A DNA stretch of 64,000 nucleotides from Aestuariivirga sp. (GTDB lineage Bacteria; Pseudomonadota; Alphaproteobacteria; Rhizobiales; Aestuariivirgaceae), in contig JAUXUN010000069.1 of NCBI GenBank assembly GCA_030680855.1, positions 1 through 64,000 of the forward strand, in the 5' to 3' direction. The translations under genes were made by a program, and so were the position numbers. Numbering within the stretch: position 1 is the stretch's first letter; each line of letters starts with the position of its first letter. Below are positions 1 to 64,000 of this stretch, one piece after another. The notes below the pieces were generated by a model. The model searched no databases. It saw only the letters and a program-made list of their open reading frames with translations, and was not told the origin of the DNA.

Positions 1-1
1 C

Positions 2-130
2 AGGCCGCTCAATACCGACGGATTATACGGCGTCTACTTCGCCTCCTATCACGTCGCAACAATTGATTTGACCAAACCCAAAACCGTCAACTATGTCTCC
101 GAACAGGTGTCAACCATGTCCCCGGGCTGA
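2..130 (+). CDS. possible 3' end of an unidentified gene
   Basis: An open frame enters from the left edge and stops at TGA 128-130, giving 42 residues that end in VSTMSPG. I do not recognise the family. The frame has no stop and reads like protein (several Tyr, Val and Thr), but a 129-base open frame is weak evidence. The rest of the first 166 bases shows nothing else, apart from being the tail-to-tail gap to the permease gene on the minus strand. Confidence 0.35.
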   Translation, partial: RPLNTDGLYGVYFASYHVATIDLTKPKTVNYVSEQVSTMSPG

Positions 131-166
131 ACATCAAGCCCAACCATGGAGAGTTGGGGCAGTTCT

Positions 167-1099
167 TTAAACTAGCGTTTCGGCCACGCGGCGGCGGTTT
201 TTCTCATCGCGCAGCGCCGAGTAGGAATAGATCGCGAGGCCTATCCAGAGGACGACGAAGGACAAGAGCTTCCACTTGTCCATGGGTTCGCCGAAAATGA
301 ATACGGCGGTGAGGAACACCAGGGTCGGTGAAATATATTGCAGCAGACCGGCGGTTGAATAACGCAGCAATTTTATCGACAGTGCAAAAAAAACCAGCGC
401 CGAGGTCGTCATCAGGCCCAGACCCATCAGCAACAGGGTGTCGGGCAGCGTGCCGCCAAAATGGGCTTCGCCATTGTTCACAAGCCAGACCTGCGTGAGC
501 AAGAGCGGGATGGCGATGATGCAGACTTCAATGAAGAAGCCTTGGGTGGGGCCCACTGCAATGGTCTTGCGCAGGAACCCGTAAATGCAAAAGCTTGTGG
601 CCAGCATCAGGCCGAGCCAAGGAAACACGCCTGCGGCGAAAGTCTGGATGAGGACTGCAATCAGCGCAAGGACAAGGGCCACCATCTGCAGGCGATTGAA
701 GCGCTCGCCCAGAAACAGGTAACCCATCACCACATTCATCAGCGGATTGATGTAGTAGCCGAGGCTGGCTTCCAGGGTGCGGCCCACTTCGATGGACCAG
801 ACATAGAAGCCCCAGTTGAATACAATGATGGCGCCGGTGAGCGTGAGAATGGCGAGATTGCGCTTCGAGGCGACGGCCTGCCAAACATCCTTGTACTGAC
901 CAAGCCACCAGATGATCAGGGCGGCGCAGGGAATGGCCCAGAGGCCCCGGTGCACGGCGATTTCCACGGGGCTGATATGGCGCATAAAGCCGAAATAAAC
1001 CGCCATGGCCCCCCAGGTGAGATGGGCCAAAACAGCGTAAAGAACGCCTTTTTCGGCTGATGTCAGTCCGGTTTTGGTTGTCTGTTCGATGGCTGCCAT
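167..1099 (-). CDS. rarD: RarD-type EamA/DMT family permease
   Basis: Inner-membrane permease of the drug/metabolite transporter superfamily, RarD subfamily (named for chloramphenicol sensitivity; substrate unknown). Ten hydrophobic segments are visible. The family-typical stretch LTWGAMAVYFGFMRHISPVE lies near the N-terminus, and TLEASLGYYINPLMNVVMGY is the conserved RarD core in the middle. I placed the start at ATG 1099 (MAAIEQ), just before the usual RarD N-terminus; an upstream ATG at 1135 would add 12 residues. Length of about 310 aa is normal. It stands alone, divergent from nothing nearby and upstream of cimA only by position. Confidence 0.9.
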   Translation of the reverse strand: MAAIEQTTKTGLTSAEKGVLYAVLAHLTWGAMAVYFGFMRHISPVEIAVHRGLWAIPCAALIIWWLGQYKDVWQAVASKRNLAILTLTGAIIVFNWGFYVWSIEVGRTLEASLGYYINPLMNVVMGYLFLGERFNRLQMVALVLALIAVLIQTFAAGVFPWLGLMLATSFCIYGFLRKTIAVGPTQGFFIEVCIIAIPLLLTQVWLVNNGEAHFGGTLPDTLLLMGLGLMTTSALVFFALSIKLLRYSTAGLLQYISPTLVFLTAVFIFGEPMDKWKLLSFVVLWIGLAIYSYSALRDEKNRRRVAETLV

Positions 1100-1173
1100 G
1101 CCCCGGGGTTTAACGGCGCCCATCCCGCACGGCAATCAGGGAACCGGCATGGGTCACATGAGCATCCCGCATG

Positions 1174-2760
1174 TCAGCTATCGCCGGTCACGCCTTCGCG
1201 CAGCAGCTTGTAGATGATGGAATCCGAGAGCGCCTGGAACGAGGCTTCAACGATATTGGGCGATACACCCACGGTGAACCAGCGATCGCCCTTGCCGTCG
1301 CGGCTTTCGATCAGCACCCGGGTTGTGGCTCCGGTTCCGCCATTGAGGATACGCACCTTGTAATCAACCAGTTCAAGGTCATTGATATAGGGCTGGAACT
1401 TGCCGAGGTCCTTGCGCAGCGCCACATCAAGCGCATTCACCGGGCCATTGCCCTCGCCCGCGTTGATGAAGATTTCGTTTTCCACCTTCACCTTGACCAC
1501 GGCTTCGGAAATCATTTCGTTGCCGCGCTGTTCGACAATCACGCGGAAGGACAGCACATCGAAATAATGAGGCACGCTGCCCAGGGTGCGCCGCGCCAGA
1601 ATCTCGAAAGAGGCATCGGCCGCATCATAGGCATAGCCCACGGCCTCGCGTTCCTTCACCTCGCGGAGCAGCGTATCGAGGCGCTTGTCATCCTTCGCCA
1701 CATTCAAGCCGACGCGGTGCAACTCGGAAATCAGGTTGGATTTCCCGGCCTGGTCGGAGACCAGCATGCGCCTGCGGTTGCCCACGGTTTCCGGCTTCAC
1801 ATGCTCGTAGGTTTCCGGTTCCTTGACGATGGCCGAGGCGTGAATGCCGGCCTTGGTAGCAAAGGCGCTCTTGCCCACATAGGGCGCCTGCGCATTGGGG
1901 GCGCGGTTCAGCAATTCGTCGAAGGCGCGGGCCACATGGGTGAGGTTCTGCAGGCGCTCGTCGTCGACACTGATAGTGAAGCGGTCACGGTAGGATTTTT
2001 TCAGGCCAAGAGTGGCGATGATCGAAACCAGATTGGCATTGCCGCAGCGTTCGCCGATGCCGTTGAGGGTGCCCTGAACATGGCGGCAGCCCGCATCGAG
2101 GGCCGCCAATGAATTGGCCACGGCCTGATCGGTGTCGTTATGGGCGTGGATGCCGAGATGGGTTCCGGGAACGGTTTTTGTCACGGTGCGGACGATTTCG
2201 GAAATCTCGGCGGGCATGGTGCCGCCATTGGTGTCGCAGAGCACCACCCAGCGCGCACCCGAGTCGTATGCCGCACTGGCGCACGCCAGCGCATATTCAG
2301 GATTGGCCTTGTAGCCATCGAAGAAATGTTCGCAGTCGACCAGCACTTCCTTGCCGGCGAAGACCGCCGCTTCCACGGACTGGCGGATCGAATCGAGGTT
2401 TTCCTCATTGGTGCAGCCCAGCGCCACGCGCACGTGGTAGTCCCAGGACTTCGCCACAAAGCAGACGGCCTTGGAATTGGCACGGATCAGGTCCTGCAGG
2501 CCGGAATCATTGGACACGGAACGCCCTGCCCGCTTCACCATACCGAAGGCGGTGAAGGTGGCCTTGGTTTTCCGGTCCTCGCTGTATAGTGCCGTGTCGG
2601 TGGGGTTGGCGCCGGGATAGCCGCCCTCGATGTAATCGACACCAAGACTGTCCAGCATCTCGATCACAACCAGCTTGTCATCCAGCGAAAAATCAACGCC
2701 GGGCGTCTGCTGTCCGTCACGGAGCGTGGTGTCGAAGAGTGAGATATGTTCGCGGGTCAT
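1174..2760 (-). CDS. cimA: citramalate synthase (CimA)
   Basis: Condenses pyruvate and acetyl-CoA to (R)-citramalate, the first step of the threonine-independent isoleucine route; cytosolic. The protein has 528 aa, normal for CimA. The HMGL-like TIM barrel starts with DTTLRDGQQTPG (residues 10-21) and carries the metal-binding HAHNDTD motif and the GTLNGIGERCGNAN loop. The C-terminal third is the LeuA-type dimerisation/allosteric domain (GTGATTRVLIES). The pattern GVDFSLDDKL and the overall length match CimA better than 2-isopropylmalate synthase. Its ATG overlaps the stop of the DUF559 gene by four bases (ATGA), and cysS lies upstream on the same strand, so the three may be co-transcribed. 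Confidence 0.93.
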   Translation of the reverse strand: MTREHISLFDTTLRDGQQTPGVDFSLDDKLVVIEMLDSLGVDYIEGGYPGANPTDTALYSEDRKTKATFTAFGMVKRAGRSVSNDSGLQDLIRANSKAVCFVAKSWDYHVRVALGCTNEENLDSIRQSVEAAVFAGKEVLVDCEHFFDGYKANPEYALACASAAYDSGARWVVLCDTNGGTMPAEISEIVRTVTKTVPGTHLGIHAHNDTDQAVANSLAALDAGCRHVQGTLNGIGERCGNANLVSIIATLGLKKSYRDRFTISVDDERLQNLTHVARAFDELLNRAPNAQAPYVGKSAFATKAGIHASAIVKEPETYEHVKPETVGNRRRMLVSDQAGKSNLISELHRVGLNVAKDDKRLDTLLREVKEREAVGYAYDAADASFEILARRTLGSVPHYFDVLSFRVIVEQRGNEMISEAVVKVKVENEIFINAGEGNGPVNALDVALRKDLGKFQPYINDLELVDYKVRILNGGTGATTRVLIESRDGKGDRWFTVGVSPNIVEASFQALSDSIIYKLLREGVTGDS

Positions 2761-3311
2761 GATCTGTTACTCATTTCTCTTTGCCCTCTCGCCTTGTGGG
2801 AGAGGGTGGCGCGAAGCGCCGGGAGATGGCCCTCCTTCAGCGCCGCCAGTATCGAAAGCAAGGCGCCATCCAGATCAAGCAACAATTCCCGGTTCCACAA
2901 GCGCAGCACCCTGAAACCCTGACTCACCAGCCACTGATCACGTATCACGTCGCGTTCCGAATCCTCATGCTGGCTGCCATCGACTTCAACAATCAATTTA
3001 TGGGTGAGACAGGCGAAGTCCGCGATGTATTTTCCAATGGGAACCTGGCGCTTGAATTTGTAGTCCTCGAACCTTTTGGCGCGAAGTTCATGCCAAAGGC
3101 GTGTTTCGGCATCCGTCATGTTTTTGCGCAGGTGTTTGGCAAGGCGCAATGTGCGGCCAGCAGCCCCCTCTCCCGACGCCGCGCTCCGCGCGTTGCCACC
3201 CTCCCCCACAAGGGGGGAGGGCAAAGTTCTTTCATCTGCTTTCAGCCCTCTCCCCTTGTGGGAGAGGGTGCCGAGCGCAAGCGAGGCGGGAGAGGGGTTT
3301 TTGGCATTCAT
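2757..3311 (-). CDS. DUF559 (Vsr-like) endonuclease-domain protein
   Basis: The core from about residue 56 to 160 is a DUF559 domain, related to very-short-patch-repair endonucleases: [17 protein letters not shown], then [16 protein letters not shown], then [10 protein letters not shown] (Asp/Glu of the nuclease core), then [13 protein letters not shown]. The first 54 residues and the last 25 are translations of palindromic repeats, not of the domain, so the functional start may be TTG 3149 (RLAKHL) or ATG 3119 (MTDAE). As drawn, the ATG overlaps the cysS stop and the TGA overlaps the cimA start. Substrate is unknown. Domain assignment is firm; the start is not. Confidence 0.8.
2783..2830 (+). 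repeat. palindromic repeat, family A copy 1
   Basis: CCCTCTCGCCTTGTGGGAGA followed by GGG forms a hairpin, followed by GGCGCGAAGCGCC (second hairpin) and GGGAGATGGCCC. Same layout as the copies at 3166-3222 and 3246-3297. It sits inside the 3' end of the DUF559 frame. Confidence 0.8.
3166..3222 (-). repeat. palindromic repeat, family A copy 2 (inverted)
   Basis: Read on the minus strand it is CCCTCCCCCCTTGTGGGGGA then GGG, a GC-rich second hairpin (GCGCGGAGCGCG) and a closing GGGAGAGGGGG, the same arrangement as copies 1 and 3 but inverted. It lies directly upstream of the DUF559 core domain. Confidence 0.75.
3246..3297 (+). repeat. palindromic repeat, family A copy 3
   Basis: CCCTCTCCCCTTGTGGGAGA then GGG, a GAGCGCAAGCGAGGC core, and GGGAGAGGGG at the end. 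With copies 1 and 2 it brackets the nuclease gene between cysS and cimA. Confidence 0.8.
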
Positions 3312-4693
3312 CGCTTAACCTCCCAACTCGTCGTGCCGTCCTTGTTGTCCTTGATCGACACGCCCATAGCGTCGAGTTCATCGCGGATACGATCAGATTC
3401 TTTCCAATTCTTTGCAGCGCGTGCGGCGAGGCGTGCTGTGATAAGTGTATCCACCTCTCTTGCATCCATAGTTGCGAAAGCTTTTTCGACAGCCCTCCGC
3501 GCACCCGAAATATAGGTCGTGTCCTCAAAGCCAAGTCTATGAAGTGAGGCGGCCAGCGCTGGAGCGTCTTTTAATCTCCCCAAGCGGTAGAGTTCAGTGA
3601 CTACTTGCGGAGTGTTCAAATCGTCCTGCAATGCATCAAGAATTCCTGAGGGAATGGTACTTGGTTCAACGCCCTTAGCTAACTGCATCCAACCATCGAG
3701 AGCTATTTGGGCCTCTTCAAGCCCACGTACGCTCCAATCAATGGGCTGACGGTAATGGGTCTTCAACATGGCCAATCTCAAAACTTGGCCATCCCACTTT
3801 CTTCCGCCAAACTTGTCAGTGTCGAGCAGTTCATTGATCGTCACGAAATTCCCAAGGCTCTTGGACATCTTCTGTCCTTCGACCTGGAGGAAGCCGTTGT
3901 GCATCCAGACGCTGGCCATTTTCTTCGTGCCGTGGGCGCAGCGGGATTGGGCGAGTTCGTTTTCGTGATGCGGGAAGATGAGGTCAAGGCCGCCGCCATG
4001 GATGTCGAAGACTTCGCCCAAATAGCTTTTGCTCATGGCGGAGCATTCGATGTGCCAGCCGGGGCGGCCGCGGCCCCACGGGCTTTCCCAGCCGGGTTCC
4101 TCGGCGCTTGAGAGTTTCCACAGCACGAAGTCGCCGGGGTTTTTCTTGTGGACTTCCACCGCCACGCGGGCGCCGGCCTGCTGGTCCTCAAGCTTGCGGT
4201 TGGACAGCGCGCCGTAATCCTTCATGGAGGCCACGTCAAACAGCACTTCGCCGCCCGCCTGATAGGCGTTGCCCTTGGCGATCAGCACCGTGATCATTTC
4301 GATCATCTGGTCGATGAATTCCGTGGCGCGGGGCTGGGCGGTGGGTTCGAGGCAGCCCAAGGCCTTCACATCAGCCTGGTACTGGCTGGCGGTTTTCTCG
4401 GTGACGCGGCGGATCGCCTCGTTCAGCGGCAGTTCCGGAAAATCCCGCAAAGCCCTTGCGTTGATCTTGTCATCCACGTCGGTGATGTTACGCACGTAGG
4501 TGACGTGCTCCGGCCCATAAAGATGGCGGAGCAAGCGGAACAGCACGTCAAACACGATGACGGGCCGGGCATTGCCGATATGGGCGAAATCATAAACCGT
4601 GGGGCCGCAGACATACATGCGCACGTTCGAAGGATCGAGGGGCTTGAAGTCCTCCTTCCGGCGGGTGAGCGTATTATAAAGGCGCAAGGTCAT
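3308..4693 (-). CDS. cysS: cysteinyl-tRNA synthetase
   Basis: Charges tRNA-Cys; class I synthetase in the cytosol, 461 aa, the usual length. Visible motifs: zinc-ligand Cys in YVCGPTVYD (residue 29), the HIGH box as HIGN, the CysRS signature [10 protein letters not shown], the zinc-binding HHENELAQS region, and KMSKSLGNF. The C-terminal anticodon-binding region ends [13 protein letters not shown]. The part encoded by about 3390-3860 uses more A/T-ending codons than the rest of the gene although the reading frame is intact. Stop overlaps the start of the downstream DUF559 frame by four bases. Confidence 0.96.
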
Positions 4694-4943
4694 GATTTTT
4701 CCACGGTTTTGGCCTGACCGGGAAACGCTTGGGATGAATTTAGGTTAAGCGGCGCCCTGCCAGCAGTTTTTCAACTAGCAAATAATAATAATGCCGCAAA
4801 CGTTAACGGCATGGTGGGGGGCGGTGTTCATGGCGCGCACCATGGTTGAATTGGGCTTTTGCGTCAAGCCCATCGTGGCAAGCAGGGTTGCCATGAGGTT
4901 TACGGGCCTTCCGGCTGGGCCACCGCAATTCTATGACAGCGCC

Positions 4944-5846
4944 ATGACTTTACTTGAACAAAAGCAGCACCGACTGGGCCTTATCCTTGTGGCCTGTGCT
5001 GCCCTGTCGTGGTCGTCGGCAGGGTTTTTCACCCGCCTCATCCCCAATGACCTGATGACCATGCTGTTCTGGCGCGGCCTGTTTTCGGGCGGCGCGGTCT
5101 TCCTGTTCTTCTTTCTGTCTGAGGGGCGCCAGGCGCTGGGCATCCTGACGGGGTTGCGCTGGCCTGCCCTGGCGGTCGCCTGCCTGTCCTCGCTGGGCAT
5201 GATCACCGGCATTGGCGCGCTGCGTTACACCAGCGTGGCGGATGCCATGGTGATCTATGCCACGGTGCCTTTTGTCACCGCGGGCCTGGCCTATCTGTTC
5301 ATCGGCGAACGCCCTAGCCGCTCGACACTCATTGCCAGCGCTGTCGCCCTTGCGGGTGTCACCATCATGCTGCTGGGCTCGCCCTGGGGCGGCAGCATGT
5401 ATGGCAAGTTCCTGGCGGTGATCATGTCACTTGCCATGGCGAGTTTTACCGTGGTGATGCGCAAGCACCGGGAGGTGGCGATGCTTCCCTCCATGGGGGC
5501 TTCCGCCTGGATCACCTCGTTCATCTGCTTCTGGTTTGCCAGCACGCTTTCCGTGACTCCCTACGAGCTTGGGCTCATCGCCCTGTTCGGCATCCTGCAG
5601 AATGCGGCGGGCCTGATCTTCTATGCCTACGGCTCACGCCGGGTGCCGGCGGCGGAGGCGACGCTTGTTGCCGCCCTTGAAGTTCCGCTCACCCCCTTCT
5701 GGGTGCTGGTGTTCATGAACGAGGTGCCGGGCATTCCCACGCTCATCGGCGGCGGGGTTGTGCTGGTGGCGCTGTTCTCACATATTCTGGGCGAGTTCCG
5801 CAAAACCAGCCCCAGCCAAGTGCAGCCTTTCCAGGTTGCGCCTTAG
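4944..5846 (+). CDS. EamA/DMT family permease
   Basis: About 300 aa with ten hydrophobic segments and two EamA repeats: LILVACAALSWSSAGFFTR opens the first, and the second contains GILQNAAGLIFYAYGSRRVP and the typical AAEATLVAALEVPLTPFW. Inner-membrane export or import permease; substrate cannot be predicted. Start chosen at ATG 4944 (MTLLEQ), which gives a normal short cytosolic N-terminus; the frame is open back to ATG 4791 but those 51 residues look non-coding. Divergent from cysS with a 250-base gap in which I see no clear regulatory site. Confidence 0.88.
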   Translation: MTLLEQKQHRLGLILVACAALSWSSAGFFTRLIPNDLMTMLFWRGLFSGGAVFLFFFLSEGRQALGILTGLRWPALAVACLSSLGMITGIGALRYTSVADAMVIYATVPFVTAGLAYLFIGERPSRSTLIASAVALAGVTIMLLGSPWGGSMYGKFLAVIMSLAMASFTVVMRKHREVAMLPSMGASAWITSFICFWFASTLSVTPYELGLIALFGILQNAAGLIFYAYGSRRVPAAEATLVAALEVPLTPFWVLVFMNEVPGIPTLIGGGVVLVALFSHILGEFRKTSPSQVQPFQVAP

Positions 5847-5855
5847 TTCTTTCTT

Positions 5856-5878
5856 CCTTCTCCCCTTGAGGGGGAAGG
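5856..5878. repeat. short hairpin, fragment of repeat family A
   Basis: CCTTCTCCCC, loop TTGA, GGGGGAAGG: near-perfect hairpin that resembles the first arm of the family A repeats at 2.8-3.3 kb. It follows the permease stop by 9 bases. It has no T-run on the plus strand, so its role as terminator is unsure. Confidence 0.5.
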
Positions 5879-5915
5879 ACAACCGTCTAGGTAGTCTGCT
5901 TGAACTGAACTGCGG

Positions 5916-5952
5916 CAAGAAAAAGCCGGCGCCGCATTCAAGCGGCACCGGC
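5916..5952 (-). terminator. Rho-independent terminator
   Basis: On the minus strand GCCGGTGCCGC, a six-base loop, GCGGCGCCGGC, then TTTTTCTTG. An 11-bp stem with one mismatch followed by a T-run, 20 bases after the stop of the DUF6600-type gene. Confidence 0.85.
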
Positions 5953-5971
5953 GATAGTGTGGTTTCAGCGA

Positions 5972-7105
5972 CTACTGTGGAACGCATTCACTGTCTGTTG
6001 CGGGATCGCAAGGCACGGCCTTCTTGTTCTTCCTGGCTACTGGCTCTTCACCGGCAGCGGGCTTCTTCTTGTCAGCCTGTTGTTCGGCAGGTTTGGTTAT
6101 CGAACCGACCGGCATGTCATCAGGCGCTGCACCTTCCGCCTGTTCAGGTGTCACTTCCTTCTTGCCATCCTGTTCGGCTTCGCCAGTTGTCACGGTCTCC
6201 GCATCAGTCCCGGCCCCCGGCGGCGCGGCGGCCTGGCCTTCGGCTTCGGCTGCTACTTTCTTCTTGTTCTCGGCCTGGTTCTGCTCCACCTCGCCCACTT
6301 CTTTCAGCTTCGGGGGCTTGGCAGTTTTGTCGGCCTCCAGGGTGCCATTGAACACGGCAACCTCGCCGTCAGTGGCTCTGGCGCTTGCCGGATCATCGGT
6401 CTGCTTGACCTCAACCTGTTTCACCTGTTTGCCGGTTTTTTCCTCGACAAAATTGACATCGATGATGTTGTTGACGACGATGTTATTCTCGATGTTCACA
6501 GTCCCGACAAACTCGCTGTTGTTCACAATCCGCCGGCGTTCCCGGTCGTCATCAATGATGACAACCTTGAGATTGACGTTCAAAAAGCTTCGGGTGGGAA
6601 CCGCCACCCAATAATAATCCGGGATTGAGCCGATATTGATCTCGATTGAAATGCCGTCACCGCCTCCCCGGCGTGGCGGCAGGGGTGCCCAGGCCATGTG
6701 GTCGCCACTGCGGCGCCAGCTCACCCAGGCCGGGGCCCACCTGGTGCCAGGCACCCAGTACCAGCCAATTTCCCGCGCGAAGCCCCAGCGGCCGTAGTGA
6801 TAGGTGGCCCAGCCAAAGGGTTCATCGGAAACCCAGGTCCAGCCATATCCGCGGGCATAAATCCAGTGGCCCTCCCGGTAAGGCCGCCAATCACGGTCGG
6901 CGATAACCGGGACAAAAACATAGCCACCGTCGTAGTTTACCCAATCGCCGTGGTCGGCGAGGCCGTCATAGAATACTGAAAAACTGATTGAAGTTGCCGC
7001 TTCTGCAGCAGTAACGGGATTCCAGCTTGTTGGTACCGTGGCTGGAACGATGACGGCGATTGCCGCAAAAGCGGCTGTACCGGCGAGAATAGTCCTAAGT
7101 CTCAT
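5972..7105 (-). CDS. secreted DUF6600-type protein with aromatic WxxY repeats and charged tail
   Basis: The N-terminus MRLRTILAGTAAFAAIAVIV is a signal peptide ending near TAAEA, so the protein is exported. Residues 40-150 carry repeated Trp/Tyr/Gly motifs (GDWVNYDGGYVFVP, GHWIYARGYGWTW, FGWATYHYGRWGF, GWYWVPGTRWAPAWVSW), the pattern of the DUF6600/YXWGXW families. Residues 150-215 are a beta-rich region, and the last 150 residues are a low-complexity Glu/Lys/Ala/Pro tail with a Cys pair near the end (CDPATDSEC). Function unknown; an envelope role is likely. It is a single-gene unit ending in a clear terminator. Confidence 0.75.
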   Translation of the reverse strand: MRLRTILAGTAAFAAIAVIVPATVPTSWNPVTAAEAATSISFSVFYDGLADHGDWVNYDGGYVFVPVIADRDWRPYREGHWIYARGYGWTWVSDEPFGWATYHYGRWGFAREIGWYWVPGTRWAPAWVSWRRSGDHMAWAPLPPRRGGGDGISIEINIGSIPDYYWVAVPTRSFLNVNLKVVIIDDDRERRRIVNNSEFVGTVNIENNIVVNNIIDVNFVEEKTGKQVKQVEVKQTDDPASARATDGEVAVFNGTLEADKTAKPPKLKEVGEVEQNQAENKKKVAAEAEGQAAAPPGAGTDAETVTTGEAEQDGKKEVTPEQAEGAAPDDMPVGSITKPAEQQADKKKPAAGEEPVARKNKKAVPCDPATDSECVPQ

Positions 7106-7200
7106 GTGCGCGTTTCCTTAGCAGGGGTTAAGTCCTGCTCGTCAACGGGCCGCTAATTCAATTGTTCCGCCTTCAAATGTGACAATACTGTGGCGGGGCG

Positions 7201-8598
7201 CTATTCAGCGGCTTCCATGGACTCGTCGTCATCGACGCGGGGGCGCGAGGCCATTTCCTTCTTCAGCTCTTCGGCCACCAGGAAGGAAAGCTCCAGGGCC
7301 TGGGCCGCGTTGAGGCGCGGGTCGCAGAAGGTATGGTAGCGGTCATTCAAATCTTCATCGCGCAGGGCGCGCAGGCCACCGGTGCATTCGGTCACATCCT
7401 TGCCCGTCATTTCGACATGGACGCCGCCGGCATGGGTGCCTTCGGCCTGGTGGATCGCCATGAAGCGGCGCACTTCGGTCATGATCGCCTCGAAGGGCCG
7501 CGTCTTGTAGCCCGATGTCGCCTTGATGGTGTTGCCATGCATGGGATCACAGGACCATACGACGACACGGCCTTCGCGTTTCACGGCGCGGATCAATTCC
7601 GGCAGATGTTTTTCCACCTTGTCGGCGCCGAAGCGCGCGATCAGCGTGAGGCGGCCGGCCTCGTTTTCCGGATTCAAAATATCGATGAGCTGGATGAGTT
7701 CATCAGCCTTCAGCGATGGGCCGCATTTCAGGCCAATCGGATTCTTGATGCCGCGGCAGAATTCAATATGGGCGTGATCGGGCTGACGGGTGCGGTCACC
7801 GATCCACAGCATGTGGCCCGATGTTGCATACCAATCACCGCTGGTGGAATCGACGCGGGTCATGGCCTGCTCGTAACCGAGCAACAGGGACTCATGGCTG
7901 GTGAAGAAATCCGTCTGGCGCAGCTGCGGGGCGGTATCGGCATTGATTCCGCAGGCCCGCATGAAGCCCAGCGCTTCGGTGATGCGGTCAGCCAATTCCT
8001 GGTAGCGCTCGAAGGCGGGCGAATCCTTCAGGGTGCCGAGAGTCCACTTGTGGACGTGCTCAAGGTTGGCATAGCCGCCCTGGGCAAAGGCGCGCAGCAG
8101 ATTGAGCGTTGCCGCCGATTGCCGATAGGCCATGATCTGGCGCTCGGGGTCCGGCTGGCGGCCCTCCAGGGAAACTTCCGGGGCATTGATGATGTCGCCA
8201 CGATAGATCGGGTATTCAACGCCATCGACCACTTCGGTTGGCGCGGAACGCGGCTTGGCGAATTGCCCGGCAATGCGGCCCACTTTTACCACGGGCTGGC
8301 CGCCGGCAAAGGTCATGACCACCGACATCTGGAGGAAGACGCGGAAGAAATCACGGATGTTGTCGGCGGAATGCTCGGCGAAGCTTTCGGCGCAATCGCC
8401 GCCCTGGAGCAGGAATGCCCTGCCCTCAGCGACGCGCGCCAGCTTGCGCTTCAGCTTGCGCGCCTCACCTGCAAAAACCAGTGGCGGAAAGCCAGCGAGG
8501 CGGTTTTCCACGACAGCAAGTTTGCCGGCATCGGCATAGTCCGGCACCTGCACAACGGGGAATTTCCGCCAGCTATCAGGTGTCCAATTGGTCAACAT
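7201..8598 (-). CDS. aroG: class II DAHP synthase
   Basis: 3-deoxy-7-phosphoheptulonate synthase of the plant/mycobacterial class II type: joins phosphoenolpyruvate and erythrose 4-phosphate, the first step of the shikimate pathway. 465 aa. Class II landmarks are clear: [11 protein letters not shown] (metal-binding Cys), [75 protein letters not shown] and [15 protein letters not shown]. Standing alone on the minus strand. I saw no leader-peptide or riboswitch signature in the 137 bases upstream. Confidence 0.95.
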
Positions 8599-8735
8599 TC
8601 GCGTAACTCCAGATATAAAGGAATGGGCTTATACACCCAGTTTCAGCGGTATTCCAGTCTTACCGCAGGCGGGGCAACCGACCGTTAATTCCCCTATTTC
8701 ACTGATAAGGCAGGGAATTCCAGGGGCCGGCGGTG

Positions 8736-8954
8736 TCAGAGCCTGGCCAGAAACTCGCTAAACGAGATTTCAGCCGAGCCAAAGGCCATCTGCCGCTCAA
8801 CATCCCAATAGCGCAGGTTTTCCAGCCTTATGGGATGGCCGGACACGCTGCAGCGGACGTAATCGCCCTCGCGCAGAACCTGAAAATCGGCGCTCAGATA
8901 CTTCAGCTTTGCCTCGCGCTGTTTGGGCAAATTGGGGTCGAGATAATTCATCAT
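8736..8954 (-). CDS. DUF2093 domain protein
   Basis: 72 aa. Residues 20-70 match the short alphaproteobacterial DUF2093 family (YLSADFQVLREGDYVRCSVS, then IRLENLRYWDVERQ). No signal peptide or membrane segment. Function unknown. It sits 10 bases after xseA on the same strand, which is a common arrangement in this order; whether they are functionally linked is not known. Two ATGs start the frame (8954 and 8951). Confidence 0.85.
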   Translation of the reverse strand: MMNYLDPNLPKQREAKLKYLSADFQVLREGDYVRCSVSGHPIRLENLRYWDVERQMAFGSAEISFSEFLARL

Positions 8955-8964
8955 TCTTCCTAAA

Positions 8965-10365
8965 TCAAAAAAGTTCGCCCTGGGCGGTCTTCCTGGCGGC
9001 CTGAACGGTCAATGTGTCATCACTGAACTGAATTTTCAAGGTTTGACCGGGGCTCACCACTGCGGCCTGTTTGACGGGCTGGCCTTTGATGTCGAGCACC
9101 AGTGCAAAGCCGCGGGCCAGAACCGAGGTGTAGTTCAAGGCCGCGAAGAGCTTTGCTTCGGTGGAAAGCCGGTCCTTGAAGGATTGCAGTGCGCGGGATA
9201 TGGCGCGATTTTTGCGAAGGGTTACATCAATCAAGCGGCGCTTCAGCTCCTGCTGGTTCTGAACAATGGGCCGCACGGAAAGCTGGCCGGAAATTTTTGC
9301 CAGGTCAACCCGGTGGTGCTGGACATTGGCACGCAACGCCTGGGGCAATCTTGCCGCCACCGTATCAAAGCGCTGGCACACGAGAGCGAGGAATTCATCG
9401 GGCTTTGGCAGGGCGCGGGCGGCGGAACGCAACCTGGTGCGGCGCTCATCGAAATAGCGGGCGACACTTCGGGCTTGCCGGGCATTGAGCGAGGCCAATT
9501 CGGCGAGCAGATCGGCGCGCACCGGAACAGCGCGTTCAGCCGCGGCAGACGGCGTGGGCGCCCGATGATCGGACACCAGATCAATGAGCGTGGTATCCGT
9601 TTCATGGCCCACGGCGGAAATGATGGGAATCCTGCTGCCCGCCACGGCGCGCACGACGATTTCCTCGTTGAAGCCCCAGAGGTCTTCGAGCGAACCACCG
9701 CCGCGCGCCACGATGATCAGGTCAGGCGGACTTGCCATGGCGTTGAAGCCAAGGATGGCAGCGGCCACTTCCGCCGCCGAGGTTTCGCCCTGCACCCGCA
9801 CGGGCCAGACGAGGACATGGCGCGGGAACCGGTCACTCAGGCGATGCAGGATATCGCGGATGACGGCGCCGGTCGGCGAGGTCACCACGCCGATGAGTTT
9901 CGGCAGATAGGGCAGCGGCTTCTTGCGGTCGGCATCAAACAGGCCTTCGGCGGCCAGCTTGCGTTTGCGCTCCTCAAGCAGCGCCATGAGCGCGCCAACC
10001 CCGGCGGGCTCGATATTTTCAATGACAATCTGGTAGTTGGATTTGCCGGGGTAGGAGGTGATCTTGCCGGTGGCGACGACCTCCAGGCCTTCCTGCAGCT
10101 TGGCACGCAGCTTGGAAAAATTGCCGCGCCAGATCACGGCATCGAGCTTGGCGCCCTCGTCCTTGATCGAGAAGTAGCAATGGCCGGAAGAATGGGGGCC
10201 GCGGTAACCTGAAATTTCTCCGCGCACCCGCACATGCCCGAAAGTTTCCTCAAGGGTTTTCTTCAGGGCATGGGAAATCTCGGTGACCGAATACTCGGCA
10301 ATATTGGGCAACGGCTGGTCTATAATTTCGCCGGTTTCAGGGTTATAGGGCCAATCAGTGGACAT
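8965..10365 (-). CDS. xseA: exodeoxyribonuclease VII large subunit
   Basis: Catalytic subunit of ExoVII, which degrades single-stranded DNA in both directions with XseB. N-terminal OB fold ([40 protein letters not shown]), then the catalytic domain with [30 protein letters not shown] and [17 protein letters not shown], then a long coiled-coil region and a C-terminal segment ([10 protein letters not shown]). Start set at ATG 10365 (MSTDWPYN), because the 74 residues upstream in the open frame have no family similarity and run into the purD promoter region. 466 aa. Divergent from purD. Confidence 0.93.
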
Positions 10366-10434
10366 TTCGCCAGTTTCGCTTTGATTCCAGTCTATCAAAT
10401 GCGAGAAGGCAGCGAAAGGCAAGGACGAGTTAGG

Positions 10435-11697
10435 ATGAATGTACTTTTGATTGGCTCCGGGGGTCGCGAGCATGCGCTGGCCTGGGCCCTTTCGGCCAGC
10501 CCGCTGCTCACCAAACTCTATTGCGCGCCGGGCAATCCCGGCATCGCGCAGGTTGCCGAACTTGCCGCCATTGACATTACCGATCATCGGGCGGTGATCG
10601 GCCTGTGCAAAGCCAAGAGCATTGATTTTGTGGTGGTGGGCCCGGAAGCGCCGCTGGTGGCGGGGCTGGTCGATGACCTGAATGCAGAGGGTTTCAAGGC
10701 CTTTGGCCCTTCAAAATTTGCGGCCCAGCTTGAAGGCTCGAAGGGTTTCACCAAGGACATCTGCGCCAATTACAATATTCCAACCGCCGCCTATGGGCGA
10801 TTCACGGATTTGGAAAAAGCGAGAGCCTATCTCGCCGCGCAAGGCGCACCTATTGTGATCAAGGCGGATGGCCTGGCTGCCGGCAAGGGTGTGACCGTGG
10901 CGATGGCGCTGCCGGAAGCCAAGGCCGCGTTGCAGGACATTTTTTCCGGCCGCTTCGGTGAAGCGGAATGCGTGATCGAAGAATTCCTCGAAGGCGAAGA
11001 GGCAAGCTTTTTTGTGTTGTCGGATGGCGTGCACACCTTACCTTTGGCCACCGCGCAGGATCACAAGCGGGTGGGCGATGGCGACGTAGGCCCGAACACG
11101 GGCGGTATGGGGGCCTATTCCCCAGCGCCGTGCATGACCGAAGCGCTGTGTGCCCAAGCGCTGGAGGAAATCGTGAAGCCCACGGTGAAGGCGTTGGCGG
11201 ACATGGGCCACCCCTATGTGGGCGTGCTCTATGCGGGCCTCATCCTGACGAAGGATGGGCCGAAGCTCATTGAATACAACGCCCGTTTTGGCGACCCGGA
11301 AACCCAGGTCTTGATGCTGCGCCTGCGCGATGACCTGTTGACACTGCTTCTGGCCACGGTTGATGGAACACTCGACAAGGTTTCGGTGCGCTGGCGCGAT
11401 GATTTCGCGCTCACAGTTGTCATGGCCGCCAGGGGCTATCCCGGCGACTATGTCAAAGGAACTGAGATCAAAGGACTTGAGCAGAATTTCGGCGAAGATG
11501 TGGAGATTTTTCACGCGGGCACAGCCTTGAAAGATGGCAAGCTTTTGGCCGTGGGAGGCCGTGTGTTGAATATCACCGCCCTTGGCAAAACGGCGCGGGA
11601 TGCCCAAGTAAAAGCCTATGAAGCAATTGGAAAAATTGACTGGCCAGAGGGTTTCTGCCGACACGACATTGGCTGGCGCGCAATCAAAAATGGGTGA
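10435..11697 (+). CDS. purD: phosphoribosylamine-glycine ligase
   Basis: GAR synthetase, second step of purine synthesis; 420 aa ATP-grasp enzyme. Starts [20 protein letters not shown], the exact PurD opening, so ATG 10435 is the start, preceded by GAGTTAGG. Further motifs: [51 protein letters not shown] and [14 protein letters not shown]. The end overlaps the patatin start by eight bases. Confidence 0.96.
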
Positions 11698-12526
11698 GCC
11701 CAAAATCGGATTGGCCCTGGGCGGCGGCGGGGCACGGGGTCTCGCCCATATTCCTATGCTGGAAGTTTTTGACGAACTGGGCGTGAAGCCCGCCATCATC
11801 GCCGGGTGCAGCATGGGGGCCCTGATTGGTGCTGCCTATGCCTGCGGAATGACGGCCAGGGACATGCGACTGCAATCGGAAAAAATCCTCGGCAACCGCA
11901 TGGGTGCGGCGCGTTACGTGTTCGGCACGCGCGGCTCAAAAATAGGCGACATCTTCTCCCTGCGCGGATTGCTGTCGCTGCATCTTCATGGCGAAAAGCT
12001 GGTGGATTTGGCGCTGCCCGATTCGCTGGTGCAGAACATCGAAGAGACGAAAATTCCGCTGCGCATCATCGCCACGGATTTTGAGCGCATGGAGGAGCGC
12101 GTGCTCTCGCAAGGCAGCATCGTAAAGGCGGTGGCCGCTTCCATCGCCATTCCCGGCCTCATTGTGGGGCCGCGCATTGAAGGCCACATCCATGTGGATG
12201 GCGGCGTCACAAATCCGGTTCCCTTCAATCATGTGCGCGAAGGCATGGATATCGTGGTGGCCATTGATGTCACGGGAAAACCCAAGGCCCTGGCGCGGGC
12301 CCATCCTTCCAACATGGAGCTGGCAGTTGGCTCCATACTCATCATGTTCAACCAGATGGCAGAACTGCGCCGCGCCGTGGCGCCGCCCGATATCTACATC
12401 AGGCCGGAAGTTGACAGCTTCGGCTCCGGCGAGTTCTTCAAGCCGCGCGAGATTTTCGAGGCGGCCACGGCCAGCAAGGACAAGCTCAAGCGGGCGCTGG
12501 AATTGCGGCTGAATAGAATCGCTTAA
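11690..12526 (+). CDS. patatin-like phospholipase (RssA/YlbK type)
   Basis: Predicted lipid acyl hydrolase with a Ser-Asp dyad. 278 aa. Oxyanion-hole loop [14 protein letters not shown] (residues 7-20), nucleophile elbow GCSMGAL (GxSxG), and the aspartate in [11 protein letters not shown]. No signal peptide, so cytosolic or peripheral. Start ATG 11690 lies inside the purD end (ATGGGTGA), suggesting translational coupling; the longer frame from 11618 has no support. Substrate unknown. The 3' end overlaps the convergent tadA stop by four bases. Confidence 0.88.
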
Positions 12527-12978
12527 CGCCTGTTCCTGAAGAAATCTCTCAACAGCGTTTCGGCCCGTTGCCCGCCAATGCCGCCGTAGATTTCCGGTTT
12601 GTGATGGCAGGTGGATTGCGAAAAGAATACCGGGCCGTGCTCGACTGCGCCCATTTTCTCGTCCGACGCGGCGAAATAGAGCCGCCGGATACGGGCGAAT
12701 GAAATGGCGGCGGCGCACATGGCGCAGGGTTCAAGCGTCACGTAGAGATCACAGTCAATCAGGCGCTCCGAGCCCAGTTTGGTGGCCACTTCCCGGATGA
12801 CAAGCATCTCGGCGTGGGCGGTGGGGTCGTGGTCCTCGACGGTCCGGTTTCCGGCTATCGCCAAAATATTACCCAATTTGTCGGTGATCACCGCGCCCAC
12901 GGGAACTTCGCCCCTTTCGGCTGCCTTTTCGGCTTCGGCGAAGGCCCGCAACATGGGCTCTGGCAGTTTCTGTGTCAT
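12523..12978 (-). CDS. tadA: tRNA adenosine(34) deaminase
   Basis: Converts A34 to inosine in the tRNA-Arg anticodon. 151 aa. Zinc-site motifs are complete: HAE (His55, Glu57) and PCAMC (Cys85, Cys88). The substrate-binding segment around ARIRRLYFAASDEKMGAV is present and the C-terminus ends [10 protein letters not shown], as in TadA. Divergent from rluB; the shared gap is 37 bases. Confidence 0.93.
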   Translation of the reverse strand: MTQKLPEPMLRAFAEAEKAAERGEVPVGAVITDKLGNILAIAGNRTVEDHDPTAHAEMLVIREVATKLGSERLIDCDLYVTLEPCAMCAAAISFARIRRLYFAASDEKMGAVEHGPVFFSQSTCHHKPEIYGGIGGQRAETLLRDFFRNRR

Positions 12979-13015
12979 CGTGCGACATGAGCCCTAAAGT
13001 GAAGTCGAGGTCAAG

Positions 13016-13777
13016 ATGAGCGAATTTGAAGGCGAGCGGATTGCCAAGGTCATTGCCCGGGCGGGCGTGTGCTCCAGGCGTGAAGCCGAGCAATTGATCC
13101 TTGATGGCCATGTGACGCTCAACCACAAGGTTCTCAAGACCGCCGCCATCAACGTGACCGACGCCGACCAGATCCGCATCAACGGAAAACCCTTGCCGCA
13201 GAAGGAAGAGTCGAAACTCTGGCGCTATCACAAGCCGGAAGGTCTGGTGGTGAGCCACAAGGACCCGCAGGGCCGCCCCTCGGTGTTTGACAAGCTGGAA
13301 CAGCAATTGCCGCGCGTTGTCTCCATCGGCCGTCTCGACATCAATACTGAAGGCCTGCTGCTGCTCACCAATGATGGCGAGATCGAACGGCTGCTCGAGC
13401 TTCCCTCCTCCGGCTGGATCAGGCGTTACCGGGTGCGGGCCTATGGCAAGATGGATGATGCAGGACTGGCCAAGCTTGGACAGGGCGTAGAGATCGAGGG
13501 CGTGCGCTATGGCCCGGTGGATGCGAAAGTTGAATCGTCCCAGGGTGACAATGTCTGGATGACGGTCGCCATCCGCGAGGGCAAGAACCGCGAGGTCAAA
13601 AAGATCTGCGAGTATCTCGGCCTGCAGGTGAACCGCCTGATCCGCACCAGTTTCGGGCCCTTCCAGCTCGGCGAACTAAAGCGCGGCGGCATTGAGGAAA
13701 TTCCGCAAAAATTCTGGCAAGAGCAATTGGGCGGGAAATTCAGGAAGAGCGATGCGGATCGTCGGCGGAAAGTTTAA
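13016..13777 (+). CDS. rluB: 23S rRNA pseudouridine synthase (RluB family)
   Basis: 253 aa. N-terminal S4 RNA-binding domain (ERIAKVIARAGVCSRREAEQ), then the RsuA-family catalytic domain with the active-site aspartate in SIGRLDINTEGLLLLTNDG, and the family motifs IREGKNREVKKICEYLGL and RLIRTSFGPFQLGELKRG. Basic C-terminal tail (RKSDADRRRKV). RluB modifies U2605; RluE/RluF assignment cannot be excluded from sequence alone. Overlaps rsmD by 26 bases in another frame. Confidence 0.9.
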   Translation: MSEFEGERIAKVIARAGVCSRREAEQLILDGHVTLNHKVLKTAAINVTDADQIRINGKPLPQKEESKLWRYHKPEGLVVSHKDPQGRPSVFDKLEQQLPRVVSIGRLDINTEGLLLLTNDGEIERLLELPSSGWIRRYRVRAYGKMDDAGLAKLGQGVEIEGVRYGPVDAKVESSQGDNVWMTVAIREGKNREVKKICEYLGLQVNRLIRTSFGPFQLGELKRGGIEEIPQKFWQEQLGGKFRKSDADRRRKV

Positions 13778-14321
13778 GGGGCTCCATCTCGCAACACCTT
13801 CGGATCAGGCGACGCGGCCCACCTCGGACCGGGTGCGTGAAGCGGTGTTCAACATCCTGGCCCATGGCATTGCCGGTCTTGAACTGGATGGAGCGCGGGT
13901 GCTGGATCTTTTTGCCGGGACCGGGGCCTTGGGATTTGAAGCCCTGTCGCGCGGGGCGCGCCATTGCCAATTCGTCGATGAAAGTGCTGAGGCGCGCGGA
14001 CTGGTGCGCACCAATGCGGACAAGCTAGGAGTCGTTGGCCAGTGCAAGATCTGGCGGCGGGATGCAACGGAATTGGGCCTTTGCGCGCCGCTGCCCAAAT
14101 TTGATTTGATTTTCGCCGACCCGCCCTACGGCAAGGGACTTGGCGCAAAGGCATTGAACGCGCTGGTCCAGGGCGACTGGATCAATGCGGGCGGCATTGT
14201 GGTTCTGGAAGAGAATGAGAATGCTGGTGTGCCCGAGGTCGCAGGGCTGACACTCATCGATGAACGCAGCTACGGGGAGACGAAAGTCAGGTTTTACCGG
14301 CACCAACAACCCTCAGCATGA
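13752..14321 (+). CDS. rsmD: 16S rRNA (guanine966-N2)-methyltransferase
   Basis: 189 aa SAM-dependent methyltransferase. MRIVGGKFKGLHLATPSDQA and RPTSDRVREAVFNIL form the standard N-terminus, LDLFAGTGALGFEALSRGA is the SAM motif I, and FADPPYGKG is the catalytic NPPY-type motif. ATG 13752 gives the canonical start and overlaps the end of rluB, so the two rRNA modification genes are probably translated together. Confidence 0.93.
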   Translation: MRIVGGKFKGLHLATPSDQATRPTSDRVREAVFNILAHGIAGLELDGARVLDLFAGTGALGFEALSRGARHCQFVDESAEARGLVRTNADKLGVVGQCKIWRRDATELGLCAPLPKFDLIFADPPYGKGLGAKALNALVQGDWINAGGIVVLEENENAGVPEVAGLTLIDERSYGETKVRFYRHQQPSA

Positions 14322-14332
14322 GGGCAGAAAAC

Positions 14333-16048
14333 CTACCGCCGCCCGAATAATCTTTCTATATCGGCCAGTTTCAATTCCACGAATGTCGGGCGCCCGTGAT
14401 TGCACTGGCCGGAATTGGGCGTGGCTTCCATTTCACGGAGCAGCGCGTTCATTTCGTCGGGCTTGAGCTTGCGGCCGGAGCGCACGGAGTTGTGGCAGGC
14501 CATGGTGGCCAGCACGTGGTTGATGCGTTCGTCGACGGCGGTGGTTTCGCCGAGTTCCGATAATTCATCGGCGATGTCCTTGACGATGCCGGCGATATCG
14601 GCACTACCGAGAGCCGTTGGGATTTCCCGCAGCAGCACCGCGCCATCGCCGAAGGCTTCGAGCACGAGGCCGGACTGAGCCAGCAACTCCGCGGTATCGC
14701 TCAGGCGCTCCACGTCGCTGGGATCAAGCTCAACCACTTGCGGCACCAGCAGGTGCTGGGTTGCGATGCCAGCTTCCGCCCGCTCGCGCTTCAGGCGTTC
14801 ATAGACCAGGCGCTCATGGGCAGCGTGCTGGTCAACCAGAACGATGCCGGATTTGGTTTGCGCCACGATATAGTTGTCGTGAAATTGGGCACGGGCCGCA
14901 CCCAATGGAAAGTCCTCGGTGAACGGCGTTTCCTCGACGGGAGCGGCCATTGGCATGTCCATTTCAAAGGCGGCCTGACGCTCGGCGAAGCCGCCGTAAG
15001 TTGGTGACGTCATGGGCCGGAAACTTGAAACCGTAGCACGCGCCATGCCGGTGTTGGAGGCCACGCCTTTCGAGGCAAGCGCTGAGCGGATGGTTGAAAC
15101 AATGAGGCCGCGCACGAAGGCGCTGTCGCGGAAGCGCACCTCGGATTTGGCGGGATGAACATTCACATCCACGCGGTCCGGCGGGCAGGTCAGGAACAGG
15201 ACAAGGGCGGGGAATCGGGCGCGCGACATCAAATCCGCATAGGCGCCGCGAATGGCCCCGGCGATGAGCTTGTCGCGCACCGGCCTGCCATTGACGAAGG
15301 CAAACTGCATGTTGCCCTGGGCCCGGCTGTAGGTAGGCAGTCCCGCAAAGCCCTGAACGCTGACATTTTCCCGCTCGCCCAAAAACGCCACGGCGTTTTC
15401 CCGGAATTCGCTTCCCATTATGCGGGCCACACGGGCTTCGCGGGTTTCATTGGCCGGCGCATCAATCATGCGGCGCTCTTCGGTGACGAAGGTGAAGCCG
15501 GTGGCAGGGTGGGCCAGGGCGAGCCTGCGCACCACATCGGCGGCCTCCGCCGTTTCGGTGCGATCGGTTTTCAGGAATTTCAAGCGGGCGGGCGTGGCAT
15601 AGAACAGGTCGCGGACTTCGATTTCGGTTCCTTGCGCAAGGGAGGCTGGTTTCACATCATGGCGTTGGCCGCTTTCAATGCGGAGGATACAGGCCTCGCC
15701 CGCACCCAGCAAGCGCGACGAAAGGCTCATACGGCTGACGGAGGCAATGGAGGGCAGCGCTTCGCCCCGGAAGCCAAGGGTCCGAATATCGATAAGATCG
15801 TCGTCGCTGAGTTTTGAAGTGGCGTGGCGTTCGATGCAGAGCGCCAAATCATCGGGGGCCATGCCGGGGCCATTGTCGGTCACCCGGATGAAGGACTTGC
15901 CGCCGCCCCTGAACGCCACGTCAATTTGCGTGGCCCCCGCATCAAGGGCGTTTTCGACAAGCTCTTTCACCACGCTGGCCGGGCGCTCAATAACCTCGCC
16001 CGCCGCGATGCGGTTGATGGTGCCTTCGGAAAGCCTATGGATTCGCAT
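14333..16048 (-). CDS. mutL: DNA mismatch repair protein MutL
   Basis: 571 aa. GHKL ATPase with ELVENALDAGAT, TDNGPGM and GFRGEALPSI (residues 29-101), then the transducer domain ending NVHPAKSEVRFRD. The C-terminal domain contains DQHAAHERLVYE from residue 406, which fits the DQHAx2Ex4E metal motif of endonuclease-active MutL, and ends with SGQCNHGRPTFVEL, another endonuclease motif. It therefore looks like a nicking MutL, as expected in organisms without MutH. Tail-to-tail with rsmD. Confidence 0.95.
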   Translation of the reverse strand: MRIHRLSEGTINRIAAGEVIERPASVVKELVENALDAGATQIDVAFRGGGKSFIRVTDNGPGMAPDDLALCIERHATSKLSDDDLIDIRTLGFRGEALPSIASVSRMSLSSRLLGAGEACILRIESGQRHDVKPASLAQGTEIEVRDLFYATPARLKFLKTDRTETAEAADVVRRLALAHPATGFTFVTEERRMIDAPANETREARVARIMGSEFRENAVAFLGERENVSVQGFAGLPTYSRAQGNMQFAFVNGRPVRDKLIAGAIRGAYADLMSRARFPALVLFLTCPPDRVDVNVHPAKSEVRFRDSAFVRGLIVSTIRSALASKGVASNTGMARATVSSFRPMTSPTYGGFAERQAAFEMDMPMAAPVEETPFTEDFPLGAARAQFHDNYIVAQTKSGIVLVDQHAAHERLVYERLKRERAEAGIATQHLLVPQVVELDPSDVERLSDTAELLAQSGLVLEAFGDGAVLLREIPTALGSADIAGIVKDIADELSELGETTAVDERINHVLATMACHNSVRSGRKLKPDEMNALLREMEATPNSGQCNHGRPTFVELKLADIERLFGRR

Positions 16049-16085
16049 GTGAGGCAGTCTAGCCCATCCCCTCAGGGAATGGCAG

Positions 16086-17420
16086 TTAGCCGCCCGTGCC
16101 TGTGGATTTCAGGCCTTCGGGCTTTCCCACCACCGCGACAATCAAATGCTCGCTGGCGAGCAGGCGTTTGGCCTGCGCCTTCACCTGCTCAAGGGTTATC
16201 GCCTCCACCATGGCGTTGCGCTTGTTGATGTAGTCTATCCCCAGGTTCTCCTCCTGGATCCCCAGAAGCTGGCCGGCAATCTTGCCGTTGGTATCAAAGC
16301 GCAGGGCATAGGAGCCGGTGAGAAAGGTTTTCACGTCATCAAGCTCGGCCTGGGTCGGGCCCTCGTCGGCGAGTTTCTTCAGGGTGTCCTTCACGACCGC
16401 CAGCGCTTCGCCGGCCTTCTCGTTGCGGGTGCCGAGCGAACCCACATAAAGGCCCGCATGGCCCATGGGTGAAAGGCCAAAGCCAATGCCATAGGTGAGC
16501 CCGCGTTTTTCGCGCACCTCCTTCATGAGGCGCGAGGCAAAGCCGCTGCCGCCCAGAACCTGGCTCATGACAAAGGCCGGAATGAAATCCGGGTCATTGC
16601 GCAGGATGCCCTCGGTGCCAAAGATAATGATGCTTTGGGGAATGTCGCGGTCAACGATCTTCACAACCGGCCCCTTGGCCACCGTTACGTTGGAAACTGC
16701 CTTGGGCGGCTCCGTATCGGGAAGGCCGCCAAAAATTTCATCCAGCGCCGCGGCCAGGGTTGCCGCATCGATGTCGCCCACCACGGCCACCTTCAGGCTC
16801 CTGCGGCTGAACAGGAGCTTGTGCATGGCCCGCAAATCATCAGGGGTGATGGCGGCAATCGACGCCGGCGTGCCTTTGGACTGGCGGGCATAGAGCTGGT
16901 CGCCAAAGGCCAGTTTCATCCAGGCCCGCGAGGCGATCGTTTCCGGGTCCTGTTCATCATTCCTGGCCGACAGCAGGAACTGCTGGCGCACCCGCTCCAT
17001 GGCCTCTTCTTCAAAATGCGGCGCGGTGAGCACTTTCTTGAGAAGGCCAAAGGCCTGTTCGCGGTTCGTGGAAAGAGTCTGCAGGGAGCCTTCAAACCGG
17101 TCCATGCCGCTGTCGAAGTTGATCCGCACCGCAAGCTCGTCGCGCAGGGCCTGGAATGCGGCGCTGTCGAGATTGCCTGCTCCTTCATCCATCATCCCGG
17201 TGATGAAATGCGCCGTACCTTCTTTCCCAACCGCGTCCGAGGTCGAGCCGCCTTCAAATGAAAAATCCATGGCGATGAGGGGAATGGCCCGGCTTTCCAC
17301 CAGCCAGGCCTTGATGCCGCCGGGGCTGGTTACTTCCTTGATCTCGATGGCATTGGCGTAGCCAAAGGAGATGGCCAGGGCAAAGCCAGCGAAGATTATC
17401 CGGAACAGAACAGCGCGCAT
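16086..17420 (-). CDS. M16 family peptidase-like protein, zinc motif lost
   Basis: About 444 aa with a signal peptide (MRAVLFRIIFAGFALAISFG then YANA), so periplasmic. It has the two M16 halves, but the place where active members have HxxEH reads GTAHFITGMMDEGAG, so both the second His and the Glu are missing. It is the non-catalytic partner of the gene just upstream, an arrangement known for paired M16B peptidases. Start set at ATG 17420 because AAGG sits eight bases before it; ATG 17435 would overlap the upstream stop. Confidence 0.85.
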   Translation of the reverse strand: MRAVLFRIIFAGFALAISFGYANAIEIKEVTSPGGIKAWLVESRAIPLIAMDFSFEGGSTSDAVGKEGTAHFITGMMDEGAGNLDSAAFQALRDELAVRINFDSGMDRFEGSLQTLSTNREQAFGLLKKVLTAPHFEEEAMERVRQQFLLSARNDEQDPETIASRAWMKLAFGDQLYARQSKGTPASIAAITPDDLRAMHKLLFSRRSLKVAVVGDIDAATLAAALDEIFGGLPDTEPPKAVSNVTVAKGPVVKIVDRDIPQSIIIFGTEGILRNDPDFIPAFVMSQVLGGSGFASRLMKEVREKRGLTYGIGFGLSPMGHAGLYVGSLGTRNEKAGEALAVVKDTLKKLADEGPTQAELDDVKTFLTGSYALRFDTNGKIAGQLLGIQEENLGIDYINKRNAMVEAITLEQVKAQAKRLLASEHLIVAVVGKPEGLKSTGTGG

Positions 17421-17434
17421 GGGTGAGCCTTGCA

Positions 17435-18781
17435 TCAGTTTAACGCTTGCGTTTCAGGCAGCAGGATGCCGGTGACGGAGCGCCTCAGCACGATGAATTT
17501 TTCCGCCGCCTGCTTGATATCGTCGAGCGTCACTTTTTCGATATCGATGTCGCGGTCAAAAATGCTGCGGGCCGAGAGCCCGGTGGTCAGCGCCACGCCT
17601 GCCATGCGCGCCAGCGCTGCCTGGTTATCGAGAGCGTAAACCCTCTCGGCAATGGCCTGGTTGCGCACCCGGTCCAGTTCCTTCTGGGTCACGCCATTCT
17701 GCAGCACATCGGCGAGGATAGCATCAATGGCGGCTTCCACCTTGGCCACATCGGCGCCCGGGTTGGGCGCGCCGTAGAGGCCAAAGGTGCCGCTGTCCAG
17801 TTGGTCCCCGGAAAACCAGGCGGCCGCATGGGCGGCGATTTTCTGGTCAATTACAAGGTTTTTGTAGAACCTGCTTTGCGTGCCGCTGCCCAGGATATCG
17901 GCCAGCAAATCCAGCGCCAGGGCTTCCCGGCCATTGGCCGTCGCATAGGACGGGGTGAGATAGCTGCGCTGCACCACCGGTGACGCGGCGCGTGCATCAA
18001 CCAGGGTCACACGCCGGGAGGCGATGGGGTCAGGCTCGGCGGTGCGCAGCCGCGGTTCCGGCGTGAAGGAATTTTTCAGGACGCCGTAGTATTTTTCGGC
18101 CAGAACCTTCACCTGCTCCGGCGTGACATCGCCCGCCACCACAAGCACGGCATTGGCGGGGGTATAATGGGCCCGGTAGAAAGCCATTGCGTCTTCCCTG
18201 GTGAGCTTGGCAACTTCCGACATCCAGCCGATGATCGGCTTGCCATAGGGGTGGGCGGTGTACATGGCGGCATCGACCTGTTCGCCGAGAAGGGCAGAGG
18301 GGTTATTGTCGGTGCGTTCGCGGCGCTCTTCGCGCACCACATCAAGCTCCGGCAAAACATTCTCGTCGGTGAGAACCAGGTTCTGCATCCGGTCGGCTTC
18401 AAGCTCCATCATCAGTTCCAGCCGGTCGCTGGCAATGCGCTGGAAGTAGGCGGTGTAGTCGCGTGCCGTGAAGGCATTGCCCTCGCCGCCATTGATGTCA
18501 ATCAGGCGGTCAAACTCGCCGGGCGCGCGCTTGCTTGTTCCCTTGAACATCAAGTGCTCGAGAAAATGCGCCAGGCCGGATTTGCCTGAAACCTCGTCGG
18601 CAGAGCCCACGCGGTACCACACCATGTGGGTGACGACCGGCGCGCGGTTATTGGGAATGACGACGACTTCCATGCCATTGGCGAGCTTGAAGTTGGCAAC
18701 TTCCACATTCAAGGCGTGGGCGGGAAGGATGACAAGGAAGATCAGGGCGAGTTGCAGGACTGCTATCTTGACGGCGCGCAT
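17435..18781 (-). CDS. M16 family zinc peptidase, active subunit
   Basis: 448 aa. Signal peptide in residues 1-23 (ending PAHA), then the inverted zinc motif HFLEH at residues 72-76 followed by LMFKGTSKRAPGEF and the downstream glutamate region ELDVVREERRERTDNNP. Periplasmic processing peptidase; substrate unknown. Transcribed with the inactive partner downstream. The 188 bases upstream hold a dispersed repeat and no obvious promoter. Confidence 0.9.
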   Translation of the reverse strand: MRAVKIAVLQLALIFLVILPAHALNVEVANFKLANGMEVVVIPNNRAPVVTHMVWYRVGSADEVSGKSGLAHFLEHLMFKGTSKRAPGEFDRLIDINGGEGNAFTARDYTAYFQRIASDRLELMMELEADRMQNLVLTDENVLPELDVVREERRERTDNNPSALLGEQVDAAMYTAHPYGKPIIGWMSEVAKLTREDAMAFYRAHYTPANAVLVVAGDVTPEQVKVLAEKYYGVLKNSFTPEPRLRTAEPDPIASRRVTLVDARAASPVVQRSYLTPSYATANGREALALDLLADILGSGTQSRFYKNLVIDQKIAAHAAAWFSGDQLDSGTFGLYGAPNPGADVAKVEAAIDAILADVLQNGVTQKELDRVRNQAIAERVYALDNQAALARMAGVALTTGLSARSIFDRDIDIEKVTLDDIKQAAEKFIVLRRSVTGILLPETQALN

Positions 18782-18878
18782 GAATCAACTTTCCCGGTCA
18801 TTTGTTCCGGAGCGGAGGATGGAGGAGAACGCCATGCCCGTCCAATGAGATTTTTGTAATATTTGGAACTCCTCTTTC

Positions 18879-18957
18879 TCATCATGGCCGTGCTTGACAC
18901 GGCCATCGCCGCGTTTCCAAAGAAGATGCCAGCGTCGAGCGCGGGCACGATGAGGAC
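18879..18957. repeat. dispersed palindromic repeat, family B
   Basis: TCATCATGGCCGTGCTTGAC continues as ACGGCCATC, with a mirrored part GATGCCAGCGTCGAGCGCGG then GCACGATGAGGA. This resembles the repeat common between alphaproteobacterial genes in which a GGCCGGGCTTGACCCGGCC arm is followed by a related inverted arm; here the arms are partly degraded. Intergenic, between the M16 gene and the lipoprotein gene. Confidence 0.55.
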
Positions 18958-18969
18958 AGGGGCCTTCAG

Positions 18970-19437
18970 CTAACCGTCTTTGAAGATGTTGCCTATATTG
19001 CGGACGGTGCCGTAGCCCGGGTCAGTCTCGCGCTTGCGCTTGAGAATGGCCTGCTTCAGTTCGGCTCTCAGGTCGCCTTCGAGCTTTGGCGTGCCATCAG
19101 GCTTTGTTTTCGAGATGCCGTATTCGGCATAGATATCCTTCTTGACCACGGGCGCGGGGGTTGCGGGCACCGGGGAATACAGCCCCTCCTCCGCGCTTGC
19201 GGTTTCTACGGGAGCGGGCGGCGGATTTGGCTGGTAGGTTTCGGTCACGGTGCCGGGCGGCTTCAGTTGCAGGTCCGGTGGCAGGGCCAGGTTATTGCCG
19301 GTGCGCACGACGGGGGCCTGCGGGGAGGGAGAGGAACTTCCAAGCCCCATGCCGCCGAGCAGACGGCTTGCGCCGCCACAGCCGGCCAGAACCAGACTCA
19401 AGGCCAAAACCCCGGAAATTCTCCAGACTGTTTTCAT
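18970..19437 (-). CDS. DUF3035-type lipoprotein
   Basis: 155 aa from ATG 19437. MKTVWRISGVLALSLVLAGC is a lipoprotein signal peptide with lipobox LAGC, so it is a predicted lipidated envelope protein. The rest has LALPPDLQLKPPG (typical DUF3035 proline-rich segment) and a short charged C-terminal helix. Function unknown. It follows lspA, the gene for the peptidase that matures lipoproteins, on the same strand with a 49-base gap; this order is common in alphaproteobacteria. Confidence 0.82.
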   Translation of the reverse strand: MKTVWRISGVLALSLVLAGCGGASRLLGGMGLGSSSPSPQAPVVRTGNNLALPPDLQLKPPGTVTETYQPNPPPAPVETASAEEGLYSPVPATPAPVVKKDIYAEYGISKTKPDGTPKLEGDLRAELKQAILKRKRETDPGYGTVRNIGNIFKDG

Positions 19438-19486
19438 GCCCGATACTCCCACCTGCCGTCCGTTTGGGCGCGGTTTGCGATCAGAA

Positions 19487-19987
19487 TCAGGCATTTCCAA
19501 GACCTGCCGCCCCGTTCCGTTCCCGGAAGGATTCATAGAGCAAGAGGGCCACCCCCGCAACGATGGCTACGTCGGCAAGGTTAAAGACGTACCAGGCCCA
19601 GTTTCCCCAGTGGAGCTGGAAGAAATCGGCAACCGCCCCCCGGGTCAGGCGGTCCAGGGCATTGCCAAGGGCGCCACCGATGACAAGGCCAAGGGCCGCC
19701 ACGGTCACCGGCCTATGGGCCCGGCACAGCCAGATCCACAGAATTGCACAGACGAACAGCATCACGCCCACCAGAATGCCCTGGCCATTGTTGTTGAACA
19801 GGCCATAGGAAATGCCCTTGTTCCACACCAGGAGGAGATCAAGGAATGGGGTGAAAGCCACGCGCCCCCGGGCGCCGATGTCATAGATGTTCAGCATCCA
19901 CCACTTGTGGGCCTGGTCGACCACGAAAACCAGCAGCGCCAGGGCAAAGCCCAGCGGCGCAAGCGGCCCCCAGATATAGGATTTCAT
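19487..19987 (-). CDS. lspA: lipoprotein signal peptidase (signal peptidase II)
   Basis: 166 aa, four transmembrane segments. Catalytic aspartates lie in RGAVADFF (Asp121) and FNLADV (Asp139); the conserved [11 protein letters not shown] and [10 protein letters not shown] motifs are present. Cleaves prolipoproteins before the lipidated Cys. ATG 19987 overlaps the ileS stop by four bases (ATGA), the common ileS-lspA arrangement. Confidence 0.95.
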
Positions 19988-22908
19988 GCCAGGGTTTTCC
20001 CAAAGCGCGTCTTCCATTCGCGCACCGCTTCGGCGTCGCGCGGCGTGATATCGGGGAAGTCTTTGTCCTTGCCGATGTCCCTGGAGATTTTCCAGGAGCG
20101 GGCGCATTTCAAGCCTTCGGCCTTGCCCGGCACAACGGCCACATTCTTCACGTCATCGAGGCGGAAGGCGTCCTTGGTCCCTGCCCCTTCGGCGATGGTG
20201 ATATCGGAGGTGATGCAAACTTCGGCGAAGTCGCTGACGCGCAGGGTGGCGATGTCGGCGGCATCCAGATCAACATAAACCGTAGGCGCTGCTTCCAGTG
20301 ATGAGCCGATGCGTTTTTCGGCGCGCTCCAGTTCAAGCGCTCCGGTCACGACGCGGCGGACATTGCGGATCATGTCCCACTTCCTGGCAATCTCCGGTTG
20401 GTGCCATTCATCGGGCGTCCTGGAGAACTGCATCAGGTGAACCGAGCTGCCCTCGCCGGCAAAGCGCGACAGCCAGACCTCTTCCATGGTGAAGGTGAGG
20501 ATGGGCGCCCACCAGGTCGTCAGGCAATGGAAGAGCTGGTCCAGCACGCTGCGGCAGGAGCGGCGCTTCAGGCTCGACCACGGATCGCAATAGAGCGCGT
20601 CCTTGCGGATGTCGAAATAGAAGGCTGACAAATCCTGCGTCATGAAATTGCTGAGCAGCGCGAAGATGCGCTTGTAGTCAAACACCTCGTAGGCGGCCTG
20701 CACCTGCCCGTCGATCTCGTGGAGGCGGTGCAGGATGTAGCGTTCAAGCTCGGTCATGTCGAGGTGATGGACCTGTTCCCAATCCTGCAGGCCTTCGAGG
20801 GCACCGAGGATATAGCGCATGGTGTTGCGCAGCTTGCGGTAGGCTTCCACATTGGTCTTTAGGATTTCCTTGCCGAGCCGCAGGTCTTCGGCGTAGTCGG
20901 CCGACGCCACCCAGAGGCGCAATATGTCAGCGCCGGATTGCTTGATCACGTCCTGCGGGGTGACGATGTTGCCGAGGGATTTTGACATTTTGCGGCCGTC
21001 CTCGCCCACGACGAAGCCATGAGTCAAAACCGCGTCATAGGGGGCGCGGCCGCGGGTGCCGCAGGATTCGAGCAGCGATGAATGGAACCAGCCGCGGTGC
21101 TGGTCGGAGCCTTCGAGGTAAATGTCGGCGGGCCATTTCAGGTCGGGGCGCTGTTCCAGGCAGAAGGCATGGGTGCAGCCTGAATCAAACCACACGTCCA
21201 GGATATCACGCACCTGTTCCCATTCCTGGGAGTTGTAGTCCAGCCCGAGGAAGCGGCTGGCCGCACCATCGGCAAACCAGGCGTCGGCGCCTTCTTTAGA
21301 GAATGATTCCGCGATACGCTGGTTCACCTTGGAATCATTGAGGATTTTTCCGGTTTCCTTGTTCACGAACACGGCGATGGGAACGCCCCAGGCGCGCTGG
21401 CGCGAGATCACCCAATCGGGCCGGTCGGCAATCATGCCGCGCAGGCGGTTCTGCCCGGCGGGGGGAAAGAATTTGGTGTCCTCGATGGCTTTCAGTGCCT
21501 TGTCGCGCAGGCCGTACGAAGACATGGAGATGAACCACTGCGGCGTGTTGCGGAAAATGATCGGCTTCTTGGAGCGCCAGGAATGGGGATAGCTGATGGT
21601 CTTGCGCCTGGCCGACAGCAGCATGCCCGCCTCATTCAAAGCATCCATCACGCGCCGGTTTGCGTCACCCCACCTGCCGTATTGATCAATGACGCGGGCA
21701 CCTTCAAAGCCGGGGGCATCCTTGGTGTAATAGCCTTCGGCGTTGACGGTGGAGGGAATGGCAGTGGAGATATTCAACTCTTCCAAATAACCTGCGCTTT
21801 CGGTCCAAATATTATAGTCGTCTGCACCATGGCCGGGAGCCGTGTGAACAAATCCTGTACCAGCGTCATCCGTCACGTGATCGCCGTTAAGTAATGGGAC
21901 TTCAAAGTTGTAGCCTCTCTCACGCAGGGGGTGTGCACAAACGTAAGCGGCGAGCGTCGCTGGAGTTACATCGGTAAGACGTTGGGCTTCTACTTTTACA
22001 ACTTTGAATATCTCTTCGGCTAATTTATCAGCTAAGACGATCTTCTCGCCAATCAAAGTGTCCCCGGATGTTTGCGTGACTTCGTACAAACCATAGGAAA
22101 TCTTATTCGAGTAACTGATTGCTCGGTTGCCTGGAATTGTCCATGGTGTTGTCGTCCAAATAACTACTGATGTACCCCGCAATCCCAGCGTATCAAGATT
22201 ATCATTTCCCGAAGTTGCAACAATTTGGCGCTCGATTGGAAACTTCACAAAGATCGTGTCGACTTCGATATCGGCGTATTCAACTTCGGCTTCGGCGAGC
22301 GCGGTTTTTTCAACGACGGACCACATCACAGGCTTCGAACCGCGATAGAGTTGGCCGCTGTCGGCGAATTTCAGGAGCTCCTTGGCGATGATCGCTTCGG
22401 CTTCGAATGCCATGGTGAGGTAGGGGTTCTGCCAATCACCGGTCACGCCCAAGCGCTTGAATTCATCCCGCTGGATACCCACCCATTTCTCGGCAAAAGT
22501 CCGGCATTCGGCGCGGAATTCGTTGATCGGCACAGCGTCCTTGTTCTTGCCGGCGGCGCGGTATTCCTCTTCGATTTTCCATTCGATGGGGAGCCCATGG
22601 CAATCCCAGCCCGGCACATAGTTGGAATCAAAGCCCGCCATCTGGCGCGAGCGGGTGACAATGTCCTTCAGGATCTTGTTCAGGGCGTGGCCGATGTGGA
22701 GGTTGCCGTTGGCGTAGGGCGGGCCATCGTGGAGAACGTATTTGGGTTTTCCCTTGCTCTGCTCGCGCAACTTCCCGTAGAGCCCCATGTCCTCCCAGCG
22801 CTTCAAAAGGGCAGGTTCGCGTTCCGGCAGCCCGGCCTTCATGGCGAAGCCGGTTTTTGGCAAAAAAACTGTCTCGCGATAGTCTATCCCTGCGGGCTTA
22901 TCGGTCAT
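19984..22908 (-). CDS. ileS: isoleucyl-tRNA synthetase
   Basis: 974 aa class I synthetase. HIGH motif in [32 protein letters not shown], the CP1 editing domain ([35 protein letters not shown]), [12 protein letters not shown] and KMSKSLGN. C-terminal anticodon-binding domain followed by the short alphaproteobacterial tail without an obvious zinc ribbon. The editing-domain segment encoded by about 21770-22340 is clearly richer in A/T-ending codons than the flanks, although the frame and motifs are intact. Upstream gene of lspA. Confidence 0.97.
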
Positions 22909-22945
22909 AATGTCAGCGGGCTTTCAAAAACAAGGAGTTAAAGAG

Positions 22946-23539
22946 TTGGGCACCGTTTACACGATACCGGCGCGCCGGGGCAAGGCAGCAAGGCTGAATA
23001 AGGGCCAGGCAATCAAAATCATGAACCCGCATGGCAAACAGATCGTCGATACCTGGGCCTTTGTGGCGGGCTCGGCCTTGGAATACATGGGCATGGAGCA
23101 ATGCCGCGCCTTCTGGCAGAGGCTTTACCCCATTGTGGGCGACAAGATGATCACCAACCGGAGGCGGCCGATTCTCACCCTTGAGGCCGATACCTCGCCC
23201 GGGAAGCATGACACGCTGATCGCCCCTTGCGACAATGAGCGCTACGGGCTTCTGGGCTGCACGGGCTATCACGACAACTGCAAGGACAACATGCATGCGG
23301 GCCTTGCCGAACTGGGCATTTACCTGCCCTACACACCAGCGTCACTTAACACCTTCATGAACATTCCCTGGCGGCAAGATGGCGCGCTGGAATGGGGCGT
23401 CTCGCTCGCCAAGGCAAATGACTATGTGATCTTCCGGGCCGAACTCGACTGCATCGTGGCCATGTCCTGCTGCCCGCAGGACATCCTGCCGATCAATGAC
23501 GGAAAGACGGTGGAAGCGACGTATGAGATTTTGGAATAG
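22946..23539 (+). CDS. DUF1989 (urea carboxylase-associated) family protein
   Basis: 198 aa. Pattern of DUF1989: YTIPARRGKAARLNKGQAIK, QIVDTWAF, then LLGCTGYHDNCKDN with conserved Cys and His, and ALEWGVSLAKANDYVIFRAE followed by CCPQD. Members sit near urea carboxylase or transport genes elsewhere, but none are here, so the substrate is open. I chose TTG 22946 because AAGGAG lies eight bases before it; an ATG at 22910 exists but lies two bases from the ileS start and lacks a ribosome site. Divergent from ileS. Confidence 0.8.
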   Translation: MGTVYTIPARRGKAARLNKGQAIKIMNPHGKQIVDTWAFVAGSALEYMGMEQCRAFWQRLYPIVGDKMITNRRRPILTLEADTSPGKHDTLIAPCDNERYGLLGCTGYHDNCKDNMHAGLAELGIYLPYTPASLNTFMNIPWRQDGALEWGVSLAKANDYVIFRAELDCIVAMSCCPQDILPINDGKTVEATYEILE

Positions 23540-23595
23540 CCGCTTACAGCCGAACGACCGCACGGTGTCAGGGGCTAAATTCCTGTTCCACAAAA

Positions 23596-24963
23596 TCAGC
23601 TCTTGGCCACCCACTTGTCGCGCAGGGTGACCAGTTCCTCGGATGCGGTGGGATGCACCGCCATGGTGGCGTCGAAGTCTGATTTTTTGGCGCCGAGCCT
23701 TATGGAAATGCCGAGGAGCTGGGCCATTTCGCCGGCATCGGGGCCGCAGATGTGGCAGCCCAGAACGCGGTCGGTTTCGCCATCCACCACCAGCTTCATC
23801 AGCATGCGCTCGTCGCGGCCCGACAACGTGTGTTTCATGGGGCGGAAGCTGGTTTTGTAGATATCGACCTTGGCGTAATCCTTGCGGGCCTGGGCTTCGG
23901 TGAGGCCGATGGTGCCGATTTCCGGCTGGGAGAAAACCGCGGTTGGGATGAGGGTGTGATCGGTTTTCACATCCTGGCCGCCGAAAACATTGTCGGCAAA
24001 AGTCTGCCCTTCGCGGATGGCAACAGGTGTGAGGTTCACGCGATTCGTGACATCGCCCACCGCATAAATATTGTCCGCTGTGCTGCGCGAATACTCATCA
24101 ACCTTCACGGCATAGTGCGGCGTGAGATCTACGCCGGCACTTTCCACGCCCAGGTTCACGACATTGGGAAGTCTTCCAGTGGCGAACATCACATGGCCGG
24201 CGCCGAAGGCCGCGCCATCCTCAAGCGTTATGCGAACCCCATCGCCGCTCTTCTCGATCTTTGAAACATCGGCGCGGGTGCGGATTTCAATGCCCTTCTT
24301 CTGCATTTCGGCGCTGAGATGGGCCTGCAGATCTTCATCGAAGCCACGCAGAATCTGTTCGCCCCGGTAAATCAGGATGGTTTCAACGCCTAACCCAGCG
24401 AAAATTCCGGCAAATTCGACGGCAATATAGCCGCCGCCCATAATGCAGATGCGGCGCGGCAAATTTTCCAGATGGAAGGCTTCGTTGGAGGAAATCGCCA
24501 GTTCATGGCCCGGCAAATGGCGCGGGATGAAAGGTGCGGCGCCGGTGGCGATGAGAATATACTTGGCGGTAATTTTCTTTCCCGAGGCGAGACGAACCGT
24601 GTTGCGGTCAAGAATCTCGGCGCGCTCCATGATGAGTTCGGCCCCTGCCCCTTCAAGGTTGCGGATATAGGCCTTGTTGAGCCGGTCGATTTCCTTGTCC
24701 TTGTTTTCGATCAGGGTGGCCCAGTCGAAGCTCACCTTTTCGCTGGTCCAGCCAAAGCCTACGGCATCCTCGAATTCCTCGGCAAATTTTGAGGCGTAGA
24801 CCAAAAGCTTTTTCGGCACGCAGCCGCGGATAACACAGGTGCCGCCAACGCGGTATTCCTCCGCCACGGCAACTTTGGCGCCGTGCTTTGCGGCAACACG
24901 CGCCGCGCGCACGCCACCGGAGCCTGCACCGATGACAAAGAGATCGTAGTCGAAAGCGGTCAT
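23596..24963 (-). CDS. gor: glutathione-disulfide reductase
   Basis: 455 aa FAD/NADPH disulfide reductase. FAD motif VIGAGSGGVRAARVAA, redox-active Cys pair in GGTCVIRGCVPKK, NAD(P)-binding GGGYIAVEFAGIFAGLG, YAVGDVTNRVNLTPVAI, and the C-terminal interface motif AVHPTASEELVTL. The sequence favours glutathione reductase over lipoamide dehydrogenase, which has GTCLNxGCIPSK. Start at ATG 24963 overlaps the rpiA stop by four bases. Downstream end of the gabD-rpiA-gor run. Confidence 0.93.
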   Translation of the reverse strand: MTAFDYDLFVIGAGSGGVRAARVAAKHGAKVAVAEEYRVGGTCVIRGCVPKKLLVYASKFAEEFEDAVGFGWTSEKVSFDWATLIENKDKEIDRLNKAYIRNLEGAGAELIMERAEILDRNTVRLASGKKITAKYILIATGAAPFIPRHLPGHELAISSNEAFHLENLPRRICIMGGGYIAVEFAGIFAGLGVETILIYRGEQILRGFDEDLQAHLSAEMQKKGIEIRTRADVSKIEKSGDGVRITLEDGAAFGAGHVMFATGRLPNVVNLGVESAGVDLTPHYAVKVDEYSRSTADNIYAVGDVTNRVNLTPVAIREGQTFADNVFGGQDVKTDHTLIPTAVFSQPEIGTIGLTEAQARKDYAKVDIYKTSFRPMKHTLSGRDERMLMKLVVDGETDRVLGCHICGPDAGEMAQLLGISIRLGAKKSDFDATMAVHPTASEELVTLRDKWVAKS

Positions 24964-25655
24964 CCCCGCTTGAACTCTGTCACACCCTTTGGCGTGCCCA
25001 TGAGAATAATTCCGCAAATGCCGATAAAGAGACCGGTTTCAATCACACCTGGAATGCTCGTCAGCAGTGCATCCAGTCTTTCTGGTTCGGGAATTTCGCC
25101 AATGGTGCAATCAATGATGTAATGGCCACCATCAGTGACAAAGGGCTTTCCGCCCTTCACCCGCAGCACCATTTTGGCGTCAAGCTTGAGAAGCACGAAG
25201 GCCCGTTCCATTTTCCAAGCCGTGGCCTTGGTGCCAAAGCGCATGACCTCGATCGGTAGTGGGAACTTGCCGAGTTTCCTCACCTTCTTCGATTCATCGG
25301 CTATCACCACCATGAAACGAGACGACGAAGCCACAATCTTTTCAAACAGCAAGGCGCCGCCGCCACCCTTGATGAGGCGAAATTCACCATCAAATTCGTC
25401 GGTGCCGTCTACCGTGAGATCGAGGTGGGGACTGGCATCCAGTGTTGTGAGCGGAATGCCGTGCTTCTCGGCCAGTTCCTTGGAAGCCTGGGAGGTTGCC
25501 ACTCCTCTTACGTCGAGACCTTCCTTTACCTTGGCACCCAATGCCTCGATAAAGTGATTGGCTGTCGAGCCGGTGCCGAGGCCGATGTTCATGCCAGGCT
25601 TGACGAATTTGAGCGCCTCTATCGCGGCCGCTTTCTTCATTTGATCAGGTGTCAC
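24960..25655 (-). CDS. rpiA: ribose-5-phosphate isomerase A
   Basis: 231 aa. Interconverts ribose 5-phosphate and ribulose 5-phosphate. IGLGTGSTANHFIEALG, the catalytic region VDGTDEFDGEFRLIKGGGGALLFEKI and ADESKKV are all present. The start is GTG 25655, overlapping the upstream gene's TGA (GTGA); an internal ATG at 25640 is the alternative. Codon use is somewhat AT-richer than the neighbours. Confidence 0.94.
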   Translation of the reverse strand: MTPDQMKKAAAIEALKFVKPGMNIGLGTGSTANHFIEALGAKVKEGLDVRGVATSQASKELAEKHGIPLTTLDASPHLDLTVDGTDEFDGEFRLIKGGGGALLFEKIVASSSRFMVVIADESKKVRKLGKFPLPIEVMRFGTKATAWKMERAFVLLKLDAKMVLRVKGGKPFVTDGGHYIIDCTIGEIPEPERLDALLTSIPGVIETGLFIGICGIILMGTPKGVTEFKRG

Positions 25656-27127
25656 TTACCGAGGCCCCCCATGAGCATGTATTTCATTTCAAGATATTCT
25701 TCCACGCCGTGATGCGACCCTTCGCGGCCAATGCCCGACTGCTTCATGCCGCCAAAGGGCGCTTCGGCGGTCGAGATGATGCCTTCGTTGATGCCCACCA
25801 TGCCATAGTCCAGCGCTTCGCCGACGCGCCAGACGCGGCCAATGTCGCGGGTGTAGAAATAGCAGGCGAGGCCAAACTCGGTGTTGTTGGCCATCGTGAT
25901 GGCTTCTTCCTCCGTCTTGAACTTGAAGAGAGGGGCCACGGGGCCAAAAGTTTCCTCGCGGGCAACGGCCATATCGGTTGTCACGTCGCGCAGAAGCGTG
26001 GGCTCAAAGAAATTGCCGCCCATGGATTTGCCGCCGACAACAAGCTTGGCGCCCTTGCTGAGGGCATCGGCGATGTGTTCCCGCACCTTGTCAACTGCTG
26101 CCTTGTTGATCAGCGGGCCGGTTGTGATGCCAGCTTCAACGCCGTCACCCACTTTCAGGTTCTTCACGGCAACGGCAAGCTTCTCGGCGAACGTGTCGTA
26201 GGCGCCTTCCTGCACCAGAATGCGGTTGGCGCAGACGCAGGTTTGGCCGGCGTTGCGATATTTTGAAATCATGGCGCCTGCAACGGCGGCATCAAGGTCC
26301 GCATCATCGAAGACGATGAATGGCGCATTGCCGCCGAGTTCAAGGCCGAGCTTCTTGATGGTGGGCGCGCATTGGGCCATGAGCAGGCGGCCGATTTCCG
26401 TCGATCCGGTAAAGGTCAGGGCGCGGACGATGGGATTGCCAGTCATTTCCGCACCGATCTCGCGGGCCGATCCGGTGATCACGGAGAAGACACCTGCTGG
26501 AATGCCGGCGCGGTGCGCCAGTTCGGCCATCGCCAAAGCGGAAAGCGGGGTTTCCGAGGCGGGCTTGCAGACGAAGGCGCAGCCGGCGGCGAGCGCCGGA
26601 CCGGCCTTGCGGGCGATCATCGCATTGGGGAAATTCCACGGCGTTATCGCCGCGACAACGCCCACTGGCTGCTTGATGACAACCATGCGGCCATTGGCAA
26701 AGGGCGATGGAATGGTTTCGCCATAGATGCGGCGGGCCTCTTCGGCGAAGAATTCAATGAAGGACGCGCCATAGCCAACTTCACCGCGCGATTCTGCGAG
26801 CGGCTTGCCCTGCTCCGCCGTCATGATCTGGGCCAGGTCCTCCTGGTTTTCCATCATCAGGGTGAACCATTTGCGCAGGATGGCGGAACGCTCCTTGGCG
26901 GACTTCTTGGCCCAATCCTTCTGGGCCCGTTCGGCGGCTTCGATGGCCTGTTTGGTTTCAGCCCGCCCCATAGATGGCACGGAGCCAATCACGCTTTCGT
27001 TGACTGGGTTGGTCACATCGATGGACTTGGATGCAGACAGCCATTTGCCGTCGATATAGCATTTGTCCTTGAGCAGTGACTTGTCTTTCAGTATGCCGCT
27101 CAGGGCCTGCGTTTTACGAATATCCAT
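25652..27127 (-). CDS. gabD: NAD(P)-dependent succinate-semialdehyde dehydrogenase
   Basis: 491 aa from ATG 27127. Aldehyde dehydrogenase of the GabD type: AAITPWNFPNAMIARKAGPALAAGC, FTGSTEIGRLLM, LELGGNAPFIVFDDADLDAA with the catalytic Glu, and the active Cys in NAGQTCVCANRILVQ. Oxidises succinate semialdehyde to succinate; related aldehydes are possible. It carries two vicinal cysteines, as in GabD. Co-directional and overlapping with rpiA. Confidence 0.9.
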   Translation of the reverse strand: MDIRKTQALSGILKDKSLLKDKCYIDGKWLSASKSIDVTNPVNESVIGSVPSMGRAETKQAIEAAERAQKDWAKKSAKERSAILRKWFTLMMENQEDLAQIMTAEQGKPLAESRGEVGYGASFIEFFAEEARRIYGETIPSPFANGRMVVIKQPVGVVAAITPWNFPNAMIARKAGPALAAGCAFVCKPASETPLSALAMAELAHRAGIPAGVFSVITGSAREIGAEMTGNPIVRALTFTGSTEIGRLLMAQCAPTIKKLGLELGGNAPFIVFDDADLDAAVAGAMISKYRNAGQTCVCANRILVQEGAYDTFAEKLAVAVKNLKVGDGVEAGITTGPLINKAAVDKVREHIADALSKGAKLVVGGKSMGGNFFEPTLLRDVTTDMAVAREETFGPVAPLFKFKTEEEAITMANNTEFGLACYFYTRDIGRVWRVGEALDYGMVGINEGIISTAEAPFGGMKQSGIGREGSHHGVEEYLEMKYMLMGGLGK

Positions 27128-27206
27128 AGCACTCTCCACTTCAAGTTGGCGGCGTGATAGCACAAGGTTCAAGACTACTCAAACATGCCAGATTTGTGGG
27201 GAACAC

Positions 27207-27881
27207 ATGACGATTAAGGCCGTGATATTCGACCTGGACGGCACACTCGTCGATTCGGCGCCTGATCTGATGCTGGCCACCAACCATGTGCTTTCAAGGC
27301 TTGAGCGCCGGCCCATCACCATGGACGAGGTCCGGAGTTTTGTGGGACATGGCGCCAAGGCTTTGATCGCGCGCGGCTGTGCCGCGACCGGCGATGCCAT
27401 AGATGAAAAGTCCCTGGATTTCTACTTCGCAGAATTTTTGCGCTTTTATGAAAAGAATCTAGCAGTGGACAGCGTCGCGTTCCCGGGAGTCATTGAACTT
27501 CTCAAGCGCTGTGCCGCCGGCGGCCTCAAAATGGGGGTGTGCACCAACAAGCTGGAAGGGCTTTCGGTCCGGCTCCTGCAGGCGCTCGGCATGGAAAAAT
27601 ATTTCGGCGCCATTGTCGGGCCGGATACCGTCAACTTCGCCAAGCCTGACCCGGCGCCCTATTTGGAAACAGTGAAGCGGCTCGGCGTTCCGGCCAAAGA
27701 TTCCATCATGATCGGCGACAGCGAAACGGATATTCTCACGGCGCGGGCTGCTGGCGTTCCAGTCATTGGCGTCACCTTCGGTTACACACAAAGGCCCGTT
27801 GCCGAATTTGGGCCGGACCATCTGGTTTCGCATTTCGATGAAGTGTGGGATATTCTGGAGCTCAAACGCAGAGCACCTTGA
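27207..27881 (+). CDS. gph: phosphoglycolate phosphatase (HAD family)
   Basis: 224 aa. HAD motif I VIFDLDGTLVDSAPD (nucleophile Asp10), motif II TNKLEGLS, motif III lysine in FAKPDPAPY, motif IV IGDSETDILTARAAG. The cap region VGHGAKALI is typical of Gph. Removes phosphate from 2-phosphoglycolate. ATG 27207 starts 80 bases from the divergent gabD start; the 3' end overlaps the convergent regulator gene by 20 bases. Confidence 0.88.
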   Translation: MTIKAVIFDLDGTLVDSAPDLMLATNHVLSRLERRPITMDEVRSFVGHGAKALIARGCAATGDAIDEKSLDFYFAEFLRFYEKNLAVDSVAFPGVIELLKRCAAGGLKMGVCTNKLEGLSVRLLQALGMEKYFGAIVGPDTVNFAKPDPAPYLETVKRLGVPAKDSIMIGDSETDILTARAAGVPVIGVTFGYTQRPVAEFGPDHLVSHFDEVWDILELKRRAP

Positions 27882-28641
27882 CTTGCGCCAGTTTGAGAGC
27901 CGCAGCCACTGTCCCCTCCGGCACCTGGTCAGAAACCAGAGTCATGCTTGCCGACCATTCGCCATAGACGGACAGGGACGGGCGGTTGAACTTCGTATGA
28001 TCGGCCAGAATGATCGTTTCTGAAGCTCTCCGCATCATGGCACCATAGATCAAGCCCGGTCCCACGCCCGCATCATTAGGGCCTTCGGCGGTTATCCCGC
28101 TTGCGCCGAGAAAAGCCTTGCTGGCGCGGAAGCGCTGCAGGGCATCAATGGCCTCGGCCCCGTGGATCAGGCCTTCGCGGCCATCATATTGGCCGGGCAG
28201 CATCAGGACTTTATGAGTTGGATTGGATGCCAGGACCGCGGCGATACTGAAGGAATGCGTGATGATCGTGAGATGGTTGCATTCAACCGCCACGCGCCTG
28301 GCAAACTGCAGGGTCGTTGCGCCGCCTCCGATCATCAGGATATCACCCGCCGAAATCAGTTTCACGGCGGCGGCTGCAATGCGTTCACGCTCGGCCACCA
28401 TCAGGCCTTCACGCTCGGCAAGTGCGGGCTCAAAACTCAAGGGTCGCATGGCTCCGCCATAGGTGCGGTTGATGAGGCCACGCCCGGCAAGTTCAGCAAG
28501 ATCACGGCGTGCCGTTTCCGTCGAAACCGCCAGCAGGTCCGCGAGCTCATTGACGCGCAAGGTGGGCGTTGAGCGCAGCTCCGCCACAATCCGGGCCTGG
28601 CGGTCAGTCTTGCTCAATCGGGAATCGGGCTTGGACATCAT
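27862..28641 (-). CDS. DeoR-family regulator, probably of the microcompartment operon
   Basis: About 259 aa. N-terminal helix-turn-helix LRVNELADLLAVSTETARRD, then the DeoR sugar-phosphate-sensor fold (GDILMIGGGATTLQFARRV, HKVLMLPGQYDGREGLIHG, KAFLGASGITAEGPNDAG, ILADHTKFNRPSL). Such proteins are usually repressors released by a phosphorylated ligand. It is divergent from the class III PLP enzyme gene, and a 9-bp inverted repeat lies in the shared 138-base gap, so it probably controls the locus. A phosphorylated amino-alcohol made by the APH-like kinase would be a natural inducer; that is inference. Two adjacent ATGs at 28641 and 28638. Confidence 0.85.
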   Translation of the reverse strand: MMSKPDSRLSKTDRQARIVAELRSTPTLRVNELADLLAVSTETARRDLAELAGRGLINRTYGGAMRPLSFEPALAEREGLMVAERERIAAAAVKLISAGDILMIGGGATTLQFARRVAVECNHLTIITHSFSIAAVLASNPTHKVLMLPGQYDGREGLIHGAEAIDALQRFRASKAFLGASGITAEGPNDAGVGPGLIYGAMMRRASETIILADHTKFNRPSLSVYGEWSASMTLVSDQVPEGTVAAALKLAQVKVLCV

Positions 28642-28703
28642 TCTTCTATGACAGCTTTGCGACTTCCTGCAATTCCTGACCAGCCTAGGCGCAATTTGAC
28701 CAC

Positions 28704-28749
28704 TTGACAACATAAAATTGCTGTGCTTGCATCAATATCTATTTTATGT
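28704..28749 (+). promoter_or_regulatory. candidate promoter and DeoR operator of the BMC operon
   Basis: TTGACA at 28704-28709 is a good -35, with a weak -10 TTGCAT at 28727-28732 (17-base spacing). ACATAAAAT (28710-28718) and ATTTTATGT (28741-28749) are perfect inverted copies with 22 bases between. The arms overlap or flank the promoter, fitting repression. GAAGGAG at 28766-28772 is the ribosome site of the first gene. Confidence 0.55.
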
Positions 28750-28779
28750 CGGTCATTAAATGCCCGAAGGAGCCCAAAA

Positions 28780-30060
28780 ATGTTTGATTACGGCCATTTC
28801 CGGTTTGAGTCCAAGCAGGCGCTCTTTGACAAGGCCATCACCTTTTGGAACCCGGACAAGACCAAGTTCTGGCAAAAAGCGGGCATTGATCTGGTCATCG
28901 ACCGGCGCGAGGGCTACTGCCTCCATGACATGAGCGGGCGCCGGCTCATTGACCTGCATCTCAATGGCGGCACCTATAATCTGGGCCACCGCCATCCGGA
29001 ACTCGTTGAAACCCTGAAAGGCGCCCTGGACTATTTCGACATTGGCAACCACTGGTTCCCTTCCGTGGCGCGCGCCGCCCTGGCGGAGTCGCTGATCAAG
29101 GTTTCGCCGGGAATGAAATATGCGGTGTTTGCACCCGGAGGGGCCGAGGCCGTGGACATCGCCATCAAGAGTGCGCGTTATGCAACGAAGCGGCGCAAGA
29201 TCGTTTCCATCATCAAGGGCTATCACGGCCATTCGGGCCTTTCCGTTGCCACGGGCGATGACCGTTTCACCAAGATCTTTCTCAGCGACCAGCCGGAAAC
29301 CTTCATCCAGGTTCCTTTCAACGACATTGCCGCCATGGAAACAGCGCTCAAGGGCAATGATTGCGCGGCGCTGATCATGGAAACCATACCGGCCACCTAT
29401 GGCTTCCCGATACCGAAAGACGGCTATCTCAATGCCTGCAAGGCGCTGTGCGAAAAATACGGGGCCATGTATATCGCCGACGAAGTGCAAACCGGCCTGA
29501 TGCGCACGGGCGCCATGTGGGGTTGGCAGGCCTATGGAGTCCAGCCCGATATCATGGTGACCGCCAAGGGGCTGTCAGGCGGGCTCTATCCGATCAGCGC
29601 CTGCCTGGTGAACGAGAAAACCGGCGAATGGCTGAATGAGGATGGGGCCGCCCATATCAGCACCTCGGGCGGCGCCGAGCTCGGCTGCATCGTGGGCCAC
29701 AAGGTCATCGAAATGCTGCTGCGGAAAGAAACCATCGCCAATGTCGATATGGTCACAGAGTTTTTCCGCGAGGGCATGAAAGAGATGATGGAGCGCCACG
29801 GTGACATCTTCACCGGTGTGCGCCAGAAAGGCGTGATCCTCGGCCTTGAATTCAATCATCCGGAAGGCGCCGTGTCGGTTTCCCGGGCCCTTTATGAACA
29901 TGGCGTGTGGGCGATTTTTTCCTCCCTCGACAAGCGTGTGCTGCAATGGAAGCCCGGCGTTCTGCTGACTGCCAGACTGTGTCAGGAAATTCTTGACCGG
30001 TTCGATGCGGCCATGCCGCGGGCGCGCGAATTGCTGCGCAGTGCAGACAAAGTGAATTGA
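28780..30060 (+). CDS. class III PLP aminotransferase-family enzyme, probable amino-alcohol-phosphate phospho-lyase of a BMC
   Basis: 426 aa. Fold-type I class III enzyme: LHLNGGTYNLGHRHPELVET at the substrate end, APGGAEAVDIAIKSARYATK, Asp234 in YIADEVQTGLMRTG (pyridine nitrogen) and the Schiff-base Lys263 in VTAKGLSGGLYPISA. It is the first gene of the shell operon, and the operon also encodes an APH-fold kinase. This pair matches the known chemistry of class III enzymes that eliminate phosphate and ammonia from phosphorylated amino-alcohols to give an aldehyde. A true transaminase is the alternative. RMM-type BMC loci carry the same gene pair. Start ATG 28780 with a strong ribosome site. 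Confidence 0.85.
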   Translation: MFDYGHFRFESKQALFDKAITFWNPDKTKFWQKAGIDLVIDRREGYCLHDMSGRRLIDLHLNGGTYNLGHRHPELVETLKGALDYFDIGNHWFPSVARAALAESLIKVSPGMKYAVFAPGGAEAVDIAIKSARYATKRRKIVSIIKGYHGHSGLSVATGDDRFTKIFLSDQPETFIQVPFNDIAAMETALKGNDCAALIMETIPATYGFPIPKDGYLNACKALCEKYGAMYIADEVQTGLMRTGAMWGWQAYGVQPDIMVTAKGLSGGLYPISACLVNEKTGEWLNEDGAAHISTSGGAELGCIVGHKVIEMLLRKETIANVDMVTEFFREGMKEMMERHGDIFTGVRQKGVILGLEFNHPEGAVSVSRALYEHGVWAIFSSLDKRVLQWKPGVLLTARLCQEILDRFDAAMPRARELLRSADKVN

Positions 30061-30070
30061 GGAGCCTGAC

Positions 30071-31582
30071 ATGAGTGAAGCTCTGTTGAAAGTGCCAGAT
30101 GCCGCCCTTGAACAGGCCCGGATGATGCTCGACCGCGCCCGCTGGGGCGCCACAAGATTTCAAAAACTTGACAGCGCCACAACCCAGCGCATTGTGAATG
30201 CGGTGGCCGCGGCCGCGCATGGCAAGGCGCAGCATTATGCCGAATGGGCAGTGCGCGAAACCGGAATGGGGGTAGTGGCGCACAAGCGGATGAAGAATGA
30301 GGCCTGTTCGAAGGGACTTGCCGAAACCTATTCCGGTGAAAATTTTGTCTCGCCGCGCATTGACGAGGCCAAAAAGATTGTCGAACTGCCACGCCCGGCG
30401 GGCGTGATCTTCGCGCTCATCCCCGTCACCAACCCGGTGGCCACGGTTTATTTCAAAACACTTCTCGCGCTGATGACGCGGAATGCCATCATCCTGAGCC
30501 CCCATCCGGGAGCCAAAGCATGTTGCGCGGATGCCGCTCGCATGCTGGCGGATGCGGCGAAAGCCGCGGGGGCGCCCGACGGCGTCATTCAGGTGCTTGA
30601 AGAACCCAACATTCCGCTCATCGAAAAACTGATCGCCGACGAACGCATTGATTTGATTGTCGCCACCGGCGGGCCATCGGTGGTGAAGGCGGCCTATCGT
30701 TCAGGAAATCCTGCTTATGGCGTAGGCCCCGGCAATGCCCCTGTGCTGGTTGACGACACTGCAGACATAAAGCTCGCGGCCAAACGGATTGTCACATCCA
30801 AGGCCTTTGACAATTCCATCCTCTGCACCAACGAATCGGCGGCACTGGCCTTTACAAGCATTGCGGAATCCCTCCTTGCCGCGATGAAAGCGGAAGGAGC
30901 GCACATTTGCACGGCCGAAGAAACACAGAAACTGAGGCAACTGCTGTTCACCGAAAACGGCTTCAACGTGGGCATGATCGGCAGGGATGGCAGTGTCATC
31001 GCCAAGGAAGCGGGCTTCGCGGCCCCCGATGCAAGAATTCTGGTGACACCGGTAGATCTCGTGCAGCCAGAAGAAAAACTGGTGCGGGAAAAGCTCTGCC
31101 CGGTTCTGGCCTTTGCGCGGGTCAGCAATATTGACCAAGCCATCTCGGCAGCACGCTCGATGATGCGCAATTCGGGGGCCGGCCATTCCGCCGCAATCCA
31201 TTCCAGGAACGAGACAAATATCATGGCATTCGCGGCCGCCCTGCCCGCCCTTCGCATGGCGGTCAATGCCGGCTGCTCGCTTGGCGCTTCCGGCTATGAA
31301 ACCAATCTCGGCCCCTCCATGACCATTGGCACGGGCTTTGCCGGCGGCTCGTCGCTCAGTGAAAACCTCACACCACAGCATCTGATGCAGTATTCGCGCA
31401 TTGCCTATAACAAGGATGCCAGCGAGACTTTCGGGCGCTTCGCCGGGCTTGATCCCCTGAACCTGCCAAAGGCCGCAAGACCCGCAGCTTCGCTTGTCGT
31501 CAGCAATCCGGAAACTGACGAGCTGCGCCGCGAGCTTCGCAAAATCATTCTCGAGGAGCTGAACGCAGTTCTCGCGGCTTAA
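30071..31582 (+). CDS. CoA-acylating aldehyde dehydrogenase of a microcompartment
   Basis: 503 aa, EutE/PduP/SauS-like. Turns an aldehyde into acyl-CoA with NAD. Conserved stretches PAGVIFALIPVTNPVATVYF, ALMTRNAIILSPHPGAKACC, VATGGPSVVKAAYRSGNPAYG and the catalytic Cys252 in AFDNSILCTNESAALAF. The last 22 residues (from about 481, NPETDELRRELRKIILEELN and on) form an amphipathic helix after a Pro/Ala linker, typical of an encapsulation peptide, so the enzyme is probably a lumen enzyme. Gap to the upstream gene is 10 bases. Confidence 0.92.
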   Translation: MSEALLKVPDAALEQARMMLDRARWGATRFQKLDSATTQRIVNAVAAAAHGKAQHYAEWAVRETGMGVVAHKRMKNEACSKGLAETYSGENFVSPRIDEAKKIVELPRPAGVIFALIPVTNPVATVYFKTLLALMTRNAIILSPHPGAKACCADAARMLADAAKAAGAPDGVIQVLEEPNIPLIEKLIADERIDLIVATGGPSVVKAAYRSGNPAYGVGPGNAPVLVDDTADIKLAAKRIVTSKAFDNSILCTNESAALAFTSIAESLLAAMKAEGAHICTAEETQKLRQLLFTENGFNVGMIGRDGSVIAKEAGFAAPDARILVTPVDLVQPEEKLVREKLCPVLAFARVSNIDQAISAARSMMRNSGAGHSAAIHSRNETNIMAFAAALPALRMAVNAGCSLGASGYETNLGPSMTIGTGFAGGSSLSENLTPQHLMQYSRIAYNKDASETFGRFAGLDPLNLPKAARPAASLVVSNPETDELRRELRKIILEELNAVLAA

Positions 31583-31585
31583 ACC

Positions 31586-32185
31586 ATGGCAACACTCCGC
31601 TCATTCATTTTCCTCGACCAGCTGCAGCCGCAGACCATGTGTTATCTCGGCTCATGGATCAAAGGTTCGCTTCCCCGCCGCAATATGGCGGCGCAGATTA
31701 TCGAAGTGGCCCCGGGGCTTGATATCGAAGCCTTGACCGACATTGCCCTGAAAGAGGCCGATGTGCAGGGTGGCATTCTGGTGGTGGAACGACAATTCGG
31801 CTATCTCGAAATCCATTCCCGCGACATCGCGGCGGTGAAGGCCTCGGCCGAAGCGGTGCTTGCAGCATTGGGCAAGAATTCTTCCGATGCCATGCCGCCC
31901 AGAATACTTGCTTCAAAAATAATCACAAGGATCGACCCCAATCACGCTTTTCTGATCAACCGCAACAAGGGGGGCTCGATGATCCTGGCCGGCGAAACGC
32001 TGTTCGTCCTGGAGACGGAGCCTGCGGCCTACGCGATACTTGCGTCGAACGCGGCGGAGAAGGCAGCCAATATCAAGATTGTCGACTATCGCATGATTGG
32101 TGCCACGGGCAGGCTTTATCTCTCGGGCACAGAATCAGAAGTGAAAGCTGCAGCCAGCGCAGCGGAACAGGCCCTGGAATTATGA
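31586..32185 (+). CDS. tandem-BMC shell protein (BMC-T), copy 1
   Basis: 199 aa with two BMC-like halves, expected to form pseudohexameric trimers in the shell. First half has AAQIIEVAPGLDIEALTDIA and GGILVVERQFGYLEIHS; second half has NRNKGGSMILAGETLFVLET, then ASNAAEKAANIKIVDYRMIG and GRLYLSGTE. It is clearly homologous to the copy at 33147 (same LQPQ, IIEVAPGL, VERQFG and EIH blocks). ATG lies three bases after the aldehyde dehydrogenase stop; the end overlaps the next gene (ATGA). Confidence 0.9.
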   Translation: MATLRSFIFLDQLQPQTMCYLGSWIKGSLPRRNMAAQIIEVAPGLDIEALTDIALKEADVQGGILVVERQFGYLEIHSRDIAAVKASAEAVLAALGKNSSDAMPPRILASKIITRIDPNHAFLINRNKGGSMILAGETLFVLETEPAAYAILASNAAEKAANIKIVDYRMIGATGRLYLSGTESEVKAAASAAEQALEL

Positions 32186-32562
32186 AACCTGAAACGTCAC
32201 AGGAACTGCGTGGCCTGGTGCGGGAAGTGCTCAAGGAAGCCATGGCCAACCGTGCGCCGCCAAAACAGGGCGTCGAAACCATCCGCATTGGCAGCGATGC
32301 GGATCTGCAGGCTTTTGTGAGCCGCCTTTGCAGTCCCGGAATTATTGAATCCGTTCGCGCCGGGAAACTGGGATTCACGCTGGGGCAAACTGCATCTGCT
32401 CCAACGAGCCCGGGTGACATTCTGGAAGGTGTCATCTCAGAACAGAAAATTTCCGCCCTGGCGACAAAAGGCAACCTCATCCTGGGGCCCACCGCCGTGC
32501 TCACGCCGCTGGCGCGCGACAGGGCCCGCAAACTTGGTCTGAAAATTGAAAGGAGACGCTGA
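32182..32562 (+). CDS. small BMC-locus protein with helical N-terminus
   Basis: 126 aa, not assigned to a named family. Residues 1-22 (PETSQELRGLVREVLKEAMA) form an amphipathic helix of the encapsulation-peptide kind, followed by a linker. The C-terminal 40 residues read GVISEQKISALATKGNLILG, then PTAVLTPLARDRARKLGL, a short motif that I associate with several BMC-locus proteins. No signal peptide or catalytic motif. Stop codon overlaps the BMC-P start (TGATG). A cargo adaptor, shell-anchoring or assembly role is plausible but unproven. Confidence 0.75.
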   Translation: MKPETSQELRGLVREVLKEAMANRAPPKQGVETIRIGSDADLQAFVSRLCSPGIIESVRAGKLGFTLGQTASAPTSPGDILEGVISEQKISALATKGNLILGPTAVLTPLARDRARKLGLKIERRR

Positions 32563-32819
32563 TGCTCAAGGCAACGGTCACGGGCCGCATCTGGTCCACA
32601 AAGAAACTTGGCGAGGTTCCAACCGGATCCATTCTCGAGGTCCAGGTTGAGGACTCGTCAACAAGGCTCCTCGCCTTCGACCCGCTGGGATGCGGTGACG
32701 GCGAAAAAGTCATCGTGGCGACGGGCTCCGTCGCCGCCGCATGGTTTCCGGGCAAGGCACCACCCATCGATGCCCTGATTATCGGCTCCATCGATGAGTC
32801 CTCGGAAAAGAAGAAGTAA
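32562..32819 (+). CDS. BMC-P pentameric vertex protein (EutN/CcmL family)
   Basis: 85 aa. Starts [16 protein letters not shown], the standard EutN/CcmL opening, with [20 protein letters not shown] and [10 protein letters not shown] at the end. Members form pentamers that close the vertices of the icosahedral shell. The operon has a single pentamer gene. The Lys-rich tail (SSEKKK) is longer than in many homologues. Confidence 0.94.
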
Positions 32820-32847
32820 CGAAACACGTAAACCACAGGAGAAGAAC

Positions 32848-33132
32848 ATGTCGAGCAATGCAATTGGAATGGTTGAGACCAAAGGCTATGTTGCCGCCCT
32901 TGCCGCGGCTGATGCCATGGTGAAGGCCGCAAACGTCACGATCATCGGCCGCGAGGAAGTGGGCGATGGCCTGGTTGCCGTCATCATCAACGGCGATGTT
33001 GGCGCGGTGAAGGCCGCCACCGAGGCAGGCGCTGAAGTTGCCGGCCAGGTCGGCACGCTGGTTTCAGTTCATGTGATTCCGCGTCCGCATGCGGATGTGT
33101 CGAAGCATTTCACCTCAGGCACGGCGAAATAA
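32848..33132 (+). CDS. BMC-H hexameric shell protein
   Basis: 94 aa single BMC domain: [20 protein letters not shown], then [31 protein letters not shown] and [13 protein letters not shown]-like end (here [18 protein letters not shown]). These hexamers tile the facets of the shell; the pore loop lies in the EEVGDG region. It is the only BMC-H gene seen in the window. ATG 32848 has AGGAG seven bases upstream. Confidence 0.96.
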
Positions 33133-33146
33133 GGAAGGCCTGAAAC

Positions 33147-33800
33147 GTGATTCCTGATCGCAAGCCCGCCACGGGCGACTTGCGGGTCTTTCTCACGCTT
33201 GAAAGCCTGCAGCCGCAGTTTGCCGCCTATCTGGGCACGCCCACGCGGGCCCGCGGCTATCCGCCCTATGCGGGCCAGCATGCGCTTATCATCGAGGTCG
33301 CCCCCGGCCTGATGATCGAGCGGGTGATTGATCTGGCGCTCAAGGCTGATCCCGATCTGGAGCCGGGCATCCTGTTCGTGGAGCGGCAGTTCGGCATTCT
33401 GGAAATCCACGGCAGCGACAAGGAGAAGCTGCTGCTGGCGGGCAATACGATGCTGAAGGGCCTCGGCCTCAATGCGGGTGAACAGCTAAAGCCCAAGATC
33501 CTGTACACGGATATCATCGAGGATGTGGCAGACCAGCACGCCGTCATCATCAACCGCAACCGGCAAGCATCCATGATCCTGCCCGGGGAAACCCTGCTGA
33601 TCTGTGAAATGGTCCCGGCGCTTTACGCCGCCATTGCGGCAAATGAGGCAGAAAAGGCGGCGCCGGGGTTAACGCTTGTGGACGTGCAGATGATTGGGGC
33701 GGCCGGGCGCCTCTACATGTCTGGCACCACTGAAAATGTGCAGCGGGGGCTTGCGCGGATTGAACAGGTTCTGGCATCAATCGAAGGGCGCGACGGCTAG
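33147..33800 (+). CDS. tandem-BMC shell protein (BMC-T), copy 2
   Basis: 217 aa with GTG start, preceded by AAGGAAGG. Two BMC-like halves: LIIEVAPGLMIERVIDLALK with GILFVERQFGILEIHG, then NRNRQASMILPGETLLICEM, ANEAEKAAPGLTLVDVQMIG and GRLYMSGTTE. A paralogue of the 31586 gene, including the LQPQ motif near the N-terminus. A pair of different BMC-T proteins with one BMC-H and one BMC-P is the shell set known for RMM-type compartments. Confidence 0.9.
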   Translation: MIPDRKPATGDLRVFLTLESLQPQFAAYLGTPTRARGYPPYAGQHALIIEVAPGLMIERVIDLALKADPDLEPGILFVERQFGILEIHGSDKEKLLLAGNTMLKGLGLNAGEQLKPKILYTDIIEDVADQHAVIINRNRQASMILPGETLLICEMVPALYAAIAANEAEKAAPGLTLVDVQMIGAAGRLYMSGTTENVQRGLARIEQVLASIEGRDG

Positions 33801-33812
33801 GGAATTTCTGAC

Positions 33813-34823
33813 GTGACGGACTTCGATCGTTTGCCCCATGAAGAGCAATTGAAAGCCTTGCTGGAGCTGGCGCGGGCCGCGACACATAACTATGCACTGC
33901 CGGATCATCTGGCCGTCGAGATGATCAATCTTTCGGAGAATGCGACCTACAAGGTTGAAGCGCCAAATGGCCAACGCTGGGCCTTGCGTGTGCACCGCGA
34001 TGGCTATCACTCAAAAGCCGCCATCGCATCCGAGCTTTCATGGCTCATGGATCTGCGCAATACAAAAATTGTCGTAACTCCGCGCCCGGTGAAAGGGCGT
34101 GACGGCGAACTCATTCAACTGGTTTCCCACCCCGCGATGCAGCGGCCACGCCACGTGGTTCTGTCCGACTGGGAGACGGGCGCGGAACCCGGTATTGGCG
34201 AGGACCTGTCAAAGCCCTTCGAGGTGCTTGGCGAGGTCACGGCCCGCATGCATCTGCATGCACGGCAATGGAAACGCCCGGCATGGTTTCAACGGCATGC
34301 CTGGGATTTTGAAACGAGCCTTGGCGAGGATAGGCCCCATTGGGGACGCTGGCGTGACGGCATGGGTGTTGATGCGGCAAAAGCAAAACTCTTTGGCCGC
34401 ACGGTCGGTCTTATCGGCAAGCGCCTGAAGGCCTATGGGCAAGATAACGAACGTTTCGGCCTCATCCATTGCGACCTGCGATTGGCCAATCTCCTGATTG
34501 ACGATGGCCAGGTCAAAGTCATCGACTTCGATGACTGCGGCTTTGGCTGGTACATGTATGACTCGGCGACTCCGGTTTCATTCTACGAGCATGAGCCGCA
34601 GGTGCCGGGCCTGATCGAGTCCTGGAAGACTGGGTACGCCCGCGTGATTGATCTTCCCAAGGCCGATGAAAACGAAATCCCAACTTTTGTCATGCTGCGC
34701 CGGCTCTTGCTGGTGGCGTGGATCGGATCGCATTCCGAAACCGATCTCGCAAAGTCCATGGGCCTTCCCTATACGGAGGGAACGATGGGGCTGTGCGAGG
34801 CCTATCTGAGCAAATTCGGTTAG
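33813..34823 (+). CDS. APH-fold kinase, probable amino-alcohol kinase
   Basis: 336 aa, GTG start. Aminoglycoside phosphotransferase/choline kinase fold: ATP-side region ENATYKVEAPNGQRWALRVH, catalytic loop GLIHCDLRLANLLIDDG (Asp221, Asn226) and KVIDFDDCGFGWYMYD (metal Asp239). Found in RMM-type BMC loci beside the class III PLP enzyme. I infer that it phosphorylates an amino-alcohol such as 1-amino-2-propanol or ethanolamine so that the PLP enzyme can release the aldehyde. Antibiotic resistance is unlikely in this context. Its TAG overlaps the convergent dehydrogenase stop by three bases. Confidence 0.85.
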   Translation: MTDFDRLPHEEQLKALLELARAATHNYALPDHLAVEMINLSENATYKVEAPNGQRWALRVHRDGYHSKAAIASELSWLMDLRNTKIVVTPRPVKGRDGELIQLVSHPAMQRPRHVVLSDWETGAEPGIGEDLSKPFEVLGEVTARMHLHARQWKRPAWFQRHAWDFETSLGEDRPHWGRWRDGMGVDAAKAKLFGRTVGLIGKRLKAYGQDNERFGLIHCDLRLANLLIDDGQVKVIDFDDCGFGWYMYDSATPVSFYEHEPQVPGLIESWKTGYARVIDLPKADENEIPTFVMLRRLLLVAWIGSHSETDLAKSMGLPYTEGTMGLCEAYLSKFG

Positions 34824-35590
34824 GCCTGGGCCAGGGCGTCCAGGCTTTCCGGCAGGATCTGCCCGCCATCGACGATGATGGTCTGCCCTGTGACATAGGC
34901 CGCTTCCTTCGAAGCAAAATAGAGTGCGGCGTGGCCGATGTCATCGACATGGCCCAGGCGTTTCAAGGGCACGGAGGCGGCCATGGATTTCTGGTATTCC
35001 TCGCCCATGCCGGCCAGGCCCTCGGTAACAATGTTTCCGGGCATCACGGCATTCACGGTGATCGCGTATTTCGCCAGTTCGATGCAGGCAGTGCGCATGA
35101 AACCGAGCTGGCCGGCCTTGGAGGCGCCGTAATGGGTCCAGCCGGGAAAGCCAGTCACGGGACCGGTGATCGACGAGGTAATCACGACCCGCCCCTGATC
35201 AGATTTCTTGAGATAGGGAATGGCTGCCTTGACCGAATGGAAGGTGCCTTTGAGATTGGTGTCGATCACTTCATCCCATTGTTCCGATGTCATGTCCTCC
35301 AGCCGCGCGGGCGGGAAAATTCCGGCATTGGCGCAGAGCACATCTATCCCGCCATTTTTCGCGGCAATGGTTTTAAGCGCCGCCTCGATGCCGGGAAGCG
35401 AGGTCACATCGCCGCTCACGCCAAAGGCCCCGTGGCCAATTTCGGCGGCACAGGCATCAGCATCCTTCAGGTTGCGGGCAAGAATGGCGACCTTTGCGCC
35501 GGCCCCGGCAAAGACGCGGGCAATGCCCTTGCCGATGCCCTTGGAGCCCCCGGTCACCACCACGGAGCGGCCTTTGAGTGATGCGGACAT
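34820..35590 (-). CDS. SDR dehydrogenase, candidate amino-alcohol dehydrogenase
   Basis: 256 aa classical short-chain dehydrogenase. Cofactor motif VTGGSKGIG (residues 12-20), NAG at 88-90, catalytic Ser139/140, Tyr154 and Lys158 in YGASK, C-terminal VTGQTIIVDGGQILPES. It resembles the SDRs associated with RMM-type loci that oxidise 1-amino-2-propanol, but many SDRs look alike, so the substrate is inferred from context. Last gene of the minus-strand operon, tail-to-tail with the kinase gene. Confidence 0.8.
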   Translation of the reverse strand: MSASLKGRSVVVTGGSKGIGKGIARVFAGAGAKVAILARNLKDADACAAEIGHGAFGVSGDVTSLPGIEAALKTIAAKNGGIDVLCANAGIFPPARLEDMTSEQWDEVIDTNLKGTFHSVKAAIPYLKKSDQGRVVITSSITGPVTGFPGWTHYGASKAGQLGFMRTACIELAKYAITVNAVMPGNIVTEGLAGMGEEYQKSMAASVPLKRLGHVDDIGHAALYFASKEAAYVTGQTIIVDGGQILPESLDALAQA

Positions 35591-35606
35591 AATTTATTCT
35601 CCCTGG

Positions 35607-36419
35607 TTATTCAGTAGCGGACTGGCGGGCCCGGCGCATGGCGAGGATGAGACCGTAACTGCCGATCAGCAGGAACGCGGCGCCAATGGTGGAAACTGTA
35701 CCAAGCACCGGAACGCCGGGCGTATAGCCGGCAATCATCTTGGCGTAGAGGTATTCCGGCAACGTGGTGTCCGCGCCAGTGGTATAGAGCGACAGCGGGA
35801 AATTTCCCCACGAGAGAAGGAAGGCGAACAGCGCGCCTGAAAATATTCCCGGAAACAGCACCGGCAATGTCACTTCGCGGAACACCTGCCAGCGCGTCGC
35901 GCCGAGATCGAAGGCTGCTTCTTCCAGCGCGGGATCGAAGGAATAGACCTGAATGGAAATTACCAGCGTGCAGACCGGTATGATCCAGACCAGGTGAGCA
36001 AACACCGCAGTCTGCCACGACATGGTGAATCCGAGCGCGTTGAACCACAGCAGCAGCGCAAGGCCAAGCACCGTTTGCGGGAAGAAGATAGGGAGCAGCA
36101 CGATTTTCTGATAGATCGAGCGGCCCTTCCACTCATAGCGCGCGAAGGCAAGAGCCCCGAACAGCGCAATCACGACTGCGACCGCCGTGACGCAAAGCGC
36201 GATGACGAGGGACGTCTTGAAAAGCTGGTGGACTTCCAGCGAGGCGAATGTCTTTTGCCACCAGTCGAAGCCCCATTTGGTGACAGGGAAAATGAAATAG
36301 CGGCTGGAGGTGCTGGAGGCGAGCAGCAGGCTGACCGCCGGCAAATACATGAAGACAATGACCGCGCCGGTCCAGGACCAGATGAAGGCGCGGCGCATGC
36401 GATCGGCGGACCCGTTCAT
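35607..36419 (-). CDS. ABC importer permease, PotC type
   Basis: 270 aa, six transmembrane segments, with the BPD permease EAA loop EEAAFDLGATRWQVFREVTL. Second permease of a spermidine/putrescine-type importer. I chose ATG 36419 over GTG 36425: AGGAGG lies five bases before the ATG and directly abuts the GTG. The stop of the other permease gene (36422) lies next to it, so the two are translated as a pair. 16 bases separate it from the SDR gene downstream. Confidence 0.9.
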   Translation of the reverse strand: MNGSADRMRRAFIWSWTGAVIVFMYLPAVSLLLASSTSSRYFIFPVTKWGFDWWQKTFASLEVHQLFKTSLVIALCVTAVAVVIALFGALAFARYEWKGRSIYQKIVLLPIFFPQTVLGLALLLWFNALGFTMSWQTAVFAHLVWIIPVCTLVISIQVYSFDPALEEAAFDLGATRWQVFREVTLPVLFPGIFSGALFAFLLSWGNFPLSLYTTGADTTLPEYLYAKMIAGYTPGVPVLGTVSTIGAAFLLIGSYGLILAMRRARQSATE

Positions 36420-36421
36420 GC

Positions 36422-37288
36422 TCACCTCCTGCCCACGATCGTATCGAGATCGAAGCGCCGAAGCACCAATAGAACTAGCGTGCCCACCACCAGCATCAGC
36501 AGCACGGAAACGGCGGCGCCCAGTGGCCAGTTCTGCGCATAGGTAAAGGCGATTTCGATGTCATGGGTTATCGGGATGACGCGCTGGCCACCCAGGACCT
36601 TGGCCTCGGCGAGCGCCCCGACGGCGAGCACGAAAGTCAGAAGAAAGCCAATCACCACGCCCGGCATGGAAAGCGGCAGGTCAACTTCCTTGAACACCTG
36701 CCAGCGCGAAGCGCCGAGGTCGAAAGCCGCATCGCGCGTCTGCTGCGGCACCATGGAAACGCCGAGCGTCATCGGAAACAGCATGAACGGCAGATATACA
36801 TAGACCATGCCCAACAGCGTCAGCCCGGTTGTAAAGACAATGCTTTCCAGCTCGAAGCCGAACAGGGATTTCAGGCTGCCCAGCAGCACTCCGTTCTTGA
36901 TGAAAAACAGGATCCAGCCATAGATCCGGACATTCTCCGACACGAACAGCGGCAAGGCGAACAGCAGTGTGATCAATGTCGCCCATCTGCCGAAGACACG
37001 GGTCAGACCGAAGGCAACCGGATAGCAAACAATGGCGAGGATCACGACAGTCGCGACAGCCAGCCCGAGCGACCACAGAAACGAAATATAGATCGAGGAT
37101 TGAAAGATTTCGACGTAATTGCCGAGGCTCCACTTCTGCCACAGACTGAAGGTCCGGGCCGGAACGAAGCTGTAGGCGATGACCGCCAGCAATGGCGCCG
37201 CGAACCCGCCCAGCAAGAACAGCATGATGGGGACCGCGAGGCGCGGGCCGGGACCGAATGTCTTGAACAACCTGTTCATCGCCGCCAT
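36422..37288 (-). CDS. ABC importer permease, PotB type
   Basis: About 288 aa from ATG 37288, six membrane segments (first: LAVPIMLFLLGGFAAPLLAV), EAA loop DAAFDLGASRWQVFKEVDLP. First permease of the polyamine-type system; note that it keeps GVSMVPQQTRDAAFDLGA as in PotB. ATG 37279 is an alternative start. Together with the ATPase, the second permease and the binding protein this is a full type I importer. Confidence 0.9.
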   Translation of the reverse strand: MAAMNRLFKTFGPGPRLAVPIMLFLLGGFAAPLLAVIAYSFVPARTFSLWQKWSLGNYVEIFQSSIYISFLWSLGLAVATVVILAIVCYPVAFGLTRVFGRWATLITLLFALPLFVSENVRIYGWILFFIKNGVLLGSLKSLFGFELESIVFTTGLTLLGMVYVYLPFMLFPMTLGVSMVPQQTRDAAFDLGASRWQVFKEVDLPLSMPGVVIGFLLTFVLAVGALAEAKVLGGQRVIPITHDIEIAFTYAQNWPLGAAVSVLLMLVVGTLVLLVLRRFDLDTIVGRR

Positions 37289-37292
37289 CCGT

Positions 37293-38357
37293 TCAGTCGG
37301 TAACCAGGATGCTGCCCTCAGCATCCCAGCCTATCAGCACTTTGTCGTCCCGGTGGCCCCCGAAGGCCTGCTGGCGCAATTTCTCGACGATGAAGACGTG
37401 ATCGCCGACCCGCACCTGGTACTGGACGCGGGAACCGAGGACATATTCGTTGTAGAGGCGGCCTTCGAGACAGTTGTCCGTTTCGCCGGGACTGCCGACA
37501 AAACGCAAGGATTCCGGGCGCACCACCAGATAGCCGGCGGTGAATCCGGCAGGCACGGGAAGGCACTTTAGATTGGTAGCGAATTCCGCGGCGCGCAAGC
37601 TCGCGGCGCCGATTGCCGTGACGGCAATGACATTGACGTCGCCAATGAATTCGGAGACGAACTTGGTTTGCGGGGCAGAATAGATTTCCTGGGGCGACCC
37701 GACCTGGACCAGTTTGCCCGCGCGCATGACGCCGATGCGGTCACTCATCACCATAGCCTCCTCCAGGCTGTGGGTGATGTAGATGAAGGTTTTGCCGGTT
37801 TCGCGGTGGATGTCCTTAAGTTCCTTTTCCAATGTCTTGCGGAGCTTGTAGTCGATGGCCGACAGCGGCTCATCGAAGAAAAGAATATCGGGTTCATAGG
37901 CAAGGGCGCGGGCGAGCGCCACGCGCTGCCGCTCGCCGCCGGAACATTTGGTGACGTTCTTGCTGTAGTAGGTTTCCGGCAGGCGCAGCTGCAACATGAG
38001 TTCCAGCGCGCGGGCCTTCCTGACCGCCGGATCGACGCCCTTCATCTTGAGGGAGAACTCAATATTCTGACCCACCGAGCGATGCGGAAACAAGGCCAGC
38101 GATTGGAATACCATGCAGGTCGGCCGTTTGTTGGCCGGCAAGTCGTTTATGCGCTGGCCCCGCAGAAGGATATCGCCGCTGCTGGCGAATTCCATGCCCG
38201 TCAGCATGCGCAGGAGCGTGGTCTTGCCGCTGCCGGAGGGACCGACAATGGTGAAGAACTCGCCCTCCTCAAAATCGAGATCAATGTCGTTCACGGCAGT
38301 AAAATTGCCGAAGACCTTAGTGAGATTGCGCAGCTGCAATATTGGAGTGCCGGCCAT
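37293..38357 (-). CDS. ABC importer ATP-binding protein, PotA type
   Basis: 354 aa. Walker A GPSGSGKTTLLRML, Q-loop VFQSLALFPH, signature KCSGGERQRVALARAL (Cys-Ser in place of Leu-Ser), Walker B ILFFDEPLSAID, H-loop THS. A C-terminal TOBE-like region (residues 240-354) is typical of PotA/MalK ATPases. Start ATG 38357 has GAGG just upstream. Energises import for the adjacent permeases. Confidence 0.93.
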   Translation of the reverse strand: MAGTPILQLRNLTKVFGNFTAVNDIDLDFEEGEFFTIVGPSGSGKTTLLRMLTGMEFASSGDILLRGQRINDLPANKRPTCMVFQSLALFPHRSVGQNIEFSLKMKGVDPAVRKARALELMLQLRLPETYYSKNVTKCSGGERQRVALARALAYEPDILFFDEPLSAIDYKLRKTLEKELKDIHRETGKTFIYITHSLEEAMVMSDRIGVMRAGKLVQVGSPQEIYSAPQTKFVSEFIGDVNVIAVTAIGAASLRAAEFATNLKCLPVPAGFTAGYLVVRPESLRFVGSPGETDNCLEGRLYNEYVLGSRVQYQVRVGDHVFIVEKLRQQAFGGHRDDKVLIGWDAEGSILVTD

Positions 38358-38400
38358 GGACCTCGAATTCCGGAAAATGAATGTTGCCAAAATGTTGCGA

Positions 38401-38429
38401 ACCGCCCAGCGGGAATGCCGCCGGGCGGT
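38401..38429 (-). promoter_or_regulatory. strong RNA hairpin between binding-protein and ATPase genes
   Basis: On the minus strand ACCGCCCGGCGG, loop CATTC, CCGCTGGGCGGT: a 12-bp stem with one G-U pair. It follows the binding-protein stop by 24 bases and lacks a long T-run. Such hairpins often stabilise the 5' message, giving more binding protein than membrane parts. Confidence 0.6.
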
Positions 38430-38453
38430 CCGTTGATCAGCCCGTCATGCCCA

Positions 38454-39620
38454 TCAGCCGCCGGATGTTTCGCGCTTGGCGGCGGTCATGATGTCGAGCA
38501 GCTTATCATAGTCCGGCACGATGTCATATTCGGCCGAGCGCGCCATCTCCTCCTCCAGGCTGTCCCACTGGATGATGTCCAATTCTTCCTTGTTGAAGAG
38601 CTTGAAACAGTCAGCGTTGCCCATCTGGGTAACCGGGTTGAAGGTGCCTTCGGCAAAGGCAACGGTGTGCGACATTTCCGGAGACTGGACATATTCGAGG
38701 AAGTTCTCGGCATGGGTCGAGAGATCGGGGTTGTTGACCACCGAGGTGATCTCGATCCAGGAGATGCCGCCCTTGCCGCCCTCCATGGGGCCGCGCAGCG
38801 GCGTAATGGCCCTGATGTTGAGGTTGCCGTCGGCGCGCGCCGGCGAGCAGGAGTAAGTTCCGCCGGTGAGGTAGAAGTCGATCTCGCCGGACACCAGTGC
38901 CTGGTTCATGGTGGCCAGATCGCCGACCATCCTGGCACCCTTGAACACGCGCTTGGCGGCATCGGTGTATTTCGCCACGTCCTCTTCCGTGTGCTCACGG
39001 AAGGGGTCGAAGCCCGCGATGCAGCAGAGATCGAAGACGTTCCAATCATCGGAATTCTGCACGCCGTATTTCTTGTCGTTGGCCGCGTCGTTCCACAGGT
39101 CCCAGCCCTGGTCCTCGGCGGTGGCGCGGCTTATCTTGTCGGTGTTGACCACGAAGCTGTAAGGCCCAAAGCGCTGGGCCATTCCGAGGAGGTTGGCGCC
39201 TGCGTCATCCATGGCCCATTTGTAAGGAGCGTTGAAGGCTGGCATCATTTTGCCGAAATAGGGCTCGAAGCGGGCCCTGTCGATCGGCTTGATCAGATTC
39301 TCCGGGTACATGATCTTGCGGGCCCAGGGATTGTTGACGTTGATCAGGTCCCAAATATTGGTTTCGCCAGCGCGGAGCCGGTTGATCATGGTGGGGTCAT
39401 TGGTGAGGGACTCAGCTTTCACCGTGGCCCCGGTGGACGAGCGGAACGGATCGAGCACCTGGGCCGAGTTGTAGCCTTCCCAGCACAGGATGTTGAGCTC
39501 CTTGTCGCGTGCCGCGGAAGCCACGCCTGGAACCAGGGCCCCTCCTCCGGCAAAGGCGGCGGCCCAAAGGGCCGATTGCTGCATGAAATTGCGGCGTGAA
39601 ACCTTACTGCAATTCGCCAT
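38454..39620 (-). CDS. ABC importer substrate-binding protein, polyamine (PotD/PotF) type, Tat signal
   Basis: 388 aa. SRRNFMQQSALWAAAFAGGG is a Tat-like signal (twin Arg then a hydrophobic stretch ending VASA), so the periplasmic protein is probably exported folded. Mature part follows the PotD pattern: LNILCWEGYNSAQVLDPF, YSFVVNTDKIS, and a type II binding-protein hinge. Acidic and aromatic residues suggest a cationic ligand, but ligand identity is not visible. AGGGAGAG precedes ATG 39620. Confidence 0.88.
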   Translation of the reverse strand: MANCSKVSRRNFMQQSALWAAAFAGGGALVPGVASAARDKELNILCWEGYNSAQVLDPFRSSTGATVKAESLTNDPTMINRLRAGETNIWDLINVNNPWARKIMYPENLIKPIDRARFEPYFGKMMPAFNAPYKWAMDDAGANLLGMAQRFGPYSFVVNTDKISRATAEDQGWDLWNDAANDKKYGVQNSDDWNVFDLCCIAGFDPFREHTEEDVAKYTDAAKRVFKGARMVGDLATMNQALVSGEIDFYLTGGTYSCSPARADGNLNIRAITPLRGPMEGGKGGISWIEITSVVNNPDLSTHAENFLEYVQSPEMSHTVAFAEGTFNPVTQMGNADCFKLFNKEELDIIQWDSLEEEMARSAEYDIVPDYDKLLDIMTAAKRETSGG

Positions 39621-39727
39621 TTTTCTCTCCCTGTTTTTTCGGTTTTGCCTTGGTCACTTAGTCATAATCCGTCGGAAATTGTGCACAAATTTTTCCTGTG
39701 AGTAAATAGCCAATCGCAGCATTGCTG

Positions 39728-40423
39728 CTACTCCAGCCGCATCATGGCTTTGAGTTCCTGGCTCGACAGAACGTGGCAATATATCATGTTGATTATTTCC
39801 AGTTCTTTGTGGTGCAATTCGTCTGATCCCGCAGCACAGCAGTCCTCCAACACCACCACATTGTAGCTTTCGTCGGCCAGGCTGCGCACGGTCGAAGACA
39901 CACACTGGTCGGTGAAAATTCCAGCACAAATCACGTTCCTGATGCCCAGGTTGTGCAGGATCAGCCTAAGATTTGTGCCGGTGAGGGCGGAATCCGTCGT
40001 CTTGGTGACGACTATTTCGTCACCGGCAGGCGCCAATTCAGCCACCAATTGCGAGGGATTTTGGTCCTTCGGGAGCAGCAGATTGTTCCAGCCCGGCATT
40101 TTCTGGGAAAGCGAGCGTTCGCGGCCATCTAGCGTGTGGGTTGCAATGCGGGCGAAGAGGCATTCTATGCCTTTGGCGCGGCAGAGGTTCAGCAGCTCCG
40201 CCGTGCGGGGAATGACCTGTTTGCGCATGCGTTCGTGAAACGGTGTCCAGGCATCAAAGCGGGCCTGCTCGGCTTTTGAAAGCCTGGCGCGGTCGGGCCG
40301 CTCGAGATAGGTGTTCTGGATGTCGATGACGAGAAGGGCTGTCTCCCTGGCGGGCAGGTCAAGATCGTCAGGTTCGGGGGCACCTTCATAGTAGATCGAA
40401 CGGAAGCTGGTTTTCCACGACAT
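39728..40423 (-). CDS. cysteine hydrolase, isochorismatase-like fold
   Basis: 231 aa. Catalytic triad of the family: Asp34 in LLVIDIQNTYL, Lys141 in EIVVTKTTDSALTGTNL, Cys174 in CAGIFTDQCVSSTVRSL. Members hydrolyse amides such as nicotinamide, N-carbamoylsarcosine, ureidoacrylate or biuret. Its place between the dehydratase small subunit (9 bases away) and the importer suggests that it trims an amide, perhaps an N-carbamoyl or N-acyl group, from the imported compound. This is inference; the substrate is not readable from the sequence. Confidence 0.85.
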   Translation of the reverse strand: MSWKTSFRSIYYEGAPEPDDLDLPARETALLVIDIQNTYLERPDRARLSKAEQARFDAWTPFHERMRKQVIPRTAELLNLCRAKGIECLFARIATHTLDGRERSLSQKMPGWNNLLLPKDQNPSQLVAELAPAGDEIVVTKTTDSALTGTNLRLILHNLGIRNVICAGIFTDQCVSSTVRSLADESYNVVVLEDCCAAGSDELHHKELEIINMIYCHVLSSQELKAMMRLE

Positions 40424-40432
40424 GAGGTCTTC

Positions 40433-40858
40433 CTAAAAGCGGTAGGTGAAGAGGCCGCGGCGTTCGTAGATGGCGGCAGCTTCTTCAATGAATTCTGCCA
40501 TGAGTTCGGCCTTGTAGGTCTGGCGGAATGCTTTCGCGACATCCAGAAGCTGTTCCTTGGATTTGGCCCGGCCGGGGCGCAGCATCTCATAGGAACTCAT
40601 GATGAAATCCTGGGGAACGCCCACCAGTTCGGCGGCGCGTTCAAAATTAAGGGCCAGGGTCGGACGCCCGGCGGCGCGGGAAATCTCGGCCTGGTCGGCC
40701 AGCGCCTGCGGCGTGATGCGCAGATCCTCCATGGTCACCCCGCCCGCCACGACAGCGTCCAAGGTTATGTCATCGAGGGACCTTCCGCGTTGCCCTCGAA
40801 TTTTATCGCTTCGGGTTTCGGCCAGGGGATAGTCGGCGATGGTAAGTTTTGCGGTCAT
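40433..40858 (-). CDS. diol/glycerol dehydratase small subunit (PduE/DhaE-like)
   Basis: 141 aa. The small-subunit pattern is present: ADYPLAETRSDKI, RSLDDITLDAVVAGGVTMED, LRITPQALADQAEISRAAGR, LALNFERAAEL, and the C-terminal EEAAAIYERRGLFTYRF. Forms a heteromer with the fused large/medium subunit and binds adenosylcobalamin. No obvious encapsulation helix at the N-terminus. Its ATG overlaps the stop of the dehydratase large gene (ATGA). Confidence 0.93.
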   Translation of the reverse strand: MTAKLTIADYPLAETRSDKIRGQRGRSLDDITLDAVVAGGVTMEDLRITPQALADQAEISRAAGRPTLALNFERAAELVGVPQDFIMSSYEMLRPGRAKSKEQLLDVAKAFRQTYKAELMAEFIEEAAAIYERRGLFTYRF

Positions 40859-43125
40859 GATTTTGCCCCGGTAAATTTCACTTCGATATCCTCGGGAGCC
40901 GCACCTTCGGCCGTCAATCCGGTTTCAATGGCGTAGATCAGGGCCACACGGGCATGGTAGCGCGAACCCATGGCTTCGCCGCGGGTCGGCACCACCACGG
41001 GTTCGGGCATTTCGCCCAGGGCATAGGCCGCCGCATTTGCTCCAAAGCCCTTATAGTGTTCGAGCTTGGTGATTGGCGCATTGGAAAAAAGTTCAAGGTT
41101 GTTATGGGGCAAGCGGTCACGGCTGTGAATGACGGCGGTTCCCTTGGCCTGGATGCCGATGCCAATGCCCGAACCGGACAGCGTCGCCGCCGAGATGCCG
41201 AGGAACGACGTATCGGCGGTGTGCCTGAAGCGCACGACGCGGGCCTTCAGGCCGCGCTTCTCAATCGCCTCGATCATGCCTTTGAGGACATCGGAGAGGC
41301 GATGCCCCGCCGTGGTCTGGAACAGGTTCAAGCCGAAGGCCGGGCTGATGCCGATTACCACTTCTTTTTTGTCGCTCCCCTGCCCAGCCGGGCCCTTGAC
41401 GCGGTACTGAATGCGTTTGGCCTCGTCCTTTTCATGCAGCGCTTCCTGGCGCAGCACTTCCTTCTGGTCCAGCACGTCGCGGATGGAATTGAGTTCAAGG
41501 CGGCGCTCTTCCGACACGCGGTAGCCGGTGCCGGGGCCGAGATAGGTATTGGGATCATTCACGGCGCTGACAACCTTGCCCTTGCGCACCATGGCCGAGG
41601 TTTGCAGATAATCGCCAGTAACACGGAGCTTAACGAGGTTCAGCAGGTTCTGCGCTTCTTCGGCAAAACCGCGCTTCACGAGCGCCTTGATCACCTCAAT
41701 CACGGTAATCTCGCGTTCCTTGATGGCTTCGCTGATCTTGGCCACGTCGCGCGGGGTATAGCTTCGGGTTTCATCGGAACCGGAGGCCACCACCACACTT
41801 TGCTTCATGTCAGCCGTGGGCTTGCTCAGGCCCAGTTCCTCAAACACGGCGGAAATGGCTTCAACGGCGCGGCTGCGCAAATCCAACGCGCGCTCCTCGG
41901 GCAGCGGCGTCAAACCGCCATCGGCCTCGAAGTCGCGCTGGAGCACAAGGAAATCTTCCATCTCCTCGCCATTGAGCAGGGACGGATTGAAGGAATTGTC
42001 ATAGGCGAGGATAGAGCCAAAACCGGAGCAGATGAGATCGGAACCGGAGATCAGGAAGGGCAGGATTTTTGCGCCGACGCGAATTTCTGATTCGGTTGAG
42101 CGCGCGTCATTGCCGGAGGCGCATTCCAGATCGAGCCAGACGGCCAGGAGATTTTCCGCCATCAGTTCACGGATGCCGCCGGGAATTGTGGCGGTCAACG
42201 GCGCGCCATCAATGCCGCCATTCTGCGTGCCTTGCGCGCCCATGCCCCGTTGCAGGCACAGGCAGCGGGCTTCGAGGTAAAGCAGCGACTTCGACTCATG
42301 GAAACCCATGAGCAATTCTGAACCGGCGCCCGAGGTGCAGCGCATCTTGATTCCGCGCGAGGCATAGCCCGCAGCGAGGAATGCTTTCGACCAGGGCGTA
42401 TCGTCGCCATCGATGAAGGTTTTTTCCGTGCCGTAAACTGACACGGTTTCGGCATAGGAGGTGAAACCCGCCATGCCGATGCGCAGTTCTTCAGCCTCTT
42501 CGCTGGAACATTGAAAGAGTGTGCCCCAACGGCCAACGGCACTGCCCACGGCGCAGGCCACCGCATTGGACCAGGCGTTGCGCGAGACGCGCATGGTGGT
42601 TTCGATTTCATCGAAGCCAAAGGCCACGGCGGTTGCAGCATCAGCAGCTAGCTGCAAGGGATCATCCTTGGCATTGGTCACATGGGCCTGGTTGCCGGGA
42701 GTCTTGCGGGCCCGCATCTTGGAATAGGCGAAAGCAATTTCCAGCGCATTGAGGCGGGAGACGACGTCAGCCAGTTTTGCCGGGGTCATGCCATGGGCCA
42801 GGCGCACCAGTTGCTCGCGCGGCACATTCATGTCGACCAGCATGCGCGCCACGTCGCCAGACTCCATCGCCATGGCCTCCGGAGCAATGGTGGGATCAAG
42901 GTGATGGCGGGCGATGAATTCATCGATCATGTCGAAGTCGTGGGCAAGCACGCCATCCATGCCGGCAATTTTGCCGGACTTTATGGAAACACCTGGCTTC
43001 GGATCGGCGGGGCTGGTGAAAGCCGAAAAGCCATGGGCCGCGTCTTCCGCCGCGAACTTGTCCAGCCGCAGGGGCCGCGCATCCCACTGCGCATAACGCC
43101 GCCACCGATTTGGAGTTTCTGTCAA
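40855..43125 (-). CDS. B12-dependent diol dehydratase, fused large and medium subunits (PduC-PduD like)
   Basis: 756 aa, TTG start. Residues 1-545 correspond to the large (alpha) subunit and about 575-750 to the medium (beta) subunit, which are separate proteins in Klebsiella. An ungapped comparison with K. oxytoca PduC from memory (offset +5) keeps the catalytic residues Gln146, His148, Glu175, Glu226, Gln301, Asp340 and Ser367. Two pocket residues differ: Ser301 is Asp306 (QNGGIDGAP) and Gln336 is Ala341 (ASGNDARS). These line the C3 side of the substrate, so the enzyme probably acts on something other than plain propanediol or glycerol. First gene of the minus-strand operon; no reactivase gene is nearby. 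Confidence 0.9.
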   Translation of the reverse strand: MTETPNRWRRYAQWDARPLRLDKFAAEDAAHGFSAFTSPADPKPGVSIKSGKIAGMDGVLAHDFDMIDEFIARHHLDPTIAPEAMAMESGDVARMLVDMNVPREQLVRLAHGMTPAKLADVVSRLNALEIAFAYSKMRARKTPGNQAHVTNAKDDPLQLAADAATAVAFGFDEIETTMRVSRNAWSNAVACAVGSAVGRWGTLFQCSSEEAEELRIGMAGFTSYAETVSVYGTEKTFIDGDDTPWSKAFLAAGYASRGIKMRCTSGAGSELLMGFHESKSLLYLEARCLCLQRGMGAQGTQNGGIDGAPLTATIPGGIRELMAENLLAVWLDLECASGNDARSTESEIRVGAKILPFLISGSDLICSGFGSILAYDNSFNPSLLNGEEMEDFLVLQRDFEADGGLTPLPEERALDLRSRAVEAISAVFEELGLSKPTADMKQSVVVASGSDETRSYTPRDVAKISEAIKEREITVIEVIKALVKRGFAEEAQNLLNLVKLRVTGDYLQTSAMVRKGKVVSAVNDPNTYLGPGTGYRVSEERRLELNSIRDVLDQKEVLRQEALHEKDEAKRIQYRVKGPAGQGSDKKEVVIGISPAFGLNLFQTTAGHRLSDVLKGMIEAIEKRGLKARVVRFRHTADTSFLGISAATLSGSGIGIGIQAKGTAVIHSRDRLPHNNLELFSNAPITKLEHYKGFGANAAAYALGEMPEPVVVPTRGEAMGSRYHARVALIYAIETGLTAEGAAPEDIEVKFTGAKS

Positions 43126-43194
43126 ATGCCTGGCCCTGAACCTGCAAACGGGCAGAGTGCGGGACGAGCCCGTGCCAAGTCAAGACACGAGCCA

Positions 43195-43240
43195 ATTCGA
43201 AGATTAGCCTTGGTCCAGAATATGGCCTGATTCGAAGATT
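43195..43240. repeat. two 11-bp direct repeats upstream of the dehydratase operon
   Basis: ATTCGAAGATT occurs at 43195-43205 and 43230-43240, 35 bases apart, each with a TTCGAA palindrome. They lie in the 153-base gap between the dehydratase operon and the divergent SMP-30 gene and could be regulator sites. I see no cobalamin riboswitch in this gap. Confidence 0.45.
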
Positions 43241-43278
43241 CCGTTTAAAGTGCCCGGCAAGGGCTTCAGGGGAAACAC

Positions 43279-44169
43279 ATGTCGGCTTTACGGAATGTCT
43301 ATCGGGCAGCGAATAAACTGGGCGAAGCGGCGATCTGGCATGCGGCTTCGAAGCGGCTTTTATGGATCGATCTTTACGATCCGAAACTCTTTATCCATGA
43401 TCCCGCCAAGGGTGAGACGCTGGTTCGCGACATTGCCTTGAGGGCTCCGCTTGGGGCCATTGCCGCCACCACCAATCCCAAGCTCCTGATGGTCAGCCAT
43501 GCCGGGGGCCTGTCCACCCTGAACATCAAGACCGGGGCCACCAAGATTTTTGCGCGGCCGGAACTGGACCGTGATGCCGTCATCTACAATGACTGCAAGG
43601 TGGATCGTTTCGGGCGGCTCTGGGTCGGCAGTTCCCACGCCAAGGAGAGCGATCCGCGCGGTGCCCTCTGGTGCGTGCTGCCAAATGGCAAATGCTTCCT
43701 CGGCGATGTAGGGTTCGCGGTTTCCAACGGACCGGCCTTTTCGCTTGACGGCAGGATCATGTATTTCAACGACAGCGTGGGAAAGAAAACCTTCGTCTAT
43801 GACATTTCCGGCGATGACCCCATGCCGCGCAACCGCCGTGTGCTGATTTCCTACACCCACGAGGAAGGCATGCCTGACGGGCTGACGGTGGATGCGGAAG
43901 GCAACCTTTGGGTGGCCCATTGGGGGGGCGCGCGGGTAACACAGTTTACAAATGCGGGTTTCCGGCTGCGCCATGTCCAGGTGCCTGCCCCCCATGTCAC
44001 AACGGTGGGATTTGGCGGCGAGAATCTTGCTACCCTTTATGTAACAACGGCGAAGGAAGGCATGAGCCCGGATGCCCTGCAACTCTGGCCGCAGTCCGGT
44101 GATCTTTTTGCTCTCAAACCGGGGGTTCACGGCGTGGCCGAGCCGCTTTTCCCGCTGAAAAAAGGTTAA
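43279..44169 (+). CDS. SMP-30/gluconolactonase-like protein
   Basis: 296 aa six-bladed beta-propeller: metal-binding Glu in LGEAAIWHAASKRLLWIDLY, then YNDCKVDRFGRLWVGS, SNGPAFSLDGRIMYFNDS and GMPDGLTVDAEGNLWVAHWG, which match the conserved ligands and blades of the SGL family. Cytosolic lactonase-type hydrolase; substrate unknown. Divergent from the dehydratase operon, so it may share control with it, but no functional link is shown. Confidence 0.85.
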   Translation: MSALRNVYRAANKLGEAAIWHAASKRLLWIDLYDPKLFIHDPAKGETLVRDIALRAPLGAIAATTNPKLLMVSHAGGLSTLNIKTGATKIFARPELDRDAVIYNDCKVDRFGRLWVGSSHAKESDPRGALWCVLPNGKCFLGDVGFAVSNGPAFSLDGRIMYFNDSVGKKTFVYDISGDDPMPRNRRVLISYTHEEGMPDGLTVDAEGNLWVAHWGGARVTQFTNAGFRLRHVQVPAPHVTTVGFGGENLATLYVTTAKEGMSPDALQLWPQSGDLFALKPGVHGVAEPLFPLKKG

Positions 44170-44278
44170 CGGCGCCTGGGAACTGGCCAATTAACCAGCA
44201 TTTTCGGCAAATTTTACCGACTGGCTTCGAATTTGCATTGCAAGGAGGCAAGAGCAAATCAGGTGCAGAGTTGGGACA

Positions 44279-45715
44279 ATGACGGCGGTGGCGGCAAAGG
44301 CAGCGTCAAGATATGTTGACGGCGAAGTGGTTCAACGCCTGTTGAAGGCCCTTGATTTTACGGTCTTCTTTGCTACCGCGATGTTCTATACGACCAGCTT
44401 TGCAATCCGGTTCGACACGCCGAACGGGGTCTCTATTATTGCCTTCTTCTCCCTCGCCCTGACCTTCCTCTTCCTGCTGCCGCTGCGCGATCTCGGCCTT
44501 TACCGGGCGTCCGCCCTGGTTAACGGCGGCTGGACCTTTTTGAAATCGGCGGCGACGCTCATCATCGCCGGCTGCGCCGCCTACAAGGCGCTCGATTATT
44601 TCCTAATTCCCCTGGAGCCGCGATTGCTCCTCGAGTGGACACTGGCGATCACCGCGTATCTGGCGCTTACCCGTCTGGCGGCGCAGGTCTGGGCCCGGCC
44701 CATCGCGGGCCAGGGACGGTTTCGCAAGCGCATCGCCATTGTCGGCGGGGGGCGGGTTCCCGATGATGCGCTGCACGCCCTTGAAGCATCACGTGACCTG
44801 GAAATAGAAGTTATCGGACTGTTCGATGACCGTGACGAAGTGCGCAGCCTGCAAGCCCCTCACGCGCACAAGAAGATGGGCACGATCACCGACCTTGCAA
44901 CCTATGCCCGCAGCCAACGCGTTGATCTTATCATTGTCGCCATTCTCCTTTCGGCGGAAGCGCGCCTACTCCACATCCTGAAGCGGCTGTGGGAATTGCC
45001 CGTCGACATCCGAATCAGTGGCAAGGCTTCGAGCCTGAAATTCAGCTCCAAGGCCTATACCTACATCGGCCGCCTGCCGCTGCTTGCGGTATTTGACCGG
45101 CCGCTGATGGGCTGGGGACTGTTCCTCAAGAATGTTTTTGATCGCGTCATTGTGAGCGCTGCAATTGCTGTGCTGGCACCGGTGATGCTTGCCGTGGCCA
45201 TTGCAATCCGGCTGGAAAGCAAGGGCCCGGTGCTGTTCAAGCAGAGGCGCTACGGCTTCAACAATGAATTGATTGAAGTATTCAAATTCCGCTCCATGCA
45301 TGCAAACCGCTGCGATGCAGATGCGACAACGCTGGTTAGCAAGGGCGATCCGCGGGTGACGCGCGTCGGGCGCTTCATCCGCAAAACTTCGCTCGACGAA
45401 TTGCCTCAATTATTCAACGTGTTAACCGGTCAACTTTCGCTTGTGGGGCCACGCCCGCATGCCACCCAGGCGAAGGCTGCCGACACGCTTTACGAACAGG
45501 TGGTTGACGGCTACTTCGCGCGGCACCGGGTGCGCCCCGGAATTACCGGCTGGGCGCAAGTCAACGGCTGGCGCGGGTAGACCGACACGCGCGAAAAAAT
45601 CGAACAGCGGGTGAAACATGATCTCGATTACATCGACAATTGGTCACTGATGTTTGATGTGAAAATTCTGGCACGCACACCCTTCGCGCTGTTCAAAGGC
45701 GAAAATGCCTATTGA
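44279..45715 (+). pseudogene. undecaprenyl-phosphate sugar transferase (WcaJ/ExoY-type), interrupted by an amber codon
   Basis: Full frame of 478 codons is interrupted by TAG at 45578-45580. The N-terminus has four or five membrane segments and a Rossmann-like CoA-binding region; the C-terminus is the sugar-transferase domain ([20 protein letters not shown], then [45 protein letters not shown]). After the stop the same frame continues with TDTREKIEQRVKHDLDYIDN and WSLMFDVKIL, the conserved C-terminal motif. The family has GET at this place, so a GAG-to-TAG change is the simplest cause. If expressed, the product lacks 44 residues. A sequencing error is possible. Confidence 0.85.
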
Positions 45716-45758
45716 AATTTTCCATTCCTTGCCAAGGGCCACGGCCGGTTTTCAGACT

Positions 45759-45787
45759 TTGAGTTGTCATGGCAATTCTGCTATAGG
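45759..45787 (+). promoter_or_regulatory. candidate promoter of the small membrane protein gene
   Basis: TTGAGT (-35, 45759-45764), 17 bases, TATAGG (-10, 45782-45787), then a CACTGGC/GCCAGTG hairpin at 45793-45811 in the untranslated leader and AAGGGGG before ATG 45835. Confidence 0.5.
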
Positions 45788-45834
45788 TCTGCCACTGGCA
45801 GCGAGCCAGTGCTCGTCCACAAGGGGGACCCATA

Positions 45835-46149
45835 ATGGACATTACGTCGCTTATTATCCAACTCATCATCGGTGCCGTTGGCGGTAATGCTGCTGGCAAG
45901 GCAATGCCTGACAAGAGTCTCGGCACCTTGGGCAATACGATAGCAGGTGCGATTGGCGGATTTGGCGGCGGCCAGATTCTTGACATATTGCTTGGTAGCG
46001 GTGCCATGGCTACGGATGCTGCAGCAGGCGCTGCCGCAAGCGGCCTCGACATTGGCGCAATCATTCAGGATGTCGCCGGCGGAGGCATCGGCGGTGCGGT
46101 GCTAACCATCGTGGTGGCTCTGATCAAGGGCGCGATGAACAAGTCGTAG
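45835..46149 (+). CDS. small Gly/Ala-rich hydrophobic protein
   Basis: 104 aa with two or three hydrophobic segments rich in Gly and Ala (IIQLIIGAVGGNAAGKAMP, then IAGAIGGFGGGQILDILLG, and GGAVLTIVVALIKGAMNK). No known domain. It has its own candidate promoter, a strong ribosome site (AAGGGGGAC) and a terminator right after it, so it is probably a real, well-expressed monocistronic gene. The architecture resembles small membrane-associated proteins seen across alphaproteobacteria; function is unknown. Confidence 0.75.
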   Translation: MDITSLIIQLIIGAVGGNAAGKAMPDKSLGTLGNTIAGAIGGFGGGQILDILLGSGAMATDAAAGAAASGLDIGAIIQDVAGGGIGGAVLTIVVALIKGAMNKS

Positions 46150-46167
46150 GCTGCACGGCAGAAATTT

Positions 46168-46203
46168 CAAACGGGCGCAAGGCTACAGCGCCCGTTTTTT
46201 GTT
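46168..46203 (+). terminator. Rho-independent terminator
   Basis: AAACGGGCGC, loop, GCGCCCGTTT followed by TTTTGTTTTC. A 10-bp stem and T-run, 19 bases after the stop of the small membrane protein gene. Confidence 0.9.
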
Positions 46204-46221
46204 TTCACCTGTTCCTCACCG

Positions 46222-47202
46222 TCAAAGCTGATCGGTTGCAAAGGTATCGCACTGGCGAATATCGGTCGCCTGGTATCCGGTCCTGAACCAGCGCACACGC
46301 TGTTCCGAGGATCCATGGGTGAAGGACTCGGGAACCGCGTAGCCTTGCGAGCGCTTCTGCAGGCGGTCATCGCCAATGGCCGAGGCGGCATTCAGGGCTT
46401 CTTCAATGTCGCCATCCTCAAAGACATTTGACTGCTTGCCCCAAATGCCAGCATAACAATCGGCCTGAAGCTCCATACGCACGGAAAGCAGATTGCCCTC
46501 TTCCTTTGAAACCTGCATGCGCTTTGCCTGTACCTCGTCAGCCTTGCCAAAAAGATTCTGCAAGTGGTGGCCAACTTCATGGGCGATCACATAGCCCTGC
46601 GCCGCATCACCCGGTGCGCCCAGCTTGTTCTTCATATCCTGGTAGAAAGACAGATCGATATAGACCTTTTGGTCGCGCGGGCAGTAGAACGGACCCATCT
46701 GAGATTGCGCGCTGCCGCAGGCTGACTGCACGAAGCCGGTGAACAGAACGAGTGTCGGTTTCCGATAGATCTGCCCCATTTGCCGGAAAACGCCGTCCCA
46801 GACTCGCTCGGTTGAGCCGAGAACACGCTGGACGAAATCCTTGCCTGCATCGCCGGTCACATCGGTGGCGGTAGTGGTGGCGCCGCCTTGAACATCGCCG
46901 CCGGCCACATCTGTATTGCCCCGAGGAATGGTCATCTCGGTGTTGCTGCCGCTGTTTGGCGCCTGCATGCCGCCGCTATTCACCATGTCGAGAAGGTCGA
47001 TGCCGAACAGCAGCTTGATGGCGAAATAGGCAATGACAAGCATGACAATGGTGGAGATGCTGAAGCCGCCCCTGCCGCCGCCCATGGGAACGTTGATTCC
47101 CCGGCCGCCGCCGCCACGCGGGAAGCCAAAACCGCGGCCCATGCCACCCTGCCCCCGGCGATCCTCAACATTTTCACTGGGCTTTTCATTGTCGAGACGC
47201 AT
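46222..47202 (-). CDS. ypfJ: YpfJ-family membrane-anchored zinc metallopeptidase
   Basis: 326 aa. Gly/Arg-rich N-terminus, one membrane segment (ISTIVMLVIAYFAIKLLFGI, residues 49-68), then the neutral zinc metallopeptidase domain with HEVGH at 208-212, the downstream ELQADCYAGIWG motif with a third metal ligand, and a final GSSEQRVRWFRTGY. Four Cys may form disulfides, so the catalytic part lies outside the membrane. Substrate unknown. Confidence 0.9.
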   Translation of the reverse strand: MRLDNEKPSENVEDRRGQGGMGRGFGFPRGGGGRGINVPMGGGRGGFSISTIVMLVIAYFAIKLLFGIDLLDMVNSGGMQAPNSGSNTEMTIPRGNTDVAGGDVQGGATTTATDVTGDAGKDFVQRVLGSTERVWDGVFRQMGQIYRKPTLVLFTGFVQSACGSAQSQMGPFYCPRDQKVYIDLSFYQDMKNKLGAPGDAAQGYVIAHEVGHHLQNLFGKADEVQAKRMQVSKEEGNLLSVRMELQADCYAGIWGKQSNVFEDGDIEEALNAASAIGDDRLQKRSQGYAVPESFTHGSSEQRVRWFRTGYQATDIRQCDTFATDQL

Positions 47203-47222
47203 GGATTTCTCTCCGGTAAATT

Positions 47223-48194
47223 CTAACTGGTTTTGCTGCGGAACCTAGTGAGATCATATACTAAGTTCAGGCTGGGGGTAGCAATTCCAACCATCTGTGC
47301 CAATTCTATGACAACGCCGAGAAGTGAATCGAGTTCCGTGGGCCTTCCGGCCTCCACGTCCTGCAGCATGGAGGTGCGGTGGTTTCCGACTTTTTCCGCC
47401 ATGGCGATGCGCTCGTCGACATCCACTGAAAATTTCACGCCGAGCGCTTCGCCAACCAGGCGCGCTTCCTGCATCATGTCGCGAATGACCTTCCGTGTGC
47501 CCGGATCAGTGGCAAGCTGCAGGAGCGTTCCTTGCGTCAGGACGCTGACCGGATTGAAACTCAAGTTGCCCCAGAGCTTCAGCCAGATTTCATCGCGCAG
47601 ATTGCCGCGCACCGGGCTTTTCAATCCGGCATTCATCAGCAACTTGCTGAGCAGCATGGCGCGTGGGGTCTTTTCTCCTGAAGGCTCGGCAATCGGCAGG
47701 CGGGCACCATAGGCATGGGCGATAACGCCCGGGGCTTCCATTTCTGCGGCCTGCCAGACTACGCTGCCAAGAGCACGCTCCGGCCCCAGCCGCTCCCAAA
47801 TTTTTCCGCCGGGATCGACGCTTTCAATGCGCCGTCCCTCATAGGGGCCGCCATGCTTGTAAAAATACCACCAGGGCAAACCATTCTGGGCAAAGAGAAG
47901 GGCAGTGTCCTTGCCCAGCAAAGGCTGGAGCTGGTCCAGCACTCCGGTGAGCGCATGGGCCTTTACGGCGACAATCACGTAATCCTGCGGCCCCAGGGTT
48001 TTCGGATCAGAGGACACGCGTGGATGAACCTTGAAAGTCTCGCCGCCCTGTTTCAGGATCAGGCCGTTTGCTTCCATGGCGGCAAGATGGGGGCCGCGTG
48101 CGACCAGCGAAACTTCGGCTTCCGACTTGTGCGCCAGCCGTGCGCCGATGTAGCCGCCGATGGCGCCCGCGCCGAAGACACAGATTTTTGTCAT
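47223..48194 (-). CDS. panE: 2-dehydropantoate 2-reductase family (PanE/ApbA)
   Basis: 323 aa. N-terminal Rossmann motif CVFGAGAIGGYIGARLAHKS, VIVAVKAHAL, then the C-terminal helical domain with LMNAGLKSPVR, the catalytic Lys/Asn region NLSFNPVSVLTQGTL and HRTSMLQDVEAGRPTELDSL. PanE reduces ketopantoate for pantothenate synthesis. Overlap with the acyl-CoA ligase gene (ATGA) suggests that this copy may instead belong to a catabolic unit; several paralogues often occur in Hyphomicrobiales. Confidence 0.85.
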   Translation of the reverse strand: MTKICVFGAGAIGGYIGARLAHKSEAEVSLVARGPHLAAMEANGLILKQGGETFKVHPRVSSDPKTLGPQDYVIVAVKAHALTGVLDQLQPLLGKDTALLFAQNGLPWWYFYKHGGPYEGRRIESVDPGGKIWERLGPERALGSVVWQAAEMEAPGVIAHAYGARLPIAEPSGEKTPRAMLLSKLLMNAGLKSPVRGNLRDEIWLKLWGNLSFNPVSVLTQGTLLQLATDPGTRKVIRDMMQEARLVGEALGVKFSVDVDERIAMAEKVGNHRTSMLQDVEAGRPTELDSLLGVVIELAQMVGIATPSLNLVYDLTRFRSKTS

Positions 48195-49693
48195 GCCAAG
48201 CCCAGTTTCTGCGCCAGGCCGATGCGCTGCAATTTACCCGTGGCGCCTTTGGGAATTTCGCTCAGAAAATAGACCCGGTTGGGCACTTTGAACGCCGCGA
48301 GCTTTTCGTTCACAAAGTCGCGCAACTCCCTTTCGGTTGCCACGGCACCATCTTTGAGGACAACGACGGCGGCAACATCCTCGCCGAGCTTGTCATGGGG
48401 AACGGCAAAAGCCAGGGCCTGCTGGACAGCAGCGTGATCAAGCAGCGCCTCATCGATTTCAGCAGGCGAAATCTTTTCACCGCCGCGGTTGATGATTTCC
48501 TTGAGGCGCCCGGTGATCTTGAGATAGCCGTCCTCGTCCATGTAGCCCTGGTCGCCGGTGTGAAACCAGCCATGGGCAAATGCGGTTTCATTGGCCTCGG
48601 GGTTGTTCTCATAGCCCTTGGTCACGTTGGGCCCGCGGGTTACGACTTCGCCCTCCTTGCCGGCTTTCAGGATTTTTCCGGCGGGCGACATGATGGCAAC
48701 TTTCGGACCCGCCGCGCAGCCGACGAAGCCGGCCTTACGCTTGTCCGGCGGCAACTGGTTGCTGGTCATCTGATGAGCGTTTTCGGTCATGGCATAGGCT
48801 TCAATCACCGGACAGCCGAAAGCCGCTTCCAATTGGTTGAACACGGGTATCGGCAGGGAGGCGGAGCTTGAGCGGATCAGCCGCATGGGATGGGCCTTGA
48901 TCACCACTATATTCCTTTCGGCGCGCGAGAGGATGGCCTGGTGCATGGTCGGCACGGCCGTGTACCAGGTGGGTCTTGCCTCTTCCAGCCAGCCAAAAAA
49001 TTTCAGGGCGTTGAATCCCGGCGTGCAGAATACCGAACCACCGCCAGAGAGCGTTGCCAGCACTGCCGCGACCAGGCCGTGAATGTGAAACAGCGGCATG
49101 ATGTTCAGGCAGCGGTCGGCGCTGATCAGGCGCAGGGTGCGGGCAACGTTGTTGGCCGAAGCCGTGAGGTTGCCCTGCGTCAGCGGCACGATCTTTGGCC
49201 TCGAGGTTGTGCCGGACGTGTGCAGCACAAGCGCTGTTTCATCGGTGCTCAAAAAGCCGTCATCCGGAGTTTCGCCACGGGTGAGCGGGTGCAAGGAAAA
49301 ATCGCCGGCAAGCTCATGGGGCTCGAGGTCAATTATTGAAATGCCAAGGCTTGCCGCGGCTGCCACGGCGGGCGAGACACTGCCGCCATCAACGATCAGC
49401 GCCTTGATGTCCAGATCTTCCATATAGTAGCGGAATTCATCCTCGCGGAATGCTGGATTGAGCGGGGCCGTGATGCAGGCGGCGGAAACGGTGAGAAAAG
49501 CCGTGGCCATCAGCGGACCATTGGGCAGGACGATGGCCACCTTGTCGGTGCGGCCAAGGCCCGCCCCGTTCAGGCTTCGCAGGGTTTTTTCAACCAGTGC
49601 GGCCAGCCCCTCATAGGTCATGGGGTTTCGCTCCGGGGCGGCAATCGCAATCGCTGATGGATCGGCCCGGGTGATGAAATCAACTATGGTCAT
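48191..49693 (-). CDS. acyl-CoA ligase (AMP-forming), oxalate-CoA-ligase-like
   Basis: 500 aa from ATG 49693. ANL superfamily: P-loop LHTSGTTSRPKIVPLTQGN, A5-type motif AYAMTENAHQMTSNQLPP, GWFHTGDQGYMDEDGYLKITGRLKEIINRGGEKISP and the C-terminal lysine in PKGATGKLQR. The N-terminal and mid patterns resemble the Pcs60/AAE3 group, so oxalate or a similar small acid could be the substrate, but this is a guess. Translationally coupled to the panE-like gene downstream. Confidence 0.85.
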   Translation of the reverse strand: MTIVDFITRADPSAIAIAAPERNPMTYEGLAALVEKTLRSLNGAGLGRTDKVAIVLPNGPLMATAFLTVSAACITAPLNPAFREDEFRYYMEDLDIKALIVDGGSVSPAVAAAASLGISIIDLEPHELAGDFSLHPLTRGETPDDGFLSTDETALVLHTSGTTSRPKIVPLTQGNLTASANNVARTLRLISADRCLNIMPLFHIHGLVAAVLATLSGGGSVFCTPGFNALKFFGWLEEARPTWYTAVPTMHQAILSRAERNIVVIKAHPMRLIRSSSASLPIPVFNQLEAAFGCPVIEAYAMTENAHQMTSNQLPPDKRKAGFVGCAAGPKVAIMSPAGKILKAGKEGEVVTRGPNVTKGYENNPEANETAFAHGWFHTGDQGYMDEDGYLKITGRLKEIINRGGEKISPAEIDEALLDHAAVQQALAFAVPHDKLGEDVAAVVVLKDGAVATERELRDFVNEKLAAFKVPNRVYFLSEIPKGATGKLQRIGLAQKLGLA

Positions 49694-49773
49694 GTCCCAC
49701 CTTTGGTAGGTTTTCTCAAAACCGTCAACCGCAAGCAATTGAAGACAAGGGTTCTATCCGCTATGAGGCGGGC

Positions 49774-51399
49774 ATGACCGACAGACTCGTCATTGCGCTG
49801 GCCCAGTTGAACCCAACGCTGGGTGCCATTCAAGCCAATATGGCCAAGGCGCGGGCTGCCTGCCTCGATGCGGCGGGAGCTGATCTTGTGCTGTTTCCGG
49901 AGCTCTTTATTTGCGGCTATCCGCCGGAAGATCTGGTCTTGCGACCGAGTTTTGTGGCCCAATGCAAGACGGCGCTTGAGGACCTGGCAAAGGACACAAT
50001 GAACGGCCCGGCCATTCTCATGGGCACTCCGTGGGCTGAAGGTGGCAAGTTGTATAATGCAGTAGCGCTTCTCAGCGGCGGCAAGATTGAGACTTTGCGA
50101 TTCAAGCATGACTTGCCGAATTACGGCGTGTTTGACGAAAAGCGGGTGTTTCAGGCGGGCCCTGCCCCCGGCCCCATTTCCTTCAAAGGGGTGCGCCTCG
50201 GGGTTCCCATCTGCGAGGATATCTGGACCGAGGAAACCTGCGAAACCCTGGCGGAAACCGGAGCTGAAATATTGCTTGTTCCCAATGGCTCGCCGTTCGA
50301 GGGCAACAAGGATGATGTGCGGCTCAATCTGGTGGTGGCGCGGGTTACCGAAACGGGCCTGCCCATGGCCTATCTCAACCAGGTGTGCGGGCAGGATGAA
50401 CTGGTGTTTGATGGCGCCTCCTTTGTACTGAATGCGGACCGGTCGCTGGCGGTACAGATGCCGATGTTTGTCGAGGACGTCACGCTCACGGAATGGACAC
50501 GCGGCGAAAATGGCTGGCGCGTGACACCGGGCACCATTGCCAAGCTTCCCGAAGGTGAAGAGGAAACCTGGAAGGCCTGCGTGCTGGGACTCAAGGATTA
50601 TGTGGAGAAGAACCGCTTTCCCGGCGTGGTGCTGGGCCTTTCCGGCGGTATTGACTCAGCGGTCGTTGCGGCCATGGCGGTTGATGCGCTGGGCAAGGAA
50701 CGGGCGCATTGCGTGATGCTGCCTTACGCCTACACGAGCAAGGACAGCCTCGTCGATGCCGAGGCCTGCGCCAGGCTTCTGGGGGTGCGCTATGACGTGG
50801 TGCCGATCAGGGAGCCGGTGGAAGGATTTCTTTCGACGCTGAAGCCAATGTTCGATGGCAAGAACATTGATGTGACGGAAGAGAACATTCAGTCGCGCAC
50901 GCGCGGCGTCATTCTCATGGCGATTTCCAACAAGTTCGGGTCCATGGTTCTGACCACCGGCAACAAGTCGGAAATGTCGGTGGGCTATGCCACGCTTTAT
51001 GGCGACATGAATGGCGGCTTCAATCCGATCAAGGATGTTTACAAGACGCAGGTGTTCCGGCTGGCGAAGTGGCGCAATACGCAGAGTTTCGTGATCCCCG
51101 AGCGCATCATCACAAAGCCGCCCACGGCGGAGTTGCGTGAGAACCAGAAGGACCAGGACACGCTGCCGCCTTACGAAGTGCTGGATGACATTCTGCAGGG
51201 CCTGGTGGAAGAGGAACTGCCGATTGCGGCAATCGTCAAGCGCGGCCATGACGAGGCGCTGGTAAAGCGCATCCAGCACATGCTCTACATCGCCGAATAC
51301 AAGCGGAGGCAGGCGGCGCCGGGCGTCAAGATCACCCGGCGCAATTTCGGCCGCGACCGGCGCTATCCAATCACCAATGCGTTCCGGGACAAAGCGTAA
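49774..51399 (+). CDS. nadE: glutamine-dependent NAD+ synthase
   Basis: 541 aa. N-terminal nitrilase-type glutaminase domain (LFPELFICGYPPEDL with catalytic Glu, FKHDLPNYGVFDEKRVF with Lys, VPICEDIW with Cys) and C-terminal synthetase domain with the PP-loop LGLSGGIDSAVVA and LTTGNKSEMSVGYATLYGDM. Makes NAD from nicotinate adenine dinucleotide. Its TAA abuts the gltX ATG with no gap. Confidence 0.96.
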   Translation: MTDRLVIALAQLNPTLGAIQANMAKARAACLDAAGADLVLFPELFICGYPPEDLVLRPSFVAQCKTALEDLAKDTMNGPAILMGTPWAEGGKLYNAVALLSGGKIETLRFKHDLPNYGVFDEKRVFQAGPAPGPISFKGVRLGVPICEDIWTEETCETLAETGAEILLVPNGSPFEGNKDDVRLNLVVARVTETGLPMAYLNQVCGQDELVFDGASFVLNADRSLAVQMPMFVEDVTLTEWTRGENGWRVTPGTIAKLPEGEEETWKACVLGLKDYVEKNRFPGVVLGLSGGIDSAVVAAMAVDALGKERAHCVMLPYAYTSKDSLVDAEACARLLGVRYDVVPIREPVEGFLSTLKPMFDGKNIDVTEENIQSRTRGVILMAISNKFGSMVLTTGNKSEMSVGYATLYGDMNGGFNPIKDVYKTQVFRLAKWRNTQSFVIPERIITKPPTAELRENQKDQDTLPPYEVLDDILQGLVEEELPIAAIVKRGHDEALVKRIQHMLYIAEYKRRQAAPGVKITRRNFGRDRRYPITNAFRDKA

Positions 51400-52716
51400 A
51401 TGACAATTCTCCGTTTTGCCCCCTCGCCCACGGGCCGCATTCACATCGGCAATGGGCGCACTGCCATTCTCAACTGGCTGATGGCGCAGAAAACCGGCGG
51501 GCAGTTCATCCTGCGCTATGATGATACGGATGTGGCGCGCTCGAAGACCGAACATGCGGAGGCCATAGCCGCCGATCTGGACTGGCTGGGCATCAAGCCG
51601 GCGCGGGTTGAGTACCAGTCGAAGCGTTTCAACAAGTATCATGCGGCGGCAGACAAACTGCGGGCCTCCGGCCATCTCTACGCATGTTATGAATCAGCCG
51701 ACGAACTGGACCGCAGGCGCAAGCGGCAACTGGCGCGGCATCAGCCGCCTATCTATGACCGCGCTGCACTCAAGCTGACCGCTGATGACCGCGCCAAGCT
51801 GGAAGCGGAGGGCCGCAAGCCCCATTGGCGGTTCAAGCTCGATCACACAACAGTGGAATGGACCGATCTTGTCCGTGGGGCCCAGCATATTGATACGGCG
51901 ACCTTGTCCGATCCGGTTCTGATCCGCGAGGATGGCAGCTATCTCTACCCGCTGCCATCGGTTGTCGATGATATCGAGTTTGGCATCACCCATGTGATCC
52001 GCGGCGAAGATCATGTGGTGAACGCGGCGGTGCAAATTGAAATCACCCGGGCGTTGGGCGGTGCTGTTCCAGCTTATGCACATCACAGCCTCTTGACGGG
52101 GGCGGATGGTGCGGGATTGTCGAAACGTTTGGGATCGCTCTCCATCGGCGCCATGCGCGAGAATGGCCTTGAGGCCATGGCGGTTGTCAGCATTGCTGCG
52201 CTTCTCGGCACCTCTGATTCCATTCATCCGTGCGCAGACTACAGGGAACTGGTGGAAGGCTTCGATCTCGCCAAGCTGTCGCGCGCGCCTGCCCGATTTG
52301 ACGAGGCGGAGCTCAATCACCTCAACGCCAAGCTCCTGCACATGCTGCCGTGGGATACGGTGAAGGACAGGCTGGATTATGGGAGCGAAGTTTTCTGGCT
52401 GGCGGTGCGCGGCAATCTGGAAAAGCTTTCGGATGCAAAGGCCTGGCATGAAATCATCGCTGGCGGGATCATTCCGATTGTCGCCGCCGAAGATCGCGGT
52501 TTTGTGAGCGATGCGGCAAAATCACTCCCCGCCGAGCCCTGGGATTCCACCACCTGGAAGATCTGGACCGATGCCCTGAAGCTTGCGAGCGGCCGCAAGG
52601 GCAAACAGCTTTTCATGCCGCTGCGCCTGGCACTTACGGGCTTGGATCACGGCCCTGAATTGGCAGCCCTCCTGCCCCTGATCGGCCGCCAGAAGGCTAT
52701 GGACCGCCTCGCCTAA
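51400..52716 (+). CDS. gltX: glutamyl-tRNA synthetase
   Basis: 438 aa, at the short end of the family and typical of the second alphaproteobacterial GltX. Motifs [20 protein letters not shown] (HIGH as HIGN), [27 protein letters not shown] and [10 protein letters not shown] (KMSKS variant). Charges tRNA-Glu and perhaps tRNA-Gln, to be transamidated. A second gltX would be expected elsewhere in the genome. Its last 16 bases are duplicated 259 bases downstream. Confidence 0.93.
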
Positions 52717-52974
52717 CCCCCTCATCCTGAGGTGCGAGCAGCGCGAGCCTCGACGGATAAACCGCACACGGCGACAAGCTGCCCTTCGAGGCACGGCTTC
52801 GCCGTGCGCCTCAGGGTGAGGAACCAATTCAATGGCTTCAATCAAGAAACAACTAGGATTAAAATGATCACTTACCGCGTCAAACTTGCACCAGATTCAA
52901 ATCCATCAACATCGTGATTTCCGACGTTCCGGCGTCCTGAATTCCCAAAAGTCAACTCTGGACCGCCTCGCCTA
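52700..52974. mobile_element. 259-bp insertion bounded by 16-bp direct repeats, with a family C palindrome
   Basis: TGGACCGCCTCGCCTA occurs at 52700-52715 (end of gltX) and again at 52959-52974. Between them lie a palindromic repeat (about 52718-52826: CCTCATCCTGAGGTGCGAGC, then CCCTTCGAGGCACGGCTTCG and a closing CCTCAGGGTGAGG) and a remnant that looks like an antitoxin gene. The palindrome is the type scattered through Rhizobiales genomes. The direct repeats look like a duplication made on insertion. No transposase is present. Confidence 0.65.
52864..52947 (+). pseudogene. possible hicB antitoxin remnant
   Basis: ATG 52864 begins MITYRVKLAPDSNPSTS and stops. The opening matches the N-terminus of HicB-type antitoxins, and the continuation in a neighbouring frame reads IVISDVPA, similar to the LVTFPDVPE strand that follows in intact copies. 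A frameshift and loss of the rest would explain it. Only about 25 codons remain, so this is a weak call. Confidence 0.35.
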
Positions 52975-52994
52975 GTTGCGCGATAGTGGCGGGC

Positions 52995-53630
52995 ATGATC
53001 CTTGTTGGGCAATATGACTCGCCGTTTGTGCGTCGCGTTGCGGTTACGCTGCACCACTATCACATGCCGTTCGAGCGCAACACGCTCTCGGTGTTTTCCC
53101 AGGCCAAGAAAATGCAGAAGATCAATCCGCTGATCCGCATTCCTTCGCTCGAACTGGCCTCCGGCGAAATCCTCATCGATTCCTGGGCCATCATTGACTA
53201 CCTCGATGAACTGGCGGGACCAGCGCGGGCCCTGACGCCGAGCCATGGCCCCGAGCGCCGCAAGGTTCTGCAGGCCGTGGCGCTGGCGGCGGGCACCACC
53301 GAGAAGGCCGGTGCGGTGAGCTATGAGCGCTACTTCCATCCCAGCAAGATGCTGAGCAGGGAGTGGGAGGAGCGCTGCCTTGACCAGCTTCAGGCGGGGC
53401 TGCAGCAACTGGAAAAGGATTGCGGTACGCCGTGGTATGCCGACCTGCACATGAGCCAGGCGGATGTCACTATCGGCTGCCTGATCGGTTATGTTAAGCT
53501 GCGGGTGCCTGAAGCCTTTCCGGCCAGCAAATTTCCCAAGCTTCATGCCCTATCGCTCCACTGCGAAATGCGCGAGGAGTTCGTGAAGTCGCGCATATCA
53601 GCCGATGAAGTCATGCCGGCGAGAAAATAG
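52995..53630 (+). CDS. glutathione S-transferase family protein
   Basis: 211 aa. Thioredoxin-like N-terminal domain (LVGQYDSPFVRRVAVTLHHY with catalytic Ser, NPLIRIPSLEL cis-Pro loop, IDSWAIIDYLDE in the glutathione-binding region) and an all-helical C-terminal domain (SQADVTIGCLIGYV). Substrate not predictable. ATG 52995 is preferred over GTG 52986. It starts 20 bases after the insertion's right direct repeat. Confidence 0.85.
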   Translation: MILVGQYDSPFVRRVAVTLHHYHMPFERNTLSVFSQAKKMQKINPLIRIPSLELASGEILIDSWAIIDYLDELAGPARALTPSHGPERRKVLQAVALAAGTTEKAGAVSYERYFHPSKMLSREWEERCLDQLQAGLQQLEKDCGTPWYADLHMSQADVTIGCLIGYVKLRVPEAFPASKFPKLHALSLHCEMREEFVKSRISADEVMPARK

Positions 53631-53631
53631 C

Positions 53632-54168
53632 GTGGACGCCAGGACCGTTGTGGATTTCTGGGTGCTGGCGGGGGAGGAACGCTGGTTCACCAAGGACGCC
53701 GCTTTTGACGGGGCGCTGGCGGTGCGTTTTGGAGATGCGCTGAAGCAGGCGCGGCTTGGCGCATTCGATCACTGGGCCGAAACGCCAGAAGGCGCCTTGG
53801 GTCTTGTCATCCTGCTTGACCAGGTTTCGCGCAATACCCTTCGCGGCAGCCCGCTGGCTTTTGCCGGAGACGCGAAGGCGCTGGCGCTCGCCAAGGCAGC
53901 GGTGGGCCGGGGATATCACCAGAAGCTGGTGCCGCCGCTTGCCATGTGGCTTTTCATGCCGTTCGAACATGCGGAAGACCTTGATGCGCAGAACCGCTGT
54001 GTTGCCCTGTTTGGAACGTTGGGGCTCCCCGGGATGGTCTATTATGCCCAGTTGCATCTGGACATCATCGCCCGCTTTGGCCGGTTTCCGCACCGCAATG
54101 CGGTTCTCGGTAGAAAATCGACTGCGGAAGAAATCGCCTTCCTGCAGGCGGGCGGCTTTTCCAGATAA
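53632..54168 (+). CDS. DUF924 family protein
   Basis: 178 aa. DUF924 blocks: VVDFWVLAGEERWFTKDAAF, WAETPEGALGLVILLDQVSR and NTLRGSPLAFAGDAKALALA, LAMWLFMPFEHAEDLDAQNR, FGRFPHRNAVLGR. The family is soluble, all-helical and of unknown function, often beside GST genes as here. GTG 53632 follows the GST stop by one base and gives the normal start; ATG 53605 would overlap. Confidence 0.88.
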   Translation: MDARTVVDFWVLAGEERWFTKDAAFDGALAVRFGDALKQARLGAFDHWAETPEGALGLVILLDQVSRNTLRGSPLAFAGDAKALALAKAAVGRGYHQKLVPPLAMWLFMPFEHAEDLDAQNRCVALFGTLGLPGMVYYAQLHLDIIARFGRFPHRNAVLGRKSTAEEIAFLQAGGFSR

Positions 54169-54175
54169 TAGGTTT

Positions 54176-54808
54176 CTACTTCGGCATGGGAATGATGCTG
54201 CTACCCGGCACGGCGTACCCTTTTACCACGGCGGGCCGCGCCGCGATGGCGAGGTACCAGCGCTTTACATGCGGATAGTCGTTCAGGTCAATGCGATGCC
54301 TTTCATGCCGCGCAGCCCAGGGGAATGTTGCAATGTCGGCAATGGAATAATCACCCGCCATGAACTCGAAATTTTCCAATAACGTGTCGAGTACACGGTA
54401 GAGCCGCCTGGCCTCGGCGGCGAACCATTCTTCGGCAAAGGGCGCCTTGCCGGGATTGTAAAACAGGAAATAATGGGCGCGGCCCAGCATGGGGCCAAAA
54501 TTTCCCATCTGCCACATCAGCCATTCATTGACCTTGATGCGCTTTGCAAATTCCTGCGGATAGAACTTGCCCACCTTCTCGGCGAGATACATGAGTATGG
54601 CGCCGGATTCAAAAACCGAAATTCCATTGTCTGTGTCGACAATGGCCGGAATCTTGTTGCTGGGAGAAATCTTGAGAAAGTCGGGCGCAAATTGCTCACG
54701 CTTGCCGAGGTTGACGGGATGAACGGTGTAGTCCAGCCCAATCTCTTCAAGACCAATAGAGATCTTCCGGCCATTGGGGGTGCTCCAGGTATAAAGTTCA
54801 ATGGTCAT
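54176..54808 (-). CDS. GST-like disulfide-bond oxidoreductase (YfcG/Nu class)
   Basis: 210 aa. TWSTPNGRKISIGLEEIGLD contains the Thr-Pro-Asn-Gly motif of the YfcG/Nu class, then SPNKIPAIVD-like SPSNKIPAIVDTD and FESGAILMYLAEK. Nu-class members bind two glutathiones and act as disulfide reductases. The C-terminal helical domain holds WQMGNFGPMLGRAHYF. Its end is 7 bases from the convergent DUF924 stop and its start overlaps the PhnD-like gene by 11 bases. Confidence 0.87.
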   Translation of the reverse strand: MTIELYTWSTPNGRKISIGLEEIGLDYTVHPVNLGKREQFAPDFLKISPSNKIPAIVDTDNGISVFESGAILMYLAEKVGKFYPQEFAKRIKVNEWLMWQMGNFGPMLGRAHYFLFYNPGKAPFAEEWFAAEARRLYRVLDTLLENFEFMAGDYSIADIATFPWAARHERHRIDLNDYPHVKRWYLAIAARPAVVKGYAVPGSSIIPMPK

Positions 54809-55568
54809 TCAGCTCCAGCCCTCCAGCCATTTGCATCACACTTTCAAGATCGGTGATACGCTCATAGGCATTTGGGCGAAGCACGGAATGGCCGCTCAGG
54901 AAGAGCTGCTCACGGCAATGTTGTAGGTCCGAATCCGCGAAGGCGGCAACCAGCCCCTGCCGCATGGCTTCAATGTTGCCACCGCGCGTGACATAGGGCA
55001 GTCCGGGAACCGATGGCGAGCGGGCGATTTCAACCAGGCCTTCCAGATAATCCGGGCGGTAGCGCCGGGCCATGGCCACGCAGACGGTGTCAATGGCGCA
55101 GACATCGGCCAGGCCATCGCGCACCGAAAGCATGGATTTTACGTGGCCGCCGCTATTCAGCGCCCCGGCGAAGAACTTCCCCTCTGTGGCAAATGGCGCG
55201 AAGACCAGTTTCAGGGCCAGCATGCCGGACATGGAATCGGGATTGTTAACGGCGGCTATGCCGCCCCGGAAGGAGTCCGGCGGCTGGTCAAAGCGGGCAA
55301 GGATGAAGCTGCAGTAGCTAGGTCCCTGGCAACCCGGCACGGCATAATGCGGGGTCGCAATGTATTTGAGCAAGCCTTTGAATTCATGGGTAAAAGGATA
55401 ACCGCAGGTCTGGCTGAAGGCGAGGTCGGCCCGGCGCCAGCCGGCGAAATGGTCGGGGTTCCGGTCGAGTTCCAGCGCCACGCCGAGATGCCGGGAAAGC
55501 CCGCGCCACCAGGTGTCCGTGGCGTCCTTAACTTCCGGCCAATCATACATGGGTAAAGATGCTATCAT
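54798..55568 (-). CDS. PhnD-like periplasmic-binding-fold protein without signal peptide
   Basis: 256 aa from ATG 55568 (MIASLPMYDWPEV). The fold resembles phosphate/phosphonate-binding proteins (ATPHYAVPGCQGPSYCSFIL, VNNPDSMSGMLALKLVFAP, SGGHVKSMLSVRDGLADVCAID). No signal peptide or lipobox is seen in any start choice, and no ABC transporter genes are nearby. It may be a cytosolic ligand-binding protein or an orphan. Overlaps the GST gene downstream. Confidence 0.75.
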   Translation of the reverse strand: MIASLPMYDWPEVKDATDTWWRGLSRHLGVALELDRNPDHFAGWRRADLAFSQTCGYPFTHEFKGLLKYIATPHYAVPGCQGPSYCSFILARFDQPPDSFRGGIAAVNNPDSMSGMLALKLVFAPFATEGKFFAGALNSGGHVKSMLSVRDGLADVCAIDTVCVAMARRYRPDYLEGLVEIARSPSVPGLPYVTRGGNIEAMRQGLVAAFADSDLQHCREQLFLSGHSVLRPNAYERITDLESVMQMAGGLELNDH

Positions 55569-55626
55569 GGAGTGGTGAGATTCCTTGAGACTTGAACAAT
55601 GCCAGAAAGCCAAATAATTGGTGCCC

Positions 55627-56574
55627 ATGCAACAGCAGACTGAAATCGCCGCCGGCCGGCCCGCGCTAGTCGAATGGCCCACCGTTATCCTGATCATCCT
55701 GACCTATGGGGCGCTGGCGACACTGATGTGGTTCTATTACGCCCTGCCCTTCTGGGTGATCATGCCGCTGGCCGGCTATCTCATCGCCCTGCACGGCTCC
55801 CTGCAACATGAAGCCCTGCACGGGCACCCGACGCGCAACGCGGGGCTCAATGAACTTTTGGTGGCTATCAATTTCAGCCTCAACTTTCCCTACCGGCGTT
55901 ACCGCAAGCTGCATCTCATCCATCACAATGATGAAAACCTGACCGATCCCACACTTGATCCGGAATCGTTTTATCTGCTGCCTGATGAATGGGCGAAGCT
56001 GCCCGCGCCGCTGAAACAGCTCTACACTATCAATAATACGCTGGCGGGCCGGATGATCATCGGCCCGATCATTGGAACGATCCGCTTCTGGTCTGCGGAA
56101 TTCATGGCCATCGCCAAAGGCGACATGGGCGTTGCCAAGGCCTGGGCCTGGCATGTTCCGGCCTGCGCCATCACCCTGGGTTATGCCTATTTCATTTGCG
56201 GCATTCCGCTGTGGGCCTATCTCGTGATGTTCGCCTGGCCGGGAATTGCTTTTTCCCTCGTGCGTTCTTTCTGCGAGCATCAGGCTGTTGAAAATCTTGG
56301 CGCGCGCACCATCGTGGTGGAATCATCGGCGCCACTCTCGCTGATGTTCCTCAACAACAATCTGCATCTCCCGCATCACCTAAAGCCGCGGATGGCGTGG
56401 TATGAGCTTCCGGCCTATTACCGAGCCGAGCGCGAAGAGCTTTTGCGAAAAAACCACGGCTACCTGATGCATGGTTACCGCGAAATTTTCCGCCGGTATT
56501 TTTTCAAACCGAAGGAACCGGTGGCCTATCCGCATCCCGAGCACCTCCGATCCCACGGGGTTAACCAACTGTAA
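55627..56574 (+). CDS. fatty-acid-desaturase-fold membrane oxygenase/hydroxylase
   Basis: 315 aa, several membrane segments, with the three His boxes of the di-iron desaturase/hydroxylase fold: HGSLQHEALHGHP, KLHLIHHNDE and NNNLHLPHHLKP. It lacks soluble fatty-acyl motifs, so the substrate (fatty acyl chain or carotenoid) is open. ATG 55627 is preferred over upstream TTG/GTG codons. Monocistronic. Confidence 0.83.
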   Translation: MQQQTEIAAGRPALVEWPTVILIILTYGALATLMWFYYALPFWVIMPLAGYLIALHGSLQHEALHGHPTRNAGLNELLVAINFSLNFPYRRYRKLHLIHHNDENLTDPTLDPESFYLLPDEWAKLPAPLKQLYTINNTLAGRMIIGPIIGTIRFWSAEFMAIAKGDMGVAKAWAWHVPACAITLGYAYFICGIPLWAYLVMFAWPGIAFSLVRSFCEHQAVENLGARTIVVESSAPLSLMFLNNNLHLPHHLKPRMAWYELPAYYRAEREELLRKNHGYLMHGYREIFRRYFFKPKEPVAYPHPEHLRSHGVNQL

Positions 56575-56738
56575 TCGCTTGTCTTTCCGGAAAGCTTGTG
56601 GCCTGCGATTTGGGAATGGCCGTTTTATAAGCGTTATTTCGACTCAAATTGAAAATAGGCCCTGAAAATAAGGGTTTTCACGACTCAGCTAAAGGGCTAG
56701 TTTCCTCAGCGGCCGATTCGGCAAACGGAGATGAAAAC

Positions 56739-57032
56739 ATGGCTGACGAAAAAATACTGACGGTTCCCCTGTCCAAAATGGCAGCAGAGCTTTCCGAAAA
56801 ACACGAGATGTCAAAAAAGCTGGCCGGCGAATTGCTGGCTGACTTTGTTGACCTCCTCGTAAAGCACCTCAAGAAGGGCAACAAGGTTCGCGTCACGGGA
56901 CTTGGGATTTTCCAGGTCAGGAAGCGTCCTGCCCGTCTTGGCCGCAATCCGGCAACCGGCGAGCAGATCAAGATCAAGGCTTCGAAGAAGCTGGCCTTCC
57001 GCGCTGCCAAGGAAGTCAAGGAAAGCATCTAG
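56739..57032 (+). CDS. HU-family DNA-binding protein
   Basis: 97 aa. HU/IHF family: KLAGELLADFVDLLVKHLKK in helix 2, then KVRVTGLGIFQVRKRPARLG, RNPATGEQIKIKASKKLAFR, the DNA-binding beta-arm with conserved RNPxTGE. It differs from usual HU in a longer N-terminal extension (MADEKILTVPLSKMAAELSE), as in HU-like proteins of other alphaproteobacteria. ATG 56739 with GGAG nearby; a terminator lies 22 bases after the stop. Confidence 0.92.
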   Translation: MADEKILTVPLSKMAAELSEKHEMSKKLAGELLADFVDLLVKHLKKGNKVRVTGLGIFQVRKRPARLGRNPATGEQIKIKASKKLAFRAAKEVKESI

Positions 57033-57054
57033 GCTTTTCCGGTTTTACCATTCA

Positions 57055-57081
57055 GCGGCCCCACACCTGTGGGGCCGTTTT
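57055..57081 (+). terminator. Rho-independent terminator
   Basis: CGGCCCCACA, short loop, TGTGGGGCCG, TTTTTG. A 9-10-bp stem and T-run immediately after the HU gene. Confidence 0.92.
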
Positions 57082-57190
57082 TGTTTTCAGCGCTTCGGTT
57101 GAATTCTTCTCACCGCCCGGCCAATTGCGAAAGGCCTTGCGCATCGGCTATTGAAGCGCAAAGCTTTCACTTTTTCCCAAGGAAAATTCC

Positions 57191-59626
57191 ATGAAATCGC
57201 AGGCGCGCGTCGTTGTTATCGGGGGTGGCGTGGTTGGCTGCTCGGTGCTTTACCACCTCACCAAGGCGGGCTGGAAAGACGTGGTGCTGGTGGAGCGCGA
57301 TCGGCTGACCTCAGGCTCCACCTGGCATGCGGCGGGCGGCTTCCACACGCTGAACGGCGACCCCAATGTGGCGAAGCTGCAGGGCTACACCATTAGCCTT
57401 TATGACGAGCTTGAGAAAATTTCCGGGCAGACCTGCGGTTTGCACCGGTCCGGCGGGCTGATCCTGGCGGATACGCCGGAGCGCCTGGAATGGCTGAAGA
57501 TGGCCCATGCGCGCGCCAAGTACCTCGGGCTTGAAACCGAGATGATGTCAATGAAGGAAGCCAAGGCGCTGAATCCACTTCTGGAAGAGAAATATTTTGT
57601 CGGCGCCATGCTGGACGCGGCGGATGGCAACCTCGATCCGGAAGGCACGACGCATGCCTATGCCAAGTCGGCACGCATTGCCGGGGCCGAGATCTACCAG
57701 AATTGCCGGGTTGAGGATTTGAAGGCGCGCGCTGACGGCACCTGGGATGTGATTACCGTGAACGGAAATATCCACGCCGAGCATGTGGTGAATTGTGGCG
57801 GGCTGTGGGCCCGCGAAGTGGGCCGCATGGTTGGGCTGGAACTGCCGGTGCTGGCCATGGAGCACATGTATCTGGTTACCGACGACATGCCGGAGGTCAT
57901 TGCCTACAACAAGGAGCGCGGCCGCGAGCTGCCGCACATCATCGATTTCAAATCGGAAATCTACATGCGCCAGGAGCGCTCGGGCATTGTGCTTGGCACT
58001 TATGAAAAAGAGTGCAAGCCCTGGCAGCCGAAGCAGACGCCGTGGGATTTCGGCCAGGAGCTTTTGCCGCCGGACCTCGACCGCATCGCTGATCATCTTG
58101 AAATCGGCTACCGGCATTTCCCGGCGCTGGCCAAGGCGGGCATCAAGCGGGTGATCAACGGGCCCTTCACCTTCTCGCCTGACGGCAATCCGCTGGTGGG
58201 GCCGGTGCAGGGCCTGCGGAATTTCTGGTGTGCCTGCGCCGTGATGGCGGGCTTCAGCCAGGGCGGCGGGGTTGGCCTGGCACTCTCGCAATGGATGGTA
58301 AACGGCGATCCGGGCTTTGACGTCTGGGCCATGGATGTGTCGCGCTTCGGCGAATGGGCGACGCGGAGCTACACCAATGAAAAGGTGCGCGAGAATTATG
58401 CACGGCGCTTCTCCATCAAGTTTCCGAATGAAGAGCTTCCAGGGGCGCGGCCGCAGCAGACCACGGCGCTTTATGACACGATGATCGCGCAAGGGGCCGT
58501 GATGGGCGATTCATGGGGGCTTGAAACGCCGCTGTGGTTTGCTCCCAAGGGCGTTGCCCCCAAGGATATATTCTCCTTCCACCGCTCCAATGACTTTGCC
58601 CATGTGAAGGCGGAAGTCATGGGGGTGCGCAATGGCGTGGGCGTCACCGAGATTGCAAACTTCGCCAAGTACCGTTTCACCGGGCATGGGGCGGAAGCAT
58701 TCCTTGCCCGGCTGATGACCAACAAGATGCCGAAAGTTGGCCGCCTGATCCTCACGCCGATGCTCAATCCGAACGGCAAGCTGATCGGCGATTTCACCAT
58801 CGCCAATGCCGGCAATGACACGTTCTATATGTGGGGCTCCAGCCAGGCGCAGAAATATCACATGCGCTGGTTCGAGCAGCATGTGCCGAGCGATGGCAGC
58901 GTGAACATTCACCGCTATGATATGGGGCTGGTGGGGCTTTCCATCGCCGGGCCGAAGTCGCGCGCGGTTTTGCAAAAGCTCACGGACGCCGATGTTTCCA
59001 ACGCGGCTTTCAAGTTCATGGACCACCGCGCCATGGATATCGGCAATGTGCCGGCGCTGATCAACCGCGTCACCTATACGGGCGATCTCGGCTATGAAAT
59101 CTGGGTGGCGCCGGATTACCAGCGCCGCCTCTACCAGGAAATCATGAAGGCGGGTGCGAACGAAGGCATCATCAATTTCGGCATGCGGGCCCTGCTCTGC
59201 ATGCGGCTGGAAAAGAACTTTCCCACCTGGTACCGGGAGCTGCGCCCGATTTACGGCGGCTTCGAAGCGGGCATGGACCGTTTCATCGATCTCACCAAGA
59301 ATGATTTCATCGGTCGCGAGGCGGCGATGGAGGAAAAGCGGAGCGGCGGCAAGCTGCGCCGCGTGTCGATGATTGTCGAGGCGGGTGATGCGGATGTGCT
59401 GGGTGACGAGCCTATAAGCCACAAGGGCAAGGTGGTGGGCTGGGTCACCTCGGGCGGCTTTGCGCATTTCGTGGATAAGTCGATGGCGCAGGGTTATGTG
59501 CCGAAGGAACTGGCAGAGGATCTGGCCACGGGCGCCTTCGACATCGAAATCATCGGCGAGCAGCGCAAAGCGACAATCATCGTAGACCCGCCGTTTGATC
59601 CCAAGGGCGAGCGGATGCGCTCCTAG
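57191..59626 (+). CDS. dimethylglycine/sarcosine dehydrogenase-like flavoprotein
   Basis: 811 aa. N-terminal FAD domain with VVVIGGGVVGCSVLYHL, and SGSTWHAAGGFHT whose His is the usual covalent FAD attachment. C-terminal half has GcvT-type folate-binding domains (AGPKSRAVLQKLTDADVSNA, YTGDLGYEIWVAPDYQRRLY). Oxidises N-methylated amino acids such as dimethylglycine or sarcosine and hands the methyl group to tetrahydrofolate. The length and two-domain layout fit the DMGDH/SARDH group. A sarcosine oxidase operon follows a few kb away, so methylated-amine use is a theme here. Confidence 0.85.
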   Translation: MKSQARVVVIGGGVVGCSVLYHLTKAGWKDVVLVERDRLTSGSTWHAAGGFHTLNGDPNVAKLQGYTISLYDELEKISGQTCGLHRSGGLILADTPERLEWLKMAHARAKYLGLETEMMSMKEAKALNPLLEEKYFVGAMLDAADGNLDPEGTTHAYAKSARIAGAEIYQNCRVEDLKARADGTWDVITVNGNIHAEHVVNCGGLWAREVGRMVGLELPVLAMEHMYLVTDDMPEVIAYNKERGRELPHIIDFKSEIYMRQERSGIVLGTYEKECKPWQPKQTPWDFGQELLPPDLDRIADHLEIGYRHFPALAKAGIKRVINGPFTFSPDGNPLVGPVQGLRNFWCACAVMAGFSQGGGVGLALSQWMVNGDPGFDVWAMDVSRFGEWATRSYTNEKVRENYARRFSIKFPNEELPGARPQQTTALYDTMIAQGAVMGDSWGLETPLWFAPKGVAPKDIFSFHRSNDFAHVKAEVMGVRNGVGVTEIANFAKYRFTGHGAEAFLARLMTNKMPKVGRLILTPMLNPNGKLIGDFTIANAGNDTFYMWGSSQAQKYHMRWFEQHVPSDGSVNIHRYDMGLVGLSIAGPKSRAVLQKLTDADVSNAAFKFMDHRAMDIGNVPALINRVTYTGDLGYEIWVAPDYQRRLYQEIMKAGANEGIINFGMRALLCMRLEKNFPTWYRELRPIYGGFEAGMDRFIDLTKNDFIGREAAMEEKRSGGKLRRVSMIVEAGDADVLGDEPISHKGKVVGWVTSGGFAHFVDKSMAQGYVPKELAEDLATGAFDIEIIGEQRKATIIVDPPFDPKGERMRS

Positions 59627-59744
59627 GTTTTCCCCACTTCCACTGAGGGAGACGGGGTGTATCTGCAGCCCGCCAGAAAATTGGTGCAATCTTTGGCCCG
59701 ATTGTTGATAAAGGAAAGAAAAGCCGACAGAAGGGGAAGATTAG

Positions 59745-61445
59745 ATGATTGAGCAATTGGGCGCTGCGTCTCTCCAGAACCTGGTTCGGAATGCCTTTCA
59801 TTTTCATAAAATTGGAAATCTTCCCGAAGCAAAGAAGCTCTATGAAAAGGTAATTGCCAGGGATTCCCACAACTTTACCGCGCTGCATTTCCTCGGCGTT
59901 GTCCACTATCAGCTTGGCAGTCTCGAAAAATCTGTTGAGCTGATCACGCACGCCATCAAAGCAAATCCACATGATGCTTCGGCCTACGTCAATCGCGGAA
60001 TATCGCTGATAGGCCTGCATAGGGCTGATGAGGCCCTTCTGAATTTTCGAAAAGCGATCCAATTGAGGCCGGATAATGTTTCTGCCCATTGTTACTATGC
60101 GATTAGCCTGTGTGAGCTGAATCGCTCTGATGAAGCACTGGGCTATTTTGATGGTGCAATCCGATTAAACTCGAATTACGTTGATGCCTACTATAACAAG
60201 GGCAAAGCGCTTGTCGCACTGAAGAAGTATGATTTGGCGCTCACCTGCTTTGATATAGCAATAGAGCTGAATCCTCGCCATTTCGAAGCTCATAATAATC
60301 GTGGCAATGTGCTAAAAGAAATGGATAAGCTTGATCAGGCACTCGAAAGCTATGACGCAGCGATTGCTTTGATGCCCGGATATGCGGAAGCCCATAGCAA
60401 CCGCGGCAATGTGTTGCTTGAACTCAATCGGTATGATGAGTCGATCCCATGCTTTGACAGGGCCATTGCGCTGAAGCCGGACTATGCGGATGCGCACTTT
60501 AACCGGGGTCTTGCACTCTTGTTGCATGGCGATTTTCAATCCGGACTACCCGAATACGAGTGGCGGAAAAGAGAAAAAGAGCCTTCGCGCGCTCACATAT
60601 TTCAAAAACCTCAATGGACGGGGAAAGAGGAGATTATTGGTCGGCGGATTCTGGTCCACGACGAACAGGGTTTGGGAGATACCATTCAATTTGTGCGATA
60701 CATTCGCCTGCTTGAAGGGAGAGGTGCAAATGTCCTCCTTGCACCGCAAAAGAAACTGCAAAAGCTGCTATCGATCATTGTGGACAGATCAGAAATTGTC
60801 AACGCTGAGGACGCGCAACTGGATTTTGAATTTCAATGTCCACTTGCAAGTCTGCCACTGGCCTTTGCTACGGTGAAGAATACCATTCCCAACAGCGTGC
60901 CTTATCTCAAGGCGGAATACAATCGCGTGGCGTCGTGGCGGTCCAGACTTGGAAACCATGGGTTTAAGATAGGCATTTGCTGGCAAGGAAGCACAGCCAA
61001 GATTGATAAGGGCAGGTCATTTTCAGTCACCTCATTCCATGACCTGTCAAAGATTGAAGGCGTGCGCCTGATCTCGCTGCACAAAGGAGCTGGCGAAGGC
61101 GAACTGGAGCATCTCTCAACCGGAATGATGGTGGAAAACCTTGGACCGGATTTCGACGGGGGCGAGCATGCATTTCTTGACACCGCTGCCGTGATGTCAT
61201 GCTGCGATCTCATCATTACGTCGGACACGTCGATTGCCCATCTTTCCGGGGCCTTGGCATTGCCAACCTGGGTTGCCCTAAAACATGTTCCTGACTGGCG
61301 CTGGCTTTTGGGGCGGAATGACAGCCCATGGTATCCAACCATGAAACTCTTTCGGCAAAAACAGCGGGGAAACTGGAAGGACGTGTTCGAGGAAATCGAG
61401 AACAGCCTATCGGAATTGATGCAGTCGCAAAAAACTAATGCGTGA
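59745..61445 (+). CDS. TPR protein with glycosyltransferase-like C-terminal domain
   Basis: 566 aa. Residues about 20-270 hold seven or eight tetratricopeptide repeats (for example SVELITHAIKANPHDASAYV, ALESYDAAIALMPGYAEAHS). Residues 300-560 form a GT-9/GT-41-like domain with DEQGLGDTIQFVRYI and SDTSIAHLSGALALPTWVAL near the end. The base composition is AT-richer than the surrounding genes and codon use looks different, which suggests later acquisition. It may glycosylate cell-surface or secreted molecules; the acceptor is unknown. Stop overlaps the DUF6165 frame. Confidence 0.82.
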   Translation: MIEQLGAASLQNLVRNAFHFHKIGNLPEAKKLYEKVIARDSHNFTALHFLGVVHYQLGSLEKSVELITHAIKANPHDASAYVNRGISLIGLHRADEALLNFRKAIQLRPDNVSAHCYYAISLCELNRSDEALGYFDGAIRLNSNYVDAYYNKGKALVALKKYDLALTCFDIAIELNPRHFEAHNNRGNVLKEMDKLDQALESYDAAIALMPGYAEAHSNRGNVLLELNRYDESIPCFDRAIALKPDYADAHFNRGLALLLHGDFQSGLPEYEWRKREKEPSRAHIFQKPQWTGKEEIIGRRILVHDEQGLGDTIQFVRYIRLLEGRGANVLLAPQKKLQKLLSIIVDRSEIVNAEDAQLDFEFQCPLASLPLAFATVKNTIPNSVPYLKAEYNRVASWRSRLGNHGFKIGICWQGSTAKIDKGRSFSVTSFHDLSKIEGVRLISLHKGAGEGELEHLSTGMMVENLGPDFDGGEHAFLDTAAVMSCCDLIITSDTSIAHLSGALALPTWVALKHVPDWRWLLGRNDSPWYPTMKLFRQKQRGNWKDVFEEIENSLSELMQSQKTNA

Positions 61446-61453
61446 GGCCAAAA

Positions 61454-61840
61454 ATGGATGCACCTTCTGTTGCAGTTTCCTGGGGTGAATTGATTGACAA
61501 GATCACCATTCTCGAAATCAAGGATGAAAGGCTCGCGGCAGAAGCCGCAAGGCGCAATGTAAAAAAGGAACTCTCCTTGCTGAATCGGTCAGCAACAAAG
61601 ACCCTCAATATGATTGAGATTCGCGGCCTAAAGGATGAACTATCCCGAATTAACACACAGCTGTGGGATATCGAAGATCAGATACGCGCCAAGGAAGCAC
61701 AGCAGCAATTTGACCAAGAATTCATCGAACTCGCACGATCAGTATATAAAACCAACGATGTTCGGACTGCTATCAAACGACGCATCAATGAAGTTCTTTC
61801 TTCAGAGCTGATGGAGGAGAAGAGCTATGCTGTTTATTAG
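61454..61840 (+). CDS. DUF6165 family protein
   Basis: 128 aa. SVAVSWGELIDKITILEIKD is the DUF6165 opening and the rest is a charged, helical, coiled-coil-like region (LKDELSRINTQLWDIEDQIR). Known to occur beside TPR-glycosyltransferase genes, as here. ATG 61454 has GAGG six bases upstream; GTG 61442 would be coupled to the TPR gene stop. Function unknown. Confidence 0.8.
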   Translation: MDAPSVAVSWGELIDKITILEIKDERLAAEAARRNVKKELSLLNRSATKTLNMIEIRGLKDELSRINTQLWDIEDQIRAKEAQQQFDQEFIELARSVYKTNDVRTAIKRRINEVLSSELMEEKSYAVY

Positions 61841-61892
61841 ATCGCAGTTCAATCCAGACAATTGCGGTCCCGTCTTAAGGTAGAGGACAATG

Positions 61893-62436
61893 TTATGCTG
61901 CCCGTCCGTAAAACCCGACCTGCTCTTCGGCAGAAAATTTCAGGCTGGGTCTGTCTAAATATGAGAATACCGTAGTGACGCGCTCGCGTGCGCCTTTCAC
62001 CGTACTCACCTTGAGGGCGGTGTTCTTGCCACTGAACACATTCATGGTGCCAGCCACGAGCTTCAGAGATTTCGCTTCAGGGTTTTTGCCCTCAGGCAGT
62101 CTTGCGACTCCGTTATAGTTCGGATCACTGTCACTGCGGAGATCACTGCGATAGAGGAAGTCACCGCCTTCGTGGGGCGCTTGCAGCAGTAAGGCCGGGA
62201 GCTTCTTTCTTGAAGTAGATGTTGTGCAGGCGCTTGTGGGCGAATGAAAGTGTGTCAAGCACTGGCTGCAGCTCCGCCACCGCACGGGTGAGCGCTCCAG
62301 GCTTTATAAGACCCTCCAGATTGAATATGCCTTCCTTCGCAAGGTCCGCGCCGCACTTCTCAACCAGTGCAGTCCACGCCGGTGTTCCGGGCTTGCTCAA
62401 GGGGTATCGGTCAAGATCGAGAATGCCTCTCGTCCC
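61893..62436 (-). pseudogene. 2OG-Fe(II) oxygenase, internal deletion and frameshift
   Basis: Two frames on the minus strand are parts of one protein. The N-terminal piece (62436-62161) reads ILDLDRYPLSKPGTPAWTAL and HKRLHNIYFKKEAPGL; the C-terminal piece (about 62200-61893) reads LLLQAPHEGGDFLYRSDLRS, VAGTMNVFSGKNTALKVST and VTTVFSYLDRP. In intact relatives roughly 120 residues, including the HxD iron ligands, lie between them. The two frames join near 62185-62200. There is no convincing start codon after the soxG stop. Non-functional. Confidence 0.75.
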
Positions 62437-62438
62437 CG

Positions 62439-62960
62439 CTACTCCGCAAATTCCAGCGCCGCGTCGGTGAGCCAGTCGTAGACGCTGAGGGCGAAGGTGC
62501 GCAGCGCGTAGATTTCGAAGCGGTTTTCGTTCACGCAATGGACCAGCACGGGGGTGTGGTGGAGGCCGGTCATGGCGAACATGCCGGGCTTGAAAACGGT
62601 TGGGTGGAAATCGAGGGGGAGGCCTTTGCTGAGAACATCACGGGCCGGCGCGCCCTCGATGAAGATGCGGGTGCGGCTGTGGGAGAGCGGCGTGAGGATG
62701 GCGACACCGTCCAGCTTCGTTGCGATGGCGTCATTTTCCGAGCCGATGATCCAGAACTGGGTTTCTCCGGTGCGCATGAGGGTGCGGCCTTGGGCTTGCA
62801 GTGCCGTTCCAACCTTGGTTGGCAGCTTGCCAGTGATCGGGCTGATGGCCTTTGCGGGGCCGGCGACTTGCAGAAGCGAAAAGCCGCGGGCTTCGCCGAT
62901 CTGCAGTACGGAACTCACATATGGTTTGGCGCTGGCGAGGGCGGAGCGGCGGTCAAGCAT
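62439..62960 (-). CDS. soxG: sarcosine oxidase gamma subunit
   Basis: 173 aa from ATG 62960 (MLDRRSAL). Pattern of SoxG: SSVLQIGEARGFSLLQVAGP, TLMRTGETQFWIIGSENDA, LSHSRTRIFIEGAPARDVLS, KGLPLDFHPTVFKPGMFAMT and ALRTFALSVYDWLTDAALEF. Small non-catalytic subunit of the heterotetrameric enzyme. Overlaps the soxA end by eight bases. Followed by the oxygenase pseudogene. Confidence 0.9.
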   Translation of the reverse strand: MLDRRSALASAKPYVSSVLQIGEARGFSLLQVAGPAKAISPITGKLPTKVGTALQAQGRTLMRTGETQFWIIGSENDAIATKLDGVAILTPLSHSRTRIFIEGAPARDVLSKGLPLDFHPTVFKPGMFAMTGLHHTPVLVHCVNENRFEIYALRTFALSVYDWLTDAALEFAE

Positions 62961-64000
62961 TGAGGCGCGCTCCTTCCCGGTCAATAAAGTGTGGCGAGAC
63001 GATGCGAGCTTTCATTTGCTCGTTCTTCAGGGGGAAGGCGCAGATGATGTCTTCGCCCTCGTGCTTCAGCCCGCCCTGATAGAGGCCGAGGGCGATGAAC
63101 TTGTTCAGTTCGGTGGACCAGGTGACTGACGTGATGTAGCCGCGGCCGTGGCCCTTGATTTCATCGCTGGCTGAAAACAGGATGGAGCCACCGCGCAGTT
63201 TCTTGCCCTCTTCCATCAATTCGATACCGACAAGGCTCCAGCGTTCGGGCGCCTGCAGGTTTTCGCGCAGGCGCAGTTCCTTGCCGATGTAGGCTTTCTC
63301 CTTGCCTGCCATTTTGCCGAGGCCGAGGTCATCCAGGGTGTTGCGATGGTCAAGCTCAAGGCCCGCCACATGGCCCTTCTCGATGCGCAGGGATGCCAGC
63401 GCTTCCAGGCCATAGGGCTTGATGCCGAGGGGTGCCGCCACATTCAGGAAGTGTTCCCACAGGGCGTGGGCATGGTCGGCGGGGCAATGGACCTCATAGG
63501 CGAGCTCGCCGGAAAACGAGAGGCGCAGCAGGCGGATGGGCACGCCGTCGAAATTCACTTCAAGGCAGCCCATGTAGGGAAGATTTCCGGTGGAGACATC
63601 GGCAGCGGGGAAAGCCAGTTGCAGGGCTTCGCGCGATTTCGGACCGGATACTGCCATCCCTGCCCATTCATCGGTGAGCGAGGTGACGTGAACCTTCAAA
63701 TCGGTCCAATGGACCTGCAGCAGGTATTCGAGCCAGGACATGACTTCGCCGGCCTGTGCCGTGGTGGTGGTCAGATAAAACTGCGTATCGGAAATGCGCG
63801 TGGTCGTGCCATCGTCAAGCACCACGCCATCATCATTCAACATCACGCCGTAGCGCGCTTTCCCCACGGGCAATTTGGCAAAGCCGTTGACGTAAACGCG
63901 GTTGAGGAATTCCGCCGCGTCTGGCCCCTGCACGTCGATCTTGCCGAGGGTTGACACATCGGCGAGGCCTACGCCTTTTCGCACCAGTTCCATTTCCCTG
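62953..64000 (-). CDS. soxA: sarcosine oxidase alpha subunit, C-terminal part (5' end outside window)
   Basis: Open through the right edge; about 349 residues are visible. GVGLADVSTLGKIDVQGPDA and AEFLNRVYVNGFAKLPVGKA open the GcvT-like domain, and AVSGPKSREALQLAFPAADV, GLEALASLRIEKGHVAGLEL and DHRNTLDDLGLGKM follow. The FAD/NAD domains of SoxA and subunits B and D should lie to the right. The enzyme oxidatively demethylates sarcosine and passes the methyl to tetrahydrofolate. Confidence 0.93.
   Translation of the reverse strand, partial: REMELVRKGVGLADVSTLGKIDVQGPDAAEFLNRVYVNGFAKLPVGKARYGVMLNDDGVVLDDGTTTRISDTQFYLTTTTAQAGEVMSWLEYLLQVHWTDLKVHVTSLTDEWAGMAVSGPKSREALQLAFPAADVSTGNLPYMGCLEVNFDGVPIRLLRLSFSGELAYEVHCPADHAHALWEHFLNVAAPLGIKPYGLEALASLRIEKGHVAGLELDHRNTLDDLGLGKMAGKEKAYIGKELRLRENLQAPERWSLVGIELMEEGKKLRGGSILFSASDEIKGHGRGYITSVTWSTELNKFIALGLYQGGLKHEGEDIICAFPLKNEQMKARIVSPHFIDREGARLNA

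Follow-up and report, generated by a model that had tools for sequence, protein, structure and literature searches.

A putative alphaproteobacterial variant of the RMM2 microcompartment locus with a fused diol dehydratase of altered substrate pocket

The DNA analysed here, a 64,000-nucleotide stretch of an Aestuariivirga sp. genome (contig JAUXUN010000069.1; hereafter the window), carries what its genes indicate to be an alphaproteobacterial variant of the RMM2 type of locus, a cluster for a bacterial organelle with a protein shell that probably breaks down small amino alcohols. We consider it rather probable that this is an amino-alcohol utilisation locus of the RMM2 type in which a fused AdoCbl-dependent dehydratase would serve the same pathway through an accessory branch. 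The sequences themselves show the gene content, family membership, co-occurrence, a variant substrate pocket and the absence of a PF08841 match.

Gene content and nearest known systems

An ORF check together with Pfam and NCBIfam profile searches recovered the window genes in the order and on the strands initially annotated, each matching its family (Table 1). The parts list of the initial annotation was borne out for both operons, namely a class III PLP enzyme, aldehyde dehydrogenase (ALDH), two BMC-T, BMC-P, BMC-H and an APH kinase on the plus strand, and the fused B12 dehydratase, its small subunit, a cysteine hydrolase, an ABC importer and an SDR on the minus strand; a 126-aa gene and a divergent DeoR regulator had been left out of it. 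The operons lie tail to tail, with the APH and SDR frames sharing 4 bases (34820-34823), and, being convergent, are not one message. No Rfam match, whether to a riboswitch or to another known RNA, reached the gathering score in the window, and scans of the window for promoters (3 versus 5.2 in shuffles) and terminators (16 versus 16.0) found no more than in shuffled sequence. Elsewhere, an AraC-type regulator occurs in 38 of 123 scanned loci, and a DeoR homologue adjoins the PLP gene in genomes G013, G061 and G120.

Table 1. Features of the locus, with window coordinates
Feature	Position	Strand	Supporting match or observation
DeoR/GlpR-type regulator	27862..28713	-	PF00455+PF08220; divergent from shell operon
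Class III PLP enzyme, proposed amino-alcohol-phosphate phospho-lyase (or transaminase)	28780..30060	+	PF00202
CoA-acylating-type aldehyde dehydrogenase, C-terminal helix resembling encapsulation peptide	30071..31582	+	PF00171
BMC-T1 shell protein, CcmP-like	31586..32185	+	PF00936, CcmP model
126-aa protein, function not assigned, N-terminal amphipathic helix	32182..32562	+	31% to Rhodococcus hypothetical
BMC-P vertex protein	32562..32819	+	PF03319
BMC-H hexamer	32851..33132	+	PF00936, 93.9 bits
BMC-T2 shell protein, CcmP-like	33147..33800	+	CcmP model 186 bits (cut-off 340)
APH-family kinase, proposed amino-alcohol kinase	33813..34823	+	PF01636
SDR, proposed 1-amino-2-propanol-type dehydrogenase	34820..35590	-	Top PDB match 6ci8
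ABC permease, PotC-like	35607..36425	-	PF00528; PotC model under cut-off
ABC permease, PotB-like	36422..37324	-	PF00528; PotB model under cut-off
ABC ATPase, PotA-like	37293..38390	-	PF00005; PotA model under cut-off
Periplasmic binding protein, PotD-like, Tat-type signal	38454..39620	-	PF13416; TAT signal model over cut-off
Isochorismatase-fold cysteine hydrolase	39728..40423	-	PF00857
Diol dehydratase small subunit	40433..40858	-	PF02287
Fused large+medium subunit, AdoCbl-dependent diol dehydratase, Asp306 variant pocket	40855..43125	-	PF02286+PF02288

The shell proteins were placed by identity to those of the Rhodococcus jostii RHA1 RMM only, at 66% for BMC-T1, 51% for BMC-P, 84% for BMC-H and 61% for BMC-T2, in agreement with the initial description of an RMM-type shell operon. 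BMC-T2 gave no Pfam match and was recognised through the NCBIfam CcmP model (under its cut-off) and its Rhodococcus identity. Among the closest known systems is the RMM1, or Aut (1-amino-2-propanol utilisation), microcompartment of Rhodococcus and Mycobacterium, and the order ALDH, BMC-T, hypothetical, BMC-P, BMC-H, BMC-T is that of RHA1. The hypothetical at the equivalent place in Rhodococcus is the relative of the 126-aa protein, for which Pfam and NCBIfam searches gave no match. The ALDH is 48% identical to the Rhodococcus RMM ALDH, and the models that fit it best, all under cut-off, are of the CoA-acylating AdhE/EutE-like kind; its terminal helix resembles an encapsulation peptide as judged by eye and by moment. 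The APH kinase shares 37% with the Rhodococcus phosphotransferase. In the 40.5-kb RHA1 stretch, one gene near those of the shell is annotated as an ethanolamine permease; the dehydratase has no match there, nor at E 1e-5 do the SDR and hydrolase of the window.

According to passages of Axen et al. 2014 (PMC4207490), RMM2 differs from RMM1 in having diol dehydratase genes on the opposite strand, and Paracoccus yeei TT13, an alphaproteobacterium, appears with RMM2 in a listing of the 2021 human-microbiome survey (PMC8156839); since RMM2 has been known from 2014, the initial view that the combination is uncharacterised in alphaproteobacteria had to be given up. The window agrees with RMM2 in its BMC-H, BMC-P and double-type BMC-T shell genes, in having an ALDH, a class III PLP enzyme, an APH phosphotransferase and an SDR in the locus, and in diol dehydratase genes that run opposite to those of the RMM. 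In place of the amino-acid permease and GntR regulator, RMM1 ancillary genes said to be shared by RMM2, it has an ABC importer and a DeoR regulator; we take the permease and GntR as ancillary and hence call the locus a variant. The window also has an isochorismatase-fold hydrolase, whereas RMM1 hydrolases, which may or may not include this kind, are said to be absent from RMM2. The PLP enzyme is only 25% identical to the Rhodococcus RMM one, which places it in another subfamily.

Co-occurrence of dehydratase and shell genes

The sample comprised 249 genomes of the order, an RMM-like shell being scored as BMC-T2 at at least 56% identity. The fused dehydratase was found in 16 genomes, the RMM-like shell in 16 and both in 13 (Fisher p 1.8e-16, kinship ignored). 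Among the 39 SDR-bearing genomes, 12 had both, 3 the dehydratase only, 2 the shell only and 22 neither (p 8e-6, kinship again ignored), and a close SDR stood alongside the fused dehydratase in 15/16 genomes. Because dehydratase and shell co-occur far above expectation, we reject a chance neighbourhood, and the link that had been drawn between the operons is real. The chance reading considered initially, under which many relatives would carry the dehydratase operon without BMC genes and the two would never co-occur, therefore held in its former part and failed in the latter: in a second sample, partly overlapping the 249, 35 of 78 dehydratase-bearing genomes are without an RMM-like shell.

In 6 of the 12 other double-positive genomes, dehydratase and shell share one contig within ~16 kb; in G228 they are on different long contigs. 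The shell occurs without the dehydratase in G157 (a fragment), G181 and G189, and the dehydratase without an RMM-like shell in G004, G077 and G087. Shell and dehydratase are each optional in amino-alcohol loci. A genome-contig scan, of which the best 80 of 183 were kept, showed the same modules in relatives that are, by record title, nearly all Alphaproteobacteria. Shell-less stretches of Shinella and Agrobacterium plasmids have a one-strand dehydratase run with an SDR and with a kinase and PLP enzyme of other subfamilies, and among the plasmid matches listed there were no actinobacterial RMM2 dehydratases.

The dehydratase could still be a separate enzyme, unrelated to the shell and lying beside an RMM1-like amino-alcohol operon. 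This is the view preferred in passages of PMC4207490, by which RMM2 does not use its dehydratase, a bifunctional compartment being named there as an alternative. Such a separation would fit the opposite strand, the 35/78 second-sample genomes, and the shells without dehydratase in G181 and G189. It would also fit the subunits, which show no added terminal length in shell-bearing loci and so no gained targeting tail; the dehydratase may accordingly be cytosolic. It fits poorly with the counts given above for the 249 and the SDR-bearing genomes, and with the genomes G013, G061, G006, G015, G126 and G092, where dehydratase, importer, SDR, ALDH and shell genes run on one strand (kinase and PLP genes not always); moreover, SDR, kinase and PLP enzyme accompany the dehydratase on shell-less plasmid stretches too. 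We regard a dehydratase unrelated to the shell as unlikely.

The amino-alcohol core and the fused dehydratase

The best solved relatives of the SDR in a PDB comparison were 6ci8 (top, E 8.6e-89), 3pk0, 6ci9 and 3rih; 6ci8 and 6ci9 are presumably the M. smegmatis RMM 1-amino-2-propanol dehydrogenase. Two NCBIfam models, named FabG and SDR family oxidoreductase, also matched the SDR over their cut-offs. The binding protein weakly matches putrescine-binding 7xjm, and the nearest models of the hydrolase are biuret amidohydrolase and RutB, both under cut-off. SDR and importer sit with kinase and PLP genes in L177, L181 and L183, and the hydrolase is present in L177 and L183; all three loci lie in genomes without dehydratase or RMM-like shell. 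We therefore assign SDR, importer and hydrolase to the amino-alcohol core, and not to the dehydratase addition of which the initial annotation had made them part. In L091, L096, L101, L107, L115 and L120, among the loci listed, an APC permease takes the place, between hydrolase and SDR, that the ABC importer has in the window. Kinases matching the window APH at E <= 1e-50 occur in 65/249 genomes, so that the kinase alone is not specific and is unfit for a co-occurrence test. Some shell-less relatives have an extra ALDH, for which betaine/aminobutyraldehyde dehydrogenase models are the nearest; the matches are under the cut-offs, so that it counts for little. As core substrates, 1,3-diamino-2-propanol and hydroxyputrescine were considered.

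Large and medium dehydratase subunits occupy one 756-aa frame, and large-subunit model NF011979 is matched over its cut-off. In the alignment, Asp306 is present in 95/95 readable rows of the fused family, against Ser in 3/3 unfused rows, and the canonical pocket Gln beside that Ser is replaced by a small residue in all 95; this pocket finding is new here. An ordinary PDU system also has an AdoCbl diol dehydratase near shell genes, yet its subunits are unfused, its pocket is Ser/Gln and its reactivase family is present (G028). PDU dehydratases carry encapsulation peptides, and the PDU shell set differs. We reject PDU because of pocket, fusion, shell relatives and missing PF08841, the large-subunit reactivase family, which none of the 16 fused-dehydratase genomes matches. 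That the substrate pocket is altered and no repair partner can be recognised suggests a substrate not yet named for the dehydratase.

In the canonical enzyme, Ser301 contacts the 3-OH of glycerol (passages of PMC9850924 and PMC7674605). The catalytic and metal residues named in the latter by K. oxytoca numbers (His143, Glu170, Glu221, Gln296, Asp335, Ser362) are all kept in the alignment of the fused dehydratase. Position 342 is Arg/Lys nearly as consistently as 306 is Asp, and the two could pair, instead of Asp306 meeting a substrate amine; an AlphaFold model from 12 rows (mean pLDDT 52.3) was too poor to judge this pairing and was left unused. Glycerol/diol dehydratases with large and medium subunit in one chain, as in the window, are named for Mesorhizobium loti and Mycobacterium smegmatis in a passage of PMC7674605; Mesorhizobium loci fall in the same tree as the window dehydratase. 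The solved fusion 9vi2, possibly not a natural one, keeps the Ser/Gln pocket, unlike the window. The source genome has three Cob_adeno_trans matches, a CobN/Mg-chelatase-family gene and methylmalonyl-CoA-mutase-family genes.

Proposed pathway and significance

In the pathway that we propose, where each reaction, the substrate and the set of encapsulated enzymes are inferred, a cationic amino alcohol, or an amide of it, would enter through the polyamine-type importer; the cysteine hydrolase would release the amine, and the SDR would convert an amino ketone into the amino alcohol or back. Phosphorylation of the amino alcohol by the APH kinase would follow, the PLP enzyme would eliminate phosphate and ammonia to give an aldehyde, and the ALDH, with its encapsulation-peptide-like tail, would oxidise this to acyl-CoA within the shell. 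The fused dehydratase, proposed to act on a vicinal diol bearing an amine, would convert such a related diol, probably one with the amine next to it (3-amino-1,2-propanediol is a candidate on chemical grounds), into an aldehyde, which would go to that ALDH or to a parallel one. It is possible that both aldehyde routes end in a single ALDH.

Of 1,2-propanediol and 1-amino-2-propanol, the routes through dehydratase and through kinase and phospho-lyase, respectively, both yield propanal, and a bifunctional RMM2 organelle could feed the two into one ALDH. The methylmalonyl-CoA-mutase-family genes are consistent with this, as are the alternative named in PMC4207490 and the growth of RMM2-listed P. 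yeei TT13 on propylene glycol noted in PMC8156839. However, the paper on TT13 (PMC5773746) describes no pdu operon and concludes that breakdown leads to pyruvate, a side-chain pocket with Asp for Ser should suit a methyl group badly, and no feature of the dehydratase places it within the shell; such a bifunctional organelle seems unlikely to us. A further reading, compatible with the others, makes the PLP enzyme a transaminase, with the core running via lactaldehyde or another aldehyde and the kinase acting later. Its best models (under cut-off) and structures are putrescine and acetylornithine aminotransferases, and such scenarios are proposed in passages of PMC6620236. The Shinella plasmid, however, suggests consecutive steps: its kinase and PLP genes, which belong to other subfamilies, are neighbours, and each matches part of the kinase-PLP fusion model PRK06148 (under cut-off). 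We consider a transaminase possible, if doubtful, and retain the phospho-lyase pathway with its dehydratase branch as the preferred reading.

Since 2014 RMM2 has counted among organelles whose purpose is unclear, and its dehydratase was judged likely to go unused; the association across 249 genomes and the variant pocket provide that enzyme with a role open to testing and a few substrates to try. More tentatively, the fused dehydratases might be B12 enzymes of a new specificity class, acting on amino diols and dispensing with the usual reactivase, and RMM2 organelles might be metabolosomes for amino alcohols and amino diols, with one nutrient served by both a radical B12 branch and a kinase/phospho-lyase branch. 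A diol dehydratase with no recognisable reactivase is of interest to engineers of these enzymes. Relatives with and without the shell, and with and without the dehydratase, allow one to ask what the shell is for, with similar enzymes on both sides of the comparison.

The locus as a variant of RMM2

The locus is genuine and conserved, and represents an alphaproteobacterial variant of RMM2, a probable amino-alcohol microcompartment locus type with a diol dehydratase. Gene calls and family searches recovered, on both strands, every gene in the parts list of the initial annotation. Most gene names in the window are family assignments below curated cut-offs. Cut-offs were exceeded by the SDR, with two models (called FabG and SDR family oxidoreductase), by the dehydratase large subunit (NF011979) and by the Tat signal of the binding protein. 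The 126-aa gene of the plus operon, for which no Pfam or NCBIfam match was found, keeps its place in the shell operons of relatives and is present in Rhodococcus at 31% identity. Homologues of the SMP-30/gluconolactonase-like gene lie near the dehydratase in three scanned loci (L093, L106 and L150; 50-54%) and, in one case (44%), near the PLP enzyme in L176.

Coordinates of features in the window and in the compared loci
Feature	Position	Strand	Content
DeoR regulator	27862-28713		Faces plus operon
Plus operon, in order	28780-34823	+	Class III PLP enzyme, CoA-acylating-type ALDH, BMC-T, 126-aa protein, BMC-P, BMC-H, BMC-T, APH kinase
126-aa gene	32182-32562	+	
Overlap of last genes of plus and minus operons	34820-34823		4 bases
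Minus operon, in order	43125-34820	-	Fused dehydratase large and medium subunit, small subunit, cysteine hydrolase, PotABCD-kind ABC importer, SDR
SMP-30/gluconolactonase-like gene	43279-44169		Divergent from dehydratase
L138, Roseovarius aestuarii	1469-12687		Branched-chain/urea-type importer, glutamine-synthetase-like and Fe-ADH genes ahead of dehydratase
L171, RHA1 pRHL2	20001-21597, 23894-25490		Block BMC-T, hypothetical, BMC-P, BMC-H, twice; same protein accessions in both copies
L172, Shinella plasmid	8060-16069		Fused dehydratase, sugar-type ABC genes, SDR, kinase, PLP enzyme; one-strand run
L173, Agrobacterium plasmid	8064-16072		As L172
L176, from G104 (same genus as the window)	13840-16669		PLP enzyme, APH, shortened SDR match; same arrangement

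Relatives of BMC-T1, the first BMC-T of the window, occur on 5 plasmid records, the closest (67%) being pRHL2 of Rhodococcus jostii RHA1, one of the organisms that gave RMM loci their name (PMC4207490). The plasmid carries ALDH, BMC-T, hypothetical, BMC-P, BMC-H and BMC-T in the order of the window (48, 66, 31, 51, 84 and 61% identity) and a kinase at 37%, whereas its PLP enzyme is only 25% identical. At E 1e-5, none of the SDR, hydrolase and dehydratase of the window found a match in the 40.5-kb RHA1 stretch, whose annotation nevertheless includes an ethanolamine permease and a gene of the isochorismatase family. The best solved relatives of the SDR are 6ci8, 3pk0, 6ci9 and 3rih (E about 1e-88), of which we take 6ci8 and 6ci9 to be the M. 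smegmatis RMM amino-propanol dehydrogenase.

The initial annotation had not recognised the combination in an alphaproteobacterium as characterised. However, in Axen et al. (2014, PMC4207490), RMM2, with a shell and diol dehydratase genes on the opposite strand, is already told apart from RMM1 by the presence of these genes. RMM1 and RMM2 fall into their own BMC-T clades (Sutter et al. 2021, PMC8217296), Paracoccus yeei TT13 is listed with RMM2 in a 2021 survey (PMC8156839), and an amino-propanol (Aut) pathway has been predicted for such clusters, which were reported from 11 gut genomes belonging to Actinobacteria, Firmicutes and Proteobacteria (PMC6620236). Within the accessible portions of the literature on RMM2 microcompartments and on RMM, Alphaproteobacteria and aminoacetone, we found no description of the importer, hydrolase or pocket variant of the window, which is not proof of their absence from print. 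The organelle type was already known, and what is new is the dehydratase pocket together with the absence of a match to the reactivase family PF08841.

Distribution of shell, dehydratase and amino-alcohol core

Among 249 genomes from the order of the window, its own included, the dehydratase large-subunit family PF02286 was found in 19 (16 fused, 3 unfused), and BMC-T2, the second BMC-T, at >= 56% identity in 16; 7 further genomes with 36-41% matches were assigned to other BMC types and left out of the count. Fused dehydratase and BMC-T2 occurred together in 13 genomes spread over seven families (Fisher p 1.8e-16, and 2.3e-15 when the window's genome is excluded, kinship ignored in both); the link proposed in the initial annotation is thus not due to chance. 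A close SDR (E <= 1e-75) was present in 39 genomes, including 15 of the 16 with the fused dehydratase; 12 of these 39 had both shell and dehydratase, 3 dehydratase only, 2 shell only and 22 neither (p 8e-6). In 6 of the 12 other double-positive genomes the two genes shared a contig, within about 16 kb, and in G228 they lay on different long contigs; in the remaining 5 linkage was not readable, the contigs being short or ending near the genes. Searches of G104 returned neither BMC-T2 nor dehydratase matches, and L176 looks like what is left of such a locus.

Named assemblies yielded 183 dehydratase relatives, and the best 80 formed the second sample, which partly overlaps the first, several contigs having equal lengths in both. 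The shell was within view in 17 loci and elsewhere in the genome in 26 of 61 other genomes searched (21/49 plus 5/12), giving 43 of 78, a count that leaves out L098 and L163 (the latter shares its record set with L157) and treats as shell-less three doubtful genomes: G255 (one match, E 5e-4), G261 (one 48% match, at the level of an RMM BMC-T1) and G309 (L168), in which ALDH and PLP genes adjoin the dehydratase. Some shell-less labels belong to incomplete MAGs, which does not apply to the eight Mesorhizobium isolates that were searched. On a FastTree phylogeny of 78 labelled dehydratase rows and an outgroup, with L168 dropped, the shell label requires 13 changes (11 forced by well-supported branches) versus 25.7 in shuffles; the shell is thus clustered, yet was gained or lost repeatedly. 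One contig titled Halieaceae, a gammaproteobacterium (L162), falls inside an otherwise alphaproteobacterial clade of dehydratases, through either transfer or a mis-binned MAG.

The same roles are also filled by other families. Of the 123 loci scanned, 24 encode an APC permease above 40% identity; in the six of these viewed with both neighbours, it stands between hydrolase and SDR. The kinase and PLP enzyme of the Shinella plasmid each match part of the fused model PRK06148, below its cut-off, and are 74 and 80% identical to those of the Agrobacterium plasmid; the PLP subfamily of shell-less Hyphomicrobium-type loci is 51% identical to the Rhodococcus RMM enzyme and 58% to that of Shinella. Roseovarius aestuarii carries an RMM-like BMC-T2 elsewhere in its genome, and relatives of its importer, glutamine-synthetase-like and Fe-ADH genes recur in L122 and L133. 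A class I glutamine-amidotransferase-like protein was encoded in 10 of 123 loci; no window-type hydrolase was seen in four (L118, L124, L126 and L139), but both proteins are present in L068, L119, L136, L146 and L149, so that the former is not simply a substitute for the latter.

L177, L181 and L183 come from genomes in which neither PF02286 nor BMC-T2 gave a match. All three loci group SDR, kinase and PLP enzyme with an ABC importer or a permease, and L177 and L183 include the hydrolase as well. Thus, of these modules the amino-alcohol core is the most widespread; shell and dehydratase are additions to it that tend to occur together, and importer, hydrolase and SDR do not, as initially supposed, belong with the dehydratase.

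Dehydratase pocket, reactivase and encapsulation

The catalytic segments of the window dehydratase align gap-free with 9vi2, a solved fused glycerol dehydrase, and His148, Glu175, Glu226, Gln301, Asp340 and Ser367 conserve residues that PMC7674605 gives as catalytic or metal-binding. The substrate pocket differs. Among 95 readable fused-family rows, which are loci rather than genomes (some genomes enter twice through two collections, some rows are cut by contig ends, and a further row, L150, is unreadable at the site), position 306, which corresponds to K. oxytoca Ser301, holds Asp in all 95; at Gln336, 90 rows carry Ala and the other 5 Thr, Cys or Ser, and at Thr337, 92 carry Arg, 2 Lys and 1 Ala. 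Three unfused rows have Ser, Gln and Thr, versus Asp306, Ala341 and Arg342 in the window. The 3-OH of glycerol is held by a hydrogen bond from Ser301, and replacing both residues (S301A/Q336A) makes room for longer diols (PMC9850924, PMC7674605). An acid where Ser301 makes this contact may point to a substrate that is positively charged at the third carbon; the obvious alternative is that Asp306 instead forms a salt bridge to Arg342. PF08841, the reactivase large subunit, had no match in the 16 fused-dehydratase genomes or in three shell-only genomes and one match in G028, the single canonical-dehydratase genome searched.

Axen et al. favour an RMM2 shell that does not use the diol dehydratase, naming a bifunctional compartment as an alternative (2014, PMC4207490). 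By eye and hydrophobic moment, amphipathic helices are present at the C-terminal end of the ALDH and at the N-terminus of the 126-aa protein, the latter resembling an encapsulation peptide; this evidence is weak, as other termini score too, the highest (0.66) being the dehydratase N-terminus, a segment that aligns with the body of 9vi2. The dehydratase termini do not differ in length between 34 loci labelled as having a shell and 23 labelled as lacking one; the lists were picked by hand, include some genomes twice and exclude hits under 85% coverage. The dehydratase has therefore not gained a targeting tail, which argues weakly that it may work outside the shell. The pocket and the missing reactivase match make this old RMM2 question testable.
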